From a virus, in the IMG/VR virus record IMGVR_UViG_3300019888_000013, positions 1 through 35,792 of that record: a DNA stretch of 35,792 bases; one strand, given 5' to 3'. Positions 1 through 35,792 of the stretch are shown piece by piece. The position numbers and the translations under genes were made by a program. Every line of letters begins with the position of its first letter. The first letter of the stretch is position 1. The notes beneath the pieces were generated by a model. The model ran no database searches. It worked only from the letters and a program-made list of their open reading frames with translations, and was not told the DNA's origin.

Positions 1-1
1 G

Positions 2-118
2 ATGGCCGAAGGGCAATCGATAACGTTCAAGATTACGAAGAAGCTTTCGGAAATGAGGCCGATTAAGGAAATGCCCGGCGAAATTCAGCGGCTTGTCGCT
101 CCCAAGATTTCAAATTAG
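2..118 (+). CDS. Short reading frame or 3' end of a gene cut by the window edge
   Basis: An open frame of 38 codons begins with ATG at the second base of the window and ends at TAG. It encodes a basic peptide starting MAEGQSITFK. Because the frame is open to the window edge, this may be the C-terminus of a longer plus-strand gene. It converges on the minus-strand gene ending at 169. I recognise no family. Confidence 0.4.
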   Translation: MAEGQSITFKITKKLSEMRPIKEMPGEIQRLVAPKISN

Positions 119-168
119 GACACTACCAGATTGCGGTTCGCTTTGGCCTTGAGTTTTATTGAGAGCGT

Positions 169-534
169 TCATTGGTTCGTGCGGTCGCTGATGGCGACGT
201 TATACCGCTCCGACTTCCACGTCGGCGGCTCTGGCGATGCCATTGAAAAGGTTGTGTGCTTGCCCAGCTTTCCCTCAGTCACAGTTGTTGTCACCACGCG
301 GAGACGACCGGACGCGAGCACCCGCAGTCTGTCGAGAAAACTCAGTTCGACTACCGTGCCGATATAGAGGCCATCCATGTCGTCCTGACATTCTTTGGGC
401 CACTCGACAGCTTGTTGCGGATAGAGCCTCCATTTAAGGCGTTCCAGCCACGACATTTTATTCGCGGCATAACCACTCACTGCACCTAACGCGGACTGCG
501 TGGTAAGTTCAGGTTTTTCTTGTTTTGTTTCCAT
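169..534 (-). CDS. Hypothetical phage protein, 121 aa
   Basis: This is an ATG-started frame of 121 residues. The N-terminal 30 residues are polar. A compact beta-rich middle follows (about 55-95), with the pattern GLYIGTVVELSFLDRLRVLA and then a threonine-rich strand. Short phage proteins with a similar LGTVV-x-SxLDRLR core are familiar to me, but I cannot name a function. It lies downstream of the integrase on the same strand, separated by a stem-loop at 599-621. No membrane segment or signal peptide is visible. Confidence 0.65.
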   Translation of the reverse strand: METKQEKPELTTQSALGAVSGYAANKMSWLERLKWRLYPQQAVEWPKECQDDMDGLYIGTVVELSFLDRLRVLASGRLRVVTTTVTEGKLGKHTTFSMASPEPPTWKSERYNVAISDRTNQ

Positions 535-598
535 AGGGTTATCCGCCGCGTAGGTGAGTTCGGTCGTTATGCCCCACTCGAACCCGAAGCCAATTTTG

Positions 599-621
599 GG
601 AGTGGGATTCTATCCCGCTCC
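599..621. terminator. Strong stem-loop between minus-strand genes
   Basis: GGAGTGGGAT (599-608) pairs with ATCCCGCTCC (612-621) around a 3-nt loop, with one G-U wobble. The flanks are AT-rich, TATTTAAG on the plus side and a CAAAATT tail on the minus side, so it could act as a weak factor-independent terminator. It separates the integrase region from the gene at 169-534. Confidence 0.45.
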
Positions 622-629
622 TATTTAAG

Positions 630-776
630 TTAGCGTCGGATTTCGCGCAGGATTTCATTCCGACACTTCCTCAAAAAGTGTTTCGCTTGGCCGGATCGAT
701 AGGCAGCGAAAGTGTGCCCGAAATGTGCAGCTTGCTCTTCATCGAAACTCCAGCGCCAATGGCATTGGCACGACAT
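630..776 (-). CDS. Possible small Cys/His protein, 48 aa
   Basis: A 48-codon frame starts at an ATG inside the 3' end of the integrase gene (38-bp overlap). It encodes MSCQCHWRWSFDEEQ followed by a basic C-terminus. The CxCH start might bind metal. The frame is open further upstream, so the start is uncertain. No homologue is recognised, and it could be a chance frame. Confidence 0.3.
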   Translation of the reverse strand: MSCQCHWRWSFDEEQAAHFGHTFAAYRSGQAKHFLRKCRNEILREIRR

Positions 777-1641
777 TGTCTCGCGACTGCCGTCCGATTG
801 TGAAATAGCGAGCCGCTTCATCTTCTGATTTTGGGTCATTGTAATTCGCTCGGAGCTTGCGTTCGCTCGTTCCCATTTCATCGGCGACTTGGGCACGGCT
901 TTTCACCATTGGAATCCGATAGCTTCCAAAGCTGTGACGGATGGCGTTATCTCTTCGCGGCAAACCGTTCGCTTTCCTGATCCGGTTCATTTCTTGGCTG
1001 AGAGCGTTTTCGTTGGATTTGAAACTGCCGGGATAAAGCGGACCGACCAACTGGCGATATGGAAGAAGCCAAGTCTGCAAATTCGGCAATAGCGGCGCAT
1101 GCCGGTCCCTACGAATTTTTTTGGCGATTTTTCGATGAATTAAGATCAGCGGCGGATTGTGTTCCCATTTTAGAGCTGACCAATCGAGCCGCAGGATCTC
1201 GCTTGTTCGAAGGCCAGCAAAGAGTCCAATCGCGATGCAGGGCAGCCATTTGATCGACGCATGCTCCAGCAGCAGCTCGGCCTCGCTTGCCGACCAAGTC
1301 GTAACAATATCGCTGCCCGGACGGATTTTTCTCACCTTTTCGGACGCGGAAGTTCTCTCTTCTGGCAAGTAACCGTGCCGACGCGCGAAGCGCGAGAGCG
1401 TGACGATCGAATCTCGTATGTTGTCGCGGCGCCGCGGGCCAACATTCAGATTCCTAAGATAGAAAGCAATGTCCCTTGCGGTCCATTTCGAGATTCGGGG
1501 ACGGCATGCCACGAACGAGGTTAGATCTCGGCGAAGTGCGTTGATGTAGCGATTGCTGCGCTGCAACTCTTTAAGCTCCTCTAACATTTGAATTATGATT
1601 GCGGCTGCTGTCGGCCTTCTAAATCGGGCAAGAATGTCCAT
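739..1641 (-). CDS. int: Tyrosine-recombinase integrase
   Basis: Site-specific recombinase of 300 residues, expected to join the phage attachment site to a host site. Residues 1-105 look like the SAM-like core-binding domain and 115-280 the catalytic domain. Visible catalytic positions are Arg145 in GLRTSEI, lysines near 171-175, Arg235 in NAIRHSF and the likely nucleophile Tyr267 in ANYNDP. The first His of the usual HxxR box is Asn232 and the second His is Thr258. This pattern is, from memory, common in integrases of Verrucomicrobiota and Planctomycetes. The gene is transcribed away from a candidate tRNA-derived attachment site about 240 bp away and has its own promoter in the divergent region. 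Confidence 0.9.
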   Translation of the reverse strand: MDILARFRRPTAAAIIIQMLEELKELQRSNRYINALRRDLTSFVACRPRISKWTARDIAFYLRNLNVGPRRRDNIRDSIVTLSRFARRHGYLPEERTSASEKVRKIRPGSDIVTTWSASEAELLLEHASIKWLPCIAIGLFAGLRTSEILRLDWSALKWEHNPPLILIHRKIAKKIRRDRHAPLLPNLQTWLLPYRQLVGPLYPGSFKSNENALSQEMNRIRKANGLPRRDNAIRHSFGSYRIPMVKSRAQVADEMGTSERKLRANYNDPKSEDEAARYFTIGRQSRDNVVPMPLALEFR

Positions 1642-1647
1642 GCCGCT

Positions 1648-1677
1648 ATCCTAACAAAAAGGCAAGAACAAAGTCAA
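1648..1677 (-). promoter_or_regulatory. Integrase promoter, nearly leaderless
   Basis: On the minus strand TTGACT (1672-1677) and TAGGAT (1648-1653) are separated by 18 bp. The -10 box ends 6 nt before the integrase ATG, so the transcript would begin at or very near the start codon. No Shine-Dalgarno sequence is present. Confidence 0.55.
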
Positions 1678-1690
1678 TAATTGTTATTGA
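1674..1690. promoter_or_regulatory. Operator-like inverted repeat between divergent promoters
   Basis: TCAATAA, a 3-bp centre, then TTATTGA forms a perfect 7-bp inverted repeat. It overlaps the -35 boxes of both divergent promoters. A dimeric repressor bound here would block both, and the ribbon-helix-helix protein encoded next door is the natural candidate. Confidence 0.55.
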
Positions 1691-1716
1691 CACCTATTAA
1701 AGCGAGGTCTTATCCT
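1687..1716 (+). promoter_or_regulatory. Promoter of the ribbon-helix-helix gene and early operon
   Basis: A perfect TTGACA (1687-1692) is followed after 18 bp by TATCCT (1711-1716). The ATG at 1726 lies only 9 nt after the -10 box, so the mRNA would have little or no leader. Confidence 0.6.
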
Positions 1717-1725
1717 CCGGTAGAA

Positions 1726-1935
1726 ATGACCAAACCAGATACAACCACACTCAGCCTGACGAGGGTGCCGAAGCCGCTTAAAGCAGCGATCAAGGCTTAC
1801 GCTAAAATGAAAGGCCGGTCTGCCAGTGCCCAATCGATCATCTTTTTGTGGGACCGACTCGAAGACATGGGGATTGGGATAAAAGGCGGGGGCGGGAATC
1901 GAACCCACTCTCTTAGCATCACTGGAGCCCGATGA
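1726..1935 (+). CDS. Small ribbon-helix-helix DNA-binding protein
   Basis: 69 residues from the ATG just downstream of the early promoter; a TTG further upstream would lie on the promoter and is not chosen. Residues 6-45 (TLSLTRVPKPLKAAIKAYAK, then KGRSASAQSIIF) have the beta-strand plus two-helix pattern of Arc/MetJ-type repressors. A role in controlling the divergent promoters through the adjacent inverted repeat is inference. The last 15-20 residues (GGGGNRTHS and on) are encoded by a tRNA 3' end, so the C-terminus is probably a by-product of the attachment site. No CI-like repressor is seen in the window. Confidence 0.65.
   Translation: MTKPDTTTLSLTRVPKPLKAAIKAYAKMKGRSASAQSIIFLWDRLEDMGIGIKGGGGNRTHSLSITGAR
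1885..1920 (-). other. attP: tRNA 3'-end remnant, candidate attP core
   Basis: Read on the minus strand, 1892-1908 forms a T-arm: a 5-bp stem GTGGG/CCCGC with one wobble around the loop TTCGATT. It is followed by CCCCGCC (1885-1891), as in an acceptor 3' strand, and then a T in the discriminator position. No matching GGCGGGG 5' strand or other tRNA arms are found upstream, so this is a fragment, not a tRNA gene. Phages that integrate into tRNA genes carry exactly this part. The acceptor sequence and T discriminator would suit a tRNA-Cys, but this is not established. The outer limits of the core are approximate. Confidence 0.6.
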
Positions 1936-1982
1936 ACAAACTGATTTTGATCATCGTGATTTTGGGTGGTGGGCTACTTTGA
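1932..1982 (+). CDS. Possible 16-residue hydrophobic peptide
   Basis: An ATG overlaps the stop of the ribbon-helix-helix gene (ATGA). It opens a 16-codon frame, MNKLILIIVILGGGLL, that would span a membrane. Translational coupling is the only support, and it may be chance. Confidence 0.25.
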   Translation: MNKLILIIVILGGGLL

Positions 1983-2010
1983 CAATTTTAAGCAAAAGAA
2001 AGGAAACTGA

Positions 2011-2250
2011 ATGAAGCGTTGTGAAACAATCAAAGAACTAAGAGGTGAATTTAACGGCATAAAAACTGGTGTGGCCGGTGACACTATTTTCGGAGCGAAG
2101 GCCTTAATGTTTATCGCCGAGAGGCTTGTAGAGAACCACAAGCCAAATCGTCCAAAACGTAAGCTAACCGCATGGCAAAAGTTCGCATGCAAAGGTTTAC
2201 GGGCAGGGAAGTCCATGAAGCAAATTTCCCAAGAATGGAAATCAAAGTAA
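2011..2250 (+). CDS. Hypothetical early protein, 79 aa
   Basis: The ATG is preceded by AAAGGAAA, one of the few clear Shine-Dalgarno sequences here, so the start is firm. The basic 79-residue product ends in a helix-rich segment, KLTAWQKFACKGLRAGKSMK. That segment resembles the WQKF-x-KGLRAGKS motif of HMG-like or DNA-binding viral proteins, but the resemblance is only suggestive. It opens the early operon and overlaps the next gene by 16 bp. Confidence 0.65.
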   Translation: MKRCETIKELRGEFNGIKTGVAGDTIFGAKALMFIAERLVENHKPNRPKRKLTAWQKFACKGLRAGKSMKQISQEWKSK

Positions 2251-2354
2251 CCCACTACCTGATTTTGGCGCTGGCGGCTTGGTTAGGCGCGAAGGCCGGT
2301 AGGATGCTGGATCGGGAATTCAAGCCGCGAGAGTTCGCGGAGGAATCTAAGTGA
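2235..2354 (+). CDS. Small membrane protein, 39 aa
   Basis: This starts at an ATG inside the previous gene. Residues 6-22 form one hydrophobic helix (HYLILALAAWLGAKAG), followed by a charged tail. Its stop overlaps the next start as GTGA. Function unknown. Confidence 0.5.
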   Translation: MEIKVTHYLILALAAWLGAKAGRMLDREFKPREFAEESK

Positions 2355-2440
2355 TCAGCTCGAAACAAGTTTGTTGCCATGGTCCGCCGGATCTCTCTGA
2401 TCCAACGCCAATCGGAAGCGGCATGAGAGCAAATCGATGA
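2351..2440 (+). CDS. Possible 29-residue peptide
   Basis: A GTG-started frame overlaps the previous stop (GTGA) and its own TGA overlaps the next start (ATGA). The product begins MISSKQVCCHGPP. The paired overlaps at both ends argue for translation, but the size and lack of homology leave doubt. Confidence 0.35.
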   Translation: MISSKQVCCHGPPDLSDPTPIGSGMRANR

Positions 2441-2727
2441 TCGAAATCGCGCTCGCGCTATTTATTGGAATCCTGATCGGGGGCTGCATCAGACGGGCGA
2501 AGGCCGAACTCGATTATCGACGCGCCAGCCATGATAGGCCGATGCTCGAACAATCACTTCAGCAGCGGGATTATGATTTTTGGTTCGCTGAATGCTGCCG
2601 CCTCTACGCTTTGGCGACCCGCACTTATCAGGACAGCCAGTCCGATCATTTCCTGCGGGTTTTGCATTCTTACGGGATAGCCGCGCGCCGGTTTCATTCC
2701 GCAGCGGAAAAACTTCGGACGATATGA
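2437..2727 (+). CDS. Membrane-anchored hypothetical protein, 96 aa
   Basis: An N-terminal hydrophobic segment (residues 3-17, EIALALFIGILIGGC) is followed by a soluble, helix-forming domain with CC and several aromatic residues. Both ends overlap neighbours by 4 bp (ATGA), indicating a coupled operon. No family is recognised. Confidence 0.6.
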   Translation: MIEIALALFIGILIGGCIRRAKAELDYRRASHDRPMLEQSLQQRDYDFWFAECCRLYALATRTYQDSQSDHFLRVLHSYGIAARRFHSAAEKLRTI

Positions 2728-3083
2728 TCACTGGAGCGGCCAATCAGGATCAGAGCGCGCACGTCGAGGATATGCCGCTATGGGCGCAGAAGCGCGACGT
2801 CGCCCTTGATCGGGTTACGGCGCGAGCTGAGCGAACGGACGTTTTATTTTCAGGCAAGGCGACCACTTTCATTTTGCATTATTTGCAAGTGAATGGCGCG
2901 ACGTCGTCCGAAAAGATCACCGACGCGTGCAAACGCGCTGGAATTATTCCGCCGGACGATCGCGCGTTCGGACCGATCTATTTATCGCTCGCGCGCGCGG
3001 GCCTGATCATTAAAACGGGCGTCTGCATCCGGAAAAAGGGGCACGGAACAAGCGGCGGCAACATTTGGAGGCTCGCGCCGTGA
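2724..3083 (+). CDS. Phage winged-helix protein, 119 aa
   Basis: The start is the ATG overlapping the previous stop; earlier in-frame codons lie wholly inside that gene and are rejected. Residues 45-118 have the pattern of a phage wHTH family that I recognise: helix with HYLQVNGATSSEKI, then DDRAFGPIYLSLARAG and the end motif KKGHGTSGGNIW. The conserved DDRAFGP and GHGTxGG segments are typical. A DNA-binding role is likely, perhaps in early regulation or replication, but the target is unknown. The next gene begins as a GTGA overlap. Confidence 0.75.
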   Translation: MITGAANQDQSAHVEDMPLWAQKRDVALDRVTARAERTDVLFSGKATTFILHYLQVNGATSSEKITDACKRAGIIPPDDRAFGPIYLSLARAGLIIKTGVCIRKKGHGTSGGNIWRLAP

Positions 3084-3283
3084 CGCCTTGTGAAAAGATC
3101 GCCCTGGTCGCGGCGCTCGGTGCTTTAGCCGCACTTGGCCTATTTATCTGGATCTTGATCGAATCGAAGGTCGAAGCCGGCCGGCTGCGTCGGATGCGCG
3201 AAGAAACGGACATCAAAAGAGGCACTCCGATGGCCGGATTCAATTACAAAGAAAAACCGAAGCGGGCGAGGTTTCTGCCATGA
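3080..3283 (+). CDS. Single-pass membrane protein, 67 aa
   Basis: GTG start overlapping the previous stop. One strong membrane helix occupies residues 8-27 (ALVAALGALAALGLFIWILI). It is followed by a basic tail ending in KPKRARFLP, predicted to be cytoplasmic. Function unknown. Confidence 0.6.
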   Translation: MTPCEKIALVAALGALAALGLFIWILIESKVEAGRLRRMREETDIKRGTPMAGFNYKEKPKRARFLP

Positions 3284-3296
3284 GTTGCTAAAAAAT

Positions 3297-3611
3297 ATGA
3301 AATCAAAACTATACAGACAGGGCGACGTGCTTATCGAGCAAGTCGCGGAAATCCCAAAAAGCGCGGTCCGACAAAAACCGAATGGCAGGATCATACTAGC
3401 CCTCGGCGAAGCGACCGGGCATCATCATTCAGTCGACATCGATGCCGCTAATTGGTGGAAGCAGGAAAACGGCACGCAGTTTCTTGAAGTAGCTGAAGAA
3501 GCTGTGGTTGAACACCAGGAGCATGATCCAATCACGTTGCCGACGGGGAAATATCTAGTCCGCCGCCAGCGCGAATACACGCCGGAAGCAATTCGGAACG
3601 TCCACGACTAA
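3297..3611 (+). CDS. Conserved small partner of DUF6745 proteins, 104 aa
   Basis: The ATG at 3297 is preferred to a TTG 12 nt upstream. The protein starts KSKLYRQGDVLIEQV, has a central GEATGHHHSV segment and ends RRQREYTPEAIRNV. From memory, proteins with this YRQGDVL / GExTGHxH / REYxPEAIRNV pattern sit beside DUF6745 genes in phages and bacteria, as here, with only 7 bp between the two genes. The histidine cluster could bind metal. No biochemical role is known to me. Confidence 0.7.
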   Translation: MKSKLYRQGDVLIEQVAEIPKSAVRQKPNGRIILALGEATGHHHSVDIDAANWWKQENGTQFLEVAEEAVVEHQEHDPITLPTGKYLVRRQREYTPEAIRNVHD

Positions 3612-3618
3612 GACCCCG

Positions 3619-4953
3619 ATGCGGACCAAGATCGAATCATTGTCAGCCGAGCAAACGGCGCTGTTTCCCGAATTCGTCCGGCGATGGACCGAGATCGGTT
3701 TGTGCACCGAGAAAGCCAACCGATCTGAGTCAGAACGCGGAGTCCGACTAGCTTACAAATTAGCAGGCGTAAGTCCGCCGAAGAAAATCGTTTGGTGCAC
3801 TTCACCATTATCGCAAGGATTAACTCGCGCGATTGTCTTTGGGCTTACCGAAGGCAAGATCAAATGCCCGAAGATTCAGAGACGCACTAGCGGCGTTGGA
3901 TCATCTGGTAGTCCGGTGGCCTCGGTTCGGGACTCGGTTTGGGACTCGGTTTGGGACTCGGTTTGGGACTCGGTTCGGGACTCGGTTGGGGCCTCGGTTT
4001 GGGCCTCGGTTCGGGGCTCGGTTTGGGCCTCGGGTTGGGCCTCGGTGTGGGGCTCGGTTTGGGCCTCGGTTCGGGGCTCGGTTTGGGACTCGGTTGGGGC
4101 CTCGGTTTGGGGCTCGGTTCGGGACTCGGTTGGGGACTCGGTTGTGGACTCGGTTGGGGCCTCGGTTCGGGGCTCGGTTTGGGCCTCGGTTCGGGACTCG
4201 GTTTGGCGCTCGGTTGGGGCCTCGGTTTGGGGCTCGGTTCGGGGCTCGGTTCGGGACTCGGTTGGGGACTCGGTTGGGGCCTCGGTTGGGGACTCGGTTT
4301 GGGCCTCGGTTCGGGGCTCGGTTCGGGACTCGGGATACGGACAGCATGACGCGAATTGGTTGGGATTCTACGAATATTTCGCCGAGGTCTGCGCCCTTGG
4401 CGAAGAGACGCAGAAACTTTCTGGACTATGGCTGATCGCCAAAAATGCCGGCTGGTTTCTACCGTACGATAACATCTGTTGGATTTCAGAACGTCACGAC
4501 ATTCTGAAAAGCGACGAACGTGGCAGATTACATTGCGAAGACGGACCAGCGCTTAGATACCCAGATAGCTGGGCGATCTATGCGGTCCATGGCGTGCGCG
4601 TGCCAGAGAGAATTATCACGGAGCCGCAATCAATCACGATCCCGGAAATCGAATCACAACAGAACGCAGAGGTTCGCCGGGTGATGATCGAGAGATTCGG
4701 ACAGGATAAGTTCATCCTTCAGTCCGGAGCCAAGCAGATTCACCAAGACGATTTCGGTACTCTATATCGTAAAGAGCTTCCAGGCGATGAGCCAATCGTC
4801 ATGGTCAAGGTCGTCAACTCCACGGCCGATCCAGACGGATCGTTCAAAGATTATTTCCTGCGTGTCCCGCCGACTTTCCGCACAGCGCGCGAGGCCGTCG
4901 CTTGGAGTTTCGATGTCGAGCCGGATTCCTACGAACTGGCCGCGCAGACATGA
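3619..4953 (+). CDS. DUF6745 protein with 35 tandem tetrapeptide repeats
   Basis: 444 residues in three parts. Residues 1-99 form a helical N-terminal region. Residues 100-239 are 35 uninterrupted four-residue units of the form [W/R/G][D/A/G]SV. Residues 240-444 match DUF6745 as I know it, with [14 protein letters not shown], a [20 protein letters not shown] core, and REAVAWSF near the end. Other DUF6745 proteins also carry Val-rich tetrad repeats before GQHD, so the design is a family trait. The function is unknown. The repeat could form a regular beta or helical stack. Its stop overlaps the next start (ATGA). Confidence 0.85.
3916..4335 (+). repeat. 12-bp tandem repeat, 35 units
   Basis: The unit is close to TGGGACTCGGTT. 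Variation is mostly confined to the first base of codon 1 (T, C or G) and the second base of codon 2 (A, C or G). The SV codons (TCG GTT) are almost invariant. All units are in phase with DUF6745. The array also keeps other frames open on both strands, which creates long false frames rich in GLGL or PNR. Confidence 0.95.
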
Positions 4954-5669
4954 GCATTCAGCCTTTTATCTGTCTAGGTGCGGAAACGATTAACGATCCC
5001 GCGCTCAACGGCGTCTCGCTCCTGGCTGAGCTTTTGTGGCGAAAAATTTATCAGGGTTGTGACAGTCACTGTCGGTTCAGTGACGATATCGAAGTGATCC
5101 GCGGTGCGCTTCTCGCAAAGCGACCCTCGATCCGGACTGAGCAAGTCGCTCACGCGCTTGATGAGCTCAAGCGCGCCAGCCTCATACACTCCCGATCGAC
5201 TGGCGCGAAAAGCTGGATTGAGATCGCCGATCCTTATCGACATCGTTCCAAATCGTATCGTGACCCGCGTTTCGGCTTTATGCCCGAGCCCGAGCGCGAG
5301 CAAAAAGAGCTGCCTCTTGGCCCGGTAGCTTTGTCGCCGCCGCCGGCGCGAGTAAGAATAGAACGAGAAGAAGAAAAAGAACCAAAACGAGTACTCGCTC
5401 GCAGTGGCGAGGATTCTTTACTCGAACAGATCCGAGAGATCGTTGACGAAAAGGAAATGGAGCAAAATGGCGGGATGTGGCGGACCCGGATCCGGCATTG
5501 CGCCAAGGCTGTCCGATACGCGATCGAGGATTGGAAACTTCGCACTCCGGCCAGCCCACCAATCAAAAATTCTCGCGCGGCCTGGCTGACCGATCGTTAC
5601 GCTCGCGCGTTGGTTGAAATTTCTAGTAATGCGATCTCACAAAGCAGGCAGTCTCACGGCGTAAAATGA
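4950..5669 (+). CDS. Replication-initiation-like winged-helix protein
   Basis: 239 residues, started at the ATG overlapping the DUF6745 stop. The N-terminal ~100 residues (ALNGVSLLAELLWRKIY, then DDIEVIRGALLAKRPSI, then VAHALDELKRASLIHS) have the helix pattern of the winged-helix domain of phage replisome organisers. An acidic and basic linker (EREEEKEPKR) and a helical C-terminal domain with RIRHCAKAVRYAIEDW follow. It is the only replication candidate in the window. Whether it loads a helicase or binds the origin is inference. Confidence 0.6.
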   Translation: MSIQPFICLGAETINDPALNGVSLLAELLWRKIYQGCDSHCRFSDDIEVIRGALLAKRPSIRTEQVAHALDELKRASLIHSRSTGAKSWIEIADPYRHRSKSYRDPRFGFMPEPEREQKELPLGPVALSPPPARVRIEREEEKEPKRVLARSGEDSLLEQIREIVDEKEMEQNGGMWRTRIRHCAKAVRYAIEDWKLRTPASPPIKNSRAAWLTDRYARALVEISSNAISQSRQSHGVK

Positions 5670-5684
5670 GATAGAAAAAGCGCG

Positions 5685-5753
5685 ATGAGTGGGAACTCCG
5701 GAAGTTTTTCGATGGATAAGCGTAGGAAACAAAAAAAGGGGGTGAGTTTTTAA
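5685..5753 (+). CDS. Possible 22-residue basic peptide
   Basis: An ATG opens MSGNSGSFSMDKRRKQKKGV and ends with TAA overlapping the next ATG (TAATG). It contains the Shine-Dalgarno sequence of the following gene, so it could be a leader peptide or only chance. Confidence 0.2.
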   Translation: MSGNSGSFSMDKRRKQKKGVSF

Positions 5754-5950
5754 TGAACGATAAAGAATTAGTCATCACATTCAAATGGACGGGCGACGTC
5801 GGCAATCTGTTGCCGACCGAGATTAACCGAATCGTTGCCAGCTGTGCTGAGCAAATGAACAAGACGGCCGGCAAATCGATCACTGCGGCGACCTATCTGT
5901 TCCAAGGGAAGGACCACAACGTTCCGATAAAAGACTTGGTCGGAGCTTAA
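5753..5950 (+). CDS. Hypothetical protein, 65 aa
   Basis: The start is supported by a strong AAAGGGGGTGAG sequence 6 nt upstream. The 65-residue product begins MNDKELVITFKWTGDVG and has one amphipathic helix (TEINRIVASCAEQMNK). No family is recognised. Confidence 0.55.
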   Translation: MNDKELVITFKWTGDVGNLLPTEINRIVASCAEQMNKTAGKSITAATYLFQGKDHNVPIKDLVGA

Positions 5951-6015
5951 AGTGCTTGGCAGTCGGCTGGCGGCTTAAGACGCCGGCGGCTGTCAAAACG
6001 CGGGCTGCAGTGTCT

Positions 6016-6330
6016 ATGGATTTGCTCGGAATTGAAAGAACTGAAGTTGGAAGTGTAACCGGCGAATTACGAAGCATCACTGATTTTGGCGGCGTTTACT
6101 TCTACATCTGGGACGCTCTGACCGGCCATCGCGTTCGTTGTGATATTTCCGAAGATTTGCTGCCAACTGCTATGGCGGCATTCCGTAAACGAGTTTCTGC
6201 TTACGGCCTGATTCACTATGACAGAAAGGAACGACCGAGGCGTATCACCGTTGAGGAAATTCATACCTTCAAAACGGAAGGTCTGCCGAAGGTCGATGAT
6301 GTAATCGGACTCTTTTCTGACGATGGCTGA
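6016..6330 (+). CDS. Conserved hypothetical protein, 104 aa
   Basis: The ATG at 6016 is the best-supported start; a TTG at 5956 would add 20 residues. The protein follows a pattern I know from a widespread family of uncharacterised small proteins: GELRSITDFGGVYFYIWDA, a cysteine-containing strand VRCDIS, RVSAYGLIHYD and a terminal LPKVDDVIGLF. These look like an OB-like beta barrel. Some relatives lie near toxin-antitoxin genes, but no partner is visible here. It is the last plus-strand early gene and converges with the minus-strand operon at 6351. Confidence 0.6.
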   Translation: MDLLGIERTEVGSVTGELRSITDFGGVYFYIWDALTGHRVRCDISEDLLPTAMAAFRKRVSAYGLIHYDRKERPRRITVEEIHTFKTEGLPKVDDVIGLFSDDG

Positions 6331-6350
6331 TCTGCGCTACGTGCAGCGTC

Positions 6351-6611
6351 TCATAGCTCAGAGGAAACCCATTCTGTTCGCGTTCCCTTGGCCAGTCCGC
6401 GCACCGCAGCTGAGAGATTATCCCACCACGGCTGATTTTTCAGGATGGCCACCACTTCGTAAGCGTGACCGTTCTCGAGCGCGCGGACAATCTTGCGTGC
6501 CTCGGATTCTTTTAGAACTAGCCAAAGCGCCGGCTCGCCAGCTTCATCGCCTTCGTCTCGAACATCGATTGCCTGCGGGATCTCAGCGCCGGGAAACACG
6601 GCTTTGCTCAC
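6351..6611 (-). CDS. Hypothetical protein, 86 aa
   Basis: GTG start overlapping the previous stop (GTGA). The 86-residue acidic protein (VRDEGDEAGEPALWLVLKES) has the look of a folded helical domain with an ALENGHAYEVVAIL helix. It is the last gene of the minus-strand run. A plus-strand frame at 6323-6616 covers the same bases but is arginine-rich and lacks coupling, so the minus frame is preferred. Confidence 0.55.
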   Translation of the reverse strand: MSKAVFPGAEIPQAIDVRDEGDEAGEPALWLVLKESEARKIVRALENGHAYEVVAILKNQPWWDNLSAAVRGLAKGTRTEWVSSEL

Positions 6612-6742
6612 CTTGAAAAATGCCGCCTGTCAATCAGCGACAATAAGGCCAGAAACTTCCACGTCGCCGTCGACTCAAGCTCGAGCGCGCGTTCGATTCG
6701 GCGCAGAACAAACCGTCGTTTGGCCGAGGACGTGACCTTCAC
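6608..6742 (-). CDS. Small basic protein, 44 aa
   Basis: A GTG-started frame links its neighbours through 4-bp GTGA overlaps at both ends. The product, starting MKVTSSAKRRFVLRRIERAL, is basic and probably helical with a short hydrophobic stretch (FLALLSLI). No homologue is recognised; the double coupling is the main evidence. Confidence 0.45.
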   Translation of the reverse strand: MKVTSSAKRRFVLRRIERALELESTATWKFLALLSLIDRRHFSR

Positions 6743-7095
6743 GACGCAAGCTTTCCGAGTTCAATTGCGGCATCAGAATCGACCGGCAACCTGCGCTTCT
6801 GGCGCATCTGCGCCAGTTCCTGAATCTCGGCCAGCAAATTTCTGGCTCGGCCCATGCCATGTTGCGCCTGGCTTCGCGTCAGCCCGAAGGCATCCACTCC
6901 GATTTTCATCATGGACCGCCTTTTTTTTTCGAACGGCTCTTGGAACGCAATCTTGCACACAACCTCGAATTGCCGAGTGCGTTCTGCTATCTCAGCCCGC
7001 TTTTCCGCTTTTTTTCGAAGCCAAGGTTCCCGGTGCGCGCGACTGCGAGCCTCTTGTCGGGCGCGCTCGATCAGTGCTTGCTGCTCATCCTCCAT
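6739..7095 (-). CDS. Hypothetical coiled-coil protein, 118 aa
   Basis: ATG start 11 bp inside the end of the hydrolase gene. The product is highly charged and almost all helical (ALIERARQEARSRAHREP, then KKAEKRAEIAERTRQFE). A second helix pair contains AFGLTRSQAQHGMGRARN, which could be a helix-turn-helix. The position directly after the lysis genes does not reveal its role. Confidence 0.55.
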   Translation of the reverse strand: MEDEQQALIERARQEARSRAHREPWLRKKAEKRAEIAERTRQFEVVCKIAFQEPFEKKRRSMMKIGVDAFGLTRSQAQHGMGRARNLLAEIQELAQMRQKRRLPVDSDAAIELGKLAS

Positions 7096-7570
7096 AAGGT
7101 TGGAGATCGTAAGCCAGTCCGTCGACCACAGCCGGGATGCCCGGCCACCAGCGATAGGTCACTTCCGGCGAGTCGACGCCGCCGCGGTTCGGGTCAGGAT
7201 TTATTCCGAGCCTCCGCGCGAGCGCGGCGCTGCCCTCGCCGAGCTTGTTGTGCGGCCCGACGTCGAACACGACCGCATCGCTCGATCTGCCTCGGTAAGT
7301 GACCAGCGCCTTGCACCCTAAAACGATATCGCTCACAAATTTGATGCACTCCGGCGGAAGCACGATTCCGGGCACCGCATCGGAATTGATCGGCTCGCCG
7401 TCTTTGTGCAATGTCGTGTCGGGTTGCCCGCACGGATCAATTCGCCAATTCGGGCTGCCGTCCACGTCCACGTCCATGTCGCCGGTGAAAATGTATCCTC
7501 CATCACCGCAATCGAAGATGTCCGCGGTGTAGCCTTCGCCCTTGCTCGTGATCGAGAAAAGTTTTATCAC
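7085..7570 (-). CDS. GH75-family glycoside hydrolase, putative endolysin
   Basis: 161 residues from a GTG that overlaps the holin-like stop. The sequence follows glycoside hydrolase family 75 (fungal-type chitosanase): DMDVDVDGS near 31-39, DPCGQPDTT, AVPGIVLPP, VVFDVGPHNKLGEGS and LGINPDPNRGGVDS. Asp103 and Glu112 are 9 residues apart, like the Asp and Glu pair reported as catalytic in a fungal GH75 enzyme. There is no signal peptide. Placed last in a holin-spanin cassette, it is the only candidate cell-wall hydrolase seen, so a peptidoglycan substrate is inferred. Chitosan-like activity is not excluded. Confidence 0.75.
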   Translation of the reverse strand: MIKLFSITSKGEGYTADIFDCGDGGYIFTGDMDVDVDGSPNWRIDPCGQPDTTLHKDGEPINSDAVPGIVLPPECIKFVSDIVLGCKALVTYRGRSSDAVVFDVGPHNKLGEGSAALARRLGINPDPNRGGVDSPEVTYRWWPGIPAVVDGLAYDLQPYGG

Positions 7571-7911
7571 TTGGATTTGCTCTTCTTGGTTTCCAGGTAA
7601 CTTTTTATTTCGGTCGCAATGGTGGACGTTGTGACGTTGCTCCAGTTGGTGAACGCGACCTGCCCGGTCACGAAGTAAGCCACCAGGAATGCGATCACAT
7701 ACTGAGTGGAAGTAGTTATCGAACCGAACACTCCAACTGATGTCGTCGGGAGCGCGTAAAGATGATTCACGGCCCAGCGCCAAACGAAAAGTTCGATTAC
7801 TATTCCGACCAAAACGATACAGAATCGCCGCCACGGAAAATAATCGTTCCGAACGCGTTTCGGTTTGCCGGCCAGCGCTGCCGCTGCGACTGGATCGCTC
7901 GGCGGGTTCAT
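7567..7911 (-). CDS. Holin-like protein with two membrane segments
   Basis: 114 residues; the ATG overlaps the spanin stop (ATGA), which fixes the start. After a basic N-terminus (KPKRVRNDYFPWRR) there are two hydrophobic helices, near 30-48 (FCIVLVGIVIELFVW) and 69-87 (QYVIAFLVAYFVTG), then a charged lysine-rich end (ETKKSKSK). Size and topology fit a class II-like holin, and the next gene is the putative endolysin. No sequence family is recognised, so the call rests on context. Confidence 0.6.
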   Translation of the reverse strand: MNPPSDPVAAAALAGKPKRVRNDYFPWRRFCIVLVGIVIELFVWRWAVNHLYALPTTSVGVFGSITTSTQYVIAFLVAYFVTGQVAFTNWSNVTTSTIATEIKSYLETKKSKSK

Positions 7912-8459
7912 AACCCGAATTTCAGGCCGAATTTTACGGCTGCGAAAACGATGCACGCTAAGACGCCGAGCCCGAGAGCGATCCAACTTCCCCACCAATG
8001 CATCCGATACCAATGAAGCGAGTTTTCGTCTTTGATTCTGGCGTTTCGCTCGCTGGTCGCATCGGCGGCCAGTTTATCGACCTGTCCGAAATATGCGTGG
8101 CTAAGCGCCGTTACCGTGGCTTTAGCCTTGTCGGCTTCGGTTAAATGAGTCTCGAGGTCGCTCTGGTTATTACTGGCGTCGTCCAGCGTGGAGTCTTGAT
8201 CGTCGATCTTCTGGACCAAGGCTTTCGGCACGTCCTTGAGCTTTTTTACTTCGACATCGATTTCCTTCTGTCTTTTCTGCGCGACGCTCACTGCCGTTTG
8301 CGCCTTTCGAGCCGAGGCGTGAGCGGCATCGACTTCGACAGACAGTTTACCCGCCGCCGCACGGATTTTAGATGAGTCCGGCGATAAATATGTTTTGGGC
8401 GCGGTTCCGCACGAGCAAAGCGCGCCAACCGATAATAGGATGACCGCAAGACGGATCAC
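7908..8459 (-). CDS. One-piece spanin (u-spanin) candidate
   Basis: 183 residues, GTG start overlapping the previous stop. The N-terminus is a lipoprotein signal (MIRLAVILLSVGALCSC) with likely lipidated Cys17. Residues 30-150 are a long charged coiled coil. The C-terminus is a membrane helix near 155-175 (WIALGLGVLACIVFAAV). An outer-membrane lipid anchor plus an inner-membrane helix in one chain is the known layout of unimolecular spanins such as phage T1 gp11, which fuse the two membranes at lysis. The host would therefore be diderm. Confidence 0.75.
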   Translation of the reverse strand: MIRLAVILLSVGALCSCGTAPKTYLSPDSSKIRAAAGKLSVEVDAAHASARKAQTAVSVAQKRQKEIDVEVKKLKDVPKALVQKIDDQDSTLDDASNNQSDLETHLTEADKAKATVTALSHAYFGQVDKLAADATSERNARIKDENSLHWYRMHWWGSWIALGLGVLACIVFAAVKFGLKFGL

Positions 8460-8581
8460 GGTTTTTTGTTTCTTAAACGAGCGAGCAACGACTTCGCGTC
8501 TGCGAGAATCGCTCCGATTTTCTTCGCCCCGATTACGTATCCGAACACCAGCCCGAGTCCTAGTCCGATAATGAATGCCAT
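8456..8581 (-). CDS. Small membrane protein, 41 aa
   Basis: MAFIIGLGLGLVFGYVIGAK forms one glycine-rich membrane helix, followed by a basic tail. The TGA overlaps the spanin start (GTGA). A GTGACA box lies 17 nt before the ATG. It could be a second holin or antiholin in the lysis cassette. Confidence 0.6.
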   Translation of the reverse strand: MAFIIGLGLGLVFGYVIGAKKIGAILADAKSLLARLRNKKP

Positions 8582-8631
8582 CTTGTTCGGGAGCGCGGTG
8601 TCACCTAGCCGCGTATAACCCTGCTCCCCTT

Positions 8632-8650
8632 ACGCGGTCTTCAACCGCGT
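8632..8650. terminator. Inverted repeat at the end of the 8641-9075 gene
   Basis: ACGCGGT and ACCGCGT form a perfect 7-bp stem around a 5-nt loop, overlapping the stop codon of the upstream minus-strand gene. There is no T-run, so this may be an RNA structure and not a terminator. Confidence 0.4.
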
Positions 8651-9075
8651 GGGCCGTGGAAGCGGCCTTTACGCGGTTTCATTCGCTCTTCCAACGTGGT
8701 CAGGATCTCGAGCACCTTGCCGTTGATCCGGGTCTGCTCTTGCACGAAATCGGTCATAACTCCGGTCAGCGGGGTCAGGTCGGTTTTTGCCTTCCACTCC
8801 GAGTTCTCCGAGGTTAGCTTGATGATTCGATCGTTGCTTTCGTTGTTTTTGGCGTGGACTTCGGAGCGGTAATTGGTCAGCTCGAGGTGCGCCGCCTGGT
8901 AATGCGATTTCCAGGCTTCGGCATTGTTTTGAGCTACGCGAATGGCTTCGTCCTTAGCTTCCGAGATCGAGCGATGTTTTTGGGCCTGGAGCCAGAGTTT
9001 GCCGGAATAAATCCCGGCCGCAGAGCCGCCGAGAACGACGCAGGTTTCGATCCCTCTCAGCAGAATTTCCCACAC
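8641..9075 (-). CDS. Membrane-anchored coiled-coil protein, 144 aa
   Basis: GTG start with TTGACA 14 nt upstream and no Shine-Dalgarno sequence. An N-terminal hydrophobic segment (residues 3-22, EILLRGIETCVVLGGSAAG) precedes about 90 residues of coiled coil and a basic end. It opens the lysis cassette. The topology resembles an inner-membrane spanin subunit, but the one-piece spanin downstream makes that less likely. Confidence 0.6.
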   Translation of the reverse strand: MWEILLRGIETCVVLGGSAAGIYSGKLWLQAQKHRSISEAKDEAIRVAQNNAEAWKSHYQAAHLELTNYRSEVHAKNNESNDRIIKLTSENSEWKAKTDLTPLTGVMTDFVQEQTRINGKVLEILTTLEERMKPRKGRFHGPRG

Positions 9076-9115
9076 GCAGAGGTCGCTGCTGTCAAAGATT
9101 CGCGACTTTTTGATT

Positions 9116-9472
9116 TTACTCGCCTTTTAGGCGTTTCTTGAGCGCTTCGCCGATCGTCATTCCGTCGTTGAGCCGCGCTTTCATTTTAGCGCAGCCGCTA
9201 TCGGGCCTGAGTGTTTTGGTTTCAGGATCGATGCACGGCATCTTCAGCGCGCGCGCTATCGGGGTCGCGATCGCGGCGATTTTGTCTCCGAGAGCCGTGC
9301 GCTCGTCGGGCACGACACGGTTTTTGTCTTCACATCCGGCGATCTCGTATCGACCCCAATGACCTTCTGGGCAGGCTGCGCACGGATCATTAAAATTAAG
9401 CGCCTCCAAGTGCGGACATTTCTCACGCCTGCAAATATCGCGATGGATCTGCGCGACCTGAACCGGTTTCAT
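9116..9472 (-). CDS. Four-cysteine phage protein, 118 aa
   Basis: The ATG overlaps the stop of the upstream gene (ATGA); a longer frame inside that gene is rejected. Residues 14-34 carry CxxxxC and CxxC pairs (C14, C19, C31, C34), a possible zinc or iron-sulfur site. Two further cysteines (C49, C81) and a helical C-terminus follow. It lies between tail-tip genes and the lysis cassette. Function unknown. Confidence 0.6.
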   Translation of the reverse strand: MKPVQVAQIHRDICRREKCPHLEALNFNDPCAACPEGHWGRYEIAGCEDKNRVVPDERTALGDKIAAIATPIARALKMPCIDPETKTLRPDSGCAKMKARLNDGMTIGEALKKRLKGE

Positions 9473-10449
9473 GGTCCAGGAGGAACGACCTGGCAACAAT
9501 CGTCGTAGGATCCGGTGCAGTCGGACGTTCCCGGTGTGCAACCGTCAAGGATTGTGGGGTGGCACGCTGGATCGATTGCCCAGCGAATATTTACGACCGT
9601 GGTTGTGCCATTTGTCGAAGGCTCAAGCACCTCGAACAAGCTGCTTTCAGTTGAGCCGACGCCGATAACAGTATTTTTCGCCGTGTCAGTTGGCGAACCG
9701 CCGCCGATTGGAGTGAAACGTTCGGTCCAATAAATGTGAAGATCATTGGATAGAGCCGTTGGAATCGTGAACTTATATTTGAACCGTTGGATGGAGTAGC
9801 TGCTTTCGTCTGACGAAAGATTGCGCACCGCGGAGCATGATCCGAAGTAGGTTCCAAGATACGGCGGGAGCGCTGCGATGGTAGTCGAGACAAGTAGCGC
9901 GGTGGTGTATTCTTCGGAAAGGTTTTCCTGCAGAGTCTCCGTGGCAGTTCCTCCTGTCGAACAACCTGGGTCGTCGCATACTTGCTGGGTGTCGCTAACA
10001 GTCTCAGGGATACAACTGAAACAGTCGCAAAGCCCCAGCGCCGCCCCACAGCCGCCGAGAAAATCGCACTCGTTACCGTTCAAAACATAGGTGTTGGTGC
10101 AATCTACTGGATCGCAAATCGGACAATGTTCAGTAACGGTTCCAGAGCAGCTGAGGGTGCGGACGCAGGTTGCCGGATCATATTCATCCGTCCTTGTGGT
10201 GGATCCTGCTGAGGTATAATTGTCGCCGCCTGCAGGCTTGGAGCATGACCAGTTATCTATTTCATCTTTTCTTAGGTAGAATGTTGCTGCCTCAAAACCG
10301 CCAAAGCCGCACTTAGTCTTGCTGGCGCTGATCGAGTCGCAAACGAGCGATACGGTTGGGCATGACACGAAGCAGCAGCAATTTTTGTCCGCCAGCTTGC
10401 CACTGGCGCCGATTAGCGCCTTGCCGGAAGAGCTAACGAGAAGTTTCAT
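9469..10449 (-). CDS. Cysteine-rich tail-associated protein, 326 aa
   Basis: 25 cysteines in 326 residues. The N-terminus reads SSSGKALIGASGKLADKNCC, a duplicated SGKxL motif often seen at the start of phage tail or fibre proteins. Cysteines occur in groups (CCC, CPICDPVDC, CDCFSC, DDCC), suggesting disulfide-bonded modules as in extracellular adhesins. Residues 200-300 are beta-rich. No signal peptide is present, which fits assembly into a virion. Host binding is inference from position after the tape measure and tail-tip genes. Confidence 0.6.
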   Translation of the reverse strand: MKLLVSSSGKALIGASGKLADKNCCCFVSCPTVSLVCDSISASKTKCGFGGFEAATFYLRKDEIDNWSCSKPAGGDNYTSAGSTTRTDEYDPATCVRTLSCSGTVTEHCPICDPVDCTNTYVLNGNECDFLGGCGAALGLCDCFSCIPETVSDTQQVCDDPGCSTGGTATETLQENLSEEYTTALLVSTTIAALPPYLGTYFGSCSAVRNLSSDESSYSIQRFKYKFTIPTALSNDLHIYWTERFTPIGGGSPTDTAKNTVIGVGSTESSLFEVLEPSTNGTTTVVNIRWAIDPACHPTILDGCTPGTSDCTGSYDDCCQVVPPGP

Positions 10450-10506
10450 CTAGAAGATGGGAGGTTTTGTCTTTCTGACCTCTGCCTTCTGACCTCCGAC
10501 ATTTGA
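10450..10506. repeat. Dispersed GTCAGA-type repeat, copy 1
   Basis: Between genes, the minus strand reads GGAGGTCAGAAGGCAGAGGT and then CAGAAAG, an imperfect array of the unit GTCAGAAG/GTCAGAGG. The same unit occurs near 11931-11960 and within the portal gene near 28171-28210. Confidence 0.5.
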
Positions 10507-10719
10507 TTAGGGGCACTTCTCGGTGTTGAGCTGCAGCACCACGTTACCATCGCTGTAAATAAATTTGCCAATGCCGGCGGGCGAGACGGTGATGTTGTTC
10601 AGCGCGTTGATCGCGGCGATGATCTCGTTCATCACCTCCGCGTGCCGCGCTGTGCGCGTCTTATCGCCTTTCTCCAGGCGCGCGATCTTTTTGCCGCCAG
10701 TTTTGCCTTCGTCTGCCAT
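10507..10719 (-). CDS. Small tail-region protein, 70 aa
   Basis: 70 residues with a basic N-terminus (GKTGGKKIARLEKGDK), a central helix (AEVMNEIIAAINALNNI) and a C-terminal beta hairpin (GKFIYSDGNVVLQLN). Proteins of this shape often lie between tail-fibre genes in phages, but the role is unknown. It lies 3 bp after the upstream stop. Confidence 0.6.
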   Translation of the reverse strand: MADEGKTGGKKIARLEKGDKTRTARHAEVMNEIIAAINALNNITVSPAGIGKFIYSDGNVVLQLNTEKCP

Positions 10720-10722
10720 ATC

Positions 10723-11922
10723 TTAGAGTGCCGACGCAAAAATATCGTTAAGGCTGATCGATCGAACGAGTCGCTGCTTGCGCTCGTAAATATTTCCCTT
10801 CCACTGCTTGTAGGTGGCGTCCTCCGCCAGAATTTCGTTGCCGCTTGGTGCCAGGAAGGCGCTTAGCCAACCGTTGAGTAAATAGATCACGTTCAGAACC
10901 TGGAATGCGCGCGGCGCTTTCGGCAGATCAATCTCTGTCTCGGGGTCGTCGGTCTGGAAATAATCGTATTGCAGCCGGCTCTGGACCGTAATCGGCATTT
11001 CGGTGATCCCGCCCCCCGATCCGATCAGGACGATTTGATAGCTGTAAACAAAGCTCTCATATTCGCTTCTGGTGTCGGGAATGACCGCGTATTCGCGCCA
11101 GAACTCGATGATGCCGCCACCGATCGATTTGAAGGTTCCGGGGGATCCGCCCACATAAGTTCCGCCGATCGGGCCTGCAGTTCCAAACGGGATGTCGACA
11201 TAATTAGAGAGAAACTGCCAGTAAGGGAGCTTATAAGCGTATGGTTTGGGATCGACCTTGAACGGAATTTCGAACTGCGGCGGACCGGCTAACTGGGCAA
11301 CAGTAAAATCGCCATCGAAAAGGCAGCGGCGAAGATCCGGCGGCGTGGCCCAGCCGATCGTGATGTCCGATGAGCCACCGCCTGTCCCGACGGTGAGGAC
11401 GAAATAGCGTTTGTAAACGGCGGGCGGCCAAGTCGGGTTGGTGGCGACGAGGGTAATGATGAAAAAGCCATTGAAGGCCGACGCTGTCCCGGTAATGCGC
11501 TTGGTGGTGGCGTTATAGGAAAGTGTGCCGGGCAAGTTTTCGACCGAATAAATGGCCGGGATATCGCTGGTGACCGCCATGTTTATCGTCGCTCCAGGCG
11601 CAACCGATTGTCCGGCGACATTCGTGATGCTCGGAATTATGGGCGAGCCGGTTGCAAAGACGCTGAAAAGTAGAGTTTGCGAGATCGACCCAGTCGAATC
11701 ATTAGCGTGGAATGTGATCTGTTCGAAGGCATCAAATGCGTGGGTTGGCCCGGTATATGTGAGCTTGAGCGTAGCGGGCGATCCGAAATCTAACTGAAGG
11801 TCGAAATTGGGGTTCGGATCGACCGTGATCGAGCTATACCCCTGCTGCGCGATCACATAAAAATACTTCACCCCGGGGGAGATTTTGATCGGGCCAGGGA
11901 TTGGCGACGCGAGATAGGACAT
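10723..11922 (-). CDS. Putative tail-tip protein with Ig-like domain, 399 aa
   Basis: CTGACA lies 16 nt before the ATG. Residues 95-185 contain a cadherin/Ig-like fold of the He_PIG type, seen in LPGTLSYNATTKRITGTASA followed by a valine-rich strand. The C-terminal half (about 190-399) has an aromatic-rich region with YWQFLSNYVDIPFG and FWREYAVIPDTR and no family I can name. Its position after the tape measure fits a distal tail or adsorption protein. No baseplate hub of the lambda J type is visible, so this may carry that job. Confidence 0.6.
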   Translation of the reverse strand: MSYLASPIPGPIKISPGVKYFYVIAQQGYSSITVDPNPNFDLQLDFGSPATLKLTYTGPTHAFDAFEQITFHANDSTGSISQTLLFSVFATGSPIIPSITNVAGQSVAPGATINMAVTSDIPAIYSVENLPGTLSYNATTKRITGTASAFNGFFIITLVATNPTWPPAVYKRYFVLTVGTGGGSSDITIGWATPPDLRRCLFDGDFTVAQLAGPPQFEIPFKVDPKPYAYKLPYWQFLSNYVDIPFGTAGPIGGTYVGGSPGTFKSIGGGIIEFWREYAVIPDTRSEYESFVYSYQIVLIGSGGGITEMPITVQSRLQYDYFQTDDPETEIDLPKAPRAFQVLNVIYLLNGWLSAFLAPSGNEILAEDATYKQWKGNIYERKQRLVRSISLNDIFASAL

Positions 11923-11930
11923 TTCTCCAC

Positions 11931-11960
11931 AGGTCAGATGTCAGCGGTCAGAGGTCAGCG
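11931..11960. repeat. Dispersed GTCAGA-type repeat, copy 2
   Basis: The plus strand has four spaced GTCAG units in 28 bp (AGGTCAGATGTCAGCGGTCA and on). It lies between divergently oriented genes and contains the upstream box of the 10723-11922 gene. Confidence 0.55.
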
Positions 11961-11984
11961 GGCGTTGACTACATCAACGCCGTC
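11961..11984 (+). promoter_or_regulatory. TGAC box and inverted repeat before inverted paralogue
   Basis: GGCGTTGA (11961-11968) and TCAACGCC (11974-11981) form a perfect 8-bp inverted repeat. TTGACT starts inside the left arm, 14 nt before the ATG at 11985. It is the only plus-strand example of the late-gene element. Confidence 0.55.
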
Positions 11985-12338
11985 ATGGCCGCAGAGCTTT
12001 CCCTGAACATCAGCGCTAATGAAACCAAGAATGGCGTAACTTTTGGAGCGACCTTCAACGGCACAGTCGACGTCGCCGGGGACAGTCCCATCTTCGAAGT
12101 CAAAAGCATCGCGACCACGGACACCACGCTCGATCTTGGCGCGGTCGGGACGCCCGGCTATTTGATCGCCAAGAACCTCGACGCCACCAATTACATCACC
12201 CTCGGCGGCGACGGCACCAACTACTTCGACAAGCTCAAAGCCGGAGAGTTTATGGTGAAACGCTGGAATGGCGCGGCTGTTCACGCCAAGGCGAACACCG
12301 GCGCGTGTTTGCTGCAGTATCTGCTCATCCCAGATTAA
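11985..12338 (+). CDS. Inverted paralogue of the 17936-18289 protein, 117 aa
   Basis: The ATG at 11985 is chosen because the product then matches its paralogue in length (117 aa) and start (MAAEL against MAQEI). Shared segments include SIATTDTTL/SIATTETVL, GTxGY, an LGG-containing strand, A-x-ANTxA and a final xLLI. The protein looks beta-rich, like a small phage surface or tail protein. It is the only plus-strand gene inside the late operon and converges on the tape measure with 5 bp between stops. Transcription from the main late promoter would read it antisense. Confidence 0.8.
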   Translation: MAAELSLNISANETKNGVTFGATFNGTVDVAGDSPIFEVKSIATTDTTLDLGAVGTPGYLIAKNLDATNYITLGGDGTNYFDKLKAGEFMVKRWNGAAVHAKANTGACLLQYLLIPD

Positions 12339-12343
12339 CGAGG

Positions 12344-14032
12344 TTACTTGTTCGCCGACGAATCGTCGGTGTTTTTCGCGATGGCTTTCAGATAGTCGCG
12401 CGATTCTTCCTGCACCTTTTTCAGTGCGTCACGGTCGATCTGGTTATCGAGCCCGAGCGCCTTTTTCAATTGTTCCGCGCGGTTTTGATGCTGCTGCGCG
12501 CCCGCCACGTCGCCGTGAAGCTGCCGATCGCGCGCTTTCTTTTCTTCGCTCTCAGCCTCGCGCGCCAACGCACCCGCGCTTGGACCGTGGGTTTCGACGC
12601 CCCCGATGACCCTCGAACTAGCGATGTCATGCAGGCTAAGGCCCGCCGGATTAAGCGCGCGATGTTGAGCCTCAAAGTCTCGTTTCTCATCCGGTGCCTG
12701 CTCTCGGAGCTTCTCGCGCAGCGCCTCTTTCGCGGCGCGATCTATTTCCGCCTTGGTGCTTTTTATTTCCTTCTCAATATCGAGCTGCTTTTCTTTAAGC
12801 GTTAGCCGGTCGTCTTCGTCGCTGGTGCTCTTTCCTTTTTCTTGGAGCTCATTTAGCTCTTTCTGGAGCGAAAGCAGCCGCTCCCTCGGATTCAAGCTTT
12901 CGTCGGCAAACTTGCGCTCTTTTTCCGCAACTTTCTCGCGATGTGTCTCGAGCGCGTCGGCCTGCTTTTTCTCGGCAGCCAGTACCGCCTCTTTTGACTC
13001 ATCGACTTTGAGCTGTAACTTTGGCGCGTCCTCAGCAGCGTGCGGCGCTGAGAGATTTTTCTCCGCCGCATCCAATTTGGCCTGAGCGCTGGCTACATCC
13101 ACATCTCGGCCAGCCTCTTTAATCTTGACCAGCTTTTCTTCGAGCTCGATTGCTCTTTTTTGGGCTTCTTCCTTTCTATCGATCGCGGCCAGGGCGAGCT
13201 CAGCTTCCCGATTTGCTTCGGCTTGAAGGGGGACATTCCCCTGCTTGATCGCCTCGCCTACTTTTTCTTCTCGCGTCTTTTCTACTTTCTCGCGCTCGGC
13301 GGCGAATGTGCCCTTTGTCTCGCGGGTTTCGGTCTCGTCGTTCGCTTCCCTGGCTTTCCCGGCTATTCCAGTTCTTTCTTTTGCGAGCGCCTCTTGAATT
13401 TTGGCCGCATCGGCCTCGCGCTCCTGTCCGATGGCCCTGATATTTTCATCCAGCTTTTTATCTCTCCCGGTAGTGAAAGAGCGATAAATTCCTTCCGCGA
13501 CGACCGAGAAGAAATTCGTGCTAGATTTGCTGGCCTCTTCGGCTTTTTTGCTCGTTTCGGCAAACTGCTTTTGTAGTTCCGACAGAGATTCGTAATGAGG
13601 ATTTTGGGACGCCGCTCTTGAAACCGATTCGATCTCTTCATGTAATTTCTGAGCGGCCGCTCCGATTTTGGATATCTCGATAGCGAGCACGCCGGCCGCT
13701 ACCAGGCCGCCCAAGGCTCCCAAAGGAAGATTTAACGCTCGCTCTGCGCTCTCCAATGCTTGGCCGAAAATCTGGATCCCGCCAGCTCCGGAGGTGAATT
13801 CCTGCGCGAGTCGCCCGATCTGGGTCGCAACTCGGTGGTTGGATCGAAAGAAACCGCCCTCCGCGTCCGTAGCGCGTTCCAGGCTCTGGGTATATGAACC
13901 GAAGCTGCCCGCGCCTTGGTCCCCGGCGGTTTTCGCGGCTGCCGCAAACGATACTAAATGCTGCTGTGCGGTCTGGAGTTCGGTGTATAGCTGTTCGGCG
14001 GAAAGTCCGAGGGAAATTGATACGTCACTCAA
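12344..14032 (-). CDS. Tape measure protein
   Basis: 562 residues, TTG start with TTGACT 17 nt upstream. The N-terminal 60 residues (GLSAEQLYTELQTAQQHLVSF) have the typical start of tape measure proteins. A hydrophobic segment lies near 95-120 (LPLGALGGLVAAGVLAIEI). From 140 to about 500 the chain is almost entirely charged coiled coil rich in E, K and A. It should set tail length; 562 residues suggests a short tail for a siphovirus. It is placed after the tail tube and chaperone-like genes, as expected. Confidence 0.75.
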   Translation of the reverse strand: MSDVSISLGLSAEQLYTELQTAQQHLVSFAAAAKTAGDQGAGSFGSYTQSLERATDAEGGFFRSNHRVATQIGRLAQEFTSGAGGIQIFGQALESAERALNLPLGALGGLVAAGVLAIEISKIGAAAQKLHEEIESVSRAASQNPHYESLSELQKQFAETSKKAEEASKSSTNFFSVVAEGIYRSFTTGRDKKLDENIRAIGQEREADAAKIQEALAKERTGIAGKAREANDETETRETKGTFAAEREKVEKTREEKVGEAIKQGNVPLQAEANREAELALAAIDRKEEAQKRAIELEEKLVKIKEAGRDVDVASAQAKLDAAEKNLSAPHAAEDAPKLQLKVDESKEAVLAAEKKQADALETHREKVAEKERKFADESLNPRERLLSLQKELNELQEKGKSTSDEDDRLTLKEKQLDIEKEIKSTKAEIDRAAKEALREKLREQAPDEKRDFEAQHRALNPAGLSLHDIASSRVIGGVETHGPSAGALAREAESEEKKARDRQLHGDVAGAQQHQNRAEQLKKALGLDNQIDRDALKKVQEESRDYLKAIAKNTDDSSANK

Positions 14033-14080
14033 AGCACTAGCGGGGTGCCAGTCAATACTTGGCTGCTTTTCTGACGATAT

Positions 14081-14332
14081 CTATCTGGTGATCGTCTGGA
14101 TTTCTTCGTGGCGCTTTTCTGCTTTTGTCCCCACCGTGTAAACTACAGCAACGAGCCCGATGATAAGTCCAATCACGACAATCGTGACAAGGACTTTCGC
14201 CGTCTGATCCAATTTTAGCTTTCGCCCGCAATGAGGGCAAGCGGTGGCCGTTCCGGAAACGAGTTGGGCGCAGTCTGGGCAGGGTTGTAGTTTCACGCTC
14301 TTTATTGCCGGTAATTCCGAGCGATCGGTCAA
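14081..14332 (-). CDS. Zinc-ribbon membrane protein, 83 aa
   Basis: CPDC and CPHC pairs (C18, C21, C33, C36) form a classic zinc ribbon. One membrane helix follows (about 46-67, VLVTIVVIGLIIGLVAVVYT) and a short charged tail. The first codon is TTG; a GTG 36 nt further in would put the ribbon at the very N-terminus and is an alternative start. It sits between a glycosyltransferase and the tape measure. Role unknown. Confidence 0.65.
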   Translation of the reverse strand: MTDRSELPAIKSVKLQPCPDCAQLVSGTATACPHCGRKLKLDQTAKVLVTIVVIGLIIGLVAVVYTVGTKAEKRHEEIQTITR

Positions 14333-14343
14333 GGAAAAATAAA

Positions 14344-15357
14344 TCAGGGCACAGGGCGCAGAAACTCACCCCAGATGCTAACTGATTCCGCATCGTAATT
14401 TGCGAGACCTTCAACGTTGGCCTGCCTCAAATTAGAACGATTGAAAGCCAATTCCATTCCCGCCATTACGCTCTCTGAGCTCGTCGGATCAACCTGCGAT
14501 TGCCAAGTCGTCCACGAGATTTCTTTGCTCACGACCACCGGGACGTCGTTCATCACCGCGTCGGCCGTTACCACGTTGAATGTCTCGCTGAACGCCACTT
14601 GCAGGCTAACGTCCATGTGACGAAGGACGTGAATGAACTCTTCCCTCGTCACCCAGGGATAGACGACCAATTTGTGCTGAGGAAACTGCTCGAACATTTC
14701 CTGAATGTTCTTAAGGATCGGCGACCCGCCGCACTCGATTCGGGCGTTGTTGATATGAAAATGAAGTTTTTTATTCTTTTCGTCGGCGTAGCGAATCGCG
14801 GCTACGGCCTGTAAAAGTTGATTCTTCAACGGCCGGATCGCCCCGAAGCAACCCACGTTGAGCCTGTTCTTGTGCTTCTTGTGACGTTTCCTCGAATGAA
14901 AGTTCGACGGATAATAGTTGGGCAAATAAATCACGTCTGAATTCGTCAGGGCCGCGAACTCCTGGTTCGTCCTACGATCGTTGCAGCTTACCCGAACATT
15001 CGGAAATTGCGGGTAACGCAACAGCCAATCCATTGCGATCCCCTCCAGGCTGACGAAGGGCAAAGCAGAGTGATTGCGTACGATCCATTGAACGTTGGGA
15101 TGCAGCCGATGCAGAACCTCGAACTTTTCAGGCACGACCCAAAGGGCCTCGATGAACACCACGTCGGGCTTGAATTTTCTGACCTCGCGATCGATGTCGT
15201 TGTTATCCGTAACCACGACGAGCTTGCTCGGAATATCGAGCACATCGTTCACCATGTCGGAGCTGAACCTGGCGGAATTGTAAAGCCCGCTCGACATCGT
15301 CGAGTATCCTCGATTTCCATACAGACCTTGTTTTTTGACGATGAAGAGCGTGCGCAT
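14344..15357 (-). CDS. Glycosyltransferase, GT-B fold
   Basis: 337 residues; TTGACT lies 16 nt before the ATG. The two Rossmann-like halves are visible: FKPDVVFIEALWVVP in the first, and LNVGCFGAIRPLKNQ followed by FSETFNVVTADAVMNDVPVV in the second. The latter is the sugar-nucleotide binding segment of GT1/GT4-type enzymes. No signal or membrane segment is present. Such genes in phage structural modules may glycosylate virion proteins or change host surface sugars. Sugar donor and acceptor cannot be read from sequence. Confidence 0.8.
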   Translation of the reverse strand: MRTLFIVKKQGLYGNRGYSTMSSGLYNSARFSSDMVNDVLDIPSKLVVVTDNNDIDREVRKFKPDVVFIEALWVVPEKFEVLHRLHPNVQWIVRNHSALPFVSLEGIAMDWLLRYPQFPNVRVSCNDRRTNQEFAALTNSDVIYLPNYYPSNFHSRKRHKKHKNRLNVGCFGAIRPLKNQLLQAVAAIRYADEKNKKLHFHINNARIECGGSPILKNIQEMFEQFPQHKLVVYPWVTREEFIHVLRHMDVSLQVAFSETFNVVTADAVMNDVPVVVSKEISWTTWQSQVDPTSSESVMAGMELAFNRSNLRQANVEGLANYDAESVSIWGEFLRPVP

Positions 15358-15388
15358 TGCGCTCGCGCCATAAAGTCAATGCGTCGGA

Positions 15389-16177
15389 TTACGCAGCGCT
15401 GCGCAACTTTTTTGTCTCAGCTCTCACCGCGAATTCGAGATTCTTGATCGCCCGTTCCCGTCCGATCCGTTTCGCTTCGTTGAGTGCCGTGCCGTTAAGA
15501 ATCTGGTCCGCGTAGGGCACGCGGTTTTGGATCGTGAGCTCTGGATTCTCATCTGTGCCGCCGTGGAACGCGGCGCCGTATCCATGCGCTCTTCGTGTAA
15601 TCCAGTTCGCGGTGATGCCGCCTTCCTCGCGTAATCCGCGCGGTGTCCCGCCGATCGCGCGAACGATATCCGCGAAGCCGCCTTTCCCGGTTCCGACATG
15701 GCTCTGCTCTTCAGCGACATATTTCGCCAGCGCTTTCGGATTCGTAACAATGATCGTCGGCTTTTGACTGTCCGGAACTCGACCATTGGTCTTGTTCCGA
15801 GCTGATTTATGCGCAGCTCCTCCGTCGAATGGCTGCAGCTTTGCGCCGCGCAGGCTGCTTCCGTATTTATCGAGGATCGATTGCGCTCGATCGATCTGAC
15901 CCTTCTTGTAAGCGCTCCAGAATGCTCCGCGCCTGTTCGACGGAAGAGATTCGAACGCTTTGCCTGGGGTGGCGTAAACTTTCGATATATCGCGCGCCAC
16001 CGCCTTTTCGCCGGCCGCTTTCGCGTCCGCGCCGGTGCCGAACGGCTGTGCTGCTCGCGCACAATTCGTCGCGACCACGCGACCCATCATGTCGAGGGTA
16101 TCGCGCAGCGGTCGATGCAGCACGTTGCTGAGAGCGTTAATCTTCGCGATCGCTTTGCTAAGATCAACCTTGGCCAT
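15389..16177 (-). CDS. Putative minor tail or virion morphogenesis protein
   Basis: 262 residues from the ATG giving MAKVDLSKAI; an ATG 18 nt upstream (16195) is possible. Residues 1-55 are helical (LRDTLDMMGRVVATNCARA), in the way HK97 gp10-like tail proteins begin. The middle has NRRGAFWSAYKKGQIDRA and a C-terminal segment with ITRRAHGYGAAFHGGTDENP. No family is firmly recognised; position after the tail chaperone genes supports a tail role. It overlaps the previous gene by 14 bp. Confidence 0.55.
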   Translation of the reverse strand: MAKVDLSKAIAKINALSNVLHRPLRDTLDMMGRVVATNCARAAQPFGTGADAKAAGEKAVARDISKVYATPGKAFESLPSNRRGAFWSAYKKGQIDRAQSILDKYGSSLRGAKLQPFDGGAAHKSARNKTNGRVPDSQKPTIIVTNPKALAKYVAEEQSHVGTGKGGFADIVRAIGGTPRGLREEGGITANWITRRAHGYGAAFHGGTDENPELTIQNRVPYADQILNGTALNEAKRIGRERAIKNLEFAVRAETKKLRSAA

Positions 16178-16364
16178 CTTTAGATATCCATTCATCTCCA
16201 GGGAAGTTAGCTGGGAGCACCCGGAGTCGGGCGGTTTCGAGGATGAGCATGGCGCGGATGGCGGCGCCTTCGATGGTCTCGGCTTCGACGGTGCAAATGT
16301 CTAGATATTCCACAGGCGAATTCAGGTATTTCTTAGGAAGCCGCTTTTGAATTAGAAAAAGCAT
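16164..16364 (-). CDS. Small tail-region protein, possible readthrough extension
   Basis: 66 residues starting MLFLIQKRLPKKYLNSPVEY. It begins 3 nt after the stop of the previous gene and in the same frame (TGA TCT ATG), so readthrough of one UGA would fuse the two. Tail assembly chaperones often make a short and an extended form, normally by frameshifting. Independent translation is the simpler reading. Confidence 0.55.
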   Translation of the reverse strand: MLFLIQKRLPKKYLNSPVEYLDICTVEAETIEGAAIRAMLILETARLRVLPANFPGDEWISKDGQG

Positions 16365-16367
16365 AGA

Positions 16368-17021
16368 TCAGAAAACATTCGTGGTTGCTCTCTCTGCTTT
16401 GCGAGTTTCGATGACCTTATCCGTCACGTAATTAACGAACCTGTCACGCAACGGATTAAAATATGCGAGCTCGGGATCGTTCGAGCGATGGATTTTCCGG
16501 AGATATTGAAACAACCGCGGCATCGGCAGATCTAGAATCGCGTCATCGCTCCAGCCGTAAGAGATAGCCAACTGATGCACCATAGATGCCGCAAAACTCG
16601 TGTCAGGCTTTTGGCAGTTTGATTTCGACGAGCCCGGTGGTCTATCGATCAACATCCGGTCGAGAAATCGCGTGATCGATCGGACGGACGTGCGGAACGG
16701 CAGATCGCTGATGCTGGCGACGAATTCCTTTCGAGCGTCGGTAGATGCTCTCCGGTCGTAGTCCGGCGAGAGACGCCAGAGAATTTGCGCGACGTGCTCT
16801 GGACCCACATTGCCACCCACCAGGAAAGGCGAGCGAACCGCGCACAACTGAATGAACATGCGCAGGGTTAGCTGCCGAACTTCAATCTTGCGCTTGGAAC
16901 CGAATCGCAGTTCCTCGGTTAGCCCAAGAAAAGCAAAGTCGCGCCAGTAATCTTCTAATCTCTCCGCTCGCGAGAACCAGCCGTCGGTGATTCGTTTTGA
17001 GAGGGATTCCAGGTCGGTCAT
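16368..17021 (-). CDS. Putative tail assembly chaperone
   Basis: 217 helical residues. CTGACA lies 17 nt before the ATG, and CATCGCG/CGCGATG forms a 7-bp inverted repeat whose last three bases are the start codon complement. The segment MVHQLAISYGWSDDAILDLP resembles the pattern of phage tail assembly chaperones. Together with its position between the tail tube candidate and the tape measure, this supports the call. Residues 100-130 (FRTSVRSITRFLDRML) are unassigned. Confidence 0.55.
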   Translation of the reverse strand: MTDLESLSKRITDGWFSRAERLEDYWRDFAFLGLTEELRFGSKRKIEVRQLTLRMFIQLCAVRSPFLVGGNVGPEHVAQILWRLSPDYDRRASTDARKEFVASISDLPFRTSVRSITRFLDRMLIDRPPGSSKSNCQKPDTSFAASMVHQLAISYGWSDDAILDLPMPRLFQYLRKIHRSNDPELAYFNPLRDRFVNYVTDKVIETRKAERATTNVF

Positions 17022-17044
17022 CGCGCCTTTTCACGCGATGTCAG
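17022..17044 (-). promoter_or_regulatory. TGAC box and hairpin before 16368-17021
   Basis: On the minus strand CTGACA, then TCGCG-N8-CGCG with the right arm touching the ATG. AAGG lies within the loop, 6 nt from the start. Confidence 0.5.
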
Positions 17045-17048
17045 CGGC

Positions 17049-17405
17049 TTAGACCGGGTTCAGTATTTCGGTGATCTCCATCTTGAGCTTGTGAATCTCG
17101 TTTTGTTTCTGCGGCGCAGAAACGTTCGTGATCACAAACTGCTTGGGACTGCCGCGAAAATCCATTGTCACTGCCGACTGTCCCTCGGGAACGGGAGTCG
17201 TGTTGCTGGCGAGCTGCAAAGTCATTTTGCCCTTGATCAAATCCTGAATATAAACGCCGCCATTCGGGACGTTGATCTCGTTCCTGCGATAAATCGCAGT
17301 CGATTTTTCTTCGAACTCGATATCCTCGGCGACGTACTCCGTGCCGTTGATGGTGACGACCTGACTGCCGAACGGGATGTTACCGTCATTAAAGACTAAA
17401 GGCAT
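17049..17405 (-). CDS. Putative major tail tube protein
   Basis: 118 residues, beta-rich and acidic: VVTINGTEYVAEDIEFEEKS, GGVYIQDLIKGKMTLQLA, then QFVITNVSAPQKQNEIHKLK. A small beta-sandwich protein just upstream of the chaperone gene fits a tail tube subunit, but it is shorter than most, so the call is positional. TTGACA stands 16 nt before the ATG, and GCGAC-GCC-GTCGC fills most of the gap. Confidence 0.5.
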   Translation of the reverse strand: MPLVFNDGNIPFGSQVVTINGTEYVAEDIEFEEKSTAIYRRNEINVPNGGVYIQDLIKGKMTLQLASNTTPVPEGQSAVTMDFRGSPKQFVITNVSAPQKQNEIHKLKMEITEILNPV

Positions 17406-17427
17406 AGCGACGGCGTCGCGTTGTCAA
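17406..17427 (-). promoter_or_regulatory. TGAC box and hairpin before 17049-17405
   Basis: Minus-strand TTGACA lies inside the odd palindrome GCGTTGACAACGC. GCGAC-GCC-GTCGC then follows and ends one base before the ATG. No purine-rich Shine-Dalgarno sequence is present. Confidence 0.6.
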
Positions 17428-17429
17428 CG

Positions 17430-17912
17430 CTATAGCGGCCAGGCGTCGGCTCGGACTTGGAAGATGATATCGAACGGAAGCTTGGACCAATCGAGGTTAA
17501 GCGTGTGATCGACGCCGCGGGTCAGGCCCGGTTCACGCTTCGATTCTTCGAGGAGCAAAACCGCATGGTATTGCAGAACAGTCTGCACGGGATCGAGCAT
17601 GAAATTGATCGCCGCGGTGCGGATCTGGCTCAGGATCGGCGCCTGCTGATCGCTGTTAAGTCCGCGCTGGGTCCAGATCTGATGCACAAGGCGGCCTTCC
17701 CAGGCATCGAAGTAAAGCTGTCCGTTGTTATGGTTGAACCGATGCCCGGTCGGGTCGGCATGGTCTAGGAAAACGTCGATCCAGGGCGTGGTCTTGCTGG
17801 CATCCGAAAATTCAACGAACGCATTTAGCCCGAGATCGTTCAGGATCCCAGCCCACGCGGGCAGGATCAGTTCTTCGTAAGCGAAGAGCGTGGCAATATC
17901 AGGCGCGGACAT
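17430..17912 (-). CDS. Putative tail terminator or completion protein
   Basis: 160 residues. The mix of helices and strands (LILPAWAGILNDLGLNAFVE, then a QLYFDAWEGRLVHQIWTQRG strand pair, then a helix with ILSQIRTAAINFML) and the position between head-tail genes and the tube candidate fit a tail terminator. The sequence itself does not prove it. CTGACA stands 13 nt before the ATG. Confidence 0.5.
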   Translation of the reverse strand: MSAPDIATLFAYEELILPAWAGILNDLGLNAFVEFSDASKTTPWIDVFLDHADPTGHRFNHNNGQLYFDAWEGRLVHQIWTQRGLNSDQQAPILSQIRTAAINFMLDPVQTVLQYHAVLLLEESKREPGLTRGVDHTLNLDWSKLPFDIIFQVRADAWPL

Positions 17913-17931
17913 AGCCAGCGCGCTGTGTCAG
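17913..17931 (-). promoter_or_regulatory. TGAC box and palindrome before 17430-17912
   Basis: GCGCTG-ACA-CAGCGC overlaps the box, and AGCGCGCT follows. Together they fill the 13-nt spacer up to the start codon. Confidence 0.55.
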
Positions 17932-17935
17932 CGCC

Positions 17936-18289
17936 TTACGCTTCAATCAAGAGAAATTCGACTTCGACCGCGGCCGTGTTAGCCAACGCATAAACGTTGG
18001 CGTGCTGCCAGGGTCCGGTGGTGCCTTCTCCGGGAAGAAGTTTGACCGAATAAACTCCAGTAGAGCCGCCGAGCTGGACGGAATTCACCGTGTCGTTGTT
18101 GCGCACCGACATATATCCAATCGTCCCGATATCGCCCTTGTGGAGGACAGTTTCGGTCGTTGCGATGCTCGCTACGCCGGCCTCGTATTTGTCGCCGGTC
18201 TGGTTGGAAGCAAAAGTGGTCGAGAGGCTCGCTGATGCCGGGCTTTTCGCGTAGCGCAGCGTGGTGGTGATCTTAATTTCTTGTGCCAT
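17936..18289 (-). CDS. Beta-rich virion protein, paralogue of 11985-12338
   Basis: 117 residues from the ATG giving MAQEI; an upstream GTG would add three residues. TTGACA lies 17 nt before the ATG. Segments shared with the inverted copy are listed there; identity by eye is roughly 30%. A small tail or head-tail accessory protein is plausible. Two copies of equal length in opposite orientation suggest duplication with inversion and then divergence. Confidence 0.75.
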   Translation of the reverse strand: MAQEIKITTTLRYAKSPASASLSTTFASNQTGDKYEAGVASIATTETVLHKGDIGTIGYMSVRNNDTVNSVQLGGSTGVYSVKLLPGEGTTGPWQHANVYALANTAAVEVEFLLIEA

Positions 18290-18417
18290 GGTGGCCACAA
18301 GCCGACTGTCAACGAGCGTCCACTTGTCCGACCTGCTTCTAGCATCACGCGCCGGAAAAATTCCTGACGCATGTTGAAAGGCAACATCTGACTAATTGTT
18401 GGTGTTATCTGGTTCAT
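18172..18417 (-). CDS. Doubtful reading frame, possible gene remnant
   Basis: An ATG with GAGGG upstream opens MNQITPTISQMLPFNMRQEF, which looks protein-like for about 40 residues. It then becomes arginine-rich where it overlaps the well-supported paralogue gene in another frame. It may be the start of a truncated gene. Confidence 0.2.
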   Translation of the reverse strand: MNQITPTISQMLPFNMRQEFFRRVMLEAGRTSGRSLTVGLWPPWHKKLRSPPRCATRKARHQRASRPLLLPTRPATNTRPA

Positions 18418-18440
18418 AAAAACCCTCGTTTTTACGCCGG

Positions 18441-18764
18441 TTATTTGCTCTTGGTCAGCGTCATCCGCACGATCGGCGTGACCGGGTTGGCATCAATGGT
18501 GATAACCTTGAACATGAGGCCATTAACCTCGACGATCGCATCCTGTTGATCGATCCCGATAAAGTCCGCGAAATCGTCGTCCATCATATCGACAGCGGCA
18601 GTGGCTTCTTCGAAAAACCCGGACACAGGATACTCGAGCTTTTTCTCGAACCTGGTCGGGACGCAGGTATGCTCAACGCCGTTGAAAATAATCGGAATCC
18701 CGGCCAGCTCGAGCAAAAGGGCGAAAGCTTCCTTGCCCGAGTCGTAAACTTCCGTGTCGTCCAT
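18441..18764 (-). CDS. Putative head-tail joining protein, 107 aa
   Basis: The product begins with a helix (SGKEAFALLLELAGIPIIFN). A beta-rich core follows (EHTCVPTRFEKKLEYPVSGF, then DAIVEVNGLMFKVITI) and ends with VRMTLTKSK. Size, fold pattern and location between capsid and tail genes resemble gpFII-type joining proteins. No certain homology. TTGACT is 16 nt before the ATG, and CCCGC-GACT-GCGGG abuts the start codon. Confidence 0.5.
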   Translation of the reverse strand: MDDTEVYDSGKEAFALLLELAGIPIIFNGVEHTCVPTRFEKKLEYPVSGFFEEATAAVDMMDDDFADFIGIDQQDAIVEVNGLMFKVITIDANPVTPIVRMTLTKSK

Positions 18765-18786
18765 CCCGCAGTCGCGGGACAGTCAA
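18765..18786 (-). promoter_or_regulatory. TGAC box and hairpin before 18441-18764
   Basis: TTGACT, then CCCGC-N4-GCGGG ending exactly at the ATG. This is the clearest case of a stem directly at the start codon. Confidence 0.6.
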
Positions 18787-18790
18787 GGCG

Positions 18791-19204
18791 TCAGCCAAAT
18801 CTAACCTGGGTAGGCGAATCGGACTCGGCTAGGTCCAGGAACTTCTTCAACTTCGCCGGCGCCAGGATCCTAGCGGCCACGTCCCGGCAGGATTTGACTG
18901 GCTTCCAAAGAACCACTCGCTCAAACAGCGTTCCGAACGCCGGTTTTCCAATAGCGTTTTCGAGCTGCTCAATCGCCTCTGGCTTTGGAGCAATTCTCGC
19001 CACCGGATAGATCACCAGGGCGCGGTCGCGCCCGTTGCTGCCGAAATATTCGCCCGGACCTTTCTTCACCAGAATGGTCTTGATCTCGGCCATCCGAACC
19101 TGGTCGCGCTTCATCCGAGCATCGAGCGTAGCGCCTTCGTCCACGATTTCTGCGATCGCGCTCGCGCGCGCAGGCTTTTCCAAAGTCGCTGGCATCTTCG
19201 TCAC
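18791..19204 (-). CDS. Hypothetical protein of the head-tail region, 137 aa
   Basis: GTG start overlapping the previous stop (GTGA). The N-terminal half is a charged helix pair (RASAIAEIVDEGATLDARMK, then VRMAEIKTILVKK); then GEYFGSNGRDRALVIYP and a helical end. No domain is recognised. Confidence 0.6.
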   Translation of the reverse strand: MTKMPATLEKPARASAIAEIVDEGATLDARMKRDQVRMAEIKTILVKKGPGEYFGSNGRDRALVIYPVARIAPKPEAIEQLENAIGKPAFGTLFERVVLWKPVKSCRDVAARILAPAKLKKFLDLAESDSPTQVRFG

Positions 19205-19338
19205 CGAATCAGTAAGGCGAGCATGTAAAGAGCAAGCCCAAGGGCTACCAAATTGACGCGCGCATTGATGCCTATCGTGGCCAAGACGAAGCTCACAAAT
19301 GCGCAGATGATCAGCAAATTGTTGATTCCTAAAACCAT
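19201..19338 (-). CDS. Small two-helix membrane protein, 45 aa
   Basis: Two hydrophobic helices (NNLLIICAFVSFVLATIG and LVALGLALYMLALLI) separated by INARVN. TTGACG lies 15 nt before the ATG within TGCGTTGACGCA, and the stop overlaps the next start (GTGA). A membrane peptide in the middle of structural genes is odd; a superinfection-exclusion or lysis-related role is possible but unproven. Confidence 0.55.
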   Translation of the reverse strand: MVLGINNLLIICAFVSFVLATIGINARVNLVALGLALYMLALLIR

Positions 19339-19363
19339 ATAACCTTAGAATTGCGTCAACGCA

Positions 19364-20800
19364 TCAGATGCGAACCAGCCAACAGCGTCCCTTGGTCTCG
19401 AAGGCGTCGCCATAGAGCCGGGTCACAGCTTTCCAGACGCCGGCCTCGTCGATATCGTGCCCGCAAAGGATCCCTCCCGGCTTAACTTTCGGGAGCCACG
19501 CCATGATATCTTGTTTCACTGCCTCAAAGGAGTGATCGCCATCGATAAAAACCGCGTCGATCGATTCGTCTGAGAAATCCTTAGCCGCTTCCACGCTCGG
19601 TTTGGAATGGATCTGCACGTCCACGCCGAGCGCGGCCATGTTCGCCCGAAACGCTTTCTCGACGTTCCCGCCGTGGGCCGACAGATGCAGCCGGTGCTCT
19701 TCGTTCGCCGGCTCACCGCAAAACGTATCGACAACGTGAAGAGCAGGGAGCACGGAGTTCGGAGTTTGGAGTTCGGAGCAGAAAGAGGACATCGCGGCGA
19801 TCGAGCGGCCCAACCAGCATCCTATCTCCACAAATTTTCCGCCATCCGGGATCTGCTGAGCAATCTCGCGATACAAATCCTCGTAATCGAACCAGCCGTG
19901 GATCTCGCGCCAGGTTTTGATGTGCGAATCCGTCCGGGCCACCTGGCCGGGCCCGAACCTGTATTCTTTCTGGCCGACGTGTCCGAGCGCAATCCTGGTA
20001 TCGACCATGATTTTATAGCCCAGCTTGCGCGCGCGCTCGCAAAAAAACCAATCCTCGCTGATCCATTCCCTAATCGGGAATCCATCCGGGTCTTTCGGAA
20101 CAAACGGTGAGGGCGATTCCAACGCGGAGAATTCTCCCGTCACAACTCCGCTCGGAAAAAAGTCCCATTCAATTCGCTGGCCTCCGGCGTCGCTTCCATG
20201 GTTGTGATATCGCAGCGCCATGCCGCGGATCTCTTCTCCGGTAACTGGATGCAGCGTCAGGCTGCCTTCTTTCATCGCGATAAGGACTTCGCGCTTAACC
20301 GCCATGAATCCGCGGCCGCACCTTCGCACTTCTGCCAGCCCGTTCTCATCGGGTTCAGGCGCTTTATCGAACGTCGCCAGGCACGGCGTCGGCGAGCTCG
20401 TGTCCTCTTTCTTCGGGTAAATTCCGTAAACCAACGGCAGATCATGTCCGAGCAATCGGTCCACGTCAGCGCGGGTGAACCGGATATCGGCGTCGATGTT
20501 GATCCAAACGTCGCAATCGCTTTCCAGAAACTTGTTGGCGATAAAATTCATCCCGCGGTTCGCGTGGCTATCGCTCGCCCGGAGCATGTGCGCTTTGCGC
20601 CCGCCAAACGCGACTGCGTGATCGATCATAAACGACGCCATCACTTGGCCGTTCCCGTTGTCTAAGAGCGGTAAATAGATTTTCGGATTAGTAGGCTCTT
20701 CCTCTAATCGATCGGACGCCTCCGATCGCGCCGCTACATGCTCAGCTTCTTCGAAGCTTTTAATTTGTGTTTCCAAGGGAGGGCCGCGCGACCCTATCAC
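19364..20800 (-). CDS. Glycosyltransferase-methyltransferase fusion
   Basis: 478 residues. The N-terminal part (about 40-300) resembles a GT-A glycosyltransferase: VWINIDADIRF supplies the DxD motif, followed by RCGRGFMAVKREVL and WISEDWFFCERARKLGY. The C-terminal part (about 325-478) is a class I SAM methyltransferase of the Methyltransf_24 type: KFVEIGCWLGRSIA (motif I), LHVVDTFCG, AVFIDGDHSFEAVKQDI and VKPGGILCGHDI. Both domains probably build or decorate a glycan on virion or host surface. The GTG start lacks support; a TTG at 20776 is an alternative. A repeat-derived insert lies near 19745-19785. Confidence 0.8.
   Translation of the reverse strand: MIGSRGPPLETQIKSFEEAEHVAARSEASDRLEEEPTNPKIYLPLLDNGNGQVMASFMIDHAVAFGGRKAHMLRASDSHANRGMNFIANKFLESDCDVWINIDADIRFTRADVDRLLGHDLPLVYGIYPKKEDTSSPTPCLATFDKAPEPDENGLAEVRRCGRGFMAVKREVLIAMKEGSLTLHPVTGEEIRGMALRYHNHGSDAGGQRIEWDFFPSGVVTGEFSALESPSPFVPKDPDGFPIREWISEDWFFCERARKLGYKIMVDTRIALGHVGQKEYRFGPGQVARTDSHIKTWREIHGWFDYEDLYREIAQQIPDGGKFVEIGCWLGRSIAAMSSFCSELQTPNSVLPALHVVDTFCGEPANEEHRLHLSAHGGNVEKAFRANMAALGVDVQIHSKPSVEAAKDFSDESIDAVFIDGDHSFEAVKQDIMAWLPKVKPGGILCGHDIDEAGVWKAVTRLYGDAFETKGRCWLVRI
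19745..19785. repeat. Short GGAGTT(C/T) direct repeat inside a gene
   Basis: Near-repeats of CGGAGTT/TGGAGTT occur about every 8-9 bp within the methyltransferase domain and encode SELQTPNSVL between motif I and the next strand. The low-complexity character differs from the surrounding code. Confidence 0.5.
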
Positions 20801-20823
20801 CTAAAACAAAAACGCGCATCCTG

Positions 20824-21633
20824 TTATTGCGCATTAACAGTGATCGTTGCGGTCGCGCAGGATCCCAGTGAATTCGCTGGAAGGCTCTGTGATTTGATCG
20901 CGTGACCTTGCGGTCCGACCGTGGTGACAATCGTTTTGAAGCCAGCTTCATTCCATATTCCTTGTGCCCGGCGTAATTTCATGCCGATGAAATTTGGGAC
21001 CACGCATTGAGGCGGAATTGGCGTTGGTGTAGGAGTTGGTGATGGCGAAGCGGAAGGAGTCGGTGAAGGCGTTGAAGTCGGCGAAGGTGTTGGCGAAGGC
21101 GTTGGTGTCGGAGTTGGAGTCGGAGCCGGTGTCGGAGTTGGCGAAGGCGTTGGACTTGGGCTCGGCGTTGGCGTTGGCGTTGGCGGCGGCGGTGAAGGCG
21201 AAGGAGTCGGTGACGGTGTTGCTGTTGGCGTCGGAGAAGGGGCGAAATCAATCCGTAAACAATTCGAGGGCCCGATTTCCTGCGTCCCGTCCCACCCAAC
21301 TACCGTGACCCCGAACGCGACCAGGTAGGCGTCGGTGTCCTGGCTCCAATCAACGGTGATCGATCCAGTGAGCGAACCGCCGTTACCCACGTCAATCATG
21401 TTGTCCAAGCGGGCCGCGCTGCCCACGCCCATATCGACACATCCGGTAGTGCCGGGAGTGCATGGAACTCCGTTCTTCATCCACAATTCTTGGCTTTGGA
21501 AGAAACCCCAATAAAGTCGATAATCGAAAACGCTCGGGTCAGTGCTCGCGTCCCAATCGAAACTGTAAATCGTGGTCGCTCTGGAGACGAGCGCGACGAA
21601 AAAAATAAGAAGAATGAAAACACGCAACCGCAT
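20824..21633 (-). CDS. Secreted PASTA-domain protein with Pro/Thr linker
   Basis: 269 residues from the ATG giving [19 protein letters not shown], a good signal peptide; a longer start at 21675 would put 14 residues before it. TTGACC is 15 nt before this ATG. After cleavage a beta-rich domain (about 20-135, with [10 protein letters not shown] and [10 protein letters not shown]) precedes about 70 residues of PTPTPSP linker and a C-terminal PASTA domain ([20 protein letters not shown] to the end). PASTA domains bind peptidoglycan. A secreted wall-binding protein inside the virion operon suggests lysogenic conversion, exclusion or wall docking. Confidence 0.75.
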
Positions 21634-21710
21634 CGAAAGCGGAGGTGGGGTCAACCAAAAAAACGCGCGAAGCATTTCTACTCGCGCGTTCTCGAGGAGG
21701 GAACTAAAAA

Positions 21711-22103
21711 TTAACTAATCCGCAGTGAGCCTACCGCCTGGACCGAAACCGGGAACGCCGGCGAGTTTCCGCCGGTGATGATTACGCGAGCGAACAAATA
21801 TCGGTTCTGCGCGCGCGGATCGATCGCGATCGTGCTCACGGTCGCTGCGTTATTTCCCGGTGAAACGTAACTTTTGCCGGAAATGTCCGCGGCGTTCGAA
21901 GCGTTATTGGTCGCGCTGTCCTGCATCTTAATCTGGAAGGTGGAAGCCGCGTCGCCAACGGTCGGAGCGCCGATATCCACAACGATCGCAAGGCGGCCGT
22001 CATAGACCGACAGATCGAGGCCTGTGCTGGCAGCGTTATTGGTCGCGCGCGAAGCAGCAGCGAGCATACTGGTTTGGGTGAGTGTTTCGGGTTGTAGTAT
22101 CAT
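21711..22103 (-). CDS. Capsid decoration-like protein, 130 aa
   Basis: 130 residues, beta-rich, with [30 protein letters not shown], and a final [17 protein letters not shown] strand set. This pattern (LAIVxD, xVKxQxS, RYxRAxxxxGG) is one I associate with small virion proteins encoded next to capsid genes. It lies 6 bp after the previous stop, two genes after the capsid. Confidence 0.6.
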
Positions 22104-22109
22104 AAAGTT

Positions 22110-22328
22110 TTACGCTGCGTGGACGGGTTCTTTCCGGGTTTTCTCGAGTTTAAGCTGGTCTTTGGTGGCGCGGTCGTATTCGACTGCGCGCTTTACTTCC
22201 CTAAGCAGCGTCAGCGTTTCCTTGTCGATCTCGACCACTTCGCCAGCGTAAACTGGGGTGCCCTCGATCCAGGTGTCTTGCACGATCAAGGTCTTTATCG
22301 TCTCGACTGCTTGCTGCCGCTTAAACAT
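22110..22328 (-). CDS. Hypothetical protein next to capsid, 72 aa
   Basis: 72 residues. The ATG shares one base with the capsid stop (TAATG), indicating coupling. It has VQDTWIEGTPVYAGEVVEID, a small beta barrel-like stretch, then a charged helix with KRAVEYDRATKDQLK. Function unknown. Confidence 0.6.
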   Translation of the reverse strand: MFKRQQAVETIKTLIVQDTWIEGTPVYAGEVVEIDKETLTLLREVKRAVEYDRATKDQLKLEKTRKEPVHAA

Positions 22329-24523
22329 TATTGTGCTCCGGAATCTGTGCTTACGGTGAAGCTGCCGGCGTGACGGACTGCGTTATCGACCCATTCGTGG
22401 ATCACCACGCGGATCTGCGCGTTGATGTCGCCAGCGTAAGGATTCACCACAACGTCCATGCCAGCCCAATCGGCCAGGAGCAGGTCGTTCCAGTTTCCGA
22501 AAATCACTTTGTCGCTCGGCACCTGCAAGGTCGCTTCGGCCCGGTATCCGTTCACTTCGCCGGAACCGTTCTTGCCGGTTTCCCAAATGAAATTGCTGTA
22601 CTGCGAGGAAGCGATCTTGGTCGCCGCCTTCAGTTTCGCGCGAGTGTTCGGAGTGGCCAGATATGCCATTGAACCGAGGTCCGCGTTCGCGTTCGCAACT
22701 TGCGTTTCAAAATCGATCATCTTCGCCCACGTCGCCGCGGCGCTGAACGTCACTGAACCGATTCCGGTCCAGTTGATGATTCCAACAGGTTGGCCTGCTG
22801 CGCCGGAACCGTTGAGCGCCGCTAAATCGCGGGCGATCGCAAGGATCTTCATCAGGTCGTCGCGCACGAAGCCTTCCACGTCGAGCGAGGCTTGGAAAAG
22901 CAACTCTTTCTGATAAGCCGTATAAGCTCCGAGACGATGCGGGGTAAGGCCGATCTGTCCGACCGTCTGGTCGGACTCGGTGTTTGAAGCCGATTCCGAG
23001 AGCCAGTAACCAGTGGCGCCGCCGGTCTGCCGCGGGATCGCGACGTTTCCGACGAGTCCTGAAAGTGCGCGCGCGCCCAAGGAGGTCACGAACATTTTGT
23101 TACGGAGCAAATCGATCAGCTCCGAGCCGAGCACGTCGGTGGCGACAAATGCGCCGCCGGCGCTAAAAGTGGAAACGTTCAACGCCTTGGTCATCGCTGC
23201 GACCGCGCTGTTCAACGATTTTACAACTGGATCGCTAAGCCCGTTCGCTTCCGCCAAGGAAGTCGTGGCCGCGTCGTTCGGAATGAAGAAACCCTTCGGC
23301 TCGCGTCCGAGCGCTTTCGCTGTGGCGATGGAGGCTTCTTTCTCCAAGCCTTGCACGCTGCCGGTCGTGATCAGGTCGCGGAGCGCTTTGGTGAGGCTCC
23401 ATTGCTTAATTTCTTTCTTGGAGAGGCCAACGTTCGGATCGGTCTCGACCACCTCCGCTTTCAGCTTCTCGGTCAGAACGAAATGCTGAAAATCACCGAG
23501 CGATTTGCCTTCGCTGATGAATTTCTTCGCTTCGTCGCGGGCGCCGAATTTCTCGGCGATTGCGTAAATGTTTTCGATCTCGGTCGTGCGCAATTTTACT
23601 GCGGCGTCGATCTGCTCCTGCGTTTTGTTTTCGTCCATAAGTGGGCTTTGCTTTTGCTTGATTGAAATTTTTGGCGAGTCGGACTCGTCCGGATTGTCAA
23701 CTGCCTTGCCGCTTGAGTGCTCTTTCAAGAGCCGCTGCGCGTGCGCTATTGCGCTGTCCTTGGCGGCCTGGCTGACTCCTGATTGCGGGATCCGAGCCAG
23801 GGCGTTGCGCAGATGTGGTAGATCGACGCTTCCGCTGGCGTCTTTGTAGGGGAAATGCCGCAGACTCCGTGGCGTGGTCTTGCCGTCGCTATCCTTCTTC
23901 CCGCCTGCCTCTACATATAGAAAGGCCGAGTCCGGCAGATCGTCCATGTAGGCCGTGGACCAGACGGCTTTGAGGGAATCCTCTATTGGCGTCCATTCGT
24001 GTTCATTCGCGGTTAAAACGCTCTTCAGCGGAGCGATCGCCGGCAAGCGCGGCTCGGCTGGCGTCGGCGTGTAAGAAAATTCTGCGATCGGCCAGCGCTG
24101 GATCTCGCCGTCAGTTCCCTTCTTGGCCATGTGTGCGGCTGTTCCGCTGGACCATTTCAGTTTCCCGGCCGCAACCAGCTGCGAGACTGCTTTCTCGTAT
24201 TCGTTCGCCAGGTCGAGCGTGTGCTCGACAAAGAGTCCGATCTCGTCTGCGGTAGCTTTGGCCGCGCCGAAGGTGTAACCGCAAATTTCGTCGAACGCTT
24301 TGTTCGGCGCCTGCCCGTGATTGAAGAGCACGTCCGCGCCATCGCCTTTGCGCGCGCCGAAATAGGTGCTTTTCGTGAAATATTCGCCCTGGAGATCTTT
24401 CTCGTCCGGACCGGAGAAGCGCACCGCATACGAACCGACGCGTGCAGTTCCATCTTTTACTTCGATCGACTTGATCGGATCGCTCGAGTCGATAACGAGC
24501 GTTTCATCGATTTCTCTTGGCAC
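22328..24523 (-). CDS. Fused prohead protease, DUF6582-like domain and major capsid protein
   Basis: 731 residues, GTG start with TTGACA 14 nt upstream. Residues 15-165 are an HK97-family prohead protease, with His69 in LFNHGQ, Ser125/126 in KWSSGTAAH and WPIAEFSYTPTPAEP. Residues 185-270 match a DUF6582-like domain (FLYVEAGGKKDSDGKTTPRS then HLRNALARIPQS). Residues 295-415 are a charged helical scaffold or delta region. Residues 430-731 are the HK97-fold capsid (TGYWLSESASNTESDQTVGQ). The protease would have to cut itself from the capsid. No strong internal start is seen, though Met296 is available. Confidence 0.9.
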   Translation of the reverse strand: MPREIDETLVIDSSDPIKSIEVKDGTARVGSYAVRFSGPDEKDLQGEYFTKSTYFGARKGDGADVLFNHGQAPNKAFDEICGYTFGAAKATADEIGLFVEHTLDLANEYEKAVSQLVAAGKLKWSSGTAAHMAKKGTDGEIQRWPIAEFSYTPTPAEPRLPAIAPLKSVLTANEHEWTPIEDSLKAVWSTAYMDDLPDSAFLYVEAGGKKDSDGKTTPRSLRHFPYKDASGSVDLPHLRNALARIPQSGVSQAAKDSAIAHAQRLLKEHSSGKAVDNPDESDSPKISIKQKQSPLMDENKTQEQIDAAVKLRTTEIENIYAIAEKFGARDEAKKFISEGKSLGDFQHFVLTEKLKAEVVETDPNVGLSKKEIKQWSLTKALRDLITTGSVQGLEKEASIATAKALGREPKGFFIPNDAATTSLAEANGLSDPVVKSLNSAVAAMTKALNVSTFSAGGAFVATDVLGSELIDLLRNKMFVTSLGARALSGLVGNVAIPRQTGGATGYWLSESASNTESDQTVGQIGLTPHRLGAYTAYQKELLFQASLDVEGFVRDDLMKILAIARDLAALNGSGAAGQPVGIINWTGIGSVTFSAAATWAKMIDFETQVANANADLGSMAYLATPNTRAKLKAATKIASSQYSNFIWETGKNGSGEVNGYRAEATLQVPSDKVIFGNWNDLLLADWAGMDVVVNPYAGDINAQIRVVIHEWVDNAVRHAGSFTVSTDSGAQ

Positions 24524-24543
24524 GCTCCCTAGAGCGCTGTCAA
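24524..24543 (-). promoter_or_regulatory. TGAC box and hairpin before the capsid fusion
   Basis: TTGACA, then CGCTC-TAGG-GAGCG, whose right arm runs into the GTG start. GGGAG lies 1 nt before the start, too close for normal Shine-Dalgarno use. Confidence 0.55.
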
Positions 24544-24552
24544 AGCAGCCGA

Positions 24553-25542
24553 TTAAGCAGCCAGGAGCAGTGCCACGATCTCTTCGTCGAGTAGATCCGG
24601 TGGCCTGATCTCGACATACGAATGTGCTCGCGCGTCGTCGAACTGAATGGCAGACGCGTTGCCTGCTAGAGCAACCGCGGCGGTCGCCCTACAAATAGCG
24701 TCGCTCAGCCTGTTCGCGCTCTCCGCTGCGATCTCTGGCGGCCGGACTAGCATGGTCGACGGAGCCGGAGAATAATACGGCGCTGAGATCCGACGCTTTC
24801 TGAAGATCCTTGCGACGACTTGTTTTTCGGATTCTGAGGAACTCGACAGACCGACGTCGTTGAGCGTGACGTTCAAGTCCGCCGATCCGCCAGCACCGGC
24901 GACGGTGCCGGCCGAGCTTAGTGAAATGTCCCCCAGCGTCTCGCTTAGGGAAGCCGCAATCGCCGCTGCAACGGCGGACGCGAGCGTAGCGTCGTTCAGC
25001 GTTTTCGTCAGCGCTGCGGCAATTGCGTCTGAATCCGACGCGACTAGCGTTGCGTCGTCGAGCGTTTTGGTTAGCGCGGCCGCTATGGCCGCTGCCACAC
25101 TGGATGCGAGCGTCGCGTCATCGAGGGTTTTCGTCAGCGCTCCAGCGATCGCGTCCGAATCTGAAGCGACCAGCGTTACGTCTCCTAGCGTCTTAGTTAA
25201 TGCTGCGGAAATCGCTGCTGTCGCCGTGGACGACAGCGTGGCATCATCGAGAGTTTTAGTGAGCGCGGCTGCGATCGCAGCCTTAGCCGTTGAGCTGAGC
25301 GTCGCATCGTCGAGGGTTTTCGTCAGCGCAGAAGCAATCGCCACCGCAACTGCGGAGCTGAGCGTGGCGGAGTCGAGCGTTTTGCTGACTGCTACAGCGA
25401 TTGCCGCTGTTCCAGTTGATGCGAGCGTGGCATCATCGAGAGTTTTAGTGAGCGCTCCTGCGTCCACCGCTGCGGTAGTCGGGTCGCGCAGCCTTACATC
25501 AGGTGGATTCGCTTCGCCTTGGTAAAGGAAAACGTCTGGCAT
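24553..25542 (-). CDS. Virion protein with 21-residue tandem repeats
   Basis: 329 residues. The start MPDVFLYQGEANPPDVRLRD is one I associate with phage structural proteins. Residues 29-230 hold about nine copies of a 21-residue unit, ALTKTLDDATL plus about ten Ala-rich residues ending AIAA. A globular C-terminus follows (CRATAAVALAGNASAIQFDD then IRPPDLLDEEIVALLLAA). TLDDATL repeats are frequent in phage head or fibre proteins. It lies between the capsid and a LamG protein. Confidence 0.75.
   Translation of the reverse strand: MPDVFLYQGEANPPDVRLRDPTTAAVDAGALTKTLDDATLASTGTAAIAVAVSKTLDSATLSSAVAVAIASALTKTLDDATLSSTAKAAIAAALTKTLDDATLSSTATAAISAALTKTLGDVTLVASDSDAIAGALTKTLDDATLASSVAAAIAAALTKTLDDATLVASDSDAIAAALTKTLNDATLASAVAAAIAASLSETLGDISLSSAGTVAGAGGSADLNVTLNDVGLSSSSESEKQVVARIFRKRRISAPYYSPAPSTMLVRPPEIAAESANRLSDAICRATAAVALAGNASAIQFDDARAHSYVEIRPPDLLDEEIVALLLAA
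24863..25480 (-). repeat. 63-bp tandem repeat within a virion gene
   Basis: About nine diverged 63-bp units encode the TLDDATL repeats. The most conserved part reads near AAAACGCTCGACGACGC on the coding strand; the Ala-rich half varies more. Limits are approximate. Confidence 0.75.
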
Positions 25543-25554
25543 GGCAGCGAATGG

Positions 25555-26928
25555 TTAGATGGTCAGCTCGCCGCCGACGGTGATGAATGTTCCAGGCGAG
25601 TTCTGACTGTTATATTCGGTCAGAAGCCAGCCAGCGCTTCGCGCAACATTGGCAAAATGAACTTCGTCAATCGAGCCAGTGAACGCAACTCCACCGGTTA
25701 TCCTGTTAATTCCGATTTCGCCAGTCGTTATATTGATTGGATTATTTAGGGCTGAATTTCCGCCACTGTTAGCCGAGTCGGCATTCAAATAGATCTTCCT
25801 AGATGTCGAACTAATATTTACGGCGGCGGCGTATTGCCAGGTATTTGCGGCAACGGAATTAAGCGTTGGAGGGTTCGTGAAACCGTTGGTGAGGTCCTGA
25901 TTATCAATCGACAGCAATCCGGATCCAACCAATACTGAATATAGGTTGTTGCCGTTGGAGCCGTCCTGTAGACTGACTACTGGCTGATTAGTAGTAACGT
26001 CGCTTCCAGGTTTGAACCAAGCGGTGAGCGTAAGAGGTGTGGTGATAACCGGAGCCGACAAGTCGATTCTGTTAGAGAGCGATCCGTTAAAGGACGCGCC
26101 GCCGCCTATTTGTCCGGCTACCGCACCTGGCGAACCTGTAATCGTTCCATTGAAATTTCCCAAGGAATCGACGGCTGATAATGTTGTGCCATCCTTAAGA
26201 TGATAAACCGCCACGAAACCGTTGCTCCAGACGGCAGCCGGAGCGGACTGATCGGTTGTGACCGAAGAGTCACCATAAAAAATATAAAAGACATTATTGG
26301 TGACGCTCGACAAATTCGGAATCTTGACCCACGCGATCAGCTCCCCGGTCGAAGGAACGTAGCGTTCGATTTCCCATGCCAATTTATTTTTCGCGTTGGT
26401 GTCGGAGAAAAATTCGATGTCATAGCCGTTGGAACTCCGGACGTGGCCGCCGTTTCCTATAGTCGCCAGAGTTGCGTCCGTCACGCTAACTAAAACTGGA
26501 AAATCTGTTTGATCGCTCGAGACGTTGGTGTGATTTACCGTCAGCGACCGAAAATAACCGGAATAGCCAGGAACCGTGATCGCGGTCCCCGCCGTTCCGA
26601 CGAGAGTATTAACCGTTGTTCCGGCTACGTCGGGACTTCCGGCTTTATAAGCTACGATGTAACATGCTAGCGATGGCCCGATCAGGAAGGTAAAGTTTCC
26701 ATCTTGATCTGAGAGGACTTGGGCCGCTCTGGTGTCGTCCTGGGTATAGAACAGATCGACTACGCAGTTTCCGAGACGGTTTCCGGACGAATCCTTGGTG
26801 ATGCCAGCGATTCGATATTGCTTGTCGGAGAAGAAAGATGCTGACCGGAACGTGGCGCGATGCTCACGCCGAGTCACGCCCATCACGAGCATCGGCGCAT
26901 TCCCGCAAACGCCGGTGGGAATGCTCAT
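25555..26928 (-). CDS. DUF2341-LamG virion surface protein
   Basis: 457 residues. Residues 40-110 resemble a carboxypeptidase-regulatory-like beta domain (AGITKDSSGNRLGNCVVDLF). Residues 130-245 match DUF2341 (NGYDIEFFSDTNAKNKLAWE then NNVFYIFYGDSSV). Residues 245-457 are a LamG/concanavalin-like domain (LTLTAWFKPGSD, then GEIGINR, then GSIDEVHFANVARSA). Such domains bind sugars or proteins. Location between portal and capsid suggests a head fibre or adhesin. Confidence 0.8.
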   Translation of the reverse strand: MSIPTGVCGNAPMLVMGVTRREHRATFRSASFFSDKQYRIAGITKDSSGNRLGNCVVDLFYTQDDTRAAQVLSDQDGNFTFLIGPSLACYIVAYKAGSPDVAGTTVNTLVGTAGTAITVPGYSGYFRSLTVNHTNVSSDQTDFPVLVSVTDATLATIGNGGHVRSSNGYDIEFFSDTNAKNKLAWEIERYVPSTGELIAWVKIPNLSSVTNNVFYIFYGDSSVTTDQSAPAAVWSNGFVAVYHLKDGTTLSAVDSLGNFNGTITGSPGAVAGQIGGGASFNGSLSNRIDLSAPVITTPLTLTAWFKPGSDVTTNQPVVSLQDGSNGNNLYSVLVGSGLLSIDNQDLTNGFTNPPTLNSVAANTWQYAAAVNISSTSRKIYLNADSANSGGNSALNNPINITTGEIGINRITGGVAFTGSIDEVHFANVARSAGWLLTEYNSQNSPGTFITVGGELTI

Positions 26929-26931
26929 GGA

Positions 26932-27501
26932 TTAGTTCAGGGCTTCGAGGGTGTAATTGTAAATCTGAATCCCGGTCGTGCTCTCGCTAGCGGAAAGGCC
27001 GACCCAGAAATCGACAATGTTTGCGATCGTCGAATCGAATCCAGTGCCCACCGCGGGCGCGGTGTTCGGGCACATAATGGTAGCCATGCCGGCCGTAGGA
27101 TCTGCCACCGCACCTGAGATGACCCACATGATTCCGCGAAGAACGCCTTGAGCTAGAAAATGCGCGGACGTTCCGCTTCCTACAGTATCAGTACGAAGCA
27201 GAACCTCGTAATCGAATGGGATAAGCGTATGCGCAGTGGTCGTGGTCGTGATGGCTCCCGAGGTGTGGACTACGATCGAGCCCATCATTACTTGGAAAGT
27301 AAACGTTCGCTGCGAGGTGACGACGTTGGAAATGCCGCCCTGTACTTTCACGCGCAGCGTTTTGCCGGCGTAAAGATAATTAGGCGGCAGAGTGACCAAC
27401 GCCTGCGGGTTGATAACCGATTTAGCGGTGGTGTAAGTGTTTAATAGCGTTCCAGCTCCGGTCTGGTTCGCCAACATTTCTACCCATGTTTGTTGGCTCA
27501 T
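26932..27501 (-). CDS. Conserved phage structural protein, 189 aa
   Basis: 189 residues with the pattern of a virion protein I have seen in many phages: WVEMLANQTGAGTLL at the start, LPPNYLYAGKTLRVKVQGGI, ISNVVTSQRTFTFQVMMG, and TTTAHTLIPFDYEVLLRT. It is probably a beta-sandwich. Its exact place in the particle is unknown. The gap before it holds the odd palindrome CCAACGTCACGTTGG. Confidence 0.7.
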   Translation of the reverse strand: MSQQTWVEMLANQTGAGTLLNTYTTAKSVINPQALVTLPPNYLYAGKTLRVKVQGGISNVVTSQRTFTFQVMMGSIVVHTSGAITTTTTAHTLIPFDYEVLLRTDTVGSGTSAHFLAQGVLRGIMWVISGAVADPTAGMATIMCPNTAPAVGTGFDSTIANIVDFWVGLSASESTTGIQIYNYTLEALN

Positions 27502-27535
27502 AGTATTGTTTTAATCGGATCCAACGTCACGTTGG

Positions 27536-27940
27536 TTAAGCGTTTCCGTCAGTAAGCGTGAACGTGTTCACGGTCACGACCTGGCTGGTTGCGATGTTCG
27601 TGTTATCCAAAGTCATGTCGCCGCCGCCGCCGGTCGCGGTGATGCTGCCCTGGATATGACAGTTTGTTCCGGCGCTGTCTTTGATCCGGAAATGTGCCGC
27701 GGTCCCGCCAGTAATTCCGGTGCTGCTCCATGATCCCAGAAGCGTCTTCGAGCCGCTCGACGCTGCGTTCATCCAATCGCTCGGCAAGGTCATTTCAACC
27801 AGCTTCGTTCCGGAATCGGCTGCGGCGCAGTTTGCCGGCTGCGCGCCGGTAAAAATTCTTAACAGAGGCGCGGTCCCGGCCGTGGTTTCGATTTGGTCGA
27901 GGCGCGCGTTGCGAGCGGTAGTTGAAAGTTGAACAGCCAT
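27536..27940 (-). CDS. Conserved phage structural protein, 134 aa
   Basis: 134 residues with a known phage pattern: ARNARLDQIETTAGTAPLLR, IFTGAQPANCAAADSGTKL, then HIQGSITATGGGGDMTLDNT. Proteins of this family lie in head or tail modules of many phages; no function is established to my knowledge. It lies 6 bp after the portal stop. Confidence 0.75.
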   Translation of the reverse strand: MAVQLSTTARNARLDQIETTAGTAPLLRIFTGAQPANCAAADSGTKLVEMTLPSDWMNAASSGSKTLLGSWSSTGITGGTAAHFRIKDSAGTNCHIQGSITATGGGGDMTLDNTNIATSQVVTVNTFTLTDGNA

Positions 27941-27946
27941 GCGAAG

Positions 27947-29887
27947 TTATTCTTTCCCCTTGGATTTGCTGTCACCCTTGGTGCCGATAACGATTTCCTG
28001 ATCCTCGCTGATCTCGCCTTCGATCAGCGTGCCGTCGCTCCGTTTGATCTTGAAAGTGCGCTTCGCCACTCGGGGCGTGTCCATGTGCAAGTTCTCGGCG
28101 TGCACGGTGAACGGTTGCTGCCCTGATGCTGGCATCGGCGCGGCCGGAACGCTGATGTTGATTGTCTGCGATTCTCTCTCTTCTGACTTCTGCTCTCTGA
28201 CATCTGGCATCGCCTTTGCCGGCGGTCCGCTGAACCTTCCTCCATCACGCGGTTGCCGCGCGGAATGATGCTGCGGTTGCGCGGCGGTTCCTTGGTCGCC
28301 GCCTTCGTCTGCAATCTGCGCGGCTTGCGCCGGTTTTGCGCCCTCCACGATCGCGTCGCCCGGATCGCCTCTAGCGAATGTCGGGTCGGCAAACGCCGGC
28401 GATTCGATCATCGAAGGGTTGAGTCCCTTTTTCTTGATGTAATCCGCTTCCTCCGCCTGCTCGTCGATGATGTCTTCGAAATCGCCGTTCGATAGCGTGG
28501 CAATGACGCGCGAGCGGGTGTCGATCTTCGCTTCCACGGCCGCGATCGCGGACTGAATATCGCGCAGCGGATCCACCCACGCCCAGCGCCGGCCTTTCCA
28601 ATTCGTCGCGCGCCGGATCCGATCGAAATCGGCCATCTGAAAATCATCAAACGCGCCGATGGCAAGTTGGATCTCAAGCCACGATTCGAACTGGAGCTGT
28701 TTCGCCGCAGCGATGTACCAGTTCTGGGTCATCTTCCATTGCTCACGCTCATCCAGCAGCCCCGCGCGAATACTTGAGAAATTCACGCCTTCCAAATCGG
28801 TAAAGAGCGTGTTGTAAGAGCAATTGAGCGCTGCTGCGATTTTGCGCCGGAAATCTTTTGTGAATGCCTCGAACGCCTGATGCGGGTGCGTCGGGTTATA
28901 CATGTTCGCCTTGTAACCGATCGGGAGTTCGGTCGAGCCGCCCGGCTCCATCTCGTCGGTGAGCTGGCCGCCCCTGGAGTTATCGTATTCCAGCGGCGTG
29001 CCATCCGGAGCGAACGCCTGGCGCTCGAAGAAAACGTGTTTGCACGCTTGCGCCCGTGCAGCGACCAGCTCCGCTTCCTCGTAACCAGCCAGCATGTTGA
29101 TCGGGTCCATCGCCGGCGTGACCCAAGGAACGGCGCGCGTTTCTTCGGGTCGCTTTGTGCGCGAAATGTGAATGGCGTGCACCGGCGAATCCGGCTCAAG
29201 TCCGAACGCTGGAACTCGGGTTCGTTTCCCATCATAAACATAATTGCCCTCGTAGTTATCGCCCGGATGCCGGGAGAGCACCCAGAAGGCGATTTTCCGC
29301 TTGAACGAGTCGAGCTCCACTCCCATCCGGATCTGGTTTCCGTTCGGGAGCCGCCCGACGTTGTGGTGTTCGTCGAGGTATTGGCCTTCCAAGAGTTGAA
29401 ACGCCACCTTCGATTTGTTAGGCGCGCCGCGATAAATCAGTTGTAATGCGTCGCCGTCGCGGGCCGATGAACGGAGGCTGATCCGGTCGAAATTTTGCTC
29501 GGCGTGTTCACCGGTAATGTCGAACTCGCCGCGTTGCCCGAAATCTTTCCATGCTTGCTCGATTTCTTGGCTGCCTTCCCGATCGAACTTGCCGTCGGCA
29601 TCTTTGACCTTGAGCTGGAGACCGATCCCGTCTGGACCGATCACGTTCGCTTCGACGCAGCTAAAATAGCGCTCCGCGATTCCGCCTTTCTCGCGCTCAA
29701 GCTGCTGCGAACGTGCCCGCAGCTCGCGCAGATTCATCCGCGTAGCCGCGTCCGCGCTCAAGACCAGGATCGGAAAATCTTCCGTCAGCCGCGTCATCAA
29801 CGCCGAGGGATATGCCGGCGTGGCTTTCACCAGCCGACGCTCGCGCGGCGGCCTGGATTTGTTAATTTCGTAGCCGAAAAGTTTCAT
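27947..29887 (-). CDS. Portal protein, lambda family
   Basis: 646 residues, longer than lambda gpB (about 530). It forms the dodecameric portal through which DNA enters the head. Family features include RARSQQLEREKGGIAERYFS near the start, LLEGQYLDEHH, HISRTKRPEETRAVPWVTPA, and the C-terminal core FTKDFRRKIAAALNCSYNTL followed by NFSSIRAGLLDEREQWK. The last about 110 residues are a charged extension; part of it (DVREQKSEERESQ) is encoded by a copy of the GTCAGA repeat. The ATG overlaps the preceding stop by 4 bp. Confidence 0.9.
   Translation of the reverse strand: MKLFGYEINKSRPPRERRLVKATPAYPSALMTRLTEDFPILVLSADAATRMNLRELRARSQQLEREKGGIAERYFSCVEANVIGPDGIGLQLKVKDADGKFDREGSQEIEQAWKDFGQRGEFDITGEHAEQNFDRISLRSSARDGDALQLIYRGAPNKSKVAFQLLEGQYLDEHHNVGRLPNGNQIRMGVELDSFKRKIAFWVLSRHPGDNYEGNYVYDGKRTRVPAFGLEPDSPVHAIHISRTKRPEETRAVPWVTPAMDPINMLAGYEEAELVAARAQACKHVFFERQAFAPDGTPLEYDNSRGGQLTDEMEPGGSTELPIGYKANMYNPTHPHQAFEAFTKDFRRKIAAALNCSYNTLFTDLEGVNFSSIRAGLLDEREQWKMTQNWYIAAAKQLQFESWLEIQLAIGAFDDFQMADFDRIRRATNWKGRRWAWVDPLRDIQSAIAAVEAKIDTRSRVIATLSNGDFEDIIDEQAEEADYIKKKGLNPSMIESPAFADPTFARGDPGDAIVEGAKPAQAAQIADEGGDQGTAAQPQHHSARQPRDGGRFSGPPAKAMPDVREQKSEERESQTINISVPAAPMPASGQQPFTVHAENLHMDTPRVAKRTFKIKRSDGTLIEGEISEDQEIVIGTKGDSKSKGKE
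28171..28210. repeat. Dispersed GTCAGA-type repeat, copy 3, inside portal gene
   Basis: On the minus strand the sequence CAGATGTCAGAGAGCAGAAG and then TCAGAAGAGAG repeats the unit found between genes near 10465 and 11935. It encodes a hydrophilic stretch in the portal C-terminal extension. Confidence 0.55.
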
Positions 29888-30492
29888 TGCCAGAATGGGC
29901 CGCAGCCGCCACCACGGCCGCCAAGTCGCCCCGATCCAGGTCGCCTGAACCGCGCGAATGAATTGCGCGGGTTAGACAGACCGCGATTAATCCGGTCCTG
30001 AGCCGTCTCGTTCTTCACATAGTCGGCATAGATCGAGCGAAGTTTTACCAGCGTATCGATCGGGATCTTGCTGATCTGCTGGCCTTGGATAGAAAATTCT
30101 TGGAGTCCATTCGGGAGTCTCCCTTCGATCGCCGCTTCGATAATGCCGAGCGTCCGGCTGGCGTGCGTCTCGCCGAACGACGACGCGAGATTAGGGAGCA
30201 CCGAGATCGTGCCGGTCGCAACCCGATGTCGTTCGGTGCCGTTATCGACGTATGCGGTCCAGATGTAGTTGCCCGGCTGATAGCTGGCCGTGGTGGAAAA
30301 AGGAAGCGCCACCGAGTAGTTATCGCCGTCAGCCGTCGCCGTGATCGTGATTAGCGATGATCGCGGAAGCTGTAACGAGTATTTGAGCGTCCAGCCCGCC
30401 GTGGCGGGAAAATCCGGAAACGATTTAGTCCAGGCAACAGTCTCGCCTGCTACAATTACATCAGGCTCGGTTGCGGGAATCGGCAGGGGCAC
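29884..30492 (-). CDS. Head-region protein with Ig-like and gpW-like parts, 202 aa
   Basis: GTG start; TTGACA lies 14 nt upstream, with a 6-bp ACACGC/GCGTGT stem in between. Residues 8-105 form a beta-sandwich pattern (FPATAGWTLKYSLQLPRSS, then YQPGNYIWTAYV). Residues 115-185 are helical, with TLGIIEAAIEGRLPNGLQEF and IPIDTLVKLRSIYADYVKNE. That helical half has the order of small lambda gpW-type neighbours of portal genes. It ends in a Gly/Arg-rich tail and overlaps the portal start. Confidence 0.7.
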   Translation of the reverse strand: MPLPIPATEPDVIVAGETVAWTKSFPDFPATAGWTLKYSLQLPRSSLITITATADGDNYSVALPFSTTASYQPGNYIWTAYVDNGTERHRVATGTISVLPNLASSFGETHASRTLGIIEAAIEGRLPNGLQEFSIQGQQISKIPIDTLVKLRSIYADYVKNETAQDRINRGLSNPRNSFARFRRPGSGRLGGRGGGCGPFWQ

Positions 30493-30512
30493 ACGCCGCT
30501 AAAGCGTGTCAA
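30493..30512 (-). promoter_or_regulatory. TGAC box and hairpin before 29884-30492
   Basis: TTGACACGC-N7-GCGTGT; the right arm includes the GTG start codon, which would be paired in the RNA. Confidence 0.55.
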
Positions 30513-30559
30513 GATCAACGGTGAATCAACGGCGTTTTGAGGCACTTACGCAGACTATG

Positions 30560-30931
30560 TTACTCGGATTCGGCGCCGCTGTTCTTGATTTCCCAACCGA
30601 GCCGAATCAGGGCCGATTCGTAGGCTTTTCCGGAGACCAGGTAATCGGATTCGATCGTCTCGAACTTTTCGATTTTCTCGACTGCCGTCCCGAAATCGTC
30701 CGCCTCGTCTTCAGCCAGCGCGATCATCGCTTCATGGTAAAGATTGGTGGACCTCTGCGCCAGGATCCGCGCTTCCTCGAACCGCCGCTGAGACGCTTCC
30801 ATCGAGTCGGTCATGATCTCGATCCGGTCGGTGACGGTGGTTACAATTTCATGAGCTTCGCGCCGCAGCTTGAGGAGCCTGCGCTTTTCGCCGTCGCTCA
30901 AAACGCCTTCGTTCACGACCGCTTCGTTCAT
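30560..30931 (-). CDS. Helical protein of the packaging module, 123 aa
   Basis: Starts at the ATG giving MNEAVVNEGVLS, which overlaps the previous stop (ATGA); 28 further in-frame codons upstream coincide with another gene. The product is a long coiled coil (KRRLLKLRREAHEIVTTVTD, then MEASQRRFEEARIL). No family is recognised; a scaffold or accessory packaging role is possible. Confidence 0.6.
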   Translation of the reverse strand: MNEAVVNEGVLSDGEKRRLLKLRREAHEIVTTVTDRIEIMTDSMEASQRRFEEARILAQRSTNLYHEAMIALAEDEADDFGTAVEKIEKFETIESDYLVSGKAYESALIRLGWEIKNSGAESE

Positions 30932-31086
30932 GTCAAAAAATGTTTTAACCGTTCGTTTCGCCGGATCATTCGGCTGTTGCATCCAGCTTCGTAATCCGGC
31001 TGGTAGAGCTTCCAACGGTTAAAGTCGCCGTCTTCCTTCACATGCCAGCACTCGATTCGATCCGCGAATTTAAGAAATACGCGCAC
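30928..31086 (-). CDS. Small protein, 52 aa
   Basis: A GTG-started frame gives MRVFLKFADRIECWHVKEDG followed by RWKLYQPDYEAG, a balanced, strand-forming sequence, and ends as an ATGA overlap with the next gene. The coupling and protein-like composition support it. Function unknown. Confidence 0.5.
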   Translation of the reverse strand: MRVFLKFADRIECWHVKEDGDFNRWKLYQPDYEAGCNSRMIRRNERLKHFLT

Positions 31087-31152
31087 GAAGTTATCGGATC
31101 TCTCTCGAATTTCGAACTCTCAAGACGTCTGCCGGTAAATTAGTTATCGTGA

Positions 31153-31174
31153 CGGGCTGCGTCGTATCAGCCCG
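31153..31174. terminator. Stem-loop in the 31087-31223 gap
   Basis: CGGGCTG and CAGCCCG form a perfect 7-bp stem with an 8-nt loop, downstream of the DUF3102 gene. On the minus strand it is followed by TCACGATAACTAATTT, a poor T-run, so any termination would be weak. Confidence 0.4.
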
Positions 31175-31223
31175 AACTCCGAACATCGGACAATCACCGA
31201 AGGTCAGAGCCGCTCATTCGTGG

Positions 31224-31811
31224 CTAGGAATTAGACTTCCCAATGACTCGCTCGAGCCAATCTCGACCGCACAATTCCATGATCCGTTTGATCATCGGCT
31301 CGATCTCGCGCCGGAAAATTTCGAGCGAGAAATTCTCGACGTGTCCGCTCCGCAATTGCCGGTCGTATTTTGAAAACTGGTTTACAAAGGTCAGATGATG
31401 CGGGCCGGGATTGATTTCCGCGTCGTTCGCCAGCTCGAGCCGTTCCTTCGCCGGGATGTAGCCCCAGAGAAACTTGCGCACCGTTTCAATCTCAAATCCG
31501 TGGAATTCCACGGATTTGCAGCGTGAAGCTGCACCCAGTTGTTTCCATCCCTCGTTGCCGTTGAAAAACGCCATGCACCGCTGAGCGTTGCGTTCGCCGA
31601 GCTCGGGCCAGTTGCCGCCCAGCCAAAACAGCCATTTCCCGTGGCCGATCTCTTCTTTCAGATCACAAAGGATCCGGCCAAGTTTCCACGCCCGCACCAG
31701 CATCTCGTCCCGCGTCTGGAAGAGCGATTTTTCGTCCTTCAAAATCTCGGCGTAAATCGCTTTCGCCTGCTTCAATTTTTCGTTCGTTGTTGTTTCGAGT
31801 GTTGCTTTCAT
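31224..31811 (-). CDS. DUF3102-family protein, 195 aa
   Basis: The ATG lies 2 nt after the previous stop; the 84 upstream in-frame codons lie inside that gene and are rejected. Residues 15-95 match DUF3102: an alpha-helix with RAWKLGRILCDLKEEIGHGK, then WLFWLGGNWPELGERNAQRC. This is the pattern of ParB/KorB-like helical phage proteins with HGxW and SxRxAQRxM. The C-terminal half is helical and unassigned. It may bind DNA near the packaging genes. Confidence 0.7.
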   Translation of the reverse strand: MKATLETTTNEKLKQAKAIYAEILKDEKSLFQTRDEMLVRAWKLGRILCDLKEEIGHGKWLFWLGGNWPELGERNAQRCMAFFNGNEGWKQLGAASRCKSVEFHGFEIETVRKFLWGYIPAKERLELANDAEINPGPHHLTFVNQFSKYDRQLRSGHVENFSLEIFRREIEPMIKRIMELCGRDWLERVIGKSNS

Positions 31812-31813
31812 AA

Positions 31814-32734
31814 TTAGTTGATAGCCAGCTGAGATTCTCTGCACCGCGTCCTCGTGATGTCGCCGCGCATGGCGCGCGCTTTGATCCCTGAGTAAGTGTC
31901 GCGCAGGCAGTTCGCCAGCTTGTCCTTTGCCTGCCGAGTCTTGTTCGAAATTCGGCCGAGCGCTGCTAGGGTATTTTCGCCAATCAAGTCTGGCCGGAGC
32001 ACGTAAAACAGAACCATGATCCGTTCCCCCAGCTCGGACACCTTGTCGCCGCGCCGGAGCCATTCCAAAACGGGGCCGAACAGGCGACCGCTCAATTCAA
32101 TCGCGCTCAGGCCGCTTCCGGACATTTGGTTCGCGACCAAAAAGAACTTCTCCAGTTCCTTGTCGATCTTAAGGCCGTGACGAAGATCGTGCCGCATCAT
32201 TGAGATCACAATCGACGAGCGCAATCCTTTCCCGACCAGACCGTCGCCGTCGATACACCAGCGCATTGACGCCTCAAACGTCGCCGTCGCGACCTTAATT
32301 TCCTCGTAACTGATCCCGTCCAGTTCCGCTCCGCTGTTCAGCGACGGTTCGATGTGCTCGACCGGATGATCGGTCACGCTCGCTTGCGGCAAATCCGCCG
32401 GATCGCAGAAATCCAGCGAGTCCTCGCCGCCCAGGCTGGCCCGTCTTCCAGCGTGCGCCCCGTTGCTCGGAATCGATTTCCCGAACTCTTTCGAGAACCT
32501 TCTGCCGTCCTCAGTCGTGAAAAACTTAGTGTAAGCCTGGCGAAGTTGCCGTTCCCTGGTCTGCTCATTAGCTTGAGCGCACGATTCCGCCAGAAACGCG
32601 AGCTTCCTCGAGATGGTCGCAGCCTGTTTCCCGAACGCGCCTTTGGTTTTCGGATTTACAGCCCGAAGAAACGAGAGCGATTTCTGCGGAATCGGATTGA
32701 TCCCGTTTCGAATAAGAGCCTCTAGCGATTTCAA
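31814..32734 (-). CDS. Hypothetical packaging-module protein, 306 aa
   Basis: 306 residues from TTG; CTGACG lies 13 nt upstream, which supports this unusual start. Helical throughout, with AAATISRKLAFLAESCAQAN-like basic N-terminal helices, an acidic middle (LGGEDSLDFCDPADLP) and a C-terminal half containing GLRSSIVISMMRHDLRHGLK and ERIMVLFYVLRPDLIGENTL. No domain recognised. It sits between the large terminase and DUF3102 genes. Confidence 0.6.
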   Translation of the reverse strand: MKSLEALIRNGINPIPQKSLSFLRAVNPKTKGAFGKQAATISRKLAFLAESCAQANEQTRERQLRQAYTKFFTTEDGRRFSKEFGKSIPSNGAHAGRRASLGGEDSLDFCDPADLPQASVTDHPVEHIEPSLNSGAELDGISYEEIKVATATFEASMRWCIDGDGLVGKGLRSSIVISMMRHDLRHGLKIDKELEKFFLVANQMSGSGLSAIELSGRLFGPVLEWLRRGDKVSELGERIMVLFYVLRPDLIGENTLAALGRISNKTRQAKDKLANCLRDTYSGIKARAMRGDITRTRCRESQLAIN

Positions 32735-33047
32735 GGAGCCGATATGCCGTCAGCAGGCATGTCAGCCTGCCAATGTTGGCCCCGAAGAGATAGCGTGCGC
32801 ATGTCCGAAAACTGGTCTCGCTGCAGCGAGACCGAATTTCTACAGTTCTGGGGGATTGAACAGGTCGCTTCGATTTGAAAGCGCAAGCTATTCGTCATTT
32901 TCTTAACATTGCAAGTAATTATAGATAGTGGAAACGTAAAAAGAGGGAGCAAGCCCGGATCACGCCCGGCAGTTTTGCGAGGTCTTACTGAAGGTCGAGC
33001 TTGCTCCGCATGTGTCGAAACAACTAATAATTTGAGGAGTCAATTCT
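32735..33047. other. Intergenic region with inverted repeats after the large terminase
   Basis: I see no convincing gene. It holds GCAGGC-N6-GCCTGC (32753-32770), the 20-bp palindrome at 32814, an AT-rich stretch near 32897-32945 and a long-range repeat GGAGCAAGC/GCTTGCTCC (32946-32954 and 32999-33007). These could be terminators, processing sites or a packaging-related structure. Confidence 0.5.
32814..32833. terminator. Perfect 20-bp palindrome
   Basis: GGTCTCGCTG followed by its exact reverse complement. As RNA it forms a stem with a tight TGCA loop. On the minus strand it is followed by AGTTTTC, so it may be a weak terminator after the large terminase gene; as DNA it could bind a dimeric protein. 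Confidence 0.5.
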
Positions 33048-35051
33048 CTACCAGCCGCGCACGAATCCACCTGGCCGCGGGAACTGCCGAGCTCTCCGAA
33101 CAAATGAACGCTTGGAAGACGCCGCGCCTGCGGATCGAACGGTCGGCGCGGCTTTACCTGATCGGGTTTGCTCCTCCGTTGTTGTTTGGTTCGTAGGCTG
33201 GCATGAGGCATCACCGCCTTTCACTTTCAGTTCTTCGCTCAGCTTCGCATAATTCGGTTTCACAATCCGTTCAATCGCCATTGTTCCGACGCGGCCGTCG
33301 AGCGCTTCGTTCCGAATTCCGTCGTCGCAACTGAATGCTCGATAAAATTTTCCGTCGCCGGCGCGCTTCATCTCCGAGTCTTCCGCGACCAGCATGGCGA
33401 AATATTGCTCGCTGAACTGTCCGATCTTCGGGAAATGGCAGTAGCCGTTCGCGGCCTCGTTATCCAATTCGAGCCGCTGATAGATGATGTCCTTCGCTTC
33501 GTTAGTTCCGATCTCCCATACTTTCGCCGGCGGATTGCCTTCCCGCTTGGGCCGCCGACCAATCAACGGTTTGCTTAGTGTCGTCGCACCGCGGGCCGCG
33601 AAGATTTTTTTCGACGCGCGAGGACGGGTAAAAGCGAAAACGTTATCCGGTTTGTATCCGCAATCGATGAGACCACCCATCGGACGGGAATATTGGCCTG
33701 ACGCATGAGGGTAAGAAACTTGAGAGAGAAAACGGTCCAGCTCAGCCCAGCAACCTTGATCGGGCGGCGCGAGCGGCGTGCCTTTGATGATTTGATAATC
33801 GATTCCCCAGGTTTGATTCTTGAGGCCGTAGCCATCAATGAATAACTCCAGTCGGTCGCCTTGCACGTCCACGAAAAAGAAAATCGCCAAGACGCCGGCT
33901 GGAAGCATCTTCGCCGGTTCGTATTCTTCCCTCCGCAAGAAAAGCTCAGTGTGCTCTGGCTTGTGCTCGAACTCGGCCTCGTAGGTTTCGGCGTCGACAG
34001 TGTTCACCAGCACGCGCCGCGAGCGCTCCGGGTTGTCGGATTTCTCAACGTCGATCTCTTGTTGCGCCAGCATTTGTAAAAATCCGCCTGGATATTTCTC
34101 GGAGTCCACCGGATGCGGCCAGAGCAACGCGTTCGCCTGAAAACCGGCCTTGCCTTTATAGTTGCGCGTTGCTTTCCACTCGCCCGCGCGCATCATGGCA
34201 TAACGATGCGAATCAGACAGATGCCCTCCGCATCTTGGACATTCGAGTTTCGCATCAGCGGGTCGAGCGACGTCGTATCGAAGCTGCGATCGATGCATCA
34301 CGTAAGGCTCTCCGCCACAGAGCGCACATATTACGCGCCACTGTCGAAAGTCCGTGTCGAGCAGCTTGGCCTCAATTCTACTGCGACGTTTCAAGCTCGG
34401 ATAAGAGCAATAAATCTCGATCGTGTCGGCGAATTCGGACCCGCGCTTTTTGAAAATGGCGAGCTGGTCGCCCTCGTCACTCCCGATTTCGACGATAGCA
34501 TCGATCTCGTCCGCATAGAGGACGCGCGCTTTCATCCTGCGCAGGTCGCCAGGCGCATTCGCCCCGACCATGTCGATCAAACCGCCGGCGAATAACTTGT
34601 GAAGAAGCGTGTTATCCGACCTGCGGCGCCCGGTCCCGTCGCCGACCAGATCGTAAAGCTCTGGCGTCGGCTCGATCAGCGCGCCGGTGAAATCGTCCTT
34701 GCTCCATTTCTTCGCCTGGCCGAGCGTCGGCCACATGCAGCCGATCCGGCAGGCTCGCTGGTGAATCGTCCAGCCCAGGACGTTCAAGACGATCTCGCTT
34801 TTGCCGCCGCGACTGAACCATTGCAAAACAACTTCCTGGTTCCGCGGGTTGAAACATTCCTCGAACGGCTCGCGCTCGTAAGGCGCATAATCGAACCCAA
34901 ACGGCTTCGTCGCCCCGTGCTCGTCCGGCATTCGCCGAACCGCCTCAGCCCACTCGGCCGGCGGCATGACCGACCAGGGCGCGAAATTCCTTTCGCGCAG
35001 CTCGCGAATCCCTGCGCGTAGCGAATCGCGCGCGATAAGATCAATCACCAT
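33048..35051 (-). CDS. Terminase large subunit, GpA family
   Basis: 667 residues, typical for the family. It packages DNA using an ATPase and cuts it with a nuclease. The Walker A-like motif is SRGGKSE (80-86), with a hydrophobic strand before it. Walker B is VLYADEIDA (177-185). A zinc-like knot is formed by C242/C245 and C271/C274. The nuclease domain begins with FFFVDVQGDRLELF, Asp395 being the likely first metal ligand. The start overlaps the small-subunit stop by 7 bp. Confidence 0.93.
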   Translation of the reverse strand: MVIDLIARDSLRAGIRELRERNFAPWSVMPPAEWAEAVRRMPDEHGATKPFGFDYAPYEREPFEECFNPRNQEVVLQWFSRGGKSEIVLNVLGWTIHQRACRIGCMWPTLGQAKKWSKDDFTGALIEPTPELYDLVGDGTGRRRSDNTLLHKLFAGGLIDMVGANAPGDLRRMKARVLYADEIDAIVEIGSDEGDQLAIFKKRGSEFADTIEIYCSYPSLKRRSRIEAKLLDTDFRQWRVICALCGGEPYVMHRSQLRYDVARPADAKLECPRCGGHLSDSHRYAMMRAGEWKATRNYKGKAGFQANALLWPHPVDSEKYPGGFLQMLAQQEIDVEKSDNPERSRRVLVNTVDAETYEAEFEHKPEHTELFLRREEYEPAKMLPAGVLAIFFFVDVQGDRLELFIDGYGLKNQTWGIDYQIIKGTPLAPPDQGCWAELDRFLSQVSYPHASGQYSRPMGGLIDCGYKPDNVFAFTRPRASKKIFAARGATTLSKPLIGRRPKREGNPPAKVWEIGTNEAKDIIYQRLELDNEAANGYCHFPKIGQFSEQYFAMLVAEDSEMKRAGDGKFYRAFSCDDGIRNEALDGRVGTMAIERIVKPNYAKLSEELKVKGGDASCQPTNQTTTEEQTRSGKAAPTVRSAGAASSKRSFVRRARQFPRPGGFVRGW

Positions 35052-35428
35052 GTCTTCGGATCGAGCCGGAGTTTGTCGAGCAGCTCGTTGATTCGATGCG
35101 GCGTGAGCTTTTTGCCCTTTGCTGCTTTCAACGTCGCGGAGATCGATTGAAAACTTTCGTCGATCGCGTCGAGCACAATTGGCCGAGGAATGCGTTGCTT
35201 GCGCAAATCTTCTTCGCGAACCGCGTTGAGCGACGCTTGGCTGAGCGCCTGTTTCGCGCGCGCGGCTTCCAAATTGTCAGCGCAATAAATCAGCGGCAGC
35301 GCTTCGCTCGATTCGTAAAGGTAAGCGCCCTTCTCGCCATCGACGAAATGCAAATCCTCCAGTTGTTTCGTGATGGTGCGTCGATCTCGGCCCGTCAGCT
35401 CCGAAAGCTGATTAATGGACAGCAGCAT
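35045..35428 (-). CDS. Terminase small subunit-like DNA-binding protein
   Basis: 127 residues. The N-terminus (LLSINQLSELTGRDRRTITK) is a helix-turn-helix like that of lambda Nu1. A central helix pair (ARAKQALSQASLNAVREE) and a C-terminal helix (PHRINELLDKLRLDPK) follow. It should recognise the packaging site and assemble with the large subunit, whose gene overlaps it. The ATG has GAAGGAAG upstream as well as a CTGACA box 16 nt away. Confidence 0.8.
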   Translation of the reverse strand: MLLSINQLSELTGRDRRTITKQLEDLHFVDGEKGAYLYESSEALPLIYCADNLEAARAKQALSQASLNAVREEDLRKQRIPRPIVLDAIDESFQSISATLKAAKGKKLTPHRINELLDKLRLDPKTW

Positions 35429-35450
35429 TTGCCGTCTTCCTTCGTGTCAG
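35429..35450 (-). promoter_or_regulatory. TGAC box and Shine-Dalgarno before the packaging genes
   Basis: CTGACA, then GAAGGAAG, then ATG. The box abuts a CAGTGC/GCACTG inverted repeat (35448-35453 and 35466-35471). Being upstream of the first late gene, this region could also hold the late promoter, which I cannot identify. Confidence 0.5.
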
Positions 35451-35792
35451 TGCCTCTCTTGTGGAGCACTGAGCCAACACTTCATCTAGAAAACGACGAG
35501 AGCTGAAACAACCCCGCCTCCGATCAGGGGTTGTGGAAGGACCCGCCGCCGCCAACGAAATCACGATTCGATTGGGAGTTCCTTAGCCATTTGGCGATTG
35601 CTGCAAGGCGATGCACCGCCCGCCACCACGGCTCCGTGTCCGAAACCGCAAAGGCGCTCCTAAGATCCGGATGTGATGAACGTAAAACGGATTCCGGTGA
35701 GCGGCAGTCCGATTGTCGATCTGATTTCCACAAGTCATGTCGAAAAACAAAATCACACTTTGCGAATGCACTGCCGTCGTCTGACGCGATTA
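35451..35792. other. Region without a convincing gene at the right end
   Basis: Only weak minus-strand frames exist, such as 35524-35733 (TTG start, ending GGGGSFHNP) and 35583-35771. Neither has a recognisable product or start signal. ACAACCCC (35508-35515) and GGGGTTGT (35527-35534) form a perfect 8-bp stem. Upstream of the small terminase, this is where a packaging site or late promoter would be expected. Confidence 0.4.

Follow-up and report, generated by a model that had tools for sequence, protein, structure and literature searches.

The window, the whole stretch of 35,792 nucleotides analysed here (IMG/VR record IMGVR_UViG_3300019888_000013), carries a GH75-type gene (7085..7570, minus strand) that probably encodes the endolysin of the phage, with a muralytic chemistry that we infer. 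The initial annotation had placed a chitosanase-type hydrolase in the endolysin position, and this placement is supported by an overlapping gene cassette, by recurrence in relatives and by the lack of any other recognisable lysin. If true, uncultivated soil phages break cell walls with a fold that is, to our knowledge, not listed among endolysins, and they hold a new enzyme for wall cleavage that may be selective for deacetylated peptidoglycan, a substrate resistant to ordinary lysozymes. GH75 genes of phages as such have been known from publications since 2022, where they figure as auxiliary metabolic genes.

Assignment to the GH75 family

The open reading frame starts with GTG at position 7570, stops at 7085 on the minus strand and encodes a GH75-type (double-psi beta-barrel) glycosidase of 161 aa. 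Its longest mechanical version extends back to 7834. Two observations favoured the start at 7570: it shares GTGA with the stop of the gene upstream, and the aligned relatives begin at about the same residue. Read from the sequence, the protein has no signal peptide and no N-terminal transmembrane (TM) segment.

The protein is almost certainly homologous to GH75 enzymes, although the curated Pfam model misses it; the sequence match to the viral chitosanase V-Csn, a family profile, the catalytic residues and the fold agree in this assignment. A phmmer search of the PDB sequences matched the five entries of V-Csn with E values from 5.8e-8 to 2.8e-7, and beyond these entries no credible PDB sequence match was obtained. 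A family profile of 24 rows matched V-Csn over its full length with an E value of 1e-37. With 6e-8 against the PDB and 1e-37 for the full-length profile, a chance similarity was excluded. The initial annotation had named Asp103 and Glu112 as the GH75 pair, and the phmmer alignment bears this out: D103 and E112 align with D148 and E157 of V-Csn (DVGPHNKLGEGS versus DVGPSSKIGEGS), and the VDVDG stretch with D35 and D37 aligns with the conserved IDADG of V-Csn. The codons of the D-D-D-E set lie on the minus strand at 7466..7468 (Asp35, the first Asp of the set, equivalent to V-Csn D34), 7460..7462 (Asp37, equivalent to D36, the proposed base), 7262..7264 (Asp103) and 7235..7237 (Glu112, the proposed proton donor). 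All four acids were invariant in the 12 aligned rows of the short type of phage protein to which the window protein belongs; across the 24 rows D37, D103 and E112 were invariant and D35 nearly so. The conservation of the four catalytic acids in 12 of 12 divergent relatives thus indicates that catalysis is under selection.

The initial annotation had named the lack of a GH75 profile match as grounds for refutation. Taken literally, this lack holds for the window protein by itself, whose place in the family is based on its relatives and on V-Csn. The window protein had no match in Pfam, including the GH75 model PF07335, nor in PHROGs or NCBIfam. PF07335 matched five of nine close phage rows (best E value 9e-5) and, once the bacterial rows were included, 18 of 24; bacterial relatives with 45 % identity exceeded the Pfam cut-off (48 bits versus 27). 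The catalytic motif is common to the window protein and the fungal and bacterial GH75 chitosanases of PF07335, but the window protein lies below the detection of that model. The fungal enzymes work extracellularly.

The predicted structure of the window protein was of moderate confidence (pLDDT 63, pTM 0.63). Its top PDB match in Foldseek was V-Csn (E 1.9e-6, prob 1.0), and all five V-Csn entries led the list (prob 1.0, TMq 0.58-0.61). They were followed by kiwellin, the papain inhibitor SPI and expansins, all of them with a double-psi beta-barrel, the fold class assignment being taken from PMC9485262. According to the same source, GH75 enzymes are inverting hydrolases, and the barrels of GH45 and GH75 cut beta-1,4 glycans (PMC9485262). 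V-Csn (PDB 7TVL-7TVP; PMC9485262) resembles the window protein in whole-domain homology, D-D-D-E residues and double-psi beta-barrel fold; it differs in its length of about 225 aa with an insertion domain, whereas the window protein has 161 aa without that domain, and it falls into a separate clade of the tree. Viral structural neighbours of the model included phage peptidoglycan transglycosylases of the RlpA type (ranks 6-9, E 0.013-0.07, prob 0.82-0.98). The lytic transglycosylases RlpA and MltA share the barrel fold class with the window protein, but a sequence relation to RlpA was not detected: the RlpA-type profile PF03330 matched none of 24 records, window included, at E<=1.

The putative lysis cassette of the window

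The GH75 gene is the last in a chain of four genes joined by 4-bp overlaps (GTGA, ATGA, GTGA): a 41-aa hydrophobic open reading frame, a lipoprotein with a C-terminal TM segment, a two-TM holin candidate and GH75, all on the minus strand. The two-helix holin candidate that had been noted next to GH75 was found again at 7567..7911, encoding 114 aa with two hydrophobic segments, read from the sequence, and a basic tail; its stop and the GH75 start share the GTGA overlap at 7567..7570. A weak match (E 0.1) was its only one to a PHROGs holin. The one-piece spanin candidate of the initial annotation was likewise recovered, at 7908..8459, where the stop overlaps the start of the holin candidate by ATGA (7908..7911). 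It has 183 aa, a lipobox-like N-terminus, a coiled coil and a C-terminal TM segment (residues 160-178). A single-sequence scan returned no relatives of this protein; its architecture recurs in the related phage records L005, L014 and L033. Holin and spanin of the window were assigned by topology alone. The 41-aa open reading frame with a hydrophobic segment (8456..8581) overlaps the spanin candidate by 4 bp and is of uncertain coding status. A 144-aa protein with an N-terminal hydrophobic segment and a helical tail (8641..9075, minus strand) is possibly a further lysis or tail-end protein; its positional counterpart in L033 lies at 10814-11074.

The cassette follows the late genes: the genes upstream include members of the TerS, TerL, portal and major capsid families. 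An integrase-like gene is located at the far end of the window. Gene content and overlaps resemble those of canonical phage holin-endolysin-spanin cassettes, but a GH75 domain takes the place of the lysozyme, amidase or peptidase catalytic domain. Within the late gene block are also a glycosyltransferase-like gene (14344-15357) and a Methyltransf_24 gene (19364-20800, E 2e-20). Close to the integrase-like gene, the opposite strand encodes a 444-aa protein (3619-4953) with a strong DUF6745 match (E 1.3e-64).

The proposed course of lysis is as follows. The stand-alone GH75-type double-psi beta-barrel glycosidase would be synthesised as a cytoplasmic protein that has no signal peptide and would enter the periplasm when the two-TM holin, encoded just upstream, permeabilises the inner membrane. 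There it would cut the beta-1,4 linkages in the glycan strands of peptidoglycan, with E112 as the putative acid and D37 as the base, assisted by D35 and D103, and possibly with a preference for N-deacetylated glucosamine positions. Last, the outer membrane of a diderm host would be disrupted by the lipoprotein/TM spanin, whose gene directly precedes that of the holin. Lytic role, peptidoglycan substrate and deacetylation preference are what we infer. A precedent for an enzyme of deacetylated peptidoglycan is the lysozyme DslA of Bdellovibrio, a wall enzyme specific for GlcNAc-deacetylated peptidoglycan, for which its authors draw a comparison with chitosanases (PMC7511926). DslA differs from the window protein in having a lysozyme-superfamily fold instead of the double-psi beta-barrel and in being the exit enzyme of a predator, not a phage enzyme (PMC7511926).

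Search for another lysin

The initial annotation saw no other lysin in the window, and the profile searches agree: no cell-wall hydrolase family was matched among the 48 open reading frames of the window (Pfam E 0.01, PHROGs 0.001). The families Phage_lysozyme, Amidase_2, Peptidase_M15_3 and SLT were each found in 0 of 24 records with working controls, the searches for Phage_lysozyme and Amidase_2 being run on 13 plus 11 records. A search for GH19 had no positive control and is not counted as an absence. On five long contigs of relatives with 274 open reading frames of 95-450 aa, no other recognised wall hydrolase was among the matches listed (Pfam 1e-4), a survey that rests in part on the best 25 of 27 Pfam families. 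A GHL15-type glycosidase, on the record of L012, and a putative phage metallopeptidase family were seen in this survey. The window record is linear and possibly incomplete, and many of its open reading frames are unannotated; an unrecognised lysin family could be hidden among them.

GH75 genes in related phages

Searching IMG/VR first with the single protein and then with alignments of increasing size yielded 11 further distinct phage records of the short type, a count from which L007 was excluded as a near-copy of L006. These relatives have 156-176 aa and are 40-61 % identical to the window protein. Read from their sequences, the 12 short-type proteins all lack an N-terminal signal and an N-terminal TM segment. 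In a maximum-likelihood tree of 45 GH75 rows, from which near-copies, fragments, L035, L085 and L069 were left out, all 12 formed one phage-only clade (support 100/98, present in 100 % of 200 bootstrap trees). A tblastn search of 50,697 GenBank phage records with the proteins of the window, L001, L008, V-Csn and L031 gave no match; thus there was no cultivated phage for comparison.

In the relatives, genes for membrane proteins and lipoproteins are grouped near GH75. L005 and L014 have, as the window does, a lipoprotein-like gene of 232-243 aa with a C-terminal TM segment. Matches to PHROGs holin families occurred near GH75 in L001 (E 7e-4), L002 (2.7e-4) and L012 (5.4e-13); in L013 the match to Phage_holin_10 was weak (0.0034) and missed the cut-off. 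Small genes for membrane proteins or lipoproteins numbered 47 in the 2 kb upstream of GH75 across 24 loci, compared to 17.5 expected, and none of 20,000 random draws of a same-strand gene of the same locus reached this number. At least one such gene was present upstream in 21 of 25 loci, L041, L042 and L048 scoring zero. This test omitted L007 and L044 as near-copies of L006 and L043 and used L003 and L004 in place of L001 and L002; the draw had one locus less, as L035 had too few other genes. The gene directly upstream had a TM segment for 14 of 26 GH75 genes (L044 kept) versus 44 of 271 other genes (Fisher p 4e-5). Genes were called as the longest open reading frame and TM segments by simple hydropathy, which is crude but identical for test and background genes. 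The V-Csn group, L076-L086 with 11 loci, was in neither of these upstream-gene tests. Four-base overlaps numbered 14 among 32 loci (L007, L035, L044, L082, L083 and L086 left out), where some open reading frames may be spurious, e.g., in L002. An upstream membrane gene was absent in L012, whose holin match lies downstream. Directly upstream of GH75, L012 has two putative glycosidase genes, 5187-6356 (weakly GH42-like) and 6730-7833 (GHL15, E 1.8e-10).

A scan with the V-Csn-like bacterial alignment found 14 phage loci with a longer type of GH75. In L037, L040, L043 and L045 the GH75 gene clearly starts on an ATGA overlap with the gene of a small membrane protein; L042 has the ATGA overlap with a weaker hydrophobic segment before GH75. 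The contig of V-Csn itself was identified as L076 (100 % identity in the scan with V-Csn). Here the V-Csn start shares an ATGA overlap with an open reading frame of one predicted TM segment, and the gene lies downstream of a capsid-like and upstream of tail-fibre-like genes, as named from their sequences. An 81-aa membrane protein overlaps GH75 by ATGA in L079 as well. L081 had no clear adjacent membrane gene at first view, and the overlap survey placed an 86-aa hydrophobic open reading frame before its GH75; L077, L080 and L085 were without a clear adjacent TM gene.

A sister phage, L033 (IMGVR_UViG_3300009012_000004, a 41.5-kb record), is collinear with the window across the tail region, with identities of, e.g., 61 % over 247 aa, 67 % over 117 aa and 63 % over 186 aa, and keeps the order of the lipoprotein-TM gene and the hydrophobic gene. 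In the slot of GH75 (12022-12510) it encodes a different protein of 162 aa that has a 4-bp ATGA overlap with the preceding gene. This protein had no match in PHROGs, PDB or phages, and a scan returned no relative but itself. Its alignment with GH75 reached a probability of 4 % in hhalign. A TDRMPH...GIDLNYAACSALGL motif is, as we take it, reminiscent of RlpA. An RlpA-type enzyme was considered, dropped as a claim and retained as a lead: the protein reached Pfam DPBB_1 with an E value of 0.09 only, had nothing at E<=1 in the PF03330 search, and its structure model was unusable (pLDDT 41, pTM 0.27). The swap is suggestive of a GH75 slot that is exchangeable between sister phages, as expected of a lysin position; it does not prove a lytic slot, because the L033 protein matches no assigned family.

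Endolysin or auxiliary metabolic gene

Wu et al. (2022) chose 142 viral GH75 genes, removed the lysozyme-like ones and regarded the rest, V-Csn included, as auxiliary metabolic genes (PMC9485262). By this account the enzyme is a chitosanase that aids chitosan breakdown by the host or, after lysis, by the community. V-Csn does hydrolyse chitosan, its D148N and E157Q mutants lose activity, E157Q nearly abolishing it (PMC9485262), and homologues occur in soil bacteria. For the window gene we nevertheless consider this role unlikely. One of two soluble viral GH75 proteins was active on chitosan (PMC9485262), and the 12 short-type proteins have neither signal nor N-terminal TM segment, so extracellular chitosan is out of their reach without lysis. 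Moreover, the gene shares a cassette of overlapping genes with those of membrane proteins and lipoproteins, and the short type forms a clade of phage proteins only. The main text of PMC9485262 contains none of the words lysis, holin, tail, peptidoglycan and signal peptide; the lysis reading is thus unweighed there in those words. A review from 2025 still counts GH75 among the validated metabolic genes and at the same time cautions in general terms that glycosidases of viruses can be endolysins (PMC12713726). A proposal of GH75 as an endolysin was not found in the literature searched, judged mostly by titles and abstract openings. We see an even chance that GH75 is an unrecognised class of phage endolysin as a whole, such that the chitosanase auxiliary metabolic genes of soil phages, V-Csn among them, are mainly lysis enzymes of holin cassettes, and that their chitosan activity reflects a tolerance of, or preference for, glucosamine in the N-deacetylated peptidoglycan of their hosts. 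Lysis would then be the simpler explanation of the best-validated metabolic gene of soil viruses, which serves as an argument for carbon cycling driven by viruses. V-Csn has already been cloned, purified and crystallised, so the endolysin claim is directly testable.

A virion-associated depolymerase or entry enzyme of tail or baseplate, acting on capsule or wall at infection, would agree with the place of the GH75 gene behind the tail module of the window and with tail-fibre-like genes, read from the sequences, beside GH75 in L002 and L076. Lysis cassettes, however, normally follow tail genes, the 161-aa protein is a stand-alone domain without fibre or attachment region, and a membrane-protein gene overlaps its gene, which makes a function in the virion very unlikely. 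We give hardly any credence to a GH75-derived accessory of the cassette, e.g., a wall-binding or regulatory protein next to a true endolysin that escaped recognition. The many unannotated open reading frames and the L033 slot, filled by a protein without an assigned family, leave room for it; the retention of all four catalytic acids in the 12 divergent proteins speaks against it.

Chromosomal relatives

Bacterial chromosomes also hold GH75 genes away from phage genes. The closest non-phage relatives found were chromosomal GH75 proteins of Melainabacteria-type cyanobacteria (L015-L018, Obscuribacter and relatives) with about 45 % identity, which bear long N-terminal extensions. Strong GH75 matches occurred in two of 387 Verrucomicrobiota genomes. 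The surroundings of these genes look chromosomal and not like a prophage, so the phage was not assigned to a Verrucomicrobiota host. In L073, a 13-kb Verrucomicrobiota contig, a GH75 gene for 197 aa overlaps the gene of a 107-aa TM protein (10970-11883); their neighbours look like ordinary metabolic genes, and no gene in the vicinity was recognised as a phage gene. The TM protein has a relative in L035, a membrane protein of a phage, and the two genes are possibly a domesticated holin-lysin pair. The chromosomal GH75 of L071 (9423-11023), likewise from a Verrucomicrobiota genome, is 44 % identical to a phage protein; beside it lies a two-TM gene of 328 aa, and the neighbourhood is cellular.

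Follow-up and report, generated by a model that had tools for sequence, protein, structure and literature searches.

Which signal marks the late genes of a phage whose gene starts mostly lack a Shine-Dalgarno (SD) sequence? The question is raised by IMG/VR virus record IMGVR_UViG_3300019888_000013, positions 1-35,792 of which form the window analysed here (35.8 kb; G000 in comparisons among phages). The window encodes small and large terminase subunits, portal, head-tail joining and major head proteins, and an integrase. A preliminary description had listed 17 starts preceded on the sense strand by NTGAC at a distance of 13-17 nt. All 17 carry the box (TTGAC at 11, CTGAC at five and GTGAC at one; Table 1), but the distance, counted from the C of the box to the start codon, is 14-18 nt and not 13-17 nt.

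Table 1. Boxes upstream of 17 gene starts in the 35.8-kb phage sequence (positions are those of the window)
Box	Position	Strand	Distance (nt)	Start codon	Spacer hairpin	Gene or remark
GTGAC	8600..8604	-	18	ATG 8581		weak variant
TTGAC	9091..9095	-	15	GTG 9075	stem GCAG-N6-CTGC	
CTGAC	11940..11944	-	17	ATG 11922	none	within a small CTGAC tandem array that holds four TGACs
TTGAC	11965..11969	+	15	ATG 11985	no stable hairpin	divergent gene
TTGAC	14051..14055	-	18	TTG 14032	5-bp stem	
TTGAC	15375..15379	-	17	ATG 15357	3-bp stem	
CTGACA	17040..17044	-	18	ATG 17021	7-bp stem	
TTGACA	17423..17427	-	17	ATG 17405	5-bp stem GCGAC-N3-GTCGC	
CTGACA	17927..17931	-	14	ATG 17912	weak stem	
TTGACA	18308..18312	-	18	ATG 18289	4-bp stem	
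TTGACT	18782..18786	-	17	ATG 18764	7-bp stem	
TTGACG	19355..19359	-	16	ATG 19338	none	45-codon ORF
TTGACC	21650..21654	-	16	ATG 21633	none	
TTGACA	24539..24543	-	15	GTG 24523	6-bp stem	major head protein with N-terminal extension
TTGACA	30508..30512	-	15	GTG 30492	5-bp stem	head-tail joining, phrog_5774
CTGACG	32749..32753	-	14	TTG 32734		306-aa protein of unknown function
CTGACA	35446..35450	-	17	ATG 35428	none	small terminase; SD-like AAGGA also present

The box is strongly enriched at this position. Genes were called with a simple codon-bias caller that is blind to the box, and the calls are approximate; the start codons are sound because the head-tail and TerS proteins of different phages can be aligned from their first residue onward. 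TGAC lies 14-18 nt before 14 of the 38 called genes, whereas 2,000 dinucleotide shuffles average 0.77 and never exceed 6, and TTGAC ranks first among the 1,024 pentamers at that distance (10 genes, 0.0 expected). As the preliminary description had proposed, the box is found mostly on late genes (NTGAC in 13 of 29 called late genes versus 1 of 9 genes in the early half), and SD sequences are mostly missing, with SD-like cores in only 2 of the 29 late genes. A search of Rfam at the gathering score gave no match within the 35.8-kb sequence. One could suspect chance or a gene-calling artefact, since the TGA of the box is sometimes an upstream or in-frame stop that constrains the start calls. However, TTGAC holds the first of 1,024 ranks in six separate phages, the shuffles stay well below the observed count, and boxes are kept at orthologous genes although their surroundings are unalignable; the pentamer ranks and the shuffles refute such an origin, the probability of which is negligible.

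Searches of annotated phages revealed no near match to the 35.8-kb phage, and a search of named genomes with the portal gave no match; portal relatives were found in the fragments L009, L010 and L011. Prophages were located by way of a 16S pattern and a search of the phylum, and a terminase scan yielded 80 loci. The best match among the 388 Verrucomicrobiota genomes searched is a prophage in G321, a host whose 16S is closest to Akkermansiaceae and Verrucomicrobiaceae MAGs (91-92%), and we infer from these relatives that the host of the 35.8-kb phage is a verrucomicrobium. The box-bearing set comprises this phage, G001, G002, G003, G400, G401, the 1-40 kb part of G403 and the G321 prophage. Several of the relatives are fragments, and G403 may join two phages, its 1-40 kb and 40-52 kb parts being treated separately. 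The box-bearing phages fall in at least three places of a terminase tree, the deepest placement being unsure (long branches).

The box is conserved in these relatives. In G003, G400, G401, G403 and the G321 prophage, each taken separately, none of the other 1,024 pentamers outranks TTGAC at 14-18 nt, and in the pooled relatives it precedes 30 of 262 genes (0.5 expected), with TTGACA preceding 21 (0.4 expected). In particular, the box stands before the head-tail joining gene in 7/7 phages, even where protein identity has fallen to 26%. The portal gene, which either overlaps the head-tail gene or comes directly after it, is boxed in 0/7. The box of the major head gene is also present at the orthologues in G002, G400 and the G321 prophage, as well as before the gene at the same position in G003, and the CTGACA of the small terminase gene recurs before its G401 orthologue. 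Among the host's own genes, sampled in one genome with a boxed prophage (G321, 440 kb), the box occurs at 1 of 331 starts, which rules out a host-wide signal; the TTGACA signal belongs to the phages and not to the host. Further Verrucomicrobiota prophages, whose portals or terminases are distant, carry no box and several of them use SD sequences. Loose pattern counts across the phylum cannot be interpreted, as the codon pair TTT-GAC is itself common.

Alignment of 40 TTGAC sites shows strong conservation only within the box and at the next A (32/40), preceded by a mild preference for C and then A/T, giving the consensus C-W-TTGACA followed by a GC-rich spacer (74% GC versus 60% in control upstream regions). 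No second box was found at a fixed distance from -60 to +70 of these 40 TTGAC-anchored sites. The spacing, over 54 sites, is 14 nt (10 sites), 15 (12), 16 (6), 17 (18) or 18 nt (8). At several boxes the upstream gene ends on the TGA of the box itself, leaving gaps of 15-17 nt; at other boxes the upstream stop lies a few nucleotides before the box and the gaps are 23-31 nt. The box precedes 19 of 60 genes that lie behind a gap of 13-45 nt, versus 3 of 99 coupled genes (Fisher 6.5e-7), so that the earlier statement that coupled genes lack it is very nearly correct. The box is not obligatory, because many gapped genes in the boxed phages have neither a box nor an SD sequence. The box apparently flags starts that lack the usual ribosome-binding sequence, and its tight association with non-coupled start codons favours a role in initiation at the RNA level.

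TTGACA is also the familiar hexamer of a -35 promoter element, and the preliminary description had argued against this identity. Our analysis agrees and rules out an ordinary -35 role: the start codons are real, no -10-like element occurs at a fixed distance, although one would be expected about 17 nt after TTGACA, an ordinary sigma-70 geometry would put the transcription start inside the gene, and the GC-rich spacer is unlike a melting region. A different kind of promoter may still be considered, in which TTGACA is read in DNA by a phage-modified host RNA polymerase that starts at or just before the start codon, producing short-leader or leaderless late mRNAs. Of particular interest here is a sister group (L161-L202 and the 40-52 kb part of G403) with a promoter-like two-box element, TTGAA-N10-GTTTTGT, which ends 12-14 nt before the start codon, both at divergently oriented genes and at the same head-tail gene. 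This element suggests a DNA-level role for itself and, since it occupies the same place, keeps a DNA-level reading of TTGACA in contention; a weak TTGNM excess 30-36 nt upstream of genes in the host G321 likewise hints at leaderless promoters beside start codons. On the other hand, TTGACA is a single box without a partner, the region to be melted is GC-rich, and the spacing varies over 4 nt. Boxed genes start with GTG (10/47) or TTG (1/47), and this tolerance of weak start codons disfavours leaderless mRNA. In addition, the boxes lie in gaps of 15-31 nt within one operon, some of them overlapping the upstream stop codon, and no RNA polymerase or sigma factor was recognised among the proteins of this phage that were scanned. 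A phage-specific promoter is therefore a serious but unlikely explanation.

The spacer had been described as forming GC-rich inverted repeats at the starts, and this holds for about 10 of 16 spacers, several sites being without any (Table 1). Spacer folding at the 16 sites of this phage averages -3.79 kcal/mol, versus -1.99 kcal/mol in composition-matched shuffles in which the box base and start codon were held fixed (z -4.5); the upstream regions of unboxed genes fold no better than shuffles. The related proposal of covarying RNA does not extend to the relatives, whose spacers likewise fold no better than shuffles (38 sites, z -0.64, p 0.24), and a clade-wide covarying hairpin was rejected as not supported, the hairpin holding within this phage. 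Stems outside this phage occur at a minority of sites, namely some sites of the closest relatives and scattered sites elsewhere: the stem of the head-tail gene is present in the two closest relatives with different bases, and that of the major head gene is absent in G002. Any covariation would thus be confined to the closest relatives. Hexamer, spacing and GC-richness make up the architecture that is kept; the hairpin is real in this phage but not conserved.

These folding results also bear on RNA processing, in which a sequence-specific endonuclease would cut the late mRNA at UUGACA and the hairpin would protect the 5' end of the short leader. The position of the box just upstream of a hairpin in this phage and the recurrence of sites at gapped genes would fit such cleavage, but the hairpins are not conserved in the relatives and no endonuclease candidate was found. 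We consider processing of this kind improbable.

We favour, with somewhat less than even confidence, the view that C-W-TTGACA, a GC-rich spacer of 14-18 nt and the start codon constitute a phage-specific start-associated sequence that functions in the translation initiation of late mRNAs. Translation initiation is the most likely level of action because SD sequences are scarce, uncoupled starts are preferred, and TTGAC is avoided on the sense strand inside the genes of this phage (4 versus 20 expected, rank 8 of 895, although the numbers are small; antisense, 12 versus 22 expected). The box stands before late genes that coupling to the upstream gene could not start, in phages that are mostly SD-poor. 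In late polycistronic transcripts UUGACA would lie at about -16 to -22, at the exit of the mRNA from the 30S subunit, and might be bound there by a factor that the phage supplies or recruits and that loads the ribosome on the next start codon, the contact between UUGACA and this factor substituting for SD pairing. In this phage, the spacer hairpin of 4-7 bp, often formed and evident from the folding statistics, would sit where the SD/anti-SD duplex would otherwise be; it may tune initiation or fix the distance, and is optional.

Several observations count against the initiation model. GC-rich, foldable spacers normally hinder initiation. The avoidance of TTGAC lacks strand asymmetry in the pooled phages (sense 0.63, antisense 0.58), and the box is missing from many gapped genes. 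The same avoidance in coding sequence first looked strong on both strands and was considered as proof of a promoter, but was rejected as such when ranked against all pentamers: for the host the rank is 51 of 512, which is ordinary, and in phages the avoidance is modest. In addition, BLAST among the phages found no trans-acting factor common to all box-bearing members: only TerL, the portal, the head-tail protein and the major head protein are in common with the distant G321 prophage, and the DUF3102 protein and the 306-aa protein are found in closer relatives only.

A binding protein is also required if the boxes are operators, numerous asymmetric sites close to gene starts through which a lysogenic repressor would shut off late-gene transcription, in the manner of stoperators. 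This phage encodes an integrase, G321 carries a prophage, and multiple one-way sites in short intergenic gaps resemble the stoperators of cluster A mycobacteriophages (PMC9283540). Stoperators, however, are 13 bp long and need flanking bases for binding (PMC9283540), whereas only 6 bp are conserved here; the spacing is locked to start codons, coupled genes are avoided, and no repressor was identified. A repressor-operator function appears quite unlikely on these grounds.

The initiation model can be generalised to a phage-borne, non-SD initiation signal in which UUGACA at about -20 is read by a phage-specified factor, the GC-rich spacer (in this phage an intramolecular hairpin) takes the place of the SD/anti-SD duplex, and other phage clades of these hosts employ other boxes. 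This extension is speculative and, in our judgement, doubtful. If it is true, the specificity of the box would be set by the phage, and the sister group would use GTTTTG at the same place. SD-less gene starts are an open question in several phyla and the phages of Verrucomicrobiota have hardly been studied; the box provides a defined, testable element, a hexamer that the sampled host lacks but that recurs at the same genes in phages with only about a quarter of their residues in common. It may also aid the recognition of such phages in metagenomes.

Comparable elements are known from other phages. The start-associated sequences (SAS) and ESAS of cluster K mycobacteriophages are one-way repeats that adjoin start codons, recur at the same gene families and are practically absent from the host, and their authors suggest a role in translation initiation (PMC3203893). 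Similar motifs occur in Microbacterium phages of clusters EC, EF and EG (PMC7302621), and the role of such motifs is still a proposal awaiting tests (PMC12699233). Like the SAS of clusters K (PMC3203893) and EF (PMC7302621), the TTGACA box is a short, one-way, phage-specific motif at a set distance before many starts, conserved at the same gene families and rare in the host. The SAS proper, however, is a 13-bp sequence, GGGATAGGAGCCC, with an SD-like core at the position of the ribosome-binding site just before the start, mostly outside structural genes (PMC12699233), and the ESAS is defined by imperfect 17-bp inverted repeats beside the motif. C-W-TTGACA fits neither description: the box is 6 bp long, bears no resemblance to SD, lies 14-18 nt upstream, has stems of at most 7 bp, and marks structural genes in phages of Verrucomicrobiota. 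Closer in position are the 18-bp motif of cluster EC, 21-30 bp upstream, and the inverted repeat of cluster EG, 14-22 bp upstream (PMC7302621), which likewise recur in short gaps between genes, about as far from the starts as the box; these are longer and differ in sequence and host phylum, and the EC motif lies upstream of a normal ribosome-binding site.

Two further systems resemble the box in part. Cluster A stoperators are also many asymmetric sites along a temperate phage genome, but they are 13-bp repressor-binding DNA sites that halt transcription elongation (PMC9283540), whereas the 6-bp box is tied to start codons. SD-poor initiation is known in some Verrucomicrobiota (PMC10783764) and Kozak-like initiation in Bacteroidota (PMC6847099); the boxed phage genes similarly start without SD, but the initiation in these bacteria is host-wide, while the sampled host genes lack the TTGACA box. 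Among known kinds, the Start-Associated Sequences of actinobacteriophages thus come closest; the box has their logic in common but not their sequence, length, position or host phylum, and our analysis extends such sequences from actinobacteriophages to another phylum and to virion genes.

The related phage contig G403 (51.7 kb; loci L243-L245) carries two phage modules that use different start-associated boxes. Between 1 and 40 kb, TTGAC boxes precede 6 of the 42 genes and TTTTGT precedes none (0/42), the GC content being 65% over 1-37 kb; between 40 and 52 kb, in a module with a GC content of 58%, TTTTGT boxes occur at 3 of the 10 genes and TTGAC at none (0/10).

Several window features are listed in the table below. 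The two proteins that match a single G003 protein (251-610) look like paralogues on the basis of this shared match, and the gene for the plus-strand copy lies opposite in strand to the late genes around it. The adjoining tandem array places TGAC 10, 17, 24 and 31 nt before the ATG at 11922. The G003 counterpart of the N-terminal extension of the major head protein is a separate gene (37482-38951) with its own box; the extension is probably a fused maturation protease. The DUF3102 and 306-aa proteins, whose genes are flanked by those for the large terminase and head-tail proteins, are conserved in the related phages G002, G400 and G401. In the repeat protein, many S-V-[WRG]-[DGA] repeats lie in tandem ahead of the DUF6745 domain.

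Features of the window
Feature	Position	Strand
Protein gene, S-V-[WRG]-[DGA] repeats and DUF6745 domain	3619-4953	+
Tandem CTGAC repeat between two divergent genes	11923-11984	
Protein gene matching G003 protein 251-610	11985-12338	+
Protein gene matching G003 protein 251-610	17936-18289	-
Major head protein gene, long N-terminal extension	22328-24523	-
DUF3102 protein and 306-aa protein of unknown function	31224-32734	-

Among the sampled host loci of the Verrucomicrobiota genome G321 (L121-L122, L138-L157), there is a slight excess of TTGNM at 30-36 nt before starts and of CACC immediately before ATG, which suggests that many mRNAs in this host are leaderless or have short leaders.

Sister phages (L161-L202; for example, L173, L180 and L189), together with L245, carry a start-associated element, TTGAA-N10-GTTTTGTNGA. 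In the sister group, this element ends 12-14 nt upstream of the start codon at many genes, and its copies are frequently mirrored as divergent pairs. It differs from the TTGAC box of the window phage.
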